Translations under genes and position numbers: made by a program | Source: Lichina pygmaea | Taxonomy: Eukaryota; Ascomycota; Lichinomycetes; Lichinales; Lichinaceae | Direction of reading: 5' to 3' | NCBI GenBank assembly: GCA_963422465.1 | Contig: OY730172.1 | Coordinates: forward strand, 558,001 to 622,000 | Length of the DNA: 64,000 nt | The notes under the pieces: model-generated | Database searches by the model: none | Told to the model about the DNA's origin: nothing | Seen by the model: the letters and a program-made list of their open reading frames with translations, nothing else | Part shown: positions 1 through 64,000 of the stretch, piece after piece | Position numbering within the stretch: position 1 is the first letter of the stretch | How the letters are laid out: every line of letters starts with the position of its first letter

Positions 1-1
1 T

Positions 2-1757
2 CTGGAGGTTCTCATCGACGACATGCGTTTCCCGTCGTACGTCTCTTCGAGGATCAAGGCTAGACATGCGCACTTTGAGGAGAGTAAGTGCAAGGCTCGC
101 CGTAGCGGAATCGCCGCATGGGCCGTGCTGACCAGTCTCCAGCCGGCGACACCTTTGTCCGCGAGATTGACGTCTCCCGCATCACGCTGCGTCTCACGAC
201 CAATCCGGACAACAGGTCGGACGAAAAGGATGAACACGTCATCGCGAAGCTTACCGGCGATACGCTAGGCACCCTGAAGCAATGTCTGGTGAGGAACATG
301 ACCTCGGCATGTCTTTTGTGTATCTTGATCGGGCCGCTTACGCTGCAAACCGTTAGAACACGCCCACCGTCTTGACGATCAAAGACCCCGAGGAAGGCGT
401 GCACCAAGTCAAGGTCAGCATGAGATATCTACCGGTGAAGATGAAACTGGACCCCAAAGAGAGCATCAACAACATGGGGCTCGTGCGTATCGACGTGCTG
501 GATGCAGCCGACCTTCCGTCGGCCGACAGGAACGGATTCAGCGATCCGTACTGCAAGTTCATCCTGAACGGAAAGGAAGTCTTCAAGACCTCGGAGCAGA
601 AAAAGACGCTAAATCCAGTCTGGAGGCAGTACTTCGAGGTGGCGATCCCGTCGCGGGTCGAGGCCGACTTCAAGGTGATCGTGTACGACTGGGATGCTCT
701 GGGGAACGATGACCTGCTCGGCAGCGCTGGCATCGACCTGAGCCTGATGGAGCCGACACGGCCGCGAGAGTACAAGCTGCCCCTGGATGGCAAGTCGGGC
801 GTCGTGCGCATCAGGGCGCTCTTCCGACCGGACTACGTGACCCGATCGCGGCAAGGATCGACAACGTTCTCAGGCAGCCTCGCGCCGTCGAAGGCCATGA
901 CCGGACTGGTCAACGCACCCATGAAAGGCGCAAGCATGGTCACGGGCGGTGTGACCAAGGGAGCATCCTTCTTCCGGTCCAAGAAGGACAAGGAGAAGGA
1001 CCCCAAGACGGCGGAAGCGGCGTCGGCGGCATCGGCGGCGTCGGCGCTGGCTGCCAGCCTCAACGCCAAGCGTTACACTACGGCACCCACGAACAACCCG
1101 CCCGCGATGTTGGACGGTGACATGTCATCGTCGTCGCCCGCCGCGAAGAGTTCGCCAGCGCCTCAAGCGTCGCAGGCGTCGTCTTCGGAGCCCAAGACGC
1201 CAACCTCGTCGGCCCCTCACGCGCGATCGACGAGCTTCGGGGGCAAGTCGATCGCCAGCGTGACCGGCGGCAGGCCCGGCGCTCCCGACATGGGCACGGC
1301 GAGCTTCACGATCATCTCGGCGTCGGGCTACCCTGCCGAGGCCAAGGTGCGGGTGCAGGTCAAGCAGCTGACGACCAAGGGCGGCAAGGACGTGCACAAG
1401 ACCAAGTCGATCCAATCGTCGTCGGGGACGGCGCAGTACGAGCACGAGACGTTCCGGGTGCACTGCACGCCGGACACGCAGTTTCAGATCGTCGTGACCA
1501 ACCACGGGTCGTTCCGGAACGTGGCCCTCGGCGAGGCCATGTTCTTCGTCGACGACTCGAGTCCGGCGGGTGGCGGCGGTGGCGAAAAGACGGTGCGAGT
1601 GGGCAGCGGCACGGTGGTGCTGCGATCGAGCTTCACCGCCAGCGGCGACTCTCCGGGCGGAAGGGAGAGTTCGAACAACAGCGTCGGCAGCAGCGGTCGC
1701 AGCAGCAATCCGTTCCGCTCTAGCATGCTCAATCGCAGCCCCGGTGTGCATGCATAG
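2..1757 (+). CDS. Tricalbin-like C2 protein, 3' part only
   Basis: The gene enters from the left edge. Three exons join in frame: 2-83, 143-288 and 357-1757 (introns 84-142 and 289-356), giving 542 visible residues. The text around MGLVRIDVLDAADLPSADRN and the calcium-loop-like NGFSDPYCKF begins a C2 domain (about residues 115-225 of the visible part), preceded by a YLPVKMKLDP linker; this order matches the C-terminal C2 region of fungal tricalbins. A long Ser/Ala/Pro-rich low-complexity stretch follows and then a second beta-rich block (about ASFTIISASGYPAEAKVRV) resembling another C2. Tricalbins are ER proteins with an SMP lipid-binding domain whose C2 domains tether the ER to the plasma membrane. 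The SMP and membrane parts would lie outside the window. Family call is firm; which paralog it is cannot be told. Confidence 0.85.
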
Positions 1758-2287
1758 GAGGGCTTGAATGCAACTACTCATGGGTGGGGGTGGTTAATGG
1801 GAATGGAAATAGAAATGGGAATGAACGGTGGTTGTCATTCATCCTTGTTTTGGCCCGTCCCTGGCTGTCTTCTTCTTCTAGCTGCCCGTCGGTCTACGGG
1901 GGTACAGTAGCTTCCCTTCTATAACCCCGCCGACTGGGCTTCTCTATCTCCCTCTGTCTTTACCCATCAATCTGCCTCTCCATCTGTTCATCTCACCCAT
2001 CAACCCGGCTCTCCCGTCCTAAAGTGCTGCTGTCTTTCCGTTTCTGCCCTCTATGTTTTATTAGGCTGTATCATACAAGGCTGTATGTACACTTGGCTGT
2101 GTTGTCAGTGGCTCTATAATACGTGGCTCTACATCATACGTGCCTGTGTTGCACGTGGCCGTATAGTACCTGGCTATGTATTATACCTCGCTGCCGGGCA
2201 CCTTTCCTTGTTCTTCTCCTCCGTCTCAGGGTCCTTGTTCGGGGTTCTTGTTCACATCTCGGTGCGGGTTCCCGTCCGGGTGCTTTT

Positions 2288-2347
2288 CTGGGTACTCGTC
2301 TGGGTACTCGTGTAGATACTGGTGTGGGTACTGGTGTGGGTACTGGT
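2288..2347. repeat. Five-unit 12-bp tandem repeat
   Basis: Five consecutive 12-bp units of the type CTGGGTACTCGT, drifting to GTGGGTACTGGT in the last two. The unit length is a multiple of three, which keeps several frames open, so the open frames here are repeat artefacts. Confidence 0.75.
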
Positions 2348-2923
2348 CCGGCTACTCTTTTAGGTACCGTACGTGACGGTGCTAGTCTGGGCTCTTGTTC
2401 AGGTAATTAGTTGTTTATCTATCTTCAGTCCACCTGTACAGTACGGTACGATACGAGAGAGACGTCCGCTTGTCTCACGCCTCGTCTCGTTCCATCTTTC
2501 TATTCTTCCTGCTCTTCAACTTCATCTGGCTCTCCGTCCGTCTCCTACCTATCCTACAGCCCCTTCGTCTCACTATCCGTCTCTCTGTCCCGCTCTCTGT
2601 CCGTAATATCTCTCCGGTCCTCTCTCCCAGTCCTTCTGTCTGCCATATATCTGTAGACTTACAGAGCATCCACAGTGGATTGGAGACCCGAGGGGGGGGG
2701 GGAGACTGAGAGACCAGGCTCAGAGGTGAAACTTCTCATGCTATCCTTGGTGACGCTTCTCGTGATGTATATCCGCCGACACCGGCTGGCAAGGTCACAG
2801 CTATCGACATGGTCAACCGACGGTCATGCTTTGCAGCAACAGCTCCGCAGCTCTTGTGGCTTTCTGCAGTACAATGATATGGCCTTCTTCTTTTTCTTCT
2901 TCTCCTTCGATGTTCTCCCCTCC

Positions 2924-3233
2924 ACTTACAAGAGGTACCCCTATTGCCAATTGTTCACATTGCAGGTGTAGGGCATGGAGATCTCTAGAATCACGTGTAG
3001 TACAGGTCATCATGGCTTGTTGTCTACATCATTCTGGCAATGAGATGGAACCCCTTTTGGTCTTCCAACTTACAAGGGCACCCTGGGCTCTTCTCCATTC
3101 ACTTCAGTTGCCAATTATTCCCACTGCAAGTGTGGTGCATAGCCTTCTGTAGGCAACTCAAAGTACAGATCATCATAGCCTGTTGTCCACACCATTCCGA
3201 GGATGAGATGAAACCCCTTTCATCTCCCAAGTA
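2924..3233. repeat. Diverged tandem duplication, unit about 145-165 bp
   Basis: Two consecutive units start with ACTTACAAG at 2924 and 3068. Both continue through TTGCCAATT, a CACTGCA/CATTGCA block, a GTACAGRTCATCAT block, GCYTGTTGTCYACA and ATGAGATGRAACCCC, in the same order. The second unit is longer in its first third. A partial, more decayed unit may precede them from about 2868. No coding sense was found. Confidence 0.65.
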
Positions 3234-3323
3234 CGGTAATAGGAGCGCCGTGGTGCTTGTTCTCACAAAAGAACATAAGAATGTCAATTATTAAGATACG
3301 TACCGGACGAAAAACTGCTGTCA

Positions 3324-3830
3324 TCATATGACCCGAAACATGTTCGCCTTGACGCCTCTCTTCATTGCCACGGGCCTTCCGTCCTCGAGCTCTAGCCCAG
3401 CCTCTCCGCCATCGCCCGACATCTCGTCAAGTCTTCTGCGTACTTCCTCGTCCGACGGCATCGGTACACTCGCCGTCTCCGGAGTATCCACCCCCAGTGG
3501 CTGCCGGCGCCCATCGTCTGTGGGTTGGCTTGGTCGTAGCGGCGGCGCCGCTTCGTCCGGGGAACGAGGACCTTTTCTTTCTGCTGCGGCGGTCACCGTG
3601 GATACGTCGTTGAGGGTTCCGACCTCGCAAGCGTATTGTGCTTCGCCGGGGCTCTCTTCGCGCGTTGGTCGTCGCCCCGAGAGAGTATCGCGCTCGGACA
3701 CTGACGCAGGTGGCGAGAGTGCTTGTTTTGAGCGGAGGTGACTGAAGGTCGTCCTGCGCGTTGTACTCGTAAGACGAGCAGTGTATAGCCTCTGCCAGAC
3801 GCAGCTGTGCGAGACGTATCCTGTTGTCAT
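3324..3830 (-). CDS. Small conserved fungal protein with MKRGVK...NMFR tail
   Basis: A single open exon of 168 residues. The N-terminal third is rich in Arg, Ser and Thr without acidic residues, as in a mitochondrial presequence, and the middle is low complexity. The last 45 residues (DEEVRRRLDEMSGDGGEAGL, then ELEDGRPVAMKRGVKANMFR) are the conserved part: I recall uncharacterised ascomycete proteins ending in the same GGEAG-(x)-EDGxPVxMKRxVxxNMFR pattern. Function unknown. The start at 3830 is the first ATG of the frame and is the weakest part of the model; a 5' intron cannot be excluded. It faces the tricalbin gene across 1.5 kb. Confidence 0.6.
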   Translation of the reverse strand: MTTGYVSHSCVWQRLYTARLTSTTRRTTFSHLRSKQALSPPASVSERDTLSGRRPTREESPGEAQYACEVGTLNDVSTVTAAAERKGPRSPDEAAPPLRPSQPTDDGRRQPLGVDTPETASVPMPSDEEVRRRLDEMSGDGGEAGLELEDGRPVAMKRGVKANMFRVI

Positions 3831-5497
3831 GCTTGCCTGGTAGTAGGCATTAGGCGTTTCTATGGCAGGTTTGATATGAATATGAAATGGTACGGTAATG
3901 GGTTAGTGGTGGGTATACGGAGTTGATGATTACAAAGAGCTGCTTCTATACGGAGGTAGGTATACTTGAAACAACCATATGATGTCATGGTGACGAAGAG
4001 GACCATGAACAAAGTACAATAGCAGAGCCTCGTAAGGTACCGGTACAGTATCGCCAGCGTTCTTGTCAGGCTTGAGCTGATTCTTTGTATGCAAAGTCAC
4101 ACTTGTCAGACATCTCGAAAGGCTACCATGTCTCTCGCTGCCTCAGCTTGAATATCTTCATGTCCTTCTGGGTGACCCAAGTCATGCTGCAGCTCTGCCT
4201 TCATCAATAGATGAAGATACGCACATCCAACAGTCCTGTCAACTGTTGCAATGATGAGATCTCATGTCACGCACATGACATCTCACCTTGCCAGACATGC
4301 GTCTGTACATGGACCCCTTGAAATTGGTGATTGGACCTCTTCAAAGCAATAGGGCTGGCTGGGGTCCTAGCCATGACCAACCTCTCGTTCAAGATCCTAT
4401 TTGCAACCGACACGCGGAAGCGGGAGGAGAAACTGTCTACGTAATTACGAGTACCGTACAGTGTGCCTCTTAAAGGCTTACTTGGTACCGTAAGAGACGG
4501 CTAGCCGTAATTGATCGACCCGTTCTCGAGATGACAGACGGCATCTGGCAGGAGCTTTTCCGAGAAAGCAAAAGGGGGCTCGTCACCTGTTCCGTCGCTG
4601 ACAGGTCTACCGAGACAAGGCTGCGCGGCTACGCACAGTGCGGATGACTTATCATGAAAGCGAGAGCATCCCCTTATAGAGTGTCAGCCGAGACTTGACG
4701 GGCAACAGCGTGGGCAACCTTAAAAGGGGTTCAGATGTGCGGGTCAAGACATGGACGAGCTTCTCCTGTTCACAGACCACCGAAGAATCATTTGGTCTAT
4801 TTGTAGGTCTAGCTTTAGAGCTGCAGCATAGAGAGACCCGAGAGAACAACAGGCCCTCACCGGTACTCAATGGCAGACATGACGAAGGGGAGAGGCTGTA
4901 ATCTCGTGCCCTGACACATTGTCCAGCCGGTCCAAAGCACTCGCCGGCTAACTTGCCGCGCCTCTGTATGAGAAGCCGCCACACTCTCTTTGTAGTACGG
5001 AGATACTCTGGAGTCCTCTCTTGTCTCGCTGGCCATTTGACGAGTAAGTGCCAGGCTACGGTATTCCGCCTGATGGAGATGTCACAGCCTCTCAGCTACA
5101 TACGTACAGTAGCACGAGTAGATGTTGCTCTTGCTGCTCTCCGGTCATGGGCTTGGCTCAATGCCGGCGAGCTTCAAGACGCGGCCACGGTAACCACGGC
5201 AACAGCCGGGAAGGAAAAATCGACTTCCAGGACTTCATACCTCCAAGAAAAGAAAGGAATACCCCTCCACCTTCCGGTCGACTCCTATCTCCCCGGCAGT
5301 TCACCTCTAGAAGCGCATTCACCGTTTTCGGTTGCCCGCGGACAAACGTCCTTCGATATCATATAAGCCTCAGCCCGCATTCGCATCACCCGGGCAGTGC
5401 TGGGCGACCTCATCGTTAAACACCGCTCCTTGACTCTGGCTTCTGGTCGTGGTTGTAGCTACCACCGCCCATATCTCAGACTGCATACAGCTCCGCA
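3831..5497. other. Intergenic, nothing recognised
   Basis: Divergent intergenic space between the small minus-strand gene and UGP1. Only short frames without family resemblance or codon bias were seen. The last 250 bases before 5498 probably contain the UGP1 promoter and leader; no single element is strong enough to name. Confidence 0.5.
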
Positions 5498-7591
5498 ATG
5501 GCCTCTGCAATCCCATCCCACCTCAAAGCATCGCAACCGGGCAATGGCGAACACGACGGCGCCTTTGCCCGCAAGCACCATGGCAAGACCCAGTCGCATC
5601 TGGTAGGTCCTAGAGCTCGCAGACGGAAGACCGTTCCTCGGAGGCAGGCACCCAGACCCGCTCCTTCCGCTTCGCAGTGACATGCTGGTCGAGACAATAT
5701 GGTCTCAGGCGGAGGACTAGCCGGCATGCATTGTCATCATCGCCTTCCCGATGATGCGTTTATCTTCTTGAATCTTCCCGTTGCCAGTCCTTGGCTCCAG
5801 CATCGACGTGTTACTGCTACCTAGCCCTGAGCCCTAGCTGCGTGATGACCACCTTGCATCGTTTCATCTATATCTTCAGCCTACCGGCATGCCCATAACC
5901 TAGCCCTGCATACCAACCTCGGCGCATCCCCATCCGTATCGTGTCAAGCTACCAGTGTCAAGCTGTTGATGATGTCTCGTCCACAGGCGTTTGAGAACAC
6001 CTCGACTGCGGTCACCGCAAGTCAGATGCGGAACTCGCTGAACGGCCTGGTCGAATCGGTCCAAGACCCAGATCAGAAGAGCGTACGCGCCCCTCGTCAC
6101 CCTGCACGTTCAGGATCGATGCCCGCCTAACACGCGCTTCGCAGCTGTTCGAGACGGAGATGGACAACTTCTTCTCCCTCTTTCAGCGCTATCTCATCGA
6201 CAAGGCCAAGGGCACCACGCTGTACGTACCCCGCACGCTGCTGCGCGCCAACCGTGGCCGTCCGGGGATTTCGTCGCTGACGCAGCGCGGTCTGTTCCAG
6301 GCAATGGGATCGCATCAACCCGGCCCAGCACGATCAGGTGCTGGGCTACGACACCCTGCCCGAATCCAACGCCGTTGAGCTGCTCAACAAACTGGCCGTC
6401 CTCAAGCTCAACGGAGGTCTGGGAACGTCCATGGGTTGCGTCGGGCCCAAGTCGGTGATCGAGGTCCGGGACGGCATGTCCTTCCTCGATCTCTCGGTGC
6501 GGCAGATCGAGCACCTGAACAAGACGTACAAGGTCAACGTGCCATTCGTCCTCATGAACTCCTTCAACACCGACGACGACACCCAGAACATCATCAAGAA
6601 GTACGACGGCCACAAGATCGACATCCTCACCTTCAACCAGTCGCGCTACCCGCGCATCTTCAAGGATTCGCTGCTCCCCGTGCCCCCCAACTTCGACGCG
6701 CCCATCAACGACTGGTACCCGCCCGGACACGGCGACGTCTTCGAATCGCTCTACAACTCGGGCATCCTCGACAAGCTCATCGACCGCGGCATCGAGATCA
6801 TCTTCCTCTCGAACGTCGACAACCTCGGCGCCGTCGTCGACCTGCGCATGCTGCAGCACATGATCGAGAGCAAGGCCGAGTACATCATGGAGCTGACGGA
6901 CAAGACCAAGGCCGACGTCAAGGGCGGCACCATCATCGACTACGAGGGCTCGGTCCGCCTGCTCGAGATCGCGCAGGTGCCCAAGGACCACGTGCAGGAG
7001 TTCAAGTCGATCAAGAAGTTCAAGTACTTCAACACCAACAACATCTGGCTCAACCTCAAGGCCATCAAGCGCCTCGTCGAGGCCGGCGAGATCGAGATGG
7101 AGATCATCCCCAACAGCAAGACGATCCCGGCCGACAAGAAGGGCGAGTCGGACATCTCCATCATCCAGCTCGAGACGGCCGTCGGGGCCGCGATCCGGTA
7201 CTTCGACGGCGCCCACGGCGTCAACGTGCCGCGCCGCCGCTTCCTGCCCGTCAAGACCTGCTCCGATCTCATGCTGGTCAAGTCGGACCTCTACAGCCTC
7301 AAGCACGGCCAGCTCGTCATAGACCCGAACCGCTTCGGTCCGGCGCCGCTGATCAAGCTGGGCTCGGACTTCAAGAAGGTCAGCGACTTCCAGCGCCGCA
7401 TCCCGAGCATCCCGCGCATCATCGAGCTCGACCACCTGACCATCACCGGAGGCGTCAACCTCGGCCGGGGCGTGACGCTCAAGGGAACCGTCATCATCGT
7501 CGCGTCCGAGGGCTCGACCATCGACGTGCCGCCGGGGTCCATCCTCGAGAACGTCGTCATGCAGGGTAGTCTGAGGTTGCTGGAGCACTAG
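5498..7591 (+). CDS. UGP1: UTP-glucose-1-phosphate uridylyltransferase (UGPase)
   Basis: Makes UDP-glucose from UTP and glucose-1-phosphate in the cytosol, the donor for glucan, glycogen, trehalose and glycoprotein synthesis. Four exons: 5498-5602, 5987-6082, 6145-6221, 6301-7591; 522 residues, the usual length. The nucleotide-binding loop [16 protein letters not shown] lies at about residues 125-140, followed by [13 protein letters not shown], the uracil/sugar-binding LSNVDNLGA region, and a C-terminal left-handed beta-helix ([15 protein letters not shown]). Phase is continuous at every junction (0, 0, 2). The first intron is unusually long (384 nt) and separates a 35-residue disordered N-terminus from the body. 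ATG 5498 is the first in-frame start and leads directly into [10 protein letters not shown], typical of fungal UGPases. Confidence 0.96.
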
Positions 7592-8694
7592 ACTCCATCG
7601 TTCATTCGTCTCCCTCTATCATTCTCTCCTTGGTTCTCCCCCTCCTCCTTTTTTGCCTCTGGGCAATCACACGTCAACTCCCCTACCGTGTCTCTTTAAC
7701 CCTTTTCCGATACACAATGTAGCAATACATGGCGGCATCCCGGAGAAGAACATCCTGCCTTACTCTACTCTACTCTACCGCCTTACGAACGTCCACCCAA
7801 GTTTTTTTTTGGGGTTACCAATAAACGTGAGCACTGGATTTCACCCCCCCCTCCCCTCCCTCCCTACAAACACATACACAAACACAGCTATGCAACTGTG
7901 CCCCAGCTCCTCTCCGTAACTAAGCTGGCACAGCTGGCACACAACTACTTAGATCAGCATGTCGTAAGTCCGGTATATCTCAGCCTACTGTACATATCGC
8001 CAACATCAAATCAGGGTCTACTATACGTACTCTGTACTTGCCAGTGCTTGAAGTTGCTTCTCTTGAAGTCATCTGACTCGCTGTAGTTTTCACCTGAAAG
8101 TCTACTCACCCAGTTTAAAACAGTTTGAAAGTCATGTGTATGTAAGCTTAGCTACGTTAGCTACGTCGAAAATGGACTGTTTCAGTTCTGTTCTCTTGCC
8201 CACTCAGGGGGGGGGGGGGGGGGGGGGGGTATGTGTGCGTGCCTGTTCTAGTGCTTTTTATCGTGCCTACTTTGTTTTACACTACGGAGTGGACAGTTTA
8301 GTCAAGCAATCATGCACCATACTAACGTAGCACGCACAGCTGGTAGCATCAAGCATCACAGGGACATTGTGCAATAGCTGGCCAGATCCCCTTTGAAGAC
8401 TGATCAGGCTATCTTTGAGCCAAAGAGCAAAGAGGACCACCACCGCCACTCTTCCCGTCTTCGTCCTCATCCCCGTCCTCGCTCTTGACGTGCTGGCCGT
8501 TTCGATCGTTCGCTTCCGCTTCTCTTGGTCAACAGGCACTGTGAGGCGTGTGATGCGTTAGCGGATGGAGGAGTAGGAGAGGACATCGTGGTGGTGTTGG
8601 AAGCCGATGCAGGGGCTCGTTTGAAGGTGTGCCTTGCGAGGAGCAGACACCGAAATCAGGGAGTTGGATCAGAATAGGACAGCAGCACTCACTC
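7592..8694. other. Intergenic with a 23-G run
   Basis: Convergent space between UGP1 and the FolB gene. Contains pyrimidine-rich 3' flank and an uninterrupted run of 23 G at 8207-8229. No gene seen. Confidence 0.6.
8207..8229 (+). repeat. Poly-G tract, 23 nt
   Basis: Uninterrupted G homopolymer on the plus strand, capable of quadruplex formation. Its exact length is likely to be unreliable because homopolymers are error-prone in sequencing. Confidence 0.85.
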
Positions 8695-9815
8695 TCATGC
8701 GATGTTCATCCTGCGCATGTACTTGTCGAGTCGTCCTGGCAGCGGGAACGGGATCGGGTCCGGCGCACGCCGACCGCATTGCCGCCAAGCGAATATGCCG
8801 GGCTCGTGCTTGATGTTGGATGAGCGCGTCATATCGACGCCGGCCGTCTCGGCCCAAGGAACGGCGAGCGGCTTGTCGATCTTGACCCGCACGTCCGCGG
8901 CGAATTCGAAGGACAACAGGAAAAGTTTGATGATGTTCATGGTGAGTTTCGTTGCCAAGGCCTCGAGCGTCTGGAATGAGGATTCTTCGACGGTCTTGTA
9001 TACTGCTGTCAGTACGGCTCGCGTGCTTGATTGCTTGTTCGCTACCCCTGGTCGAGTGCATAGGGACTTGTGGAGGTACAGACCTTGACGATGACCTCTT
9101 CGACGCTGACGTACTGGTGCGGATCTTCGCACAGGGACGTTGGCCCGATCCAGACGTTGACCGCGACCGGCTGCCTCATTTGCCGTTCGTGCGGATTGAG
9201 GCCCACGATCGTCGGCACCGTGATATCCGCGAGATGGAGGACGTTGGTGACCGTCAGACCAACATCGCCCTTGGCAACACAGCTCTGATATCTGATCGCT
9301 GAGCCCATCGCCGATGCTTTGGGCAAATCAACATCGATCACCCAGGCCTTGGCCGCTTCAGACCCGTACAGGCCGCCAAAGATGGCCACGAGGCTCGACA
9401 GATCGTGAAGGTTGCCAAGAACATTGCCATACTCGCTGAGACCGGCTAACACACGTTTGCTGGTCGAGCCATAGTTGATCGTGCTATCGTTCACGTTGTC
9501 CTCATACGCTGCGTAATCGAGCCAACCGGCCAGCTTCACCCTGATCGAGATCTTGAAGGGCTGCGTCTTGTCTCTGCCCCAGGCGTCCACTCCGACGGCG
9601 CCATCAGCAGAGAGCCCCTTGATGGAGATCTCGTCCGCAAACTTTGTGAATCGTTTGTTCCATTCGCGCGGGCTGACCGGCTCGGCCCTCCACATATCAG
9701 CCGTGAACCGCGCCAGCTCTTCTTCGTATAGCGCCATTGCCGTCGGGGTTTTCTGCAAGAGATGATTGACGTATAGAGAAGTTTTGGTCAGGCTCCAGAG
9801 AAAATCTGTTGACAA
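8695..9815 (-). CDS. Two-domain FolB (dihydroneopterin aldolase-type) protein
   Basis: Two exons on the minus strand, 9815-9080 and 9002-8695, joined across a 77-nt intron (donor GTACCT after phase 1; acceptor GACAGCAG). The first FolB unit begins DEISIKGLSADGAVGVDAWG, the second VTNVLHLADITVPTIVGLNP with HERQMRQPVAVNVWIG, then VSVEEVIVK and YKTVEESSFQTLEALATKL, where the EE and the second-unit EESSF..LE motif match the pterin-site Glu region. FolB enzymes convert 7,8-dihydroneopterin to 6-hydroxymethyl-dihydropterin for folate. Here no HPPK or DHPS domain follows, so this is the standalone fungal tandem-FolB protein, not the trifunctional Fol1. The first ATG is at 9815, but an in-frame ATG at 9736 (MALYEEELARF) just after an acceptor-like TTGCAG is an equally good start. 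Confidence 0.85.
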
Positions 9816-10752
9816 GGTCAGAAGACTAGAAGAGGACGAAGACGGTTGTTTCCACCGTCTTTGTTACGAACAGGTTGTGGGTCCGGCTAATGCCGACGGA
9901 AAGGTGATATTTCTCCAGGCAAGAAACAAACTCGATCTAACATATGAGCTCACGTGGGCTCTCGGACAGCTGTAAAAGAGACAAGAGGGCGAATTGAAAA
10001 ACCCTGAACAGGAGATGTTCACAGCCTTTTTATAGTCCGACAAAAAGGAGAGAGGATTGGGTTTTGGAGCTTCTAGTATCAACGAAGCGCCAGCAAAAGC
10101 TCCAAGCGCTTAGCAGAACACGGAGGTCTATGCGAGATCCTTAGAGGGGGTTTCGTTATTGTTCCCGGCGGCTGTTGGCCATAGTGGTGATTTCAACAGC
10201 TTGTCAAAGTGCGGCATGTACGGTATGGGTGTGCGCCGGAACAGAGAGTGATACGGTATGTCCTTCGATGCTCGTACTCAGCTACTCTGTCCTTTGGTGG
10301 AATCCTGGTCCCTCCTCGAATAGTGGAAATGCATCAGGAGCATATCTAGAAGGATACTTCTAGCTTGGGGCATCTAGTCTGCTGCGAAAGTCGTCTCGGC
10401 TGCAGGCGGGTCAGTCGCCATTACCGTACCGTACCGTACCGTACCACTGCATCCTGGAGGCCTCGTGGTATGCATCATCACAGACTTCCAAGAGTCAGCT
10501 ACATTCCAAGGGTAAGCAGAAGCCTTGTTCTGCACATGACAGCTGAAGATCAGACCAATGGAATCGTGATAGGTTTGTGGCACGAGCGCTCTTCATGTTC
10601 CCCACATCCTTACCGACGAGTTGACGATAACGACTTGTCAGTCCTTTCAAGCCTCACTATCCCGGGTCGGAGGCGGCAGTAGAAAGCCGAGTGGATCGCA
10701 TTTCCACAGCGGATCGACACTGTAAGACTGTCCTGTCATACAGACCCTTCCT
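9816..10752. other. Intergenic, divergent promoters
   Basis: Head-to-head space between the FolB gene and the DUF7514 gene. Holds a short TACCG pentamer run at about 10424-10445. No further gene recognised. Confidence 0.5.
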
Positions 10753-13587
10753 ATGGAGAACGAATCAAAACCGTTCTATGGAGATAATCTCCTCGAGGAA
10801 GATCGGCGCCCCACCGAGACACTGACGGCGCTGTTAACCGGTCTTGGAATTCATATCGTAAGTAGAGCGTGATCACGTTGCATCATAACTCGAACAACAA
10901 GCTGTCTCATGGGAAGATGTAAACGCTGACGAGGACGCTTGGGCTGATAGATCAAAGAAGTGGAGCCACGTCATGATGATTGCCTCACTCCTGAGAAGCT
11001 CGCGAATTTCTACCGGACTGTTGGTGGAGACTACGATGGGCTCTTCCTGGACTCTCCGCATGCTTCGTTGTCTTTTATCTACCAATGTCTGGGCTGCGCT
11101 CATTCGTTGGAACCCACGGAGGACGACTTTGCATCGCCGAGTGTCCCGGCTCTGAAAATGAGAGGATATGTCAGATGGCAGACGATACAGCTCTCGCTGG
11201 GCCCCGCAGAGCACGTTTCATATCTTCAACAGGCGGTGGACCGGTTCGATATCATTGATCCGCGCAGCGGCAATGTTTTTCCAAGGCCTCTTCCCAAGGA
11301 GGTCTTTCCCAGTAAGCCGGACGAGGAGATGGAGCGATGGCATGACATGGCTATCAACCGACTAAGGACCGAGGCCGAAAATGAACAACAGTATGGCGAC
11401 GGAGAGAGTGATGAGTATAGTCCTGGTGAAGAGGAGGAGGAAGAGGAGATCCTAGTCGAAGAGGATACCGACGACGAGCCGGACGGATACTTCCCGCCGG
11501 TGGAAACGCTACATAAAGAGACGAAGGCAAGATACAGAGACCACGAGAAATCACAGAGGGACCCTGATGACAAAGAGGCGTATGAGCATGGGCCTAAACA
11601 CCAGCCTTACCCTCGACGGACGAAGGATGGGAATGACAAACAGGAGTTTTCGACATCCACGCCTCCGGACGTTGATGTCTCTCTAGGTCGGCAAGCTCAA
11701 AGTGTACCAGAGACATCCTCGTCACGAGAAGTGTCATCACCAACATACAAGGATATTCCTCTGCGAACGCAATCCTCGCAGCCCAAGGAGAAGCAAGCGC
11801 GAGGAGGAAATCGCTTGCCAGCAACCGTTCCAGAGGTCTTCAGCAGCTCCGGCTCGGAGTCTGACGACGAGGATGACAGCAAGCAGGAGGAAGAGGCCGG
11901 TTCTAAGCACCGTCGTTCGGCTCGTCGGGTTGCTACTCCATTTGTGCATCCCCGTGCTCACCAGCCTTCCTCGACAAAGAAGCAATCACGTCACAATCGC
12001 AGTCGCCATCATCATGACTATGGTGATGAGTCTGAGGGTGAGAAAGAGAAAGGAGATAGGGATGAGAACAAGGACGAGGAAACCGAGGATGCGGATGATA
12101 GTCGCCATCACCATCACCATCGTCACACGAAAGATAAGAAGATGGAACACTTTCGGGCCGACGACCCTGCCCGCCCACCTCGGCGTCGTCGAGAGAGAAG
12201 ATATTCGGACGTTGAATATTCCTACTCCGGTACCCCGGTATCACCACCACACGAAAGCGCCGTCCAGGACAAGTACACAAAAGGCACTCTCGCTGTCGAC
12301 GACGAGCACCGGAGTGAGCAACACCACGATGCAAATGTCCCGGCTACAGGCCCGAGAAGTCCACACGACATCCCCACCACCACGGGCCCTAGAGGCGATG
12401 TAGTCCCTCGGCGACCCCCGATGCGTTCAAGGGGCCCATCCAGTCTGTCGGCCCACTTCTACCCGATGCCAACCGACTCTCGTCTCGCTCGGGTCCCTCC
12501 ACCGCCTCGGGTGAACTATCGCGGGGCCAACGTGAAATGGAGCAACGAGAACAGCGTTTATGTGTTTACGGTGCCGGACGGGAGTGCTCCTGGTACACCG
12601 GCGAGTACACCTGGCAGCGAGAAGTACCGGTCATCTGAATCGCCTACCTCAGCAAGACGAAGTGGCGGGCATGCAGGTAGCGCGCGAGACTCGGAAGGGC
12701 GAGGAGATGACCGACGGAGACATAGGGACAAGGACAGGGACAGGGACAGGGACAGACACAGGGACAGACACAGGCACAGTGACAGAGACCGAGACAGGGA
12801 CAGAGACAAGGACAGACACAGTGACAGAGATAAGGACAGGGATAGCGATAAAGATAGGGACAGGGACAGGGACAGGGACCGACACAGGGACAGAGATAGG
12901 GACAGACACAGCGACAGAGATAGGGACAGGGACAGGGACCGATACAGGGACAGACATAGCGACAGACACAGCGACAGAGATAGGGACAGGGACAGGGACA
13001 GGGACGAAAACAGGAACCGTGGTCGAGACGGAGACAGACGTCGAGATCGCGACCAAAGCAGCAGCCGAAGCCGAAGCCGAAGCCGAAACACAACTCGACG
13101 CCGCTCTCCATCAATTGCTTCGTCTACATCATCTTCGTCCGAAGGGAATTCGCATCGACGTGGACCAAGCTCCAGTTCTCGATCTAAACCACACTCCCAC
13201 CACTCCCACTCGCAAGCCAGTTATGATCCGCAATTCCCATCCCCTCTGTCGCTGTCGCATCTTCAAGACCTTTCTCTACCTATCCCAGGTCGTTCCCATC
13301 CTCATTCCCACCACAACAAGCCTCACCACCAGCATCATCAGTATGAGCATAGGTATGATCGAGACGAGGACCAACATTGGGATCAGGACCGAGACCGAGA
13401 CCGAGATCGGGACCGGGACCGGGACCGAGACAAAGACAAAGACAAAGACAGGCGCCGCGAACAGCGAAGAGAGCGCAGGGAAGAAGAGCAACAGCGCGCA
13501 CATCAGGCACAAACACAGTCTGGCACTCCTTCCATGGCTGGCGTCGCCGGCAGAAGATATGTCCCCGACGGTGTTCTATGGCGCTGA
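10753..13587 (+). CDS. DUF7514-domain protein with long Arg-Asp repeat
   Basis: Two exons, 10753-10857 and 10951-13587 (intron 93 nt, phase 0), 913 residues. Residues about 8-150 form the DUF7514 region common in filamentous ascomycetes: [20 protein letters not shown], then [60 protein letters not shown] and the [20 protein letters not shown] end. What follows is disordered and charged, with acidic runs, His runs, SR dipeptides and about 100 residues of alternating Arg-Asp (12715-13010), then another RD/KD block near 13385-13450. The function of DUF7514 is unknown; RD and SR tails are common in RNA-associated nuclear proteins, so a nuclear role is only an inference. The first exon fits the YW/FYGDLL start of the family, which supports the chosen ATG. 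Confidence 0.85.
12715..13010 (+). repeat. In-frame GACAGG-type hexanucleotide array
   Basis: An imperfect array of the hexamer AGGGAC with ACACAG and GATAGG variants, inside the DUF7514 gene. It encodes alternating Arg-Asp/His. As the unit is six bases long, all frames stay open on both strands, producing several false open frames. Length changes would be in-frame in steps of two residues. Confidence 0.85.
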
Positions 13588-15328
13588 AGTTACACGTACA
13601 TATGCGTTGGCCGCTGTGGGGAACCAAATTGAAGTGAACGATTATGTTGGTTTGCGTTGGTATTTGCATTAGCTGGGGGGGGGGGGGGGGGAAGGGGAAA
13701 TCTCACGCATGTTCGTGCTGAACAGTTGTACCTCCGTACGTTACGTATATGTTATATCTATGATAATACTGATTTCCGATGATCCTCCTACTGGTTACGA
13801 TGAAGGGGTAAAAAGGGGATCTCAGTCCAATTCTGTGCCACAGCAACAGTCCACAATCACAAACCCAATTCTGGTATCGGAATGTAAGTGGATCACACCT
13901 TACTATGCTCAGAGTATCCGGCCCGCTCAGCCAGCTTTGTCCGTCACAAACCCAGTGGTGAAGTTGTTTTGCAAGTTGAACCTGTTCGTCGGTAGTCAAG
14001 TACGCCACGATGGACGAATGGCGCATGCATGTACGTAGTGCGTGTATACGCCCTCTACACTCTCCTGGTCGATAGATGCAAGGCTACACAAAACCTAACC
14101 CTAGAGTATAGAAATCCTCAGAACTTGTCCTATGTTCCCTTTACACTGCTGTTTCTCCCCCATACCGATGGTCCGTACCGTACCCGATCACATGACGGTC
14201 GATATCAGATAACGAGCAGTTAAGGGGCCCCCTTGATAAAATTTCGTATAAGTCCACTATCCTTGGTTGGAATCATCTCAAATTTTTATATTGGGTAGAG
14301 AATCATATAGAGAAGAGATATCGAGCAATAGAGCTCTAGTATACAAAGCGTGATTGCTTTCTCAGGACTCAATCATGTTAATTAGTTCTGGGGCCTCCTA
14401 ATCTTCCCACCTGTCATCTACATCATCAACATCAGAAGAAGACTGTTTTGACTGGTGAATGAGTCTTTCTTGCAGTTGTTACAGCCTTCTGATCTTTTTC
14501 CTCCCTCTCTGCCTGCTTCTACAAGGTGCTGTGTTCTGCACTTAAAACAAGACTTCCCAACAATACGCTCTGCAAGATCCTAGACAGTCTGGGGAGTCAT
14601 AGACTATTCCTGGATGCTAAGGGCACCAACACACTCCACTAGCTTTACTTTCTGGGGTCTTCTGCTGATGTCAATGATGAAGATGACCGGTGGGAAGACA
14701 AGGAGGTCGCAAGGACTAAGTAATAAAGTTGAGTTCTGAGAAAGCAGTCACGCTTTGTATACTAGAGCTCTATTGCTCGATATCTCTTCTCTATATGATT
14801 CTCTATATGATTCTCTACCCAATATAAAAATTTGAGATGATTCCAACCAAGGATAGTGGGCTTATACAAAATTTCATCAAGGGGGCCCCTCAACTGCTCG
14901 CTATCTGATATCGACCGTCATGTGATCGGGTACGGTACAGTACTATACTGTACCGGTACCGTATAGGTTTTGCAAGCTTGAGACTAGGCAGTCAGCAAGA
15001 CTTCATCATGGTATTCACAACAGTATCTTGACTTGGTAGGTCAAAGGGTGGCCAGGACTGGTTGGGAAAACCACTGGATAATATAGGCATGTGAATTTGC
15101 CAACAGCCCAGAGTACGGAGTAGTCTACGAAGCAGTGACCTGCTGTATCAGATCTGTTGAGCCGCATTTTAAGCCGCATTCGTAATAAGTTTTGAGACAT
15201 CGCGCCACCCGCGCGTGGCGCCCTGACATCACAGAAGACGACCACTGGCAGCCCTGTCAAAGCCCCATGGTCGTCGTTGGACCGAGCAGAGCATAGCTGC
15301 TCCATATCACTCTACTTCAAGATCCGTC
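13588..15328. other. Intergenic holding a foldback element
   Basis: Includes a 17-G run at 13675-13691 right after the DUF7514 stop, and the foldback element at 14175-14938. From 14939 to 15328 is presumably the promoter of the ING-family gene. No other gene seen. Confidence 0.6.
14175..14938. mobile_element. Foldback / MITE-like element with very long inverted repeats
   Basis: Two arms mirror each other: from GTACCGTACCCGATCAC inward at 14175, and its complement ending at 14938. About 200 bp is nearly identical (GGGGCCCCCTTGAT, CCTTGGTTGGAATCATCTCA, GAGCTCTAGTATACAAAGCG are shared), and the match continues more weakly another 80 bp inward, leaving about 200 bp of unique centre. The right arm has one extra copy of an ATATGATTCTCT segment. 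The ends sit at TA dinucleotides (14176-14177, 14936-14937), as for Tc1/mariner relatives. The inner arm parts read, on opposite strands, as an acidic tail of the type DVDDVDDRWED / DVNDEDDRWED, like the acidic C-terminus of a Tc1/mariner transposase, so both arms may derive from the 3' end of one parent. It encodes no transposase. Confidence 0.85.
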
Positions 15329-17197
15329 ATGGCTGCCGCGGAAGATGCAGCAGCTGTGCTAGACGAGTTCATCCACGATGGTCGGTGGCTTCTCTTACCG
15401 TTCTGAGAGCTCTAACATGATCCATCTGGTACTGACAAGCGTGTAGTGGCCAACATGCCGGCGGAGATGGCACATCTGTTTGAGGAGATCGCAGCCAAGG
15501 ACAAGGTGGTCCAAGACTGTCGCAACACGGTCGCTGATCGGGACGGCCAACTGCAGAAGTTCATCCGGCTGAACGGCAGTCTGTTCGTGAACCCCAAGGA
15601 GGAAACCCACAACAACGCGATTGAGTCGAGCTACGAGCAGGCTCAGAGGGTACAGGAAGAGAAGCTAGCTCTGACCGACAAGGCTGCGGTGCTGCTGGAC
15701 CGGCAACTACGTCGTCTAGATATCAAGATCCGCGACCTGACCCGACACGGAGTCATGCCCAAGGAGCCTGCCCTGCCCTCGATACTTTATCCCAGCGCAG
15801 GTGACGGCACTCCATTCTCGGGCGTCTCGACCCCCAACACGGGCATGTCTACGCCGCTGAACCCACTGCCGAATAATGGCCTGCCCGGAACGACTATCGC
15901 CAACTCCAACGTCACACGCTTGGCGCAGCCGCAGCCACAGAGTGCTCGAGGCGGCGCGCGGTTCAACCTTTCTGTTGCAGGAGTTCATTCGTCGCTGAAT
16001 GCACCGCATCTGACCAGCTCGGCGCCGACGACACCAGCAGCGAACGTCGCACATCTGCATCAGCGCCAGCGCGAGTCGTCAGCGGGAGCGGGCAATGAAG
16101 TCAAGCGGCGGCGTCTCAACATCCATCTGGGATCGCTGCCCTCTGCATCGTCAGCGCTGGCCCAGCAATCCTCCCTTGGTCCGTCCGACACGCCCAAAGC
16201 TGGTACACCGTCCAGTGTACGATCTGGTAGCGCCGGCCCCAAAAAGGGCCAAGCAAACAAGGGTGGCGCCAGTGCCGCGTCTCAACAAGCGCGGCGGAAG
16301 GTTGGCCGCCCGGGACAGCAGCAGCAACAGCAGCAGCTGCGAGGCAAGGCTCAGGCGGCGGACGGGAAACCCACCAAACGACCTCGCAAGAAGCTTACCG
16401 GCGCGGCTGCCAGCTCGGCGAACCTTGCAAAATCCGGCAAGGGGTCGAGCTTTGTTGGTGCAGATGGCGCATCGACGCCAGGAGAGAGCAGCGCTCGTGG
16501 CTCCCACAAGAATCTGGATGTCGAGATGCGCGATCGAGGCAGCACACATGCTTCGGTCGAGGCAATCAAGGAAGAGGACGACGACGACAACTACCACAAG
16601 CGAATCAAGGCTGAGAACGAAGGCGGTTCGAACGCTGGCCGAAGCGACGATGAGAAGCCAGCGGGACGCCGGGGGACACCAACGAACCGACGCTCTGGCA
16701 CCGCATCGAAGCCAAAGGTCAAACGCAAATCCCGCGCTCATGCCGTCGCCGGGATCGCCGCCGACAGCGCGAGCAATCCCGTCGCTGCCCATCCAGCGAT
16801 AGACGAGGACGACAACGACGACGAGGACGACGAAGACGAAGAAGAAGAAGGGGAAGGGGAAGAGGAGGAGTATGAAGACGAGGATGCAGAAGAGGAGGAG
16901 GAGGACGACGACGACGACGACAGCGACGACAAGAAATACTGCACCTGCCGCAACGTGAGTCACGGGAACATGGTCGCCTGCGACAACGACGCCTGCCCGT
17001 TCGAGTGGTTCCACTGGATGTGCGTCGGCGTCACCAAGGAGCCTACGGGCACGTGGTACTGTCCCAAGTGTCGCGGCGCCTCCGTCACAGAACTCGCGGC
17101 CAACAAGGCGAAAGGCGCGACGGTGGCGTCGGCGGCGGTGGCGGCGGCAACGGAGGCGATGGGAGGCAGCATAGGGACCGTCGCCGGAGCTGCTTAA
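15329..17197 (+). CDS. ING-family PHD-finger protein, Yng2-like (NuA4 subunit)
   Basis: Two exons, 15329-15380 and 15447-17197 (66-nt intron, phase 1), 600 residues. The N-terminal ING coiled coil is clear: VLDEFIHDV, then [52 protein letters not shown] and LDIKIRDL (to about residue 115). A long Ser/Ala/Lys-rich disordered part and an Asp/Glu tract (about 470-515) precede a C-terminal PHD finger, [20 protein letters not shown] then [11 protein letters not shown] and GTWYCPKCR, a full C4HC3 set. ING PHD fingers bind H3K4me3 and recruit acetyltransferase or deacetylase complexes. The [19 protein letters not shown] text favours the Yng2 type over Pho23 or Yng1, but that choice is an inference. 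Confidence 0.88.
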
Positions 17198-18725
<1,528 letters not shown>

Positions 18726-20235
18726 TCAAGCGCCGCTGGAGGGCGCGTGGCTTGAGATCCAAGCGCCAAATGCCGTCGGGTTACGGGTCTGAATGAACAG
18801 CGTTCCGGGGCCTAGATTATTTTGCGAGGTGGGGTGAGCTGATGGGAGGAGAGAAATTGAGCAGGAGAATGGAATGAGGAGAAGGTGGGGAGGAAGGAAG
18901 GGAGGTCAGGAAGATACCCGTTCTGGGTGCTGGGAAAGGTAGAGAGAGACACGAAAAGAGACGCAAAGGGAGACGGAATACTGACCGGTGAACTTGCAGA
19001 TCAATCCTTCGGCTGAGGTGAGACCCGACATGATGCCGCCGCTGGCGGCGCGTTCAAGCACGTACTTGCAGTTCCACGCCACGAGATGGCCGTTGTCGAC
19101 GATGTATTTTTCGTCGTTTTGAAGCTAGCCAGGCCCACAGAGGTGTCAGTCCAACGTCTCGAGGGGAACGCCGGGACATTGGCAGGACACGTGCGCCGTC
19201 GGACGAAAGAAAGAAAAGACGAGTCGAGGGAGAAAAGACGCAACGAGAAACAACTGACGTCCTTGCGGATGATGGCACCCAGGCTCGTGATCCACAAGAT
19301 GCCGTTTCCGCTGATCTTGTACACGAACAGACCCTCGCCCGAGAACATGGCCTTGCCGATGCCCTGGCTCTTGTAGTCCTTGACAACGCCCTGGGTCGCG
19401 GCCAGGAAGGCATCCTTGCCCACGTTCCACTGCTCCTGCCCGCTCAGGCGGATGTTGGAGATGTCTCCGAGCGCCGGCGGCGCCAAGATCAACTCGCCCG
19501 GGCCCGTGAACGTCGAGCTGCCAATGTCTCCACCCGCGATCAGCTTCTTCATCGAGAACTTCATCGCGCCCTTCAACGTCATCGTGGCCGACATGCCGAC
19601 CATCGATCCTGCAGCGTGTCAGTCCATGCGTGACGCCCGCTGACACGAGTTGACCCGGGTAGGTCATGGACATGCGCACCGGGCTTGGCCTGCACGGGAC
19701 AGCCTATGGCCAGCTGCATGGTCAAGATGGTGTTGCTGTCCCGGTGGCTGATGCGATAGCTCCCGCCATTGAACGTGCCGACATCGTCCTGGGTCGACAT
19801 CGCACCGGTGAAATGGCTCGCGTCAGGAGCTCCTCCGGGCATCTTGTTAGGCGCATTGGCATTGAATGGGGTGCCAGCCGGCGACGCATATCCTGCTGTG
19901 CCGGGATGGCCGCCGACCTCACCGCCGGGCGGAGGATGGTGTTGGGATTGGTTATACTGTTGCTGCTGGTGCTGGTGCTGTTGCGCATGCTGAGGCTGCT
20001 GGTGGGTCTGATAGCCCGGTGGGCCAGTGTGAGTTGGCGTAAAGGTATGTTGCGGGGCTATCAGCGACATCAGTCGGCGCTCATTCATCTTCAGATCCAG
20101 CTGTCATACGTTGTTGCTGCGGATAGCCACCCTTTTCCGGTGGAGCTAGCCAGATGTCAGCGGCCGGATCCGTGATCTTTGCAAGGATCACCTCTTACGC
20201 GCATAATAACCTCCTTGAGGCGGCTGTCCTGACAT
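18726..20235 (-). CDS. AIM24: AIM24-family mitochondrial protein
   Basis: Six exons on the minus strand: 20235-20199, 20145-20110, 20057-19680, 19608-19259, 19124-18986, 18811-18726; all phases match and give 341 residues. The N-terminus is Gln/Pro/Gly/His-rich ([13 protein letters not shown], then HQ-runs). The AIM24 (DUF124, TRAP-like beta-helix) domain starts near [20 protein letters not shown] and includes [66 protein letters not shown] and the terminal [14 protein letters not shown]. Yeast Aim24 sits in the inner mitochondrial membrane and supports MICOS; many filamentous-fungal homologs, like this one, have a Gln-rich head and no clear presequence, so localisation is uncertain. The tiny first two exons (37 and 36 nt) are supported by splice sites and a continuous proline-rich reading. 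Confidence 0.9.
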
Positions 20236-21120
20236 GACTGCGATGTAAACGCAAACAAGTATGATATACTCAAGACGCACTTCAGGCAAGGATGTAGTTC
20301 TCTCAGGTGTCGAGAGTCAGATGGAAAGAGGATGCCGTCGTCTTTTTTGTAGTAGGCACTGCAGGTTGGCGGGGTATTGTACTACCAGTAGAACCATCTC
20401 GTGGGGCTGAGTGGACTGGCCGCTAGTGCGGCCGCATTCACCGTAGGGGTGAGGCTACTGAGACACCGAATAACAGCCTAGCCAATGGGGTCACTGGTGC
20501 CAAGCAATAGCCAACCAGCGGAGCTGAAAGCGACTTCCGTACGGCCGTACGTAAGTATGTGCTGTACGACCCACGAGTCTCGGTAGGCGTCCAGTGACGT
20601 CTTTCCATGCTGCGGAGGTCTGATGTCGATGACTACAGTATCCAACCAGAGACCTCCTCTGTTCAATAGCCTTGCAAGCCTGCCGTAAATACCTGGTTCA
20701 CAGTTGATTGGTGCCTCAGCTAATCAATGATGCTGCAGGAGTGAAAGTACCCCAGGCAAGGCTGTCAAGACTCGAACATGTTGAGATCAGAAAACTCTCC
20801 TGGAGATGCATCAGTCACATAACAATTTGGGTGGAAAGCTCGTGTGATGTGCCTTGATGGATTAAAGTTGTAAAGATGGTATTAGTATTCTTCTGTTCAG
20901 AAGGCTGTTGGTTGTGACATTCAAAGCAAAGACTTGCAAGCAGGACAGTCCTTGTCCAACCTTTGCTGTCGAACATGGGAAGACAAAACAACAGATTATT
21001 GGCGTGTATTGACAGACAAGCCTCTGGGGTCAGCCACATCAGCGCCCGACCTCAGACATATAGTACAAATGTCCCTTGTGGCAGTCCTAGTGAGGCAGAC
21101 AGAGAAGGACAAGGGGGAGT
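20236..21120. other. Intergenic, nothing recognised
   Basis: Upstream of AIM24 and downstream of NUC1. AT-richer than the genes around it. Only short unsupported frames. Confidence 0.5.
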
Positions 21121-22143
21121 TCAGTGTTTCGTTGACGATCTGCTACCGTTTGCTCCGACAAGCTTCTTCTGCCTGTCGGCCCACTCGCGCACGAGGATGA
21201 TGCAGGGGATCTCAGAGCAGAGACGCCTCCTGCGTTCGGTCGGCAGGCTCTGCGCAAACTCGAGCCCGCTCGCCCGCTCGACCGCCTCGATAGGCACCTC
21301 AAAGTCCGTCAGAGGCTTGAGGTTGGAGATCTCGGCGTTCGGCAGCACGAACGCGCCCAGAGCCACGTTCCCGCCCGGCCGTCCGTCCTCTGCGAAGATC
21401 ACCTTGTAGAAGTGCGTCGGCACGGCCACGTTCGGCGGGCTTCCGATCACCTCGTAATTGACCCGCCACTTGCCGTCCACAGCATCTCGTCGTGGCAGGT
21501 ACAGCGGTCCACTGATGACCCGCACTGAGGGATACCGCTGTGTCAGGCGTCGGCAGAAGTCTTCCAGGTGCGCCCAGTAGTCCCGGTTGAAGCCCTCGCC
21601 AACCTGCGGACACATGTTGGTGAGGTAAAAGGTCTCGTCCATGGCCTTCTGGTCCCACTTCGCGTCGACGGCCGGCACCTGGTGACCCCGGTCGTAGCCA
21701 GACCGGTGGTAGTCCTTGAGCTTGGCTTGGAATTTTTCTGGCAAGGCTGGATCCTCAAGGAAGGTCGAGCCCCTTCGGTCACCACCGTGTATCGCCAGCG
21801 ACTGCGGCGTGATGTGCTCAGCCACCCAGGATGGATTGCGGGTACGTCGATCGAAGGACGAGATCAGCGCCTCCCTCGTCGCAAGGTCATTCACCGGACC
21901 GGGAAAGCCATATTCGAAGACTCCCGCGGGATTGATCGGGGCGACGATGCCTCCCTTTGCGTAGCTCGACGGTGACGGAACCGGCGATGGTGGAGATGCC
22001 CCTCTAGAAGGAGGTGGTCGTGTCGTTGTGGGCATCGGTGGCGGTGGCTCCCGCCGCGGACGAGACGAGTAGAAGGCAGCCGTAACGGCAGCACCGGTTG
22101 CAGCGCCAGCTGCAGCAATCAGGGCAAGCGTCGCCTTGGGCAT
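21121..22143 (-). CDS. NUC1: Mitochondrial DNA/RNA non-specific endonuclease (EndoG type)
   Basis: An uninterrupted frame; starting at 22143 it gives 340 residues (MPKATLALIAAAGAATGAAV...), matching the short hydrophobic Ala-rich anchor usual in fungal Nuc1. A further 26 residues are open upstream to an ATG at 22221 but do not look conserved. The beta-beta-alpha metal nuclease signature DRGH is at residues 151-154 (GYDRGHQVPA), followed by DAKWDQKAMDETFYLTNMCP and GEGFNRDYWAHLE, which hold the metal-binding Asn. Nuc1 degrades DNA and RNA, acts in mitochondrial nucleic-acid turnover and is released in cell death. QVPA replaces the usual LAPA after DRGH, outside the catalytic residues. Confidence 0.95.
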   Translation of the reverse strand: MPKATLALIAAAGAATGAAVTAAFYSSRPRREPPPPMPTTTRPPPSRGASPPSPVPSPSSYAKGGIVAPINPAGVFEYGFPGPVNDLATREALISSFDRRTRNPSWVAEHITPQSLAIHGGDRRGSTFLEDPALPEKFQAKLKDYHRSGYDRGHQVPAVDAKWDQKAMDETFYLTNMCPQVGEGFNRDYWAHLEDFCRRLTQRYPSVRVISGPLYLPRRDAVDGKWRVNYEVIGSPPNVAVPTHFYKVIFAEDGRPGGNVALGAFVLPNAEISNLKPLTDFEVPIEAVERASGLEFAQSLPTERRRRLCSEIPCIILVREWADRQKKLVGANGSRSSTKH

Positions 22144-22860
22144 GGTTGGGTGATTGGGCTTGATCGCGATCAGTAAGCGTTCTGCCCATTGTGGCACGTG
22201 TGGCAGAGTGGGCCGTACCAACAGTGACCATCACGGGACGCGAAAAGTGACGACAGTGAAAACGCGCCACAGCTGGTCACTGATGAGTCATCCAGTCGAT
22301 TCAGAGTGGCGCAGGCAGGAAACTGCGATACGTATGGAGGTACGTATGTACTTACGTACATCGAGGTGTCCAGCGGATATAACATTAAGTACGTAACGTA
22401 CATACGCTTAGTAAGCTGAAAATTCTGCAGTAGAATCAAAAGACCCGTACGTACTTCCGTACGTACAAACACTTTGGTAGGATCGCAATTGCAATTGCAA
22501 CATCATGGATCAAGTCACTGAGTTTCTCGATGTACCAGCAACCACAAAGCGACAGCAAGTGACTCGAGATGAGCGCCTCCATGCTCAGCGTCTTCGCAAC
22601 CACGGGGGTCATACAGAATATTGAGTCGTACGAGTGCAGGCATCTAGATGTCTCAAGAGATTTGATAGTGCGGCTCTACCATCGACTTTGGCTTGTATCT
22701 ACGTACTTAACGTTATATCCGCTAGACACCTCTTACGGACAGTACATTTTACTCCTCCTTTCTAGCGACTCATGTACGAGGTTGCTACCTCGTACCTTAT
22801 CATGCCGTGCACTCGTACCTCGCACGTCGGTACGTACAGTAGAGGCATGAACTCTGGTCC
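22144..22860. other. Intergenic rich in GTAC palindromes
   Basis: Many GTACGTAC/CGTACG words (for example 22335-22365, 22440-22465, 22830-22840). Contains the NUC1 5' flank. No gene seen. Confidence 0.5.
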
Positions 22861-22913
22861 TGTGGAGTTATAAGATCACCATGAAGTTCCTCGCCGTCCC
22901 TTGCGGCACCGCA
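22861..22913 (+). promoter_or_regulatory. Upstream block shared by the two secreted paralogs
   Basis: Starts TGTGGAGTTATAAGATCACC, about 110 bp before the ATG at 22972, with a TATAAG at its centre. The same block, about 80 percent alike by eye, lies about 120 bp upstream of the paralog at 60.6 kb. Conservation at the same distance from both starts suggests a core promoter or leader carried along in the duplication. Confidence 0.6.
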
Positions 22914-22971
22914 GGACAAGGGAGCAGAGTCGCCAAATAGAAAAGTGACAGCCGACTGAGGTCTCAAAACC

Positions 22972-23534
22972 ATGCATCTTGTCACGCTCTTGTCTGTGGT
23001 CATCACCCTATGCTTGATGCAATTAGTGGTGGGAGCTCGACTCAAAATGCCTCCTGCCTTGAAAGAGTGCATATACGCTAATATCCCTGAGGAGAAGATC
23101 TTGGTATGTGTCTCCATTGTTACCCACCAGATGCTTCTGTTTCAGGACTGTCTTGGCTGAGATGACTAACATTGCTTAAGCCATCCAAAGCCATCTGGGG
23201 TGATGGTGTTCCGAAATCGGTCAGAACCAAGGTATGGAATACCGCCGTCACATCTTGTAGCCATATCGATGGCTGGTCATCATACTACTTGGACCCAGCC
23301 TACGAAATCCTTTGGGTGGCACTTGATGAAAAGTACCGTCCCTCGGCTGCTGAGGATGACGATAGCTACCAGCAAATACAGCAAATCAGCCTGAACAACC
23401 TTAGGGAGCTCGGTTCGCAATTGGGCAAAACTGCGTTCTCTTACATCTCGCCGCCTCGGGAGAAGGGATATATGCGTCAACCTGTGGGTCAGCGTGCGCT
23501 ATTTCGAGGAGCCCTTCGGCCACGAAGTTTATAG
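22972..23534 (+). CDS. Short secreted protein, paralog of the 60-kb gene
   Basis: Two exons, 22972-23103 and 23181-23534 (77-nt intron, phase 0), 161 residues, with no internal stop. The signal peptide MHLVTLLSVVITLCLMQLVV (cut near VVG-A) is followed almost at once by LKECIYANIPEEKI, then after the intron VWNTAVTSCSHIDGW, a variable acidic stretch and QISLNNLRELGSQLGKTAFS. Each of these has a counterpart in the 296-residue protein encoded at 59643-60672 (EKCIIDNIPEEEI, TWNAAVNNCQRVKGW, QFSVNNLKGAVVDGL), with the intron in the same place and of nearly the same sequence. The middle of the long protein is missing. Two cysteines are kept in both mature proteins and could form a disulfide. Function unknown; small secreted, lineage-restricted proteins are often effectors, which is inference only. 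Confidence 0.68.
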
Positions 23535-25577
23535 GTGATTGCAAGAGGTTGACACCAAGCCTGCTACATGTAGTCCACGAACATCCTCCAGTGCATGGTG
23601 ACACTATTGTTCTCACCCTCAGCAGGAGCCTGTTTATCGTTTTGCTCTTATCAAAAAGTAGAAATTGTATTTAGGAGGAAGGAGGTGCTGCATGACTATA
23701 CCCACCTCATCATCCATGCCATCCAAAGCAACATGTGTCAACATGGCTCTGGAAAGTTTTTAACCATCCAGGAAATTGGTTAAGTCCACCTGTTTAAAGC
23801 TGCCACAAACACCGTTTTGGCCAGGGGGACCACCTCAGGATCTCTGTTCATAGACATTTTTCCGCTGCCCCCCATCACCCGACATACTGCATAGAGATCA
23901 GCGGTCCATGTAACATAGGTGGTGTAAGCTACGACGATCAAGTCACACAACATCATACGTACGTACTCTGCAAAGAGTATGTCGAAGACCCCCCACAAAG
24001 GCACAAAAAGGCACATCTTTTTCTCTGAAGGTCTATGGATGTATGGATATGTTTGGTGCCCTGAAGGCTGCACAGCACCACGCTATGTGGGATTGATGAG
24101 AACTGGAGGTGTTTGTTGGGCAGATCATCACATACCCTTCAACTGTTCCTAGGAACATCGGGCCATGAACCAAGGTCTGGGCAGATAGCAAGAGCCGGGC
24201 GAGCTATCTCCGGACGCTGCTGTAGTCGCAGGAGGATTTGAAGTGGGCTTCAGATCACTGCCCCGTAGGTGAGGGCTAGTGTAGGTATTTGGAGAGCATG
24301 ATTGGTGTCGTGAACTGTATACTCTGGCTCTGCTGTAGAGAGATGGCCTGCTTCTCTCAGGAAGGCGAGTACGTAAGTGTCAGCTGTTTCAGTGTCTGAA
24401 AAGTCGTGCATGCATGGTGGACTAAATATGCAACTTGGAGTGCGGATGCAAGTGCAGAATCATACCTTGGTTGAGAAACATTCATGATAGCCACTGCTCA
24501 TGTACCTTGAGTGTGCTGACACAAAGATGTGTTAGATACCAAGCAAAGTGTGTCAAGGTGTGCCGCAAGAGGTGGCAGCCATTTGCGTATACACTGGCTC
24601 GGGCAAGGTACGTGCAGAATCATCCCACCCTCTGCATTGTGTTCACGTGGAGATCACCACATTTGCCCGAGTAAGTATCCTATGGCATAAAGGCGGCATA
24701 GACCGACTGGATCTGTCCTATGAAATCCAAGTCGAAGGCAAGCAGCGCTGGGGGCTCAAGACTGAATGATATGTTCCCCAGCAGTGACAGTATAACTGCT
24801 TCCACCCTGGACAGGTGTCGGCGTAAGACTCTCCAGTGACGCTCGCAGCCATTGCGTCGCATCGCTCCCGCGTCGGACAACCGTCTGCTGAAAAGAAGCG
24901 GCGTATCTGATAGTCCGAGAGGGCGGCAATGCTACTCTCCATTATTGCCATGGGCCAGGGCTAGTGGAGTATGGCGTGAAGTCGTGGCCAGTAGAGCTAT
25001 GAGGGCTGACGTAGTGGTCCGTAGAGAAAGGGAAGGAGCATGAGAACGAAGGCTACACGGACTGTTACAGTTCTTCCGTTGTAATTGAATAGTGTAGAGC
25101 TAGTGCTAAGTACTGTAGGTACTCTAGGAGTCACGCGCTCTGATAGGAATCAGGAAAGAGTGAACTATGATAGACCTTTCATTTGATCTCGCAACAAAGG
25201 AGGACTTGCATCACAAAGTGAAATGCACATCATCAGTCCGGGAGTCGACGTCTTGGCAAAACGCGAAGGATGAACGACCCAAGCTTATCAGCGCCTCCAG
25301 GATCCCTGGCAAGCTCAAGAGACTGACTGGTTGCTGCGTACAGAAAACTGATGGCTCAAAATCGTGCAATCAAGTCGGAAAGCATGATAGAGAGCTCTTG
25401 ATGAGTTGTCCGAAGAGATTTTCGCTTGAGGATTGCTTACGAGTATACGTACGGTATACCGTACTTCTTTAAGGTGCAGTCGTATTACTAAAGAAACTGC
25501 ACCATATCACCATTTGGCACCTTGTGGAATATATATCAAAAATTGCACCTTTCCCCCATCGAAGTCATCCATGATAA
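23535..25577. other. Two-kilobase gene desert
   Basis: From the end of the short secreted gene to the tRNA. The open frames here (such as 24435-24674) lack introns, codon bias and any family resemblance. No repeats with clear ends were found, though the sequence composition resembles decayed transposon DNA. Confidence 0.45.
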
Positions 25578-25675
25578 GGTCGGATGTCCGAGCGGTCCAA
25601 GGAGGTACGTTCAGGTATCAATCTGAAGTTCGTATTTGCGGTTTCGCAGCGTGGGTTCGAATCCCACTCCGGCCA
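25578..25675 (+). tRNA. tRNA-Leu (anticodon CAG) with 14-nt intron
   Basis: Folds fully by hand. Acceptor stem GGTCGGA with TCCGGCC (one G-T pair) and discriminator A; D arm TCC/GGA around GAGCGGTCCAA; anticodon stem GTACG/CGTAT; loop TTCAGGT with anticodon CAG at 25612-25614. A 14-nt intron, 25616-25629, sits one base 3' of the anticodon, the canonical eukaryotic position. The variable arm TGCG-GTTT-CGCA makes it a class II tRNA, and the T arm is GTGGG-TTCGAAT-CCCAC. B box GGTTCGAATCC is perfect. The CCA is not encoded beyond the natural A. Several T5 runs follow from 25683 and fit RNA polymerase III termination. Confidence 0.95.
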
Positions 25676-26206
25676 TGGTTTCTTTTTGTTCTTTTTGGTC
25701 TTTTTGGCTTCCTCTCTATCCTCGTAAAGGGGGAACTACGTACTTCCGTAGTACGGTCCGTACCTGGTCCTCAACTTACGGTCAAAATGCCCCCTTCGGT
25801 TACGTACCTGAGTGTGCCCATACGTACGGCGGTAATCACGTGACCACGGTATCGTACGGTACGGTACGGTACGGTACGTACGCATTACCGTACCGGTAAG
25901 GATTCATGCGCTTAGCCTTCCCTTAGCTCAGCTTTCGGTGACGTCCCCACCTTTGGGTCAGTGGTGGCGTCAATTATGGCAGCATTACCCATTGCGGTCC
26001 ATGCGGCCAGGTCAGACCACAAAGACGCTTGAGATTTTGGTTACCGTTCCACGGCGTTTTTAGGACGTCGTGATCAGCGTCCCAGAGCTTCATCTATCGC
26101 ATAAGCGTGGGCCACCTGGCCAAGTACCATATTGTCGATGGATGCAGAAGTGGCCGCTATCTGACACCGGCGACATCGGGGCGAAGCCCGCGGCACATGC
26201 ACAGGG
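25676..26206. other. Intergenic with pentamer satellite
   Basis: Starts with T-rich Pol III terminator sequence, then a dense group of GTACG pentamers (about 25852-25880, five tandem units) and flanking TACCG words. The remainder is upstream of the GH76 gene. Confidence 0.6.
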
Positions 26207-28027
26207 ATGACACGCTGGCTCTGCCGTACAAAGCTGCTACTGGTGCTAGCGCCGCTACTCGTCCTGATATGTAACGGTATCGACGCCCGTCGCCCACCGT
26301 CCCAGCGGAGCCTACAACTAGGACCCGAGCACCTCGAGGGTGCTCAAGCTGTCGACCGTGGCTCGGTTCAGCCCGAACGAGGCGCGAACGATCGAAGCCC
26401 ATCCAATGCCGGCCATGATGGACTTCCGCGCGAGCCGCACGAAGAGGAAGGCGAGACGGCGACGGGCGTCGATGCGCTTCTCGACGCGCTGGATGTCATG
26501 CAGACGTCCTTCTTTGAGCTATGGCTGGGCACATGGCCAACGGCCATCGACTGGACCGCCGCCGTCCTAGGGACGCATATCTCCGCGATGCTGTCCACCC
26601 TATCCTCTCATCTAGGCAGCTCGAGTCGGTCGGCCGCTGGGACAGGCGAGACTCGGGACTGTCAGAGCATCGAAGCACGGGAGAATCTGATTGATCGATA
26701 CTTTTCCCAGCTGATGGGTTTTTACTTCGGCCAGGCCACCCTAAGCTTGCGCCATCAGGCGTACGACGACATGCTGTGGGTCGTTCTAGGCTGGCTCGAG
26801 AGTATCAAGTTCATCGTGTCGCATTCGTCGCACCACCAGACCAACGGTTCTGCGGGGGACGAAGGAAGTCGACAGAGCGGCTCGTGGCACGGCACGCAGT
26901 TCATACCTGCCTTGGCTCACCGCGTCCGCATCTTCTACGATCTCGCAGCGAAAGGTTGGGACACGGCATTCTGTGACGGCGGCATGGTGTGGAACCCACG
27001 ACTACGACCCTATAAGAATGCCATCACGAACGAGCTATTCATCACCGCGAGCGTGGCGATGTACCTCCATTTCCCAGGCGACGGAAACTCGTCCCCTTAC
27101 ATCGCGGCGGCCGGCCCGCCTTCGGCGAGGGATCACGACCCGAAGTACCTGAAGGCAGCCGTCGAGGCGTACGATTGGCTCGTAGCGAGCAACATGACCA
27201 ACGCCTTGGGTCTGTATGCCGATGGCTTCCACATCCGAAGGGATGGGCTGTGGGACGGCGAGCGCAACCATACCTCATGCGACATCCGCAACGAGATGGT
27301 GTATACGTACAACCAAGGTGTTCTGCTCTCCGGATTGAGGGGCATGTGGGAGAGCACCGGCCTGACGCGGTATCTGGAGGACGGCCATATCCTCATCGCC
27401 TCCGTCGTCGACGCGACCGGCTGGAACGAGAAGGAGATGATCCGATCTCAAAGCTCACGTTGGGCCGGCCTCGGCCGGGACGGCGTCCTCGAGGATTTCT
27501 GCGACGCGTCCGGAACCTGCTCGCAGGATGGCCAAACGTTCAAGGGCATCTTCTTCCATCATCTGGCCACCTTCTGCGCGCCTCTAGGGCCGCTCTCGCT
27601 GCTGCCGGAGGCCACCTCAGAGCCAGCGGTCGCGCTGCGGCACGACGAGCGCTGTGCGGCGTATCGTCGCTGGGTCGCACACAACGCCCGTGCCGCGTAC
27701 CAGACCAGGGACCCCGAAGGCCGATTCGGCATGTGGTGGGGCCGTTCCTATCCTCATCCGCCGGCCAGCGACTGCGACGACGTTCTCGTGGCGTTGCCTT
27801 TCGGTGCGGTCGATTATCGCAACATCGAGCCTAGGGAGCCATCGGGGTGCAAGCACACTTGGGCCGAAGTGTCCGGACAGGACGAAGGGGCTGAGGGTGT
27901 CACCAAGGCTTCCTGGCCCCGAGACGTCAACGATCGCGGACGCGGTCGCACCGTCGAGACGCAGAGTGGAGGTCTCGCCGTCCTGCGCGCCCTGTTCGAG
28001 ATTGCAGAGCTTCCAACGTCGAGGTAG
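26207..28027 (+). CDS. GH76-family secreted alpha-1,6-mannanase-like hydrolase
   Basis: A single-exon gene of 606 residues. MTRWLCRTKLLLVLAPLLVL ending near CNGIDA is a signal peptide, which also supports the start. After about 60 variable residues comes the (alpha/alpha)6 GH76 domain: YFSQLMGFYFGQATLSLRHQ, the adjacent aspartates in AYDDMLW (D187, D188, matching the catalytic Asp pair of GH76), FCDGGMVWNPRLRPYKNAIT, NELFITASVAMYLHF, MVYTYNQGVLLSGLRGMWES and LEDFCDASGTCSQDGQTFKG, IFFHHL. GH76 enzymes cleave alpha-1,6-mannan; fungal members (Dfg5/Dcw1 relatives) act on cell-wall mannan or GPI glycans. No hydrophobic GPI-attachment tail is present, so this one is probably secreted free, unlike Dfg5. 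Confidence 0.88.
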   Translation: MTRWLCRTKLLLVLAPLLVLICNGIDARRPPSQRSLQLGPEHLEGAQAVDRGSVQPERGANDRSPSNAGHDGLPREPHEEEGETATGVDALLDALDVMQTSFFELWLGTWPTAIDWTAAVLGTHISAMLSTLSSHLGSSSRSAAGTGETRDCQSIEARENLIDRYFSQLMGFYFGQATLSLRHQAYDDMLWVVLGWLESIKFIVSHSSHHQTNGSAGDEGSRQSGSWHGTQFIPALAHRVRIFYDLAAKGWDTAFCDGGMVWNPRLRPYKNAITNELFITASVAMYLHFPGDGNSSPYIAAAGPPSARDHDPKYLKAAVEAYDWLVASNMTNALGLYADGFHIRRDGLWDGERNHTSCDIRNEMVYTYNQGVLLSGLRGMWESTGLTRYLEDGHILIASVVDATGWNEKEMIRSQSSRWAGLGRDGVLEDFCDASGTCSQDGQTFKGIFFHHLATFCAPLGPLSLLPEATSEPAVALRHDERCAAYRRWVAHNARAAYQTRDPEGRFGMWWGRSYPHPPASDCDDVLVALPFGAVDYRNIEPREPSGCKHTWAEVSGQDEGAEGVTKASWPRDVNDRGRGRTVETQSGGLAVLRALFEIAELPTSR

Positions 28028-28939
28028 ACATAGCTCACGCCACTTGGGGACGAAGCAATCTGGGCTTGTATCTGTTGTCATTCTGTCGATAGTTACCCTG
28101 CATCCAGCTCGGCGTCTATATCAAGTCGGCAAGGAACGCGACACCCTCGAGTCCTAGTGACCGGATCAAATTGAGAAAGGAGTTCCATCACTTGGGGGGA
28201 CAAAGAAAAACTCGATCTCTACTCTGCATAACAACCATCGAGGCATTTCCGCGTGACACGAGAAGCTCTCATCCGATGAACGACCATGAGTACGTGCAGC
28301 ATTCAGCCTCAATTGAATAGAGCCGTTGAATCGTTGGCAGTCGTGGCACTGTATTTCCGTACGGGGAGTCCGATAAGATTCAGGATCTCAGGAACTGAAC
28401 AGAAAAGAAGAAAAGATCTGAGATCCCTCCAAAGTTTGACCACCCTGAAGTTTGGCCACCGGAGTTGAGCACACTTGGACCGAGGGGGGGGGGTCATGCT
28501 TATCGTGACGGTGTCTGACGTGAGTTTCTGGGCTACCTTACCTTACGTAATCTATACTGGTACTGTAGTAATCAATTAGTGAAACGCGGTCGGGCTATCA
28601 AACCTTAATCGAAAGGCTAAAGGTACGTACGTACAAGGCACGTATCGTGTACCGATACGCTTCGGTAGGGCTGATGTGGCTACGTAATGGGCCAACAGAA
28701 CGGATCGCATTCGAGGATGGCCAACACCTTGAGGTGATGGCATATCCCATCAACATCTGATCTCCTTCGAAGACTTGTGCGATGACCGTCGATGATGCTT
28801 AGCCCGTCGGCCGCAGAAGCAGCAGCGCCGGTAACGTTTCGGGCCAGACTGAACTGAACCGCACCTCTTTCAACTCTCTGTTCCTACGATACAATACCGG
28901 AACTCCCCCCCACCCACACACGCACACACACACACACAC
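28028..28939. other. Intergenic upstream of HOS2
   Basis: Contains several GTACGTAC words near 28625 and a short (CA)n run at about 28910-28938 that abuts the HOS2 start codon. No gene seen. Confidence 0.55.
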
Positions 28940-29391
28940 ATGGCCCCGGCGCTGGCGACGGCCTCCTCCTCCATGCCCCTGTCGATGCCGCCGTCGTCGT
29001 CGAAGGCGGGAATCGTGCAGGAGTACGCGCCATGGCCGGCGGGCACGACGGCGAAGAACATCACGGTCGGGCAGGTGACCGGGCTCGACCGGCGCATCGA
29101 GGCCGAGATGGAGCGCAACGGTATCGAAGCGCCGCGGGGCTATACCGTGTCGTGGCACCACGATGCCCGCGTCGAGCGCTCCCACTTCGGTCCCAGTCAC
29201 CCGATGAAACCGTGGCGGCTGCATCTCACCAAGAACCTCATCTTCGCCTACGGCATGCATCGTGCCATGAGGTGCGCCAGGATCCGTCCGGCCACTGAGC
29301 AGGAGATGGCGGCCTTTCACGCAGAGGACTACATCGAGTTTTTGAAGACGTGAGTTTTTTTCACCATCTTATCCTGTACGGTTGGGAAGAA

Positions 29392-29427
<36 letters not shown>

Positions 29428-30623
29428 AAGGGAGGGCGGAGGGGATCATATGCTGTGTGTCGGAGGAAAGAAGAGCAAATCTCAAGCTGACTTTGAAAGG
29501 TGAGGGGTCCCCGCCTCCCATCGCCTTCGCCCACCGCGCTAGAGTCACGCCGGAGAACATGCAGGACTTGAACCTGGTCAAGTACAACCTCGGCGGAGAC
29601 TGTCCGGTCTTCCACGGGCTCTACGACTTCTGCACGCTGTCGGCGGGCGGGTCCGTGGACGCGGCGCGGGCGCTGAACGGCAAGGTCTCGGACATCGCCA
29701 TCAACTGGTCGGGCGGGCTGCACCACGCCAAGAAGGTGGAGGCGTCGGGGTTCTGCTACATCAACGACATTGTGCTGGCGATCCTCGAGCTGCTGCGCTT
29801 CCACGCGCGGGTGCTGTACATCGACATCGACGTGCACCACGGCGACGGGGTCGAGCAGGCCTTCTGGAGCAACGACCGGGTCATGACGCTCTCCTTCCAC
29901 AAGTACGACAAGGACAACTTCTTCCCGGGCACGGGCGCGCTCGAGTCGTACGGGCCGCGACCGTCGCACCGGGCCGGCTCGCACTTCTCGCTGAACGTAC
30001 CGCTCAAGGACGGCATCGAGGACGCCGACTACGTCTGGCTCTTCAAGCAGGTGGTCGAGCCGACGGTGCGCATCTACAACCCGTCCGCGGTGGTGCTGCA
30101 GTGCGGGGCCGACTCGCTCGGCGGCGACCGGCTCGGCTGCTTCAACCTGAACATCGAGGCGCACGGCGCCTGTCTTGGCTTCGTCAAGTCCTTCGGCCTG
30201 CCGCTGCTGGTGCTGGGCGGGGGCGGCTACACGGCCGCGAACGTGGCGCGGCTGTGGGCGTACGAGACGGGCCTGTGCATCGGCGCGCACGAGCTGCGCC
30301 AAGACCTGCCGGCGCACGCGCCGAACCGCGACGTCTTCGGGCCCGACCACAGCCTGCTGCCGCGCCTCGGCGACGCCACCCGCCGCTTCGAGAACAAGAA
30401 CACCCAGCACTACCTCTTCTCGCTCGTCCAGACCATCCGCGAGTACCTGCGCTACGTCGAGCGCTCGCCCTCGGTCCACATGGACTACGTCCCGCCCGGC
30501 ATCGACCGTGTCCGCGCCGACGTCGACCGCGAGCTCGACGAGTCTTTTCGCGACTCCGACGACGGCCGTCGCCAGCTCGAGCGGGGAACGGGTACGGGCG
30601 CGAGGGGACAGTTGGCCGCCTGA
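28940..30623 (+). CDS. HOS2: Class I histone deacetylase, Hos2 type
   Basis: Two exons, 28940-29349 and 29543-30623 (193-nt intron, phase 2), 496 residues. GYTVSWHHDARVERSHFGPS and HPMKPWRLHLTKNLIFAYGM open the deacetylase fold; INWSGGLHHAKKVEASGFCY has the tandem active-site His, LYIDIDVHHGDGVEQAFW the zinc Asp/His, CGADSLGGDRLGCFNL the second zinc Asp, and GGGGYTAANVARLWAYET the active-site Tyr. All catalytic residues are present. The VTPENM junction and the GDCPVFHGLYDFC block are typical of Hos2/HDAC3 rather than Rpd3. Hos2 is the deacetylase of the Set3 complex, acting on H3 and H4 tails in coding regions of active genes. The N-terminus is extended by about 40 Ser/Pro-rich residues. The intron carries a 32-G tract. 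The stop at 30623 leaves a short tail. Confidence 0.95.
29395..29426 (+). repeat. 32-G tract inside the HOS2 intron
   Basis: Uninterrupted run of 32 G on the coding strand, 45 nt after the donor, so it would be transcribed. It can form quadruplexes in the pre-mRNA. True length may differ, as with all long homopolymers. Confidence 0.85.
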
Positions 30624-31302
30624 ACCACACCCCCTCCTCCTCCTCCTCCGCCTTGCCCGGCTATCTTTGTCTTTCCCCTCTTGCCCTCTCCCCCCTCCCA
30701 CTCCTCCTAGAGGGGCTTGTATACGTGGCTGCGTCACACTCCCATTACGCCCCACGCCCACGCCGCACGCCCACGCCCGCGCCCCCAGTTCCAGTCCCGA
30801 CATTTACGACCGTTGCGGAATCTGAGACTATCTGAGAACCACATATCCTACAGCCTCGTAGGCGTTTTGATCTCTCCAACCTCAACCGCTGGCTCTCCCT
30901 GGGTGCTCAGCCTTTGTGTGCGATTTTCAGACTAACGATTCTTTAATACTACGACTCTCCTACTACGACTCTCATATTGTTTCTCGCCTTGGGTGCCGTG
31001 GCACGTTGGCGCCCATCCCAAAGACGTATGAGGCGTACGGGGTGTACTCCCAAGGATATATCCCCTTTGTGGCTTATGGTACTCGCCTAGCTTTTTTTCT
31101 GATGATATCCACCATCTTTCCCTGCAGTGTGTTTGGTTGGACGATTCGGGATCAGACAAAAAGTTGTAGACGAGGTAAAATGAAGCTTTTCGAACGGGAA
31201 CTTGACCGTTCTGGTTCTGCAGGTCTATCCCTAAATCATGGCGAAATGTGCTGGCTTGGTTGACAAGGAAGCGGTAGAAAGGGGTAGCGTGACTGCTCAC
31301 CC
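30624..31302. other. Convergent intergenic, HOS2 and OSBP 3' flanks
   Basis: CT-rich after HOS2, including CACGCCCACGCC repetition near 30750-30785. No gene seen. Confidence 0.6.
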
Positions 31303-33622
31303 CTATCCTCGTTGAGAAGACAGCCCGTCGTCCGCGTCGACAAAGTCGTCGTCGGACTTGCCCTCGGTGCCTGTGCGGGCTACGGGCGCCCCTTTGGTCT
31401 CGCGCTTGGTGTCTGACGCCGCTGCTCTTGCAGGCACCGGGCCTTCCTGCTCGAGTAATCCTTGGGTTTGGTGCTGAGATGCCGAGAGATGCGAGGATGG
31501 GGCATGTGAAGACGAGGATGACGTTGGCAGTAGCGGCTCCGCTGACCGTGCCGATGCCTGTAGAGGTACTAAAGGCTGCTGTAGGCCTTCTGTGCCACCT
31601 GCTCTGGACTGTGATATGGCGTCTATCGGATGAGGGTCATGGATGGTCAGATTTGCGAGGCCTTGCGTCACGGGTATGGTTTCGCTAAAGTCAATCAGGT
31701 TGCTCTCGTTCTGCACCTGCTTCGCTGGTCCGTTGGTGCTTGCGGCAGGCGCGGCCAGCGCTTGTGATGCGTGAACACTTTCCGCTGCCGGTGCCGCTGG
31801 CTTGCCGTGACTGGACAAAGTTTCTGTTTCTTGCTTGGTTGACGGCAGTCGATCACCATCCCGTTCGGACCGGCTGGATGCAGTCCGGTCGGACGAATCG
31901 ACCTGTGGCCTCTGAGCATCGAGCGATATGTGCTTGATCGAAGTGCCGTTCTTATCGCCCTGGCCAACAATCGGGGTTATGGCCAAGATCTGCCGGGTCT
32001 GGTCTTCTGACGTCTTGCCATCGCTAAACAGTCATCAGCAACGAGTATCTGTGACAATAATGAGGCATATATAGCTCATCACCTACATCTCGGCATCCAG
32101 AATCCAGTCCAAAGCCTCTTCACCCTCCTCGGAGCCGCCTGGGCCACCCCTGATCGGCCTGAATAGCCTCGGCTTCCACTCGACACCCTGTTCGACTCGC
32201 TTCGCTGCCTCGGCTCGTTGTCGATCCTCGATCACGGTTTTTTCGCCAGTGGCAGCATCATGATTCCGCTCTTTCAGTGCCGCCACTACTTTCGACCAGA
32301 GGCGTTGCGACTCGCGCTCGTCTTGCTCCTCTATCGGCCTGACCGTCGGAGGCGTTGCTTTGGACGTGGAAGCGTCAAAGAGCAGCTCTTTGCTTCCGGT
32401 CTGGAGGAAAAATCAGCGAAATGAGCTGGTGCAGGGGTGTCCTGGTCTTTGAACTTGTGCCACGTTCCGCGTACCGCAACATTTTTGATGAACATCTCGT
32501 CCGTCCAGTTCCCAGAGAGCTCATACAGAACCTCCTGGGTCTTCTCATTTTTGATTGTGCCACTGATGGCATTGTAGCCGCCGCTGAAGTACCCTTTGGT
32601 CTTAAAGTCTATATCGGCGGCCAGATTGTGCTCCGGACAGCGAACGATGCTCTGATCACCCAGCTCATATTTCATCTTGCCGAAGAGGATGCCGCGGGCG
32701 TACATGTTGGGTTGCGTCAGGATGCTTCTCCCGGGATATGATTAGCAACAGCGATGTGGAGTATGAAAAGAAATCTTACTATTTCTCGCCGCCACGGTTG
32801 AGGAGTCGTAAGATGGCTATTCCTTCCATAAGACTGGCCGCCGAGTTTCCTAGGAACTTGCTGCGTGGCTTCAGGGTGCCGTCAATCCGGATATAATGGT
32901 CGGGGGCCATGTAGAAGTAACTCGACTTAGGCGGATGGTGAGAAGTCTGCTCGGCAATGTAATATCCGCGCGTGTGGTCAGGAAACTCCCAATAGCAGGT
33001 GTATGTCTCTCCGAGGATGGGATTCAGCGGCTTCTTGACGCCGCTATCCCAACGTCAGTCCACACTTCCTGGAATCATACAAACCCGGTTCGCTAGCCGT
33101 AGATCACACATACGGAGGCTTGATGTGCCAACCACTGAGGTAGAACTTGACGACCGACACGAACCGCTGGACCTCGTCATCGATCTCGGGCATAGGGAGC
33201 AGTGTCTCAGGGTGTGCCATGAAGCTAATCCAGATCAGTCATGATGTCCATTCCGGGTGGAGCTGATGAGCGGCCGCAGTCATCGTAGACTCACTTCGTG
33301 ATCCTCTCCAACATCGACCTGGGCTCTAGAATGAAGGTAGGCAAGACCACCCGGCTCAGATCTGCTCCTGGTCGCAGTTGTGATATGATGTGCGACAGAA
33401 CTGCACCTGGTAAGCCATGCTTCGTGCTCCAATCCACTCTGCAGACATACCGTTGCCCTGATCAGGCTCGACCTCGGTGGTGTCATCGTCACCGCCGGAC
33501 AAGTCGGGTCGAGACTCGTCGGTGGCACCGCTCTTCTGGTGGATATGCTGGCCTTCAGCAAATTCAGACGAAGTGTTAGCCGTCTGCGTCAGACCGAGCA
33601 GAACCTGGTGCCAGCTCGCCAT
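31303..33622 (-). CDS. Osh-type oxysterol-binding protein (ORD only)
   Basis: Seven exons on the minus strand: 33622-33451, 33361-33295, 33224-33114, 33043-32780, 32724-32475, 32400-32087, 32023-31303; all phases agree, 632 residues. The lid and start of the ORD are [20 protein letters not shown], then [27 protein letters not shown] and the family signature EQTSHHPP (about residue 165), closing with [20 protein letters not shown] and WKPRLF. No PH or ankyrin domain precedes it, so it resembles the short Osh class (Osh4-7). These proteins exchange sterol or phosphatidylserine for PI4P between membranes. A 240-residue Ser/Ala/Gln-rich tail follows, ending with DFVDADD, a near-canonical FFAT motif that would bind ER-resident VAP/Scs2. 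The exact Osh subtype is not assigned. Confidence 0.92.
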
Positions 33623-34297
33623 GGCGAGGGCACTGCTCGTGTTGGGGAGATTTGGGAAAGGTTTGAATTACTCAAAGAGAGCCGGTGGCCATTTCCCACA
33701 GTCACCATCTTGAGCGCTCCTTCCTACCGTGGTGGGAATGTGGGATGGATGAGGACGATCCCAGAAGGGACTGCGGACGATCTATGGCACAAGAGGGACG
33801 TCTGGTGCTTTCGCGACCATGCCCATGCCGTGCTTGACAAGGCAGACGGGCAACGGCGATACCGGCGGACAAAATCGGCCTACTCCAGCCGGGCGGGGCA
33901 CGTACGTATGTACCTGGGTACCGTTCAGATGGGTGTAAATCCGTAATCGTGGTGATAACCGTTGTAGCTGATACTTCCCCTAACGCGTTGTAGACTAATG
34001 TGTCGTCATTCGTGGGGCAATCGGCCAGGCCCGCCCGTACCCGCGTCGGGGGGATTACCCCTCCTCGGCACGCGTAAACCCCCACTCGCCTGTCGACAAG
34101 GCTGATTGACCTATCTTGTCACTGCAAAAGCGCCTGTGGTCAGGCTTGGTGAACTGTTACTAGAACATCTCGACCTGTTCGCTTAGGCGCTACCGTACGG
34201 TACGGTACAGTACGGAAGTACGCTGTAGGAATACCACAAGCTCTCACATGTCTCCGAGGAGACCCCTAGCGAGCTAACCTCAACCCCAGAAGACATA
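33623..34297. other. Intergenic between OSBP gene and Tc1-like element
   Basis: Promoter side of the oxysterol-binding protein gene, with a GTACG pentamer run at about 34195-34215. No gene seen. Confidence 0.5.
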
Positions 34298-35900
34298 CGG
34301 AAGCCGGCGACAAAAGTATTCGCAATCCCTCCAAAAAGTGATGAGACTGGAGATCACCACCTAAATCTGCAACCGACACCACCCACATCACCGACACCAT
34401 GGGTAGCAAAGCCATCAGCATCTCGCAGAAAGCACGTGTATTTGCTCTTCTTGAGGAGGGTGTCCCTGTGAATCATATCATCAACCTCACAGGTCTTTCT
34501 TTCAGCACTATCTATCAAATTTGTCAACTTGCGTACAAGCGTGGCTACAATCCGGTCACCAATGCAGTCTTCCAGGACGAGTTCTTCAAGGACGCTCCAC
34601 AAACCAGTCGACTGAAAGCTCTAAATGAGCAGCAGACCAAAGATCTTCTTGACCTAGTCAGGAAGGATTGTGATGGACAAGAAATATCTGCTCTTGACAT
34701 CAGCTACAAGTTTCCGGTATCTGCTTGTACAGTCCAGCAAAATCCTTCATCGCAATTGTTTCCAAAAGCTCAAGGCAACATGGAAGCCTATCCTATCTCC
34801 AGTGATGAAAGCTGCTTGATTGCAGTTTGCGATAGAACACAAAGATAAGACCCTAGAAGACTGGAAGAATATGATATGGACAGATGAGACAGGAGTTGTT
34901 CTAGGTCATCAACAGGGTGGGACTTGACTCTGGCAGACACCAGAAGAACACTACAACAAGACAGTTATTCAGTGGTGCTGGAAAGAGGTTACAGAGTTCA
35001 TGTTCTGGGGATCTTTCTTGTACAACAAGAAAGGACTATGCCATATCTGGAGACCAGAGACTGCACAAGAGAAGAAGACTGCAGAGAACGAGCTAGCTGA
35101 GATGAACACTACTTGAGAATCTGAGTGTTGAGCACAGTGGGAGATTGTGACTGGGGTACAATGTCTAGGTCTACGCAACAAGCCAGGCAAAGCACCAGTC
35201 TGGAAGTTCACAAAGCAGACTGGCAAGCTTGTACGATAAGCTAAAACAGGAGGAATTGACTAGTATTAATATGGGCGAGTTATTCTGATGGGAAAGCTTC
35301 TTCCTTTTGCTCAGGAGTGCAAGCAATCTTGTCCTAACACAATCGTCCAAGAAGACAAGGCCCCCCCACACGCACACCATTCTCAGAAGGCAATCTATTC
35401 CAGCTACAGTGTTCAGCAATTGCTATGACCAGGCAACTTCCCTGATCTTAATGCCATCAAGCCATGCTGGCCTTTTCTGAAGTGTACAACAACAAAGTTC
35501 TGTGCACCAAGGACAAGAGATGAGATGACAAAGGCATGGCTGAAGGCTTGGAGGGAGCTGGATCAGTCTTGGATTCAGTGGTAGATTGAGCAGATTCCTC
35601 ACTATATTCAGCAGATTATCATGCTGGAAGGTGGTAACGAGTATCGTGAGACTCGAGGACCTGAGGATGTACTGGTGCCAGAAGAAGAAGAAGAGGAGGA
35701 GGAGGAGGAGTAGCAGAGTGACAAGAGCTCAGATTGGGAAGACGACTAGTCGCAAGACTCAAGACTCGAAGATTCTGGTGGTGGAGAAGGGGAACAGCAA
35801 CAATAGCGACGGGGACTCAGATTGGGAGAAATGCGGGGTGTCTCGCGACTTTTGTTGCCCGCATACAAATCATTGCGAATACTTTTGTCGCCGGCTTCCG
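34298..35900 (+). mobile_element. Tc1/mariner element, complete ends, decayed transposase
   Basis: Exact 29-bp terminal inverted repeats at 34298-34326 and 35872-35900, beginning CGGAAGCCGGCGACAAAAGT, flanked on both sides by TA (34296-34297 and 35901-35902), the Tc1/mariner target duplication. Length is 1603 bp. The perfect ends suggest insertion recent relative to the coding decay, or a copy that was mobilised in trans. The remains of the transposase gene lie inside on the plus strand. Confidence 0.92.
34399..35712 (+). pseudogene. Tc1/mariner-type transposase, broken
   Basis: The first 149 codons are open: MGSKAISISQKARVFALLEE with VNHIINLTGLSFSTIYQICQ is the helix-turn-helix DNA-binding region. 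Further on, other frames give NMIWTDETGVVLGHQQGG, carrying the first catalytic Asp, EFMFWGSFLYNKKGLCHIW, and near the end a C-terminal acidic run of at least eight Glu. The reading changes frame once soon after the HTH part and meets several stops, including one inside the GGT-(stop)-LWQTPEE stretch and several around 35110-35600, so it cannot make an active enzyme. The second and third catalytic acidic residues are not clearly readable. Confidence 0.85.
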
Positions 35901-35902
35901 TA

Positions 35903-37389
35903 CTCGTAGTAGGAAGCGATCACAGGGAGGAAAAGAGCTGCATATTTAGAACTTCTGAAAGGGCGCGATGACCACTTCAACGGACAGCTCCTCTGGACAG
36001 TGACCATCACGTATTTTTGCCTGCCTTCTGAAATCACCTTCCCCCATACGTACTGAGAGGCAATAGTTGAAGGATTCGTCAACCTCAGTTCTCTGAGATA
36101 GGAGCAACTCGCCTACGATGCGTCCCTCTACTGATAGCTATCGGGTAGTGTTCAACAACTGGCTTGCGATTAATTCCAAGGATTCCAACGACCAGACTCA
36201 CTCATAGCTCTTGTCCTATCATTCCGCCGAGTACAGCAATATGTTGCTAATGCCACTGGTGCTACCGGTACTGGCTGGCCTGGGGAGCCCTACAGGAGTC
36301 AGTGCTCGTGAGAGATAATTGTTGACATTGGTAGTAGATGATAACGCTTTTGAGAGATTATACTACTTAAGGTCTTCTTTGTTGGCACGTCTTTCTCACA
36401 ATCTTGACTGGCTGACGCATCATCCCTGGGTCTAATATCTCTTTCGACTGTGTTCGACGATGATGATGGAGCCGTTGTAAAGACGATCTCGATCGAGTCC
36501 CTGCAGTCATCCTTGAAGGTGATGCCTGCCTACGGGAGGCAGAAGCTCGGCCGTTGACGAAGCGGATATGCCCGTTTGATAGCGTACGGAAACATCTCGC
36601 GAAGCCACCAGCGACAGCTCTGGATGGTAGACGTAAACGTATGGTGGCGTCAGTCTGCTTGAATTCAGTACGGCCTGGCTTTGCTGCCACGCGGCAATTG
36701 AATGCGTGTGAACAACAAATGTCCTCGATGGTGAAAAATGCTCTGTGCGGAGACAGTCTTTCAATCGCCTATCATAGCATATGATAGTCATGACGACGCT
36801 TCGCACGGCGTTGATAATACGGAAAAATTGCTGTGTTATCTCTAGATCCAGAGACCAGCACCACAGACTACCACAACCAGCCTCCTTCCCAAGAGACCAA
36901 CTGAAAATCTCATGGATGAGTGTAGCCCAGGGGCTACACTGAGGCCGAAGCAATGTTCCGGTCTCAAGCTCTCGCTTTGCCAGCCTTGGACATGCGGTCT
37001 TCGAACGAAAAGACTGCCGAAAGGCTCTATGTTACGCTGAACTCCCCCCCGCCGTACGGTAAGGATCGAGACCCCTATGGTTCTAGCCCAACTTCATGAT
37101 CATATCCAGACTGATCACGATCCTTGAATGGAAAATCTCCGAGTATAACGTATATACTTGCCGCGGTCGCCGATGGACTCGAGAGATGTGAGTTGGATAA
37201 GGGCGGTCGACAAATCGTCTTCGAGCAACCGGTATAGCGTCTGGCGTGGTCTTTCAAGCCTGCTATATGTCCGCTAGCCGGTATGAAGCAGGGGGAACTT
37301 CTTACCCCAGGAACATTCAGCTATAAAATTCCTCTCATGACGATGAAAGCGGATTGAGCATTCTCGAGTCAGCTAGATATACTAGTAAG
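35903..37389. other. Intergenic, nothing recognised
   Basis: Between the Tc1-like element and the ETF-beta fragment. Short frames only, with no family resemblance. Probably old transposon or duplication debris. Confidence 0.45.
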
Positions 37390-37857
37390 TCACAGAGCCC
37401 CCACGACAAATGGATCGAGCTTCCCATCCATCACCGGCACTTCCACGTGAATGCTTCTATTAGCTCCCATTGCCATTACTCGTATTGTTCGAAGAACAAT
37501 TTGAGCCTTTACAGGGCCCGCTGAGACAGCAACGACATCCTCAACGGGCACTTTCCGCTCTCGCATCCGTACGGCCTCCTCGATCGACAGCTCCTCGAAC
37601 GGATTCATCGAGTCTTTGACCGCTTGCTTCTCCACAGCCGCCCGGATTCTGTTCACACTCGGCTTCACTTGATCAGGAAGAAGTAGATTGGCACCGGACT
37701 GAAGCCAGAAGATATCGCTGGAGCTCACTGCATAGTCAATGACCCGCTTGACCGGGATCTTGATCCCGAGTCCTGATGTCCTGGCCGGATGATAGCAAGG
37801 CTCGATACCTTGCAGGAGTAACGAAAAACGTAAAGGAGCAGGCGGATGCAACCCCAT
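37390..37857 (-). pseudogene. Fragment of electron transfer flavoprotein beta subunit
   Basis: An open frame of 155 residues resembles only the N-terminal part of ETF-beta: GIKIPVKRVIDYAV, then after a stretch that looks like a retained intron KPSVNRIRAAVEKQAVKDSM, NPFEELSIEEAVRMRERKVP, VEDVVAVSAGPVKAQ, VLRT and MAMGANRSIHVEV. The family protein is about 260 residues; the C-terminal half, with the flavin/AMP-binding part, is absent, and I found no continuation in the next 450 bases on the minus strand. An extra RV is inserted before MAMGA and the head is unrelated. The best reading is a partial, decaying duplicate, not the working gene, which should exist elsewhere in the genome. Confidence 0.72.
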
Positions 37858-38368
37858 GCGTTACATCAAGCTAAGCTCTCAACGGCGTGACAGGTCTTAA
37901 GCTCCACTGATTGATATGTACCGCACCCTACATAGCTTTCCTGGCGTGTGCTAGCATGTGGTGCCGTACCGTAACGTACGATGCGTTTTGTACCGGTACC
38001 ATAGATCATGCCCACGTACGCCACGTCAATAGGCGACGAGATGGCATGGCTTGGGCAAAGTCAGTGCCGTCGTAGCCTCATGAGGGTGTGTGTCCGAGGG
38101 GCCACGCAGGCTCTGTCACATGAATACAAGATGATTAATCAGCGTGACAACCCATGCGGCATTCGCCGACGTTCTGGAACATTACCGGTACCGTACCGGT
38201 ATATTAGTAAGCCACCTCTCTGATGAGCTCGTACGATAGCAGAGCCTCATTTTATATCTCTGATCTCACTTCGACGGCCTTTTTCACTCCCAGAACCACT
38301 TTTCCGACAGTTCGCACTCCTTCCCCAATTCATTCTCCCCTCTCTCTATCTATCTATCTATCAAAGAA
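37858..38368. other. Intergenic upstream of U2AF35 gene
   Basis: Contains several GTACCGTACCGGTAC-like words (37970-38000, 38185-38205) and a CT-rich leader with (TATC)n at 38345-38362 just before the ATG. Confidence 0.55.
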
Positions 38369-39078
38369 ATGGCCAACTATCTCGCGTCGATCTTCGGCAC
38401 GGAACAGGACAAGGTGAACTGCTCGTTCTACTACAAGATCGGGGCGTGTCGACACGGCGATCGGTGTTCGCGCAAGCACGTCAAGCCGTCGTACTCGCAG
38501 ACGATCCTGCTGCCGAACCTCTATCAGAACCCGGCCTTCGACCCGAAGAACAAGATGAACCCGAGCCAGCTGCAGAACCACTTTGACGCCTTCTACGAGG
38601 ATGTCTGGTGCGAGATGTGCAAGTACGGCGAGCTCGAGGAGCTTGTCGTCTGCGACAACAACAATGATCGTAGGTCATGTCTCGTTGTGTTTCTTGCGAC
38701 GCCATTGAAGCTGACTTTTGGGGGGGTTTTTTCCTTTCTTCCAATGCAGATCTGATAGGGAATGTGTACGCGCGTTTCAAGTATGAGGATTCGGCTCAGG
38801 CGGCGTGTGACACGCTGAACTCGAGATGGTACGCCGCTCGTCCAATCTACTGCGAGTTGTCTCCGGTTACGGACTTCCGCGAAGCTTGCTGTCGGTTGAA
38901 CAGCGGAGAAGGCTGCGTACGAGGAGGCTTCTGCAACTTCATCCATCGGAAGGAGCCTAGCGCAGAGCTGGATCGGGAGTTGCTTCTCGCGACCAAGAAG
39001 TGGTTGAGGCAACGGGGTCGGGACGAGCGTAGCGCAAGCAGAAGTCCAACACCAGAGCCGGCCGCCAAACGGTTTTGA
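38369..39078 (+). CDS. Splicing factor U2AF small subunit (U2AF35/U2AF23)
   Basis: Two exons, 38369-38669 and 38750-39078 (80-nt intron, phase 1), 209 residues, close to the S. pombe U2AF23 length. It recognises the AG of the 3' splice site as a heterodimer with the large U2AF subunit. First CCCH zinc finger: [20 protein letters not shown]. The UHM follows ([60 protein letters not shown]), then the second CCCH finger [20 protein letters not shown]. Only a short SASRSP tail is present in place of the long RS domain of animal U2AF35. An N-terminal [20 protein letters not shown] fixes the start. Confidence 0.97.
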
Positions 39079-39350
39079 GGGCGTTGGTCGGGTGTTATAC
39101 TTCTTTTGAGGGGCGGCGATAAATGGAAACGTGTCAAGCGTGTGTCGTTGGTTCTGCGCCCAGATTCTTCCTCATCTCGTTGCGGCGATGGTACCGGGCG
39201 TCGAGAGGCAATGATGGCTCGAGCATAGCAGGCCACTGTGAGTCCGAAAAGCTCACATCTAAACGTTCTAACCATTCTTTGGCGTCTAGAGTAGTCGTTT
39301 GGGAGCACATCTCTTGCGGGAAGGAGAAGGGAAAACAAGATATCCACCTC

Positions 39351-40445
39351 TCATCCTTGTCCGTCTTGTCTCTCGCCAAGAGGAACATCACCGTTCGTGA
39401 TCTGACGGACGGAAGCCGGATCTGGGTCGTAGAGCATGACGTGAAAGTGCTCGACCGCGGTGACGGACTTGATGGAGGTCCAGTTCCTGAACCAGACCAC
39501 CTATGTTGGTGGGGACCAAGAGTCCGAGTCAGCCGGCCCCTCTGTGGGGGACATTCTCGCCCGCCAAAACCTAACCTTGCGTTTCTGTCGGAAAGCGATA
39601 AACGCACCTGTTCCGGACGAAGATGCGTGTCGTCGAAGGTCCGCTGCACGTAATCATCGATCAGCGTCCGAGTCCGCAGCGCGAGGTCGCCCGTCGCCGG
39701 ATCCTCCTCGAGCTCGAACTTGGTCCAGACGAGGAGATGCACGATCTTGGCGTCGACGCCGTAAGGCCAGTCGTTGACCAGTATCTTGACGTCATCTGAA
39801 CGGTGGGTCCACGCCAGAGGTATTTCCCCGGGGGTTCGATCAGTCTTGGGGGCTCTGTAGAGTACGGTGAAGGGGGAAAAAGGTCCAGATCGAGAGGATG
39901 GATATGTAGCGGTGGGCAAGGTACGAAAGGGATTTTACCCACCAGGGTCGGCGAAAGGAAGCGATCCACGAGGCCTCACGGGGGCCGTCCAGTGCAGGCG
40001 TTCCTGCAGGATGAAGTCCATGACCGAGCCATATTGCAGCTTGAGTTTCCAGTTGTAGGCCAGGTAGTTGCGTAGGTCTGAGGGCACTCGATGGTACAGA
40101 TCGGGGCGGTTGATCTCTTTCAGAGTTAGCATTACCGTACCGTACCGTAACCCCCGTCCGCGACCTCGCAGATTCGCATACGAGAGTATGTGCCAAGGGG
40201 CTCCTTCTTTCTTCTTTGTGCTAAAAGCAGAAGAAGTCGGGGGAGGGGGGGTGTCACAGAAAGGTAAATATCGTACTAGCCAGCTCGACGACTTCGTCCC
40301 ACGTGTGCTTCTTGTAGTCGACGTCCCTGGTGCTGAGAACAGCCCGGTCTCTCTCGTTCATGTTCAGCAGGAACTCCGGACAGGCCTCGGGCCATTCTTC
40401 TCGAGCCACGTTGACGAGCCAGTATGGAAGTGCATCTTTCGTCAT
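39351..40445 (-). CDS. Nip1-like DUF3605 protein (N-acetylglucosamine-induced protein 1 family)
   Basis: Four exons on the minus strand: 40445-40277, 40116-39943, 39795-39608, 39500-39351; phases agree and give 226 residues. Conserved blocks: [114 protein letters not shown] and VMLYDPD, ending soon after [11 protein letters not shown] as in the family. These proteins are known from Candida as GlcNAc-induced; the biochemical role is unknown. The frame that stays open further to 39134 is a different register and not part of the gene. Intron 1 (160 nt) contains a run of TACGG pentamers. Convergent with the U2AF gene, stops 272 bp apart. Confidence 0.88.
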
Positions 40446-41150
40446 GGTTCGATGGAAGGATGGCTGTCGCGCTACGTGGTACCGTACCGTAGAGGTGGAG
40501 CTGTGTGGTGGCTCTACGCTTGATTGTAGAAGTGATTCGTCCGTGCTTTCGTAGGCTTGACGATGAGGCTGATGGTCGATGTCGCGCAGGTGGAGTCAAC
40601 TCCCTCACGCCACCGCGACGGAGTCATGGCATCTCTAAATACAGTACGTAATGTAGAAGCGCAAACCCCAAGCTTCATTTGCATTGCTTATACGCACGTA
40701 AACATAATTGGACGTGACATGCCACCAGCGCCAAATATCGGCTGTGTCACGCAATGTTCAACATCCGAGGTGCAGTATGGTAGACGGTCGTGAGTATCAC
40801 CACCAGGCCTCCTCTTGATGTTTGATTTGGGGGCAAGAGACTAAAGGAGGATATGACAGAATGGACGATGCAAGAATCATCGACACCCCTGTGGCACGAT
40901 TCTCTCCTCGTGTCCTGTAGAATGCTGTTGTTGCCCAGCAACGACTACCCTTCCTCGTTTTATTTCTAGAAGAGAGACACAAAGAGATGGAGAGGAGACT
41001 GGGGAAAAGAACCCCTCACCCTCTCACCTGCCAAGAGACGAACGACAAACAAACCATGCAAAATGTAGAACGATAAAATCCAAAAAATAGATACCCAAGC
41101 TTTCAGATAGCTATCCAAGCCGAAAGGGCTATAGCATAGGCTGCACGTAT
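40446..41150. other. Intergenic, nothing recognised
   Basis: Between the Nip1-like gene start and the 3' end of the transsulfuration gene. Only short unsupported frames. Confidence 0.5.
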
Positions 41151-43019
41151 TCAACGAACCAGCTCGGCAGCGACGTCGGCGAAGACACTCAGCAGGTCGT
41201 CTCGCAGGTCTTTCCAGTCCTCGACGCCGACGCTGAGGCGCAGAAGCGCGGGATGGCATTGAGGGTCGGTCATGCGCCGCCATTCGATGAGGCTCTCGAC
41301 CCCGCCGAGCGAGGTCGCGTGGTTGAACAGCCGCAGTCTGCTGGGGACGGCCTTGGCGAGCTGTTCGGTCTGCATGCGCACGGCGAAGACGGGACCGTAG
41401 CCGTTCGGCATCTGCTTCTTGAGCCAGTCGGTCTCGTGCCGTCCGTCGACGGTGACGGGCTCCGTGGGTTCTGCCTTGCGGTTCGGGTCTTTTCCGTCTC
41501 CTTCGGTACGGCTGCTTTCAGAGGCGTCCAACGTAACCGGGACGCCGGTTGATATGGTACTCCCCGGATCGACGTCCTGAATACTGGCATGCGATACGCT
41601 AGCCACGACCTTCCGCACGATGACGCTGTTGCCGGAGCTGAGAGTCGGATCCTCGCCGGCCAAGACCGTGCTTCCTCGACGCGGGTCGTCTGGATGGAGC
41701 AGCGCGAACAGCCAGCGCACGAGCATCTCGCCGTTGTAGCTCTGCCGCTGAACACGCAGCTCCAACGTCCGTACGCTGCGCAGGCCGAGCCAGCCTTCGA
41801 GACTGCCCATGACACCGCCGAGATAGGTGCGATCGCGACGGAGCCCCCAGAACCAGTCGTCGCGACGGACGGCGAGAACGCCGCAGAGCATGTCGCTGTG
41901 TCCACCCAAGTACTTCGTCCCCGAATGATACACGATGTCGGCGCCCCATTCAAAGGGATCCTGTAGGCCCGGTGGTCCGAAGGTCGAGTCCACGATCAGG
42001 TACGCGCCTCGGGAGTGCGCCTTCTCGGCGTAGGATGCAATGCAGACGGCTTCCCCGGAGGGATTCGTCGGTGTTTCGACGTGCACCACGTCTCCGGGCT
42101 GCAAGTCCTCGGCGACGCAGTCGAGAGGGATCTTCTGAAGGCCGGTGAGGCGCGAGAGGATGGAGATGGTGCCGTGGCAGCCATGGTAGGTGTCCCCGAT
42201 GCTGATTCGTTTGGGGTTCAGGTACACCTACTCGCAGCATTCTCGTTATCGTGGTGACACTGCCGCCTGGCAGATGCGAAGAAAAATCCGGCCTGCCTTG
42301 TAGCGGAGAGGTGGCTCCACTCGGGCACGTAGAAAAGCAGAAAGCGAGAATCGGGAAGAGAAAGCTAGTCAATCAAAAAGAAAATCGACTGGGTCTTCAC
42401 GAAGGCATTTCCATCCCTCCTCCAGAACCCAATGATGTAGCCATCCGACAGCAAATACCGACGACAACCCAGCCCAAAGCAGTCGAGCGCAGGCAAAAGA
42501 AAGTCTGTCGCCGTCCAAGTGGGGAAAGCCAACGAAACCTACAAGAGTCGCATGGTAAGCCGCCAAGCCAGAAGCGTACGTGATAGCCCTCCCCTTCAGG
42601 AGCGACGACAGGACGACCTCGAGTCTGGCCGAGTTCGGTGCCGTGTGACGGGAGTAGATGTGGGCATCGAACGACTCGAGGTCCGTGATCTGCGAGAAAG
42701 GGACGAGGTCCTCGGGCCTGCCCGGGTAGTGGAACGTCGTCGACACGTGCAACGGCGGCGCCACGTCGGCGATGCCGCCGACGAAGTGATCGTCGGCGTG
42801 GACGGCCCGCGTGGACGGGGACAGGCCTGATGGGGCGGTATGTTTGGTCGGGTGGTTCATGGGCACGATTGGCCCGAGCGACGGTTTTCCGACGTCGTGC
42901 CCCTCAGGCCCTGGAAGTTGCGCTTCGATAGCCATCTTCTTCGTCGTGACCGAACGAAGGAACAGACTCGGGATGGCTGTGCGAGACAATAGAATCCGAG
43001 CCTTGGGCTTCAGTGGCAC
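41151..43019 (-). CDS. Cystathionine gamma-synthase/lyase-like PLP enzyme (YHR112C type)
   Basis: Two exons on the minus strand, 43019-42543 and 42227-41151, joined in phase 0 across a long 315-nt intron; 517 residues. Cys/Met-metabolism fold: HVSTTFHYPG, YSRHTAPNSARLEVVLSSLL, ITYASGLAAYHATL then VYLNPKRISIGDTYHGCHGT, VHVETPTNPSGEAV, AYLIVDSTFGPP and SGTKYLGGHSDMLCGVLAVR, where Lys about 264 is the PLP Schiff-base lysine. A 70-residue disordered insertion (about 357-430) splits the C-terminal domain, as I recall for YHR112C-like fungal homologs. Likely reaction is on the cysteine-homocysteine transsulfuration path, exact substrate unknown. The first 28 residues are Arg/Ser-rich and lack acids, so a mitochondrial presequence is possible; MAIEAQ at 42935 is an alternative start. 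Confidence 0.88.
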
Positions 43020-43827
43020 CGAGCCGACCTATACAGTATGTTCGGTCGACTGATCCCAGAGCGCGACCGGCCTCTTAGCCAGAAGCCGTCGATATCCGTT
43101 TTAGTTCGCCGACAGACTTCAAGTTAACCATCTTGGGGTATGATGACGTTATGGTGTCGGTTCAGCTGTGTGTTCGGATCATCGATGACCCGTCGGCCGG
43201 CCTGCATGGCGGCACGGGCGGCAGAATCTCAGTGTAAATCCCTCGTGGCCCTCTCCTGTTGTGCACGCCAAGGGACTCTTTCGGTCAGCTTCGTCGTGCA
43301 AACTAGATGTAAATGTGACCTGCAGGTCGTGTGATATCTGCCACAAGCATGTAGACGTGTCTGAATTTTATACCAACAAGGATGACATAGATGCGGATGT
43401 ACAGGACGAGTATTAGATAGACGTAGCCAAAGAAGTGTCGTGTCGAAACGGGAGCAGTGCCCCAGGAAACATGTGCGGAGTGACTGTTGTAGGATGACGA
43501 CGATGCACCCAGCATTATTAGTACGAGTAATAGTGGCCCTGGTAACATCACCAGCAAGGCCGACGTGAGAACCGTGCAAATGCATGCCGCTTTCCTGTCC
43601 AGCATCAGCGTCCCGGATCCCACCAACGCCATTCCGCTTTTGCTTGTCTGGCTAGAAAGGCCAGAGACAGGAGAGACAGACGATGACCGCTAAAAGATAA
43701 TAATGATGCAAAGGATCGCGGCTTGCTCCAGGACGGATTCGCAGAAAAGAGCCAAAAAATCGTGTTTGGAGGGACAAAGTAGACAGAGAAAAAGGATAGG
43801 AAAAGGTGATTCGAAACCCCAAAAGGA
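43020..43827. other. Intergenic between two co-directional genes
   Basis: 3' flank of the TRP-like gene and 5' flank of the transsulfuration gene. A 109-residue hydrophobic frame at 43303-43632 (minus) is noted but not accepted. No other signal. Confidence 0.5.
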
Positions 43828-46800
43828 TCAAGACACGTGACCTCCTGTTGTTGTCGTCGTGTTTCTGGAGCCCGTGCTACCGCTCCTGCTCCCTGCATCG
43901 TCGACTATCTCGGCGGTGCTGGGACGAAAGTCGAAGCCTGCGGCTCCGTCGGCCGGTGTGAGGTGGATGTGATCGTGGGCTCGGCCCTGGGCGACAAAGC
44001 CCATGCTCGTGGGTCGATCCGGGCCGGACGCGAAAGGCCGCGATTGCGGGCCCAAGACCGTCGTCGGCGCGCCGCCGTCGCCGTCGCTATTCAGGGGCGG
44101 CAGGCCGCTCGACGCCCGAGAGTCCCCGTCGCTCGATGCGCCGGTCGCGTTCAGCGAGGACTGCTCGGACCCGAACGGCAGCCGAGGTGATGATCCGGCT
44201 GGGGACTCGCTCGGCAGCTGGAAGTGGAAGGTCGGAGCCGACTCGGCGTCCGCCAGGACCGGCGACGACGGCGACGAGCCCCGGATCGTCGGAAGACGTC
44301 TCGTGTCGGGTGGTGAGACCCCGAACGACTGCTGCCGACGCTTCGAGCTCTTGCGAGGCAGCGCCGGAGCGTCCTGGCTGGCGGCCCCGTGCGCCGGCCT
44401 GCCGGTCGTTCTTGATGCTGTCCGGTCGGGGAGCTCGATGCCGCCGCCCGTCTCGATTCCGGGTAGGACCGGGGCCACGGGCGAGACTGGCGTGACCTGA
44501 AGGTCGTGTTCGCCGCTGAGCTCGGAGCCCGACCGCGAGTGCAACGGCCGGGGCCGACCGTCCTCGGAGAGTTCGGAGACGGCGACTCCGATCTGCGCCG
44601 ATGGACCGATATCCACGAGCGAGGCTTCGTCCCGGCCGTCGGTGTGGCCCCGCGAGGGGCCGGTGTCGGCATCCACGTCGTCTCTGTACCTTCCCTCGCC
44701 GCCGACGCCGGTCGGCGTGGAACCTCCGGCGAGCGCGCGAGGCGTCGTCGGGGGCGGCATCCGCGAGCTCCGAACGACCTCGAACCCCTTTCCTTTCTCT
44801 TTGGTCTTGGCGCCAAAGAGGCCCTTGAACCAGCCGGCGGCGGACGCGATCGGGCCCGTCGGGTCGGCAGGACCCGTCTTCAGGCGCCTCGTCGACATGT
44901 GAGACAGAGCCGGTCCACGGACGCCGTAGTAGTAGTCCGCCTCACGGACGCCGTAGAACGAATCCATCTCGCGAACGGCGTAGTCCGTGTTGGGACGTCG
45001 CGCGTCGCTCGGACTGATCGCGTCGGACGGCTCTCGCGATGCGACGTGTGCGGGGACGGGCGTGCCTCGACCCGAGACCGAAGGCCCCGCGGCCGCCGCG
45101 GCAGGATCGCGCGTGTCGACAGCGCGGCGAGAAGCGCTGCTCCATCGCTTTCCCGGGCCGTCGCCGAGCACCCACGAGAAGCGGCCACGAGGTGCCGGAG
45201 CGACGCTGTCCGCCGTCGGCCTCCGCGCTCGAGGCGGCCGGTAGAAGGGGTCGACCGGCGTGGCATCATGGAGCTCCGGCGCGGCGTAGGAGAACGGAGT
45301 GGCGGCACCCGGCGTCGTCGGCGTGTGTGCGCTTCCGCTGAAGGACCGGCTGTGTTCGGCGGCGCCGATGCCGCTGGCGGATTCGAGGCCGACGCTGGTG
45401 CGACCGTCGCTTGGGACGTGTCGATTCAGGAGCATCGTCGAGCTTCCGGAGACGCTCCTCGTCCGGTTGCCGCCGCCGATATGCATGCCTCGCTCGCGAT
45501 CTGCCGCCAGCATGGCAGCGTCCGACCCGACGCTCCGCCGACCGGGGGCGCCTTTCCTGGGGCTCCGTCTCGACAGCTGACGAACACCAAAGACCTACGG
45601 AACAATCAAAATCAAAAGGGATGGTGTCAGACTGCCTTTGGTTTCATCGTGGACGTCCAGACCAGATCTGCTGCTGCTGCGAGGAGGAGGACGAGAAGGA
45701 GGGGGGGGGGGGGGGGCGGGGGGCGAGATGCAAAGACTGACCTTGACTAGGCCGCCGCGTGTGGCCCCGCCAACCTCCCCACCCGCGCCGCTGAGGCGAG
45801 CGGTCACCTCGACGATGGTCTGGACGGCGTTCAGCAGGAAGCCAAAGACCAAGACGATGGCGTGAATGATGAGGATGACGTAGCCGATCCATCCCTTGGA
45901 ACCTTGGGCGATGCGGAGAGAAGGGACGAAGGCGACGCTGAGAAGGGTCGCCAGGAGCCTGGCGACGGCGAAGAAGGTGTGGTAGGCGTTCATGGACGTG
46001 GGCGAGTGGAAGGGTCGGAAGGCGTGGAGGGTCAGGATGTAGATGACCTCGCAGATGGCCAGGAGGACGAGCTGGGCGATCCCGGACGGCTGCACCGCGC
46101 CGACGGCGACGCCGCGCAGGAACTGCAGGAAGAGGGGGATGAGGGTGAAGGCGGCCGCGTCGTCGGAGTAGGTGTTGTAGAGCGGCCCGTACAGGAGCAC
46201 GGTCTGCAGATCGTCGAAGAGGTAGGACCGCGGACGGACCGTGGCCACGAGGCGGAGGAGCCACAGCGCGAAGGCGATGATCAGCAGGATCAGGACGGCG
46301 GCGAGCGCGGTCGTCACCGGCGCCAGGGGCTGCACCGTGGCGACGACGAGCTGGAACATCGACAGCGAGACGAGCGGCAGGAGGAAGTAGTTGAAGACGA
46401 TGCGGTTGACCATGCCGAAGGTGAAGGGCAGGTTCTTGCGGCGCAGGTCCTGCTCCTGCGTGCGCGAGAGGTGGCGGTAGCCCCACCGCAGGAAGAAGCC
46501 GAGCTGCACCACGGTCACGACGGCGGCGACGACGGTGAGGAGCCAGATCACGGCCTCGGCCCACATGTCCTTGACGGTCGCCAGCCCGATCAGCTGGCTC
46601 AGGCGGCCGAGCCCGTAGGTGCCGTTGGCGACGTAGATGCCGTCGACGAGGCTCGGCGTGCCCGGGCCCCGGCTCACGAAGCTCTCGTTGAAGAGGAGGG
46701 TCGACCAGCTCGCCTGGCTCACGACGGGCTGGTAGAAGCCGGGGTAGTTGAGCGTCAGGGCGCCGGTGAGGACGACGAACTGGATGTACTGGATGCAGTC

Positions 46801-48045
46801 GGCGAAGCCGGGCGTCACGAGGCGCAGGAGGTCCTCGTCTCTCCCGTAGTTGCTGCTCCAGCGGAAGACGTCGGCCGAGCCCCAGGGACTCCAGATGGCG
46901 GCGAAGGCGGTCGCGAGGCCGACGACGACCAGAATGGCCAGCGGCACGAAGGTGAGGAGACGGCGCAGCGTCGGTCCGAGATCGGGCGTCACGTTCGCGG
47001 ACACGCACGCCAGGGTCGCGCCGTTGGCGTTGCCGGACAGGACACGGACGGTGGTGGTGATGGTGGTGAAGGCGTAGGACGAGTACATGTCACGAGCGAC
47101 GGAGAAGGCGGGCAGCCGCGACAGGTCGCTCCTGCGTCGTCGAGAAGCCAGGCAGAAGTCAGCGGAGGCCGGGCCATCTGTTCCGCTCTACCGGAGAGGA
47201 GAGGAAAGGAGGGAGAGGGAGAAGAAAGGGGGGAGGGCGGTGGGAAGGGCGGTGGGACGAAGCCGGCGTGAAACGTACGCATCGGGACTGAAGTCTGGCG
47301 TGAGCGGACAGGTCTGCTGGACGACCGAGTCGCAGAAGCGGGTGGGACCGGGCTGATATGGCGTGTAGCTGAGAACGTTGAAGCGGGCCAGCAAGGTCGA
47401 GTACTTGTTGTTCGCCTCGCTCAGGTCGACGATCTTCCCGAGCGAGACGTTCGGGTTGGTCCAGGCCGGATCGTCCGGCGGCGGCGGCGGCGTCGTCGTG
47501 GCCGAGCCGGTGACGTTGCCGTAGACGGTGAGGTTGAGGTTGTGGCTCTTGCTCGTGGCGTTGAAAGTGGCGGACACGTTGAGCGGACGAAACTGAAGCC
47601 GGACCGGGTCCGAGTTGACGATGGCCCGGTCCAGGCAGTTCTCGAACTGCACAAAGGCCGCAGTCGTCCATCGAGGCAAGAGGCACAAGAGAACGAGGGT
47701 CGACAGCAGCGCTCGGCGACGCCATCTGGCGTGCGCCGTGGCTGCCCTAGCCGGCGCAACGACACCGTCGGCGGAAGATGGTACCCTTGGCCAAAGCCTA
47801 CCGGGTCTCGGTCGGGGTCGTCGCCGTGGCCTTGGCCCGTCCCTTTGGACGTCTCCGATCATCTCCTTGCTTCCAACGGCGTCGCCGCCCGCTCTCCGAA
47901 CTCGTTCCCCGCCATCATGGGTCGACGCAGGATCAAGCGGCAGGAGGCGCGCAGAGGTCGCCATCCATGCCCCCGGACATGGAGGCCCGATTCGGCACGA
48001 GCAGCCAACACCGACAGCGGTCCCTCGGAACCTTCTCCGCTGCAT
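43828..48045 (-). CDS. TRP/FLC-like membrane protein with ML-like domain
   Basis: Three exons on the minus strand: 48045-47279, 47131-45742, 45594-43828; phases agree, up to 1307 residues. ARWRRRALLSTLVLLCLLPR before TTA-AFVQFENCLDRAIVNSD is a signal peptide followed by the secreted ML-like domain (with CDSVVQQTCPLTPDFSP). Exon 2 is a TRP-type membrane domain with about nine or ten hydrophobic segments, from LLTFVPLAILVVVGLATAFA through FGMVNRIVFNYFLLPLVSLS to GYVILIIHAIVLVFGFLLNA. The last 590 residues are cytosolic, Ser/Pro/Gly-rich and disordered. Relatives include yeast Flc and S. pombe Pkd2/Trp663, which handle FAD, calcium and cell-wall stress. The frame runs about 105 residues upstream of the signal peptide to an ATG at 48045; a signal peptide that far in is unlikely, so the true start is probably later, or in an unseen exon. 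Confidence 0.86.
45701..45716 (+). repeat. Poly-G tract in second intron of the TRP-like gene
   Basis: Sixteen G on the plus strand, hence poly-C in the transcript, within the 147-nt intron 45595-45741. Followed by CGGGGGGCG. Confidence 0.8.
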
Positions 48046-49569
48046 TCACGATGCTCTGGCCGAGCACCCGGATCTCTTCCTCCTGCCTCTGCCTCTACCT
48101 GCCTCTTGCTCTTGCTGATGTTCTCCCCCACCGCGGCTCGGTACCGTAAAGACGGCACGTGTTTGACAGTGCAGACGGCGTGCCCGCCCCTCGTCTCGTA
48201 CACGCCGAAGGCAGGTCTTGGGTGCTGTGGGGCCTGGACGTCGTCCCACCACACCGTGGCTGAGACCCAGTGGCCGTCTTGATCGCTTACGCCTGGGGCA
48301 GCCTCCTAGGCATCGTCGGTACGGCAGTCGTGGTCAACAAGAACGCGGTCGACATGCCGACAGGGTGACCACCGGTCCAGCTAGTCGACGACGTAGTCAG
48401 TTCGGGAGGCAGTCAGGAGTCTTCGGGACAGCGTGCCGCAGCTATCGATAACGGCGATTGGAGGTGAGGCTGCTGATCGTCTGCGCCGTACGTACGTACT
48501 TACCTGGCGGATTGTAATAGGCACAGATGTGCGAATCGCACGGTGCTGAGGTATTCGGGCCGGATTTCTCAAGGACGAAAAACATCGCAGCTGATGCTCA
48601 GGCCGAGAGGAATTATTTTTGGCCTCTTGCTGGACCGTCGTGGGCACACGTGACAGGTACTGTCAGGTAGCCGTGACAGACCGATCATCAAGTCGAAGGG
48701 GCTTCCGATCGCTTCATCCCAAGTCCATCTACTTTGACTGTACTGGGATACTCCGCATGCCGTACTCGTACGGGAGACACTTTGGCTCCTGTTTCTTGGA
48801 GCGGGACAAACGATAACGCAAGAGTCTGTGAAGAGATACGGGATGTTGAAGTACAGACTCACATCGTCAGATCGACCGAGTACCTCGAGACATGTCTTTT
48901 GTGTCAGCATACACTACCTCGTACTCGTACTGTACTCGTACGTGGCTCAGCACGCCGGTGCTGCGCTCTTCTTGACGTGAGGTACTGCTCCGTACCTTGT
49001 AACTCCGTACATACTACGTACTTACGTACAGTAGGAGTACTGACTCGTCGGCAGTACCGAAGCTGGTCTGGATGTATTCGTGGCAGGCCGTGGTGGGAAA
49101 GCCGGTCTCACGGCGGCCGGATGATATCATCGGGGAACAACGGCCGTCCGTGGCTAGCTGGCCGGTGACTGCGGCGAGCGCTAAAACGGCCCTTTCGTCG
49201 TCGGTTCAATCATCACCTCTCCGCGACCATGGCAGATTCTGAGAGGTTCTTTCGTCATGCTCATGGCATGGTTTTCAAGCATTTTCTGTCCTCGGATTGA
49301 AGACGACCCGCGCGATAGAGGATGGAGGACCCGGGTACAAGAGAGCATTTCGAGATCATGGTACCCGTGCCATGGGGGGGTATTACCCCCCCCCCCCCCA
49401 TGGCACGGGTACATACGTACGTATGGGTGCAAGGTCGGTGGCCAGAAATGACGATCGATCCTGAAGTATCTTCCAGGCGACATCTGGGTTCGAAGACACT
49501 TCAGAATTGAACGTGATCTCTGGTCAATGACCTCGTACTTCCGTAGAGCTACTATTCCTACCCATCATA
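48046..49569. other. Intergenic with a perfect inverted repeat and many GTAC words
   Basis: CGTACGTAC words recur at about 48488, 48920-48950, 49010-49030 and 49413. A hairpin lies at 49361-49412. Includes the upstream flank of the TRP-like gene. No gene accepted. Confidence 0.55.
49361..49412. repeat. Perfect inverted repeat with G7/C14 core
   Basis: The left arm GTACCCGTGCCAT followed by seven G, a TATTA loop, then fourteen C followed by ATGGCACGGGTAC. The 13-bp outer arms match exactly and the G/C tracts extend the stem to at least 20 bp. A strong cruciform or hairpin; no element was found inside it. Confidence 0.85.
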
Positions 49570-50235
49570 TAGAGGCCGTACAGTAGCAGCAGCCGACATT
49601 ACCGCCCAGCTGGCCCTCCTCCCAGTCGGCAGACAGCCCCCGACCAGGCCCCGCACACCCACAAACGACCCCGCCCCTCCAGCTGGAAGCCGCCCCGCCG
49701 CCCCGCCGACCCAGACCCAGGTGGAGGCAGCTGGAAACCTGACAGGAAAGCTCACAAGAAGGTGGCACTCCGGCTACGTGCCGGCCTACCGACAGCACAC
49801 ACCACTATCCTGACACAGATCCACGCTGGCAAGATAGGCCTGTGGCTGGTAGTGAGAGACTGCCGAGCATGTGACTCTGCACTGCCCACGCTTTGCAGGC
49901 GAGCGATGGTCGCTGTGACAGCTGGCCCCTACTACTGACTTCCAGTAGCTGATGTCTGACCCCAGGGCAGCAGTCGCCTTGGCGACGTGGTCCCTCTGTC
50001 TTGACCTTCTCCCCCAGTTCTCCTGGGCCCAGGATCAGCTCCCACCCCTTGCCTGACTGCCCCGCAGTCACTCTCCTAGTTTTACAGCTGCTCGGTAGGA
50101 TGGCGCCTACCCAGGGGCTGCAGGGGAGTTTTTGCCTTAGGGTCAGGCGACTGGCCCAGAGGTTTCCTTACCAATCTCTACAGTTATCCCAGCGTAACCT
50201 AGCCTAGTTGGTTGTAGAATGGAGTAGGAATTCGA
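49570..50235 (+). mobile_element. LINE 3'-end fragment (Tad-like), copy 1
   Basis: Plus-strand relative of the LINE ends at 62 kb. It shares KKVALRLRAGLPTAHTTILT with QIHAGKIGL (compare ATLRLRAGLSKAQSSILTQI), the LPQFSWAQ coding end, and the tail GTAACCTAGCCTAG...GTAGGAATTC. Between these blocks the reading is broken by stops and shifts and has lost the zinc-knuckle cysteine pattern except CxxCxxxC-like remnants. The left end is approximate; no target duplication was found. An old, 5'-truncated insertion. Confidence 0.75.
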
Positions 50236-51542
50236 TACAATGATTACAACACGGAGATCGTAGTTAACAATAGGCATACGCCTTCAATTGGGGATTCTGG
50301 AGACGACTAGTGATCAGCGGCAGTGAGTAGCAATGCTAGTAGCAGTTGAACAAGCTCTACGAGGTAGCCCCCACAGTGCCCCGATGTCCGAAGGTGCCCA
50401 GGCCGCAATCGTGTCCGCGACGTTCGACGAAACTGCCACGGCTCGGTTCGGCTTTAGTCAGCTACCGTACGGTATGTATTACGTAAGTGCATCCTGCTGA
50501 GCGATACGTATCTATGTTTAGTACGTATGTACCACTTCGCTTAGGTGGAAGGTGCAGATGAAACACCGTTTGGCGAGCATTGGTTCTTTCTTATCCCTAC
50601 CAGATGATACCCTGGATGTCGTAAGTCATGTCGCGGGCGGGGACAGTATGTCTCCGCAGAGAACGACCCAAAGGGCGCCGTCGAAACTATAGTACGCAAT
50701 TGACGGCCGGTGGCACAAATGTTGTGCGGGGTCATGTCGACCCTGTATCGCATACGTACAATCAATTGTTCCTTCGACCGGCCAATCTACTCGTACAGTA
50801 CGGAGCAGAGGGCGTTTGGTCTGGAGTCACTGGAATCCTAGGGTCTTGGACTTTCCATCGGAGAGGAGGCTATGCGGAGCCAAGTCTCATCGGTCAGCAT
50901 TGCGCCACCTCTGGCCCGAACAGATTGCCGCGACTAGTGTTGATAATGTAGTCCTGTACTACCGCACTTACGTTAGCGTCACGGAAATACCAGTACTCGT
51001 ACGTTTGTACTGTAGATTGAGCCCCTTGGGGACGTTCTTGTGGGTTGTGGTCGTCGTAGCATGGTTCGGCGTCTCAATTGAAGCTTGATCCGTCGTGGCA
51101 GCAAGAGACGTACTTGGTGCTTGTGAGATGGAGCCGGATTTCAGGGTCCCGCGTTAGCGCCTTCTGGAGATCCATGAGGGGCCGCACAGGAGCACACGAC
51201 ACAGATCACCGCGAAACAGGAACCGCTCAGATTTGCTGTGCCGAGTACAGCGACGCCAGAACGAAGGAGGACCGTCATCAGGAGAAGCCCCCGTGGTTGG
51301 CCCATCTTCAGCGACGTCACGGTGAGTGATGCTCTCCATCCCTTGCGACGGTGGCACATGGGGTCGCATGCCCGGACGGACGGACGGGGCAGCAGACTGA
51401 CCTGGTTCGCAGGACATCGCATCGATAGCATTGCTCCGCGGTGGCCTTCGACGATAGGCCCTGGACGCCCCTGTTCCCTCTGCCGTCCGTGGGGACTGTC
51501 GTCTGGACGACCTGACGATCTTCAGCCCCACGCGGATCCACC
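50236..51542. other. Intergenic, promoter and leader of the 51.5-kb gene
   Basis: Contains GTAC-rich words near 50465-50525. From about 51070 the GC content rises and several frames open, consistent with a long leader, but no separate gene could be supported. Confidence 0.45.
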
Positions 51543-52433
51543 ATGCCAGAAGAAGGTTCGGGTCGGAATCATCACTTCCGAGGCCTGGCCAAACAGAACT
51601 GGAAGGGCAAGATCTTCTCCAACGACGAGTCGTTGGAGAAGGCGGCGAACGCGAAGCTGCGCCTGGACGACGACCTCGATGACTTCTTGAGGCCTTCGGT
51701 GCATAGGTCGGCCTCGCATCGGGCCCTGAACGGCCCTCCGGCGCAGCAGCTCGGCCGCATCGATACTACCAAGGCGTCGCGGTGGCCTGGAGCCAGCGAG
51801 ATCGACGCCCGCCATCCGGCCGACTCTCAGGCTGGCGCGAACGAGCCGCACGCGCGAGCGAGGGCCGTCAGTGCGAAGCGGAAGACGCGGAGAAGGCAGG
51901 GCCTGACCGTTAGCTTCAGCGATGCTGAACCGGAGGTCATCGGCGAGGGCGGCGTAGAGGCCGAGGCGCCCCCTCGGGACATCTCTCGCTCGCGCAGCCG
52001 TTCCCGTTCTCCATCGCACGAGCCGGCACCGGGCAGCGGCCACAGGGCGACGTCGGTCCATCGGGAGGCCATGCCGACGTTGTACGCGGCACCTGCTGGC
52101 CCTGGAGAGGACGGGCGAGCCTGGGGCTCGGTGGCCCCCGAGATGGCTCGGCCCGGCGCACAGCCGGTGCCGGTCGGCCAGCAGACGCGTCCGCAGCCGC
52201 CTCCACGAATCCTGACTGGAGATCTGGCGTCCGAATACATGGACGTCATCGGGACCGGGATCCCAGACACCCCGACCATGGAGGACCGTGCTCGTGCCCA
52301 GGCGGACATGAGGGCCGAAGAGGGACAGGCCCTCCATCGGGGCCGCTCGCAGCCGATTCTGGATGACGAGGACGACGTTTCTCGGCAAGTGACGACCGAA
52401 AAGACTCCCACCTGGCCGATTCCTCCTCCTCCT

Positions 52434-52465
<32 letters not shown>

Positions 52466-55132
52466 CCCATCACAGGAGCAGCCTGCGTCGACCGCGCCGT
52501 CACAGCCTTCCTACCATCTTTTCCCCGCTCCCCTGGCACGGCGGGCCTCGTCTCAAGGCCCTTCGGCTCCGCCTCCGCCGCCGAACGTGCCACGGCAGCC
52601 ACAGCCGATGTTGGCGCCCGATGCCAGTGCAGCCGCGTATCGCGTGCCAACGCCGTCGCAGCCGGCGACCTTGCGGAAGCCAGGGCTCGCGTCGTGGCGC
52701 TCGGCGGCATCGGCCGTGAGCCACGACGCGCTGGGTGATTTCTCGTCCAGGATTCAGCACCTGAGCCGTGTCTTCCAGCTCGCGGCCGAGTCTGTGCGGC
52801 CGCTCCACGACGCATCCTTGGCGCAGTGGATCCGTGCGTGCTTGTGGTGGTTCATCAAGGGCCGCAGCGAGCTTGAGCTCGCCATCCGGGAACGTCCGTC
52901 GACCCCCCCGGACGGATCGCCGAGGCTGAAGCAATCCTTCGTCGACCTCGCCAAGGCCTGGTGGATCCTTGAGCGCGTCGCGCCCGAGCATCCCGACGTG
53001 CGACGCCACGGTAACGGCTCCGTCGGCTCCATGATCTCGATCGTCAGGCTCCACGGGGACGAGGCGCTGGCCGAGGTGCTCGAGGTCCATCAGAACATCT
53101 ACAGCAAGTTCCGGGCCTTGGCCATGTCGATGAAGAGGAACGATTTCCTGCCGCCCGATACGGACGAGCTACTGCTCGCCCAAGGTCTGAGCACCACCGT
53201 CTGGATCCCGTACCCCTCCTTCACCCCCGAGGTGTCGAGCCTGCTGGCCGGCGCCGACTCGCGCTCTCTTGTCCTCCAGACCCCGTCGCGCCAGGAACAC
53301 CTGGCGGACCTGATGCCGCTCGGGGACACGGCTCGCCACTACGACTACGGCCGGATGTTCGTCGACGTCTATCCCACGGACAGGGACAACCCCTCGCCCG
53401 AGCTGAAGATACCGTGTCTGCTCTCGGTCATCAGGGAGCCGGAACACCGGCGGCCCAAGCTGAGCATCGTCAGCCAGGGCGACCTGATGCAGATCCTGGT
53501 GCGGTCGAGGAAGGAGCTCGGCCCGACCTGGAACGACGTCACCTGGAACGACCGACGACGGGTGCTCGTCGTCAGGCTTTCGTCGAGAGCGCTCAGGCTA
53601 CACGTCCAGTTTGCCGAGCGTGACTTCAAGAATCTCAGGGGCATCTACGACCAGACCCAGCAGGTCGAGGCCAGCCTGCAGCCGGAAGACGACGAGGAAC
53701 AGGTGTTCGGTGGCTCGCTCAAGACGTTTCAGCTGCTCGAGTCCAACCGTCCGTCCTCACGCTTCCCCGACACGGCCGCCAACAGCTGTCGCGTCAGCCT
53801 GTTCGAGAAGCAGGCCGACTTCGCCGACGGGGCCGGTACGCGACGACTTCACCGCGGCCACAGGCTGCTCGTCGTCACGAAACCCAAGGTCAAGACGCTC
53901 AGCAGCGTCAACCAGCGGGTCGGGCGCCAGCACGTGATCCGGTTCGGTCTGCCACGTGGAGACGGCAACGGCGCCGGTCTCTCGCTGACCGTTACCAAGG
54001 ACGGGAAGCCGCGGTACATGATGATGGTCCTCCAGACCGCCGACGAACGCGATCAGCTCCTGTCGATGCTGAATCGGAGCTTCGTACAGTCCGACGAGCT
54101 GGTCGTTGCGGACGTGCCGCTGCAGGGCCTGTTGGTCAATGCCGCCGCCGGACAGCAGGCGCTACCTGGTCACGGTGACGAAGCGGTGGCGGGAATGGGA
54201 TGGAATCGAGTCAGGATCATCAACAAGGACCCCGACGACCCCGACCACGCCCACCCGCAGACCGTGCGCTCCGAGAACCTGCGCATCTGCGCGGAATCGC
54301 GCTGTGGGACCGTGACCGACCGAGTGGATCTCGGTGAGGGCCTCGGTTTCTTCGGTCGCTCTGTCTCCCTGCTGACGAGTGGTAGGCCCTGGACAGCTGC
54401 AGATCCACCTGGATGTTGGCAGCTCTCCGGAGATCGACATCTACCGTGCGCCCCAAGAGGACATGACGATCTCGGTCGCCGAGAACGAGGCGTCTCGCGG
54501 GGTCCCGGAAGCGCTCGAGCAGCTTCTCAAGGCCATCAGCACCTCGAACACCGTGCGAACCTTTACCTTCCGCTCTCTCGCAGGTTCGGGCTCCTCTGCT
54601 CCGCATCTCCAGGGACTCTTCTTCCGGCTGATACCTGCTGCTATGTAGACCTGCACACCTTCCAAGCCGCGGTGACGGGGTTCGCGGTGCTTTTCGACGG
54701 GTACGTATGACGTGTGACGGCCAGGTTCTTGAACAAAAGCTTGCTGATGCGACGTCCTCGCTCGACAGCGTCGTATCGACATTTGCCATATCCCGGAGGC
54801 GCATGGTCGTACCGATATACAAGCGCTGGGAGGCCAGCGCCACGCGGATCCAAGTGGTGCAGCAGGACAAGGTATTGCAGCTGCTCGCGTTCTTCAGCGA
54901 TTTCAGCCATGGCACGTGCATGAGCTTCCAGCTCAAGAGCACGGACGTCTACGAAGGCTTTGGTCGGTCCGGGAAGCACGTCGTCCGCTTCGTCGACGCC
55001 AAGTTCGCCCTCCCCAAGGGCGACGAGTCGGACAGCCGCCACTTTGTCTGCCTCGATCTGCCCGAATATCCCGGCGAGCACGACGACATCTTCATCGCCT
55101 TTGACAGCAAGGAAGGTCTGTCAATCACGTAA
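51543..55132 (+). CDS. Large conserved fungal protein of unknown function
   Basis: Four exons, 51543-54333, 54386-54583, 54649-54700, 54769-55132; phases agree (1, 1, 2) and the product is 1134 residues. The head MPEEGSGRNHHFRGLAKQNW and KGKIFSNDESLEKAANAKLR looks conserved. Residues 90-390 are disordered, with SRSRSRS and a 16-Pro run (CCG repeat near 52425-52468). The folded part begins near ALGDFSSRIQHLSRVFQLAA and includes ACLWWFIKGRSELELAI, LSIVSQGDLMQILVRSRKEL, TWNDRRRVLVVRLSSRALRL, and at the end LHTFQAAVTGFAVLFDGVVS and FAISRRRMVVPIYKRWEASA then IQVVQQDKVLQLLAFF. I recall similar long Pezizomycotina proteins without assigned function. Several beta-rich blocks could be PH-like, but that is not proven. 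The short third exon (52 nt) is supported by frame and by the LFDG/FAISRRR continuity. Confidence 0.82.
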
Positions 55133-56421
55133 ACCCCTGTGGTTCTCAGTCTCTTTCCTCGCCTTCCGTCCGGAGGGTGCTACGGATTCGTTTCCCAACT
55201 TTTCTACCAACGTCATTGTACTATCGTATCCCTACTTCCCGCAACGTCGCTAGCTAACGCATCTTGTGATTCTCGTCTGGTGCGACACACAGAGTCGACA
55301 AAGTTCGAACAAGCCATGCCGGCTCCGGTCAGTCGTGTCTCACGCATGGCCTCTCTTCGGAAATAAGATTCGGCCATGCCCCATCAGGCATATCGTCTTA
55401 CACGTGGGGTTCCCGGGGAGGGGGTGAATAAGGGGAAGTGCTTCTCATACGCCACCCGTTTACGCGTCTACGGCAGCTCGTTCGTTCGTCCGTTCTTTTG
55501 GCGCGGCCTTTGGGCTCTGGGAGTCGGTCTTGGGCGGTCCTCGGCGGAGGTCTGAGGAACCGGCGGATTGGACGTCTGGAGGTTTGGAAGTCTGGAGGTC
55601 TGGGGGCCTTCTGGGGCCTTTTGCGAGGGTGCGGTTGGGTCGTGACGAGAGGGGGGGAGGCAACACTGCAAGAACATGAGCATCCGTCAGCTCTTTTCTT
55701 GACGGTCGGTCACATCTTCTTTGATTCTCGTCACGATCCAAGTCTTTTTTTTTTCCCTTTCTTGTTTTATGTTTTTTTATATTACGAGAGAGCGCACGCA
55801 CGCACGCACGCACGCCCCCATGATGTCCACGACAGGAACCTCTCTTTCCGCTTCAACTTTGCTTCCGGAAGGCAAGGAGGACTACGTACGTATGTACTTC
55901 TCCTCTTCTTCCTACTGTACAGTATGTACTGGTACTTTCTGTCCCGTTCGTGCCAGTCGCATCGATGACGAATTGAGTGGCTGCTCATGTGCTACAACTC
56001 ACTCTATTACAGTACGCTATATATACTACGTTTCTCTACTTCATTGCACGGTGGCCTCTTCATCTCCTCGTCAATGGGCGAGAGAGCCAGCGGTGTCGTC
56101 GCTTTGGTGTGGTGGATGTCCCTTCGGTGTACGAGTAGTGTCTCCGCTGTGGCGTGGCACCTGACTGAGGCTATCATGTGATCAAGTTGCGCAGAGGAGT
56201 CGGGCCACGTCGAGACAGACGAGCAAAGCAGATGGATAAAACAAACAACGGAACATTCAAACGAGGTTTTCACCGGAAGATGAGAGGTGAGAGGTGAGAG
56301 GCCGAAGACGGATGATGGAAGATGGGCGATGGAGGGGTGGAGGGGCTGGGGGGGGGGAGCACGGACCGCGGCGTATCTGCGGCTGTTGTGCTCGGTAAAA
56401 GTCGGCCTTACCGTTGTCGAT
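55133..56421. other. Intergenic with (ACGC)n microsatellite
   Basis: Includes a repeated GGTCTGG/TCTGGAGG stretch near 55560-55620, a T-rich block with (ACGC)n at about 55793-55816, and GTACGTAC words near 55885. No gene accepted. Confidence 0.5.
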
Positions 56422-56430
56422 GATAATTAA

Positions 56431-57059
56431 GGGTCCTGTTATCACGACACCACAGTTTGTTAGCACGACCCTACAACTTATGTTAGCACGACCTCCCCCC
56501 TAGCGTTGTTAGAATGACACCCCATTTTAGCGCTCTTTGAGTATTATTAGCGACACACCCTGTAGAGTACGACTGTAGTCTTCCTCGCTTATGTAGTTTC
56601 ATGAGTACTTTAAGTCTCACTAAAATAGCCTGAAAGCTTAAGTAGTCCTGATAATTCTGAGGAGCACGTCTTCTGTGGCATCCTAAGAGACCTGGCAGAT
56701 ACGTATTTCTACACCCCGAAAGAATCATGTACAGAATCAAAATCAGATCGATGATATGCGACCATGGAGCTGGCTGTTAGACGTGACTTGTAACAAATTT
56801 TGACTGTAAATTCTGTGGTGTGTGGCTGCTCCAAGACTTCTGACATTTATGGCCTCTTCAAGTCCGGAGATACCTAGCTTTATGTGGAGAGTCTGGGCAA
56901 ATCGATGTATTCATCTAAGTTGGCACGGGCGGTACAGCTGTACTGTACAAGGTGTGTCGCTACTAATGCTTAAAGAGCGCTAAAATGGGGTGTCATTCTA
57001 ACAACGCTAGGGGTTGTAGGGTCGTGCTAACAAATTGTGGTGTCGTGATAACAGGACCC
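56431..57059. mobile_element. Mutator-like non-autonomous element with long inverted ends
   Basis: A 629-bp element with inverted ends of about 120-140 bp, beginning GGGTCCTGTTATCACGACAC on the left and ending in its complement at 57059. It is flanked by a 9-bp direct repeat GATAATTAA (56422-56430 and 57060-57068), the target length typical of Mutator-like elements. Each end carries several spaced copies of a TGTTAKCACGACC-like word; the left end has one copy more than the right. The interior has no supported reading frame. Confidence 0.88.
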
Positions 57060-57068
57060 GATAATTAA

Positions 57069-58429
57069 TTGCAGCCAACTTGACAGCTACCATACAAGAG
57101 AAAAGGTCGCGCTAGAAAAGCTTTGCCATACGCATGGGCTGGCCGTATGACGGCATGGGGAACCATTAGTAGAGGGAGGACAGTATCGCGGTTCCCTGCT
57201 CCTGTCCAGTCGAAGCTGTCGTCCCTACAGCACAGTCGATGCTGTCTTTCCGGCAGTACAGAGTACTGTAGACGACTTTTGGGGTTCATATGAACGCCAT
57301 CCAGCAGCTGGCCAAGAAGACACCGCATGACAGCTGCTGTACGGTGTCGTTTTTGATGCGATGGGGCTTTGGAGGCAGCACGCCGTACGGTACCGTCACT
57401 GTACGGTATAGTACTGTCCCACTGGCGCTTCACCACCCTGCCGTCCACGGCAAAAGCGGTGCCACCGGTCCACCGAGGGACAGTGGTTTTTGTGATGTTC
57501 AGATACATCGCCAACGGTACTGTAGCTGGGTGCTTCTGACATGCCGGAGGGAGACAGGTAGTGACGGTACGTACGGTAGTGGGCATGGTGGGTTACCGTG
57601 CTTGGCCAAAGTTGGTGCCGGCCCGTGGTTGTCCGCAATCAGGCTACCAACAGTGGTATGACACCCGTCTACGTACAGCCTCATACCAAAGCTACTCTGG
57701 GCAGTTCTGTACAATCAGTAGTAGTGCGAGTGCGTCAATGTTTATTGCTCCTGTCACTGCTTTTCCTTCTGTGTGTTCCTTTGGCTCGTATTGCTCCTGG
57801 CGCTGCTGTCCCTTCGTCGTTCCTATGGCTCTTGTGGCTCCTTTCGCTCCTGTCGCTCCTGCCCACGTTGGGGTGGCTGGCTAAAAGAACTGTTGAGTTC
57901 ATCGGACTGCCGGTGTCAATTTACATGGCAACCGGGAGCATGTACGGCTGTACCGAAGTCCGTCGACCTGTGTCGCGACACCGGATCGATCCGACAAACA
58001 GTTGCTGTGGCTATCGGCAGTCCGACCGAAGCCATTGTCGGGCAATGCGGTCCCATAAAGTCCAGTTGCAAACAAGCAGCGTGGGCGGCATTCGGTGGCG
58101 AAGGATGCCGTATTGCGGCGGCTTCTCGGCATCTTTGAGAAGCCACCGGAATGGCCACCAGTGAAACCGCCGTGGTTCATGGGTTGCCATGACGCGCAAG
58201 TGCGGCGGTTCCATCCAGGCCGTATGGCCGAGGTATCGTCGCGAAGCCGCCGGGACCGCCACCAGGAATACCACAACCAGTGATATTGCCGGGTCCCCCT
58301 ATGGCGACCCATGATCCCACCCTTCAATATGCAGGAGCATCCAAAGGCTGATCCTCCGCCGTCTGGTTATCGTGCCTGTCGACTCTGCGCGGAGGCGTCT
58401 ACAGCCTGATGCCTCGTCTCTTTCTGCAA
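57069..58429. other. Repeat-like DNA without a supported gene
   Basis: Several 70-190-codon frames overlap on both strands (for example 57065-57586 and 57899-58327, both minus), none with recognised domains. GC skew and position between transposon remnants suggest a decayed mobile element. Not assigned. Confidence 0.4.
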
Positions 58430-59257
58430 TAGCGGACATATTATGGAAGGATCTTCTGCCAGATCATCGACAAGCATGGGTGATTTGAGGCACGCCACGG
58501 AGCCTCGTTCACCTCGCAGAAATACAACCTGATGCACCTCACACGATCCCCAAAGAAGTTCAACATGGCGGCCAGCCTGCGGCTCCCCGGCGGCGACAAA
58601 GCCCCATCCCCCACTGTCCGGATTCTAGGCGTCCTGCTGGACACAAAGCTATGATGGGGGCCCCAGGATCTCCGACCGAGCCCTGCAGCAGAGCTGCGTC
58701 TTAACAGCAATCAGCGCCTCTACATGGGGGGCCAGCTTTGAGTGGGCCCGGCTGGTGTACAACACAGTGGTGCGACCCAGCCTTACCTACAGGTCAACAA
58801 TATAGGCACCACTAGAGGGTACCCTGCGGCCAGCCGGCCGCCACTGGATTGGGGAATCTCTGGAGCAAGTGCAACAACAATACCTCTGGACAGTCACCAG
58901 AGCCTCCAAGGTCACCAGCCGACAAGCCCTAGAGAAAGAAGCAGCAGTCCCCCACCTACAGGCACACATCACACATCTCCAGCTACAAGCACATGCCCGC
59001 CTGGAGGCAATTGGGATATGCCAGAAGATCAACACAGCTTGTGATCAAATCCGCCAGTATCTCACCCCACAGAGAGGCTGCCGCCACACCCCCGGAGTCA
59101 CACCAGGCAAATTCCAACATCCAACACAAATAGGCCAAGGGGATCCTATGGCAGCAACAATAAAACATAGACAACACCACAACAGCACTCAGTCTTTCCC
59201 CCTGGTCAGACAACCCCAGGCCGCACTCTGTGCCCCCCCCCCCCCCCCCCCCCCCCC
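58430..59257 (+). mobile_element. LINE ORF2 fragment (reverse-transcriptase end), copy 2
   Basis: Broken plus-strand reading of the distal reverse-transcriptase region of a Tad-like non-LTR element: ASTWGASFEWARLVYNTVVR with PSLTY, then GIGESLEQVQQQYLWTVTRA and LEKEAAVPHLQAHITHLQLQ with AHARLEAIG. Stops and shifts interrupt it (for example after PDSR and at YRSTI). It ends in a 25-C run at 59233-59257 without a recognisable LINE tail. It covers a part of the element upstream of that seen in copies 1 and 3. Confidence 0.78.
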
Positions 59258-59642
59258 ACAGTCACTATGGCAAGCATACCAGCTAGAAAAGACAACATCA
59301 CTTGCCCCCTGATTAGCATTTCAAACAACCCTCCAGAGAAGCACATCGATACATACTTGCTCTGGACTGATAGTGTGGACAGTTGAGAATTGGGATAGAT
59401 ACTGTGTTCATGCAGCACCTCCTTCCTCCAGAACAGAAAGAGATGAAATATTAAGAAAGGGAGTGAAGATAGGTCGGTTGGATGATGCTCACCACCAGCT
59501 ACACAGTCTGCTTTGTGGCAAGAGAAGATGATGAAGAGGCCTCCGCCGAGGCTGAGAATAATAGTGTGATCATGTGCTGGAGGGTGTTCGTGGGCCAGGG
59601 ATAGCAGACCTGGCGTCAACCTCTCGAAACTACCTATACACT
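59258..59642. other. Intergenic between LINE fragment and long secreted gene
   Basis: No gene or repeat recognised; 3' flank of the secreted-protein gene. Confidence 0.5.
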
Positions 59643-60672
59643 TCACATCCCAAGGCGGGCTCCTCGAAGTGGCATACCCTGACCTATACCAGTACGTCGA
59701 CCCATACCCAAAGTAGGTATCCTCTGCTCCGACTTGAAGGCACGGGCAATACCTCCACGCAACCCGTCAACCACTGCCCCCTTAAGATTGTTCACGCTGA
59801 ACTGCATCGGTGTTTGAGGGCCTTCGCTGACATGTTGTCTCGATTCTTTGTAGGGTACACGAACTCCGAACCACCAACCCTCCCACTCCTGCTCGTCTGC
59901 TACAAGCTCTGGGACCCAGCCTTTGACACGTTGACAGTTGTTGACGGCAGCATTCCATGTCTTGAGTGTGACTCCTGATTTACCTCCGAGCGGGGTTTCG
60001 AAGAGTGTCTTCAACAGTGTTAGTCATCTCAGTCAACACAGTCTTGACAACAGAAGCATCTGGTGGGGAACAATAGAGACACGTACAAAGATCTCTTCCT
60101 CAGGTATATTGTCGATTATGCACTTTTCCAAATCATAGTTTCTCTTAAAAATCTCGGCAAACCAGTAATTATATAAGACGTCAACTTTGCGGTTCTTTCC
60201 TGGGGAAGCATTCCGCTGGCCCGCCGATACTGGGTTCTGGGTGCTGATGCGAGAGAGCTGTCCATTTACACGCTCAAATCCGGCTCGCGTGTCGCTGGTA
60301 TGATCCCCCAACTGTTTAAGGTTGAACTAAGCTCTTATTCGATGTTGGAACTCTTACAGGTTACAAGCTTACCTGTTTCTGGGTCGCCGCTTGACTCTGT
60401 CGAAGTTCGTCGAGCTTCTGAGCGTTCTGAGTTTGACCATTCTGAAGGTCTTTAAGCTTTCTGGAGTTCGTCCTCTGGTTGTTCCAATTGAAGAGACTAG
60501 CGCCTCCCGCACCAAGACCCACAGCCCCGAGAAAACCAGCCACTTTATCAAGGCTGTTTGAGTTGGACTGCTGTTGTTGTTGTTGTTCTTCCCCTTGTGG
60601 ATGTGGAAGTCCCACCACTAATGGTGTCAGAGACAGGGCAACGATTGCAGACAGGAGTGCGAGCAGATGCAT
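59643..60672 (-). CDS. Secreted protein of unknown function, long paralog
   Basis: Three exons on the minus strand, 60672-60373, 60311-60087, 60008-59643, all in phase 0; 296 residues. MHLLALLSAIVALSLTPLVV is a signal peptide cut near VVG-LPHP. Then come a Gln/Ser run (EEQQQQQQSNSNS), a Gly/Ala-rich hydrophobic stretch (VAGFLGAVGLGAGGASLF) that could be a membrane hairpin or amphipathic helix, and a Gln/Lys coiled-coil-like part (LKDLQNGQTQNAQKLDELRQ). Exon 2 ends YDLEKCIIDNIPEEEIF; exon 3 has TWNAAVNNCQRVKGW, WEGWWFGVRVPYKESRQ, MQFSVNNLKGAVVDGLRGGI and an Arg/Gly tail. Two mature cysteines are conserved with the 22972 paralog. No domain recognised. Its setting among LINE and MULE debris and a sister copy 36 kb away fit a lineage-specific, duplicating family. 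Confidence 0.75.
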
Positions 60673-60740
60673 GGTCTCGAGAGCTTACGGTAGTCGGCCG
60701 TCGTTTTCTCTTGGCCACTCGAGCTCCTTGTTGTACGATA

Positions 60741-60795
60741 CGGTACCGCAACGGAGAGCTAGGAACTTTATGGTGATCCTATAACTCCGTGGGGG
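60741..60795 (-). promoter_or_regulatory. Upstream block of the long secreted paralog
   Basis: Read on the minus strand it starts CACGGAGTTATAGGATCACC, about 120 bp before the ATG at 60672, matching the block at 22861-22913 (TGTGGAGTTATAAGATCACC) with a TATA-like centre. Confidence 0.6.
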
Positions 60796-61690
60796 TCGCT
60801 GGCAGGCAGGAGGCGAGATCTTCCGAAGCAGTGTCAAGGCTCAGACACGAGTAGACTAGGCAAACATGCATCGTATCCGTGGTACGAGGTCGGGGGGTAG
60901 ATACAGTATGACATAAAAGATTTTCAGTAGAAATTACCTAAACCGATTGGAAAAGAGAAGGATCTTGTTTTACCCAGAGACTTTCCATCATTTCTGCACC
61001 CGACCTTGTACATTACGTATTCGCACGAGCTAAATGCCTCGTAGTTGCAAGATGAACGGGGACAAGACAATCTCGAGTTCTTTTGGTTCAAGATACCTCG
61101 GGGTGGGTCCGAGACCCCTCTCTTGCTCCCGTGCCTCTTACTTCAATGCCCCGCTGGCATACATACAAGATACTTCCAGTTTCGTGGCAATCCCGAGTAA
61201 CGACAAGTACTACTACGGAAGTAAACTTTTGGAGCATCAGCCCCCCGACTCATGTGGTCGCACAGCTATCGGAGTCTCCATTCCCCCCCCCCAAAAAGTG
61301 ACATCTGGCATCAAAACTAAGATATAAGCACACTACTGTGGGTCAGAGCATCTTAAGTAGCTTCCAAAAAATCAAGAGTGGAAACTACTTCCTGTGTGGT
61401 GTTTACAGAACCTATGACACTCGGAGCCTTCTCCCCTTGGAGAGATATCTAGTTTTATACGCGACAGCTCTGCAAAGCGAGTTTACCCCTATCTAAGCGA
61501 GGGGGACACCGAAGTAAGAGAGGGGCACCGGAGCAAGAAATCTGCATCATGGGGGGCATGGCAGTAGTTGTCCGTACTGACCACACAAAACTTTGCGAAC
61601 AGACTTACATACCACCCTATTGATTTCGGTTCCTCAGTGGTGTCAGAAGTGCTGGCAGAATATCTTTTATAGGTATTTGGCTGTACTTCT
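60796..61690. other. Intergenic, nothing recognised
   Basis: Upstream of the secreted gene and left flank of the nested LINE pair. Short frames only. Confidence 0.5.
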
Positions 61691-61932
61691 TCAGTATGAT
61701 CTCTCACGCCCGCGGCCCGCCGCCGCCCTCACCTCGTGGATCCTACGCCACGGAGTTCTCCCCCAGTTCTCCTGCGCCCAGGAGCAGCTGGATACTGGTT
61801 ACTAACCAGTCACCCCCCACGTTCTGTAGATTACTCGAGAGGATAGCGCTGCCCGAGGCGCTGCAGGGAGAGGTTTTTTACTCGGTTGAGTTTTCCTAGC
61901 CTAATTCTATAGTTGACCCAGCGTAGCCTAGA

Positions 61933-62781
61933 TTGATTGATTGATTGAATTCCTACACCGTTCTAGCTCTAGTGTATCTAGGCTATGCCGGGTCAACTAT
62001 AAAATCAGGCTAGGAAAACTCCAACGAGTAAAAAACCTCTCGCTCCAGCACCTAAGGCAGTGCTATCCTATCGAGTAATCTGTGAAACATGGGGGGTGAC
62101 TGGCTAGTAGCCAGTCTCCAGCCGCTCCTGAGCCCAGGAGAACTGCGGAAGGACACCGTGGCGTAGGATCCACGAGGTGAGGGCGGCGGCGGGCCGTGGG
62201 CGTGATATCATCACCTGGTAGTCAGTAGTAGCCGCCGCAGTGTATAAACTGCGGCGTACTCGCTGCAGCCGTGGGCAGTCTAGGATGACATGCTTGGCAG
62301 TCTCCCACTGTGCCCCGCAGCTGCAGGCAGGTGTCGGGAAGCCAGGGACTCGCCGCTTGCAAAGAAAGGCAGCCAGCCCGACCTTACCTGTACGTATCTG
62401 CGTCAAGATACTGCTCTGCGCTTTGGAGAGGCCAGCTCGGAGCCGGAGAGTTGCCCGGTATGGCATCTTGTCCGGCTTCCAATTATCGCCACCTCCGGGG
62501 TCTGGGTCGAGCAGTTGCACCTGCGGTTGGGGGCCCCCGTGGAGCTCGTGCCATCGTTCCCAGCACCATTGTTCCGACAGCAGGCGGGCTTGCCAAACTG
62601 TCCGTGGGTGAGTGCCCGGGGGTGGGGTGGCTGCTGGGTGGCTGTCGGCCCACGGGGGCAGGCCGAGGCAGCCCTTGGTGGACTCCAGTGCCCGCTGGGG
62701 CCAGAGAATTGATTTGGCCCAGCGGTGCCGCGCTTGGCCCGGTGAGATATAGGCTCGACGGCGTCGGCCCGGGCGCTGGGT
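61933..62781 (-). mobile_element. LINE 3'-end insertion B (inner, reverse orientation)
   Basis: An 849-bp 5'-truncated LINE end inserted on the minus strand into the tail of element A. The 3' tail (AATC)n plus AATTC is at the left (61933-61952) and the truncated 5' end at the right. It is flanked by a 12-bp duplication GCGTAGCCTAGA (61921-61932 and 62782-62793), which is itself part of element A's tail. It belongs to the same family as A and copy 1. Confidence 0.88.
62104..62781 (-). pseudogene. C-terminal end of LINE ORF2, 5'-truncated
   Basis: Open from the truncation point to the stop: about 225 residues with no start of its own. It contains MPYRATLRLRAGLSKAQSSI, LTQIRTGKVGLAAFLCKRRV and the LINE zinc knuckle CSCGAQWETAKHVILDC (CxC...H...C), ending in LTSWILRHGVLPQFSWAQER. 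This is the region after the RNase H domain in Tad-clade elements of fungi. The absence of interior stops suggests that element B is the youngest of the LINE remnants here. Confidence 0.82.
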
Positions 62782-62855
62782 GCGTAGCCTAGATACACTA
62801 GCGCTAGAATGGTGTAGGAATTCAATCAATCAATCAATCAATCAGTATGATCTCT

Positions 62856-64000
62856 TGGTGGGTATGGTAGGACTTGTCGTAAAAGCCTATCTGGTTGCAC
62901 TTATCTTGCGATAGCAGACGGCCCAGGACTTCGAGGGGTCTTGAAGATCTTGTGATAAGTTCTAATCTCTCGCTCCTGCGGGAAATTCGGATCTCCCACG
63001 ATACCACGGATCCCTACTTGCTAAGCCTGAAGTCTCAAGGATCCGGGTTGTGGAAGGGCTCTCGATATGGCGGAAGTCTTCTGAAATCTGGGTAGTATCT
63101 TGCAAGAGACCCGCCTTGCTCGTATTTGATGGCGATCTTGAGTGCCGTGTTAGAACGACAGATGCAGCTGAATACCGTCGCTTCCCACCACCATCACCCC
63201 TTGTACGGAGTACCCTGAGAGCTGTTGGAACAGGATGTAGCGCAGGAATATCCAGGACCCACCGCCTGGAAGCTTATTGACTGCCCCCCCTCAACCTGTA
63301 GTGGCTGCGGAATTGTCGACACCCCTCCCAGAGTATACTACTGTAGACCTGCAGATACAATCGTCGCATGGAGAGGGAAGTGGCAGGCAGGATAGCCCAG
63401 GCGCGTCTGGCATGCCTGGATCAAGCCTGCTACCGAGAAGAGTCTGCAGGCGACGGCGAAATCCGGGATGGCATCGGGGGATAAAGAAACACCGAGAAGT
63501 AAGCGCGTTTGCCGCGTTAACGCTACGTAACAGGACGCGCTAATGCCACGCTAAGGACAGTCACGAGACGCTAGTCCGTGGATACTCGGTCTCTATCGAT
63601 ACGTCAATCGTCTTCCTTATCTCTCCCTGAACAACAACTCACCACGCACTTTTTATCCTCATCAACTTTTCCAAGTGGACTGCTGACCAAGTCCACTCAA
63701 CTATCTGATCCGGAACTGTTGTCTAGACTTCTGTTGCAAAGCAACCCAAAGCCTCGAGCCAATAGGGTACTTTGAACTTTGATGAGGGCGGCGCCTCTTG
63801 GAGCATCAGCGTCTTCTGACGCTGACCACAACACCGACCTTTTTTCTTTCTGTTAGCTCTCCTCAACCCTTTCACCTTGGTACATCGTCTACACTACTGA
63901 CTCACAGTTAACGTCTAGTACTGTCTCAACTGTCCACTGCCGGCCCAGCCCACGCGGCTTGATATACCGGAGTGACCGTGGCCCGACTGGAAGCAAACGT
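62856..64000. other. Right edge, no supported gene
   Basis: Frames at 62895-63095 and 63277-63543 (plus) have no recognised domain. The last 400 bases are pyrimidine-rich (CTCTCC, TTTTCTTTC) and could be the promoter or leader of a gene outside the window. Confidence 0.4.

Follow-up and report, generated by a model that had tools for sequence, protein, structure and literature searches.

The window, that is, the whole stretch of 64,000 nucleotides analysed here (C4:558001-622000 of a genome of 32.47 Mb in 8 contigs), contains two related genes for predicted secreted proteins. The short one, gene A, lies at positions 22972-23534 on the plus strand (C4:580972-581534) and encodes 161 aa in two exons, separated by a 77-nt intron (23104-23180) homologous to intron 2 of the long gene. 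It is preceded by an upstream block (22854-22971) with a TATA-like hexamer at 22868-22873, kept in the other six intact genes and two decayed loci of the family described below, and it is followed by a 3' flank (23535-23756), which is also kept in the family and has C7 as nearest relative. The long one, gene B, lies at 59643-60672 on the minus strand (C4:617643-618672) and encodes 296 aa in three exons. Its intron 1 (60312-60372, 61 nt) is found in four of the seven intact members (58-61 nt) and its intron 2 (60009-60086, 78 nt) in all seven (77-79 nt); all the introns of A and B are in phase 0. On the same strand, gene B has an upstream block (60673-60788, TATA-like hexamer at 60784-60779), a distal block of 57 nt (60797-60853) and a 3' flank kept in the family (59391-59642). 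Coordinates, frames and the common intron are all as given in the initial annotation. As to the fungus, a search by 5.8S had no result; its tubulin and its ribosomal protein L3, the latter matching best the PDB chains 8oo0, 7olc and 7r81 (Chaetomium and Neurospora), indicate Pezizomycotina.

Comparing the DNA of the two genes by BLASTN, we found similarity in three separated blocks. One (83% over 126 nt, E 2e-33) covers the end of exon 2 and the intron, another (74%, E 2e-26) the tail and the 3' flank, and the third (73%, E 1e-21) the upstream region and the signal-peptide codons. A and B are real paralogs. They had been described as a pair; the paralogy stands, but the family is larger. A search of the genome for more copies, by DNA and by protein and retaining as intact members the loci that have canonical splice sites and a frame readable through from start codon to stop codon, gave seven intact genes and two decayed loci on four contigs, and both counts are lower bounds (at least seven and at least two). 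Besides A and B, the intact members are C1a (C1:4691501-4692485, minus strand, 281 aa), C1c (C1:512967-513752, plus, 235 aa), C7 (C7:2399048-2399892, plus, 235 aa), C5b (C5:3034106-3035177, minus, 310 aa) and C5c (C5:3300131-3300970, minus, 253 aa). The intron-2 boundary was set by homology, and not by the best alignment score, in C7 and C1c. The decayed loci, C1b (near C1:4464473) and C5a (near C5:1938051), keep the upstream block next to a decayed frame, and they indicate turnover of the family. At both of them the noncoding block survives beside the broken frame, so that it can outlast the gene. The members are scattered over the four contigs, none of them at a contig end. Three further loci, C4:3315939 (E 4.1e-4), C2:4648950 (E 0.019) and C3:1734205 (E 0.24), gave weak protein matches, share no intron, flank or core with the family and were not counted; at the last of them, 67 aa of the N-terminal part match at 28% when low-complexity filtering is switched off, and the match vanishes with the filter on.

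All seven intact members share a signal-like N-terminus (hydrophobic and conserved, as read from the sequence), the phase 0 intron of 77-79 nt, the upstream block and a WNxA...C...GW core. The residues conserved in all of them are C, WNxA, C and GW, and each mature protein has two cysteines. A long N-terminal part, Gln-rich, Gly-rich and with a coiled coil, is present in six of the seven, while A consists of the core only; A, C5c and C1c are without intron 1 and the neighbouring coding sequence. The coding part of C5b contains a 21-nt tandem repeat (positions 1679-1764 of L038, C5:3033200-3036200) that encodes heptads and is a likely source of length change in the coiled coil. Substitution is a larger source of difference in the family than length change.

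The absence of a known domain, claimed from the start, was borne out at the sensitivity of Pfam: none of the seven proteins came near a cut-off for any domain, transposase, integrase and reverse transcriptase included. The sequence search of the PDB gave no relative (best E 1.7), and two fold models (mean pLDDT 53.3 and 61.2), which are weak outside the core, had no match at E <= 0.001 with Foldseek. A resemblance to the IpaD/SipD fold was at E 0.36 or worse, and we treated it as chance. A relationship with heat-labile enterotoxin A was our own supposition and did not come from a match; searching the genome for the corresponding Pfam model (PF01375) gave no match, with none of the 14 controls matched either.

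Then, 5.8 billion proteins were searched with A and with B. Gene B retrieved exactly one protein, P0001, identical over the whole 296 aa and found on two contigs, the longest of 1282 nt. Similarly, gene A retrieved exactly one, P0002, identical over 161 aa, on one contig of 900 nt. Since the genomic frames have stops inside the introns, both proteins must derive from spliced sequence, and from this spliced state we infer that the source contigs are RNA-derived; their source code, 'lgn', we read as standing for assembled public read sets. As both spliced proteins occur in the database without a single difference, transcription of A and B and splicing at the predicted sites are most likely. The initial annotation had named the absence of any product across the junctions as a result that would speak against these genes, and such products exist for both.

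A profile search with the seven members, in which the best 7998 candidates were scored, returned only seven database proteins at E <= 1, all belonging to this family, which supports the earlier reading of a lineage-restricted secreted family. Among them, P0004 is exactly the model of C7, thereby confirming the intron-2 boundary of this gene, and P0003 differs from the model of C5c by one residue. Spliced products are thus present in the database for four of the seven members (A, B, C7 and C5c), and among the matches from these 7998 candidates no spliced protein was found for C1a, C1c and C5b. The remaining three, P0005, P0006 and P0007, are unspliced exon-1 frames on large contigs. P0005 is exon 1 of C5b; P0006 and P0007 are not identical to any member and therefore come from another strain or species. 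P0006, a relative of exon 1 of B from another assembly, aligns to B at 58% and keeps 20 of the 21 residues of the B-type signal peptide.

The upstream block was also compared among the nine loci. Initially, a TATA-containing block had been placed at the same distance from the start of A and of B: the blocks do align, but the hexamer begins at −104 in A and at −112 in B. Using a strict pattern, the TATA-like hexamer was found in six of the nine loci, near −104 in A, C1a, C5c and C5a, at −112 in B and at −114 in C7, and it was absent by the same pattern in C1c and C1b. In C5b a TATA-like hexamer lies at −92. Further upstream, the distal block of about 50 nt is present in B, C1a, C5c and both decayed loci, at −181 to −365. 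Besides B itself it scores at least 62, against a maximum of 36 in 200 shuffles; C5b, with 36.5, is at the noise limit, and A, C7 and C1c are below it. Its presence at a changing distance fits a putative binding region.

We compared the rates of change of coding and noncoding parts over the 21 pairs of intact genes. In exon 3 the median dS was 0.64 and the median dN 0.67, and in the signal peptide they were 0.58 and 0.18, respectively. The median K was 0.30 in intron 2, 0.36 in the upstream flank and 0.35 in the downstream one. Mean identity was 0.751 for intron 2 versus 0.595 for the unambiguous blocks of exon 3; in 19 of the 21 pairs the intron was closer than those exon-3 blocks that aligned best, and the upstream region was closer than exon 3 in 20 of 21. 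The similarity of the introns exceeds that of shuffled sequences (mean 0.75 over the 21 real pairs versus a mean of 0.47 and a maximum of 0.68 over 200 shuffled pairs), and identity among the four intron-1 copies is 0.71-0.81. In this family, coding sequence diverges faster than noncoding sequence. Exon-3 dS is as high as dN, and so part of the contrast between exon and intron may reflect constraint on introns and flanks.

The alignment of exon 3 is uncertain, with 96 of 132 columns ungapped and 60 passing a stricter filter. Codon models, in our own implementation, were run on the exon-3 tree. The one-rate omega was 1.37 on the 96 codons and 1.03 on the 60. M2a was preferred over M1a with 2dlnL 31.0 on the 96 codons, placing 30% of sites at omega 3.5, and with 2dlnL 10.3 on the 60 conservative codons. 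None of 44 null simulations under M1a for the 96-codon set reached 31.0, the highest value being 9.93. These results support diversifying selection on sites of exon 3, with alignment error standing outside the simulations. The diversification proposed for the two genes at first reading is therefore supported by dN above noncoding K and by the codon models.

More in general, the history of the genes was read from trees of the single regions. A and C7 are set apart from the other five members with support 100 in the exon-3 tree and 80 in the intron-2 tree, and the flank trees agree weakly (support 36 and 28). The ends LFRGALRPRSL and LFQGASLRPRSM are common to A and C7. Gene A had been regarded as a form of B shortened by internal deletion. 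Losses do occur at the scale of the family, but A is not B minus some pieces, and its origin as a deletion form of B is rejected, since both exon 3 and the 3' flank group it with C7. Since A groups with C7 in the trees and shares these ends with it, the sequences place the loss of its N-terminal parts inside the A/C7 line. Along the gene, A is nearer to B than to C7 in the end of exon 2 and the intron, and the reverse is seen in exon 3 and the 3' flank. We considered whether A could be a mosaic, joined from a B-like and a C7-like part: a contact-point test between B and C7, chosen after seeing the data, gave a Fisher p of 1.8e-4, and the same test gave 0.064 against C1a and 0.27 against C5c. 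The result is suggestive, and it is weakened by the congruent region trees.

On the whole, we regard it as fairly probable that the family of A and B is small, lineage-restricted, secreted and effector-like and that it diversifies under selection; an effector-like role is plausible. Introns and promoters that stay similar beside fast-changing proteins are typical of the molecules with which fungi meet other organisms. The N-terminal 21-22 residues would direct secretion, and the mature protein would contain a small core in which the two conserved cysteines form a single disulfide. Ahead of this core, the long members would carry a linker rich in Gln, a hydrophobic stretch rich in Gly and Ala, and a coiled coil made of heptads, through which they may touch membranes or assemble with themselves. 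Common control of the genes could come from the upstream block that they all keep. Most likely, the proteins would be used outside the fungal cell in an effector-like or antagonistic way, in a setting of rapidly changing partners or recognition. Meanwhile, gene copies would reach new sites by duplication, become shorter and at times disappear. A more specific version is a long shot: the long members would be secreted two-part membrane-active proteins, in which the Gly/Ala stretch inserts or assembles via a coiled coil tunable in length by heptads and the disulfide core gives target specificity, while the core-only A would be a decoy or protector, binding the same partner without the membrane-active part.

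The contrast between exons and introns could also be explained from the noncoding side, with introns, promoter and 3' flank held by function or gene conversion and the coding sequence drifting under little constraint. The intron K is indeed below the dS of the same genes, both in exon 3 and in the signal peptide, and the switch of A from B to C7 along its length would fit conversion. We consider this explanation unlikely, though: the same split of A and C7 in the region trees makes conversion unnecessary, pure relaxation gives no sites with omega > 1 beyond the null simulations, and in all seven genes the frame is still open and certain C, W and G residues never vary. Another reading keeps the secretion, the fast change, the scattered copies and the assembly-like N-terminal part, all of which fit it, and gives the proteins a task between fungal cells, in self/non-self recognition or mating, instead of one in contact with a host, the rapid change being that of partner recognition. 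In the window, the ten scanned open reading frames are ordinary cellular genes or unmatched, which speaks against it, and we hold it to be rather improbable. That A and B are remnants or cargo of a transposon is very improbable: repeats lie beside both genes and the copies are dispersed, but the seven proteins carry no transposon domain in the Pfam scan, the frames are open and interrupted by two introns, the homology ends near the gene without shared ends, and the 370-nt element located before A does not recur in its full length at any other member, only short pieces of it matching near them.

Searching the fungal literature for such a gene pattern, we found only PMC3582587 relevant. According to that paper, families 8 and 30 of the candidate secreted effector proteins (CSEPs) of the powdery mildew Blumeria graminis show the same contrast, with paralogs more different in exons than in the intron and flanks, together with a signal peptide, few conserved cysteines, a shared intron position, positive selection, repeats nearby and similarity limited to about 1 kb around the exons. 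The family described here differs from the Blumeria CSEPs as follows: the [YFW]xC motif, expected near the mature N-terminus, occurs in none of its seven proteins after residue 21; no ribonuclease-like match was found (with weak models); six of the seven members begin with a long part that has Gln-rich, Gly-rich and coiled-coil segments; and there are seven genes versus hundreds. Viperid three-finger toxin genes, as described in PMC2474615, are alike in having similar introns, diverging exon segments and conserved cysteines; they belong to animal venom and differ in fold and cysteine number, so the parallel is evolutionary only. By analogy, the family would work like fast-changing secreted interaction proteins, and membership in either group is not claimed.

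The family is novel in sequence, secreted by prediction and with spliced products. Slow introns and fast exons within the same genes provide an internal yardstick, by which one genome suffices for measuring adaptive change. If the proteins are directed at a host or a rival, exon 3 would mark the changing surfaces, and the shared control block could reveal the regulator and further members.

A and B are set in the interior of a contig among ordinary genes. Adjoining A are frames for an EndoG-type nuclease (21121-22221, minus strand) and a GH76 protein (26207-28027, plus strand), and further frames in the window correspond to a histone deacetylase, an ING-type protein, a TRP-type protein and metabolic genes. 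At 25578-25675 on the plus strand there is a tRNA-like match (40.8 bits, 98 nt, possibly intron-bearing), with none reported by ARAGORN in its bacterial setting. The repeat-rich DNA originally reported beside both genes was also found: before A, a MITE-like element of 370 nt (22363-22732) with 33-nt inverted ends, 94% complementary, and a high-copy element at 1 kb from B. Two tail-to-tail repeat copies with (GATT)n tails occupy 61702-61933 and 61976-62205, their 230-nt arms being 87% complementary. The frame at 62104-62839, without a Pfam domain, ends like these (GATT)n copies and is presumably the 3' end of a LINE. Elsewhere in the genome, the 232-nt repeat piece has at least 35 matches at 90-100%, with 40 scored out of 341 candidates, and this number of close matches suggests that the repeat has been recently active.
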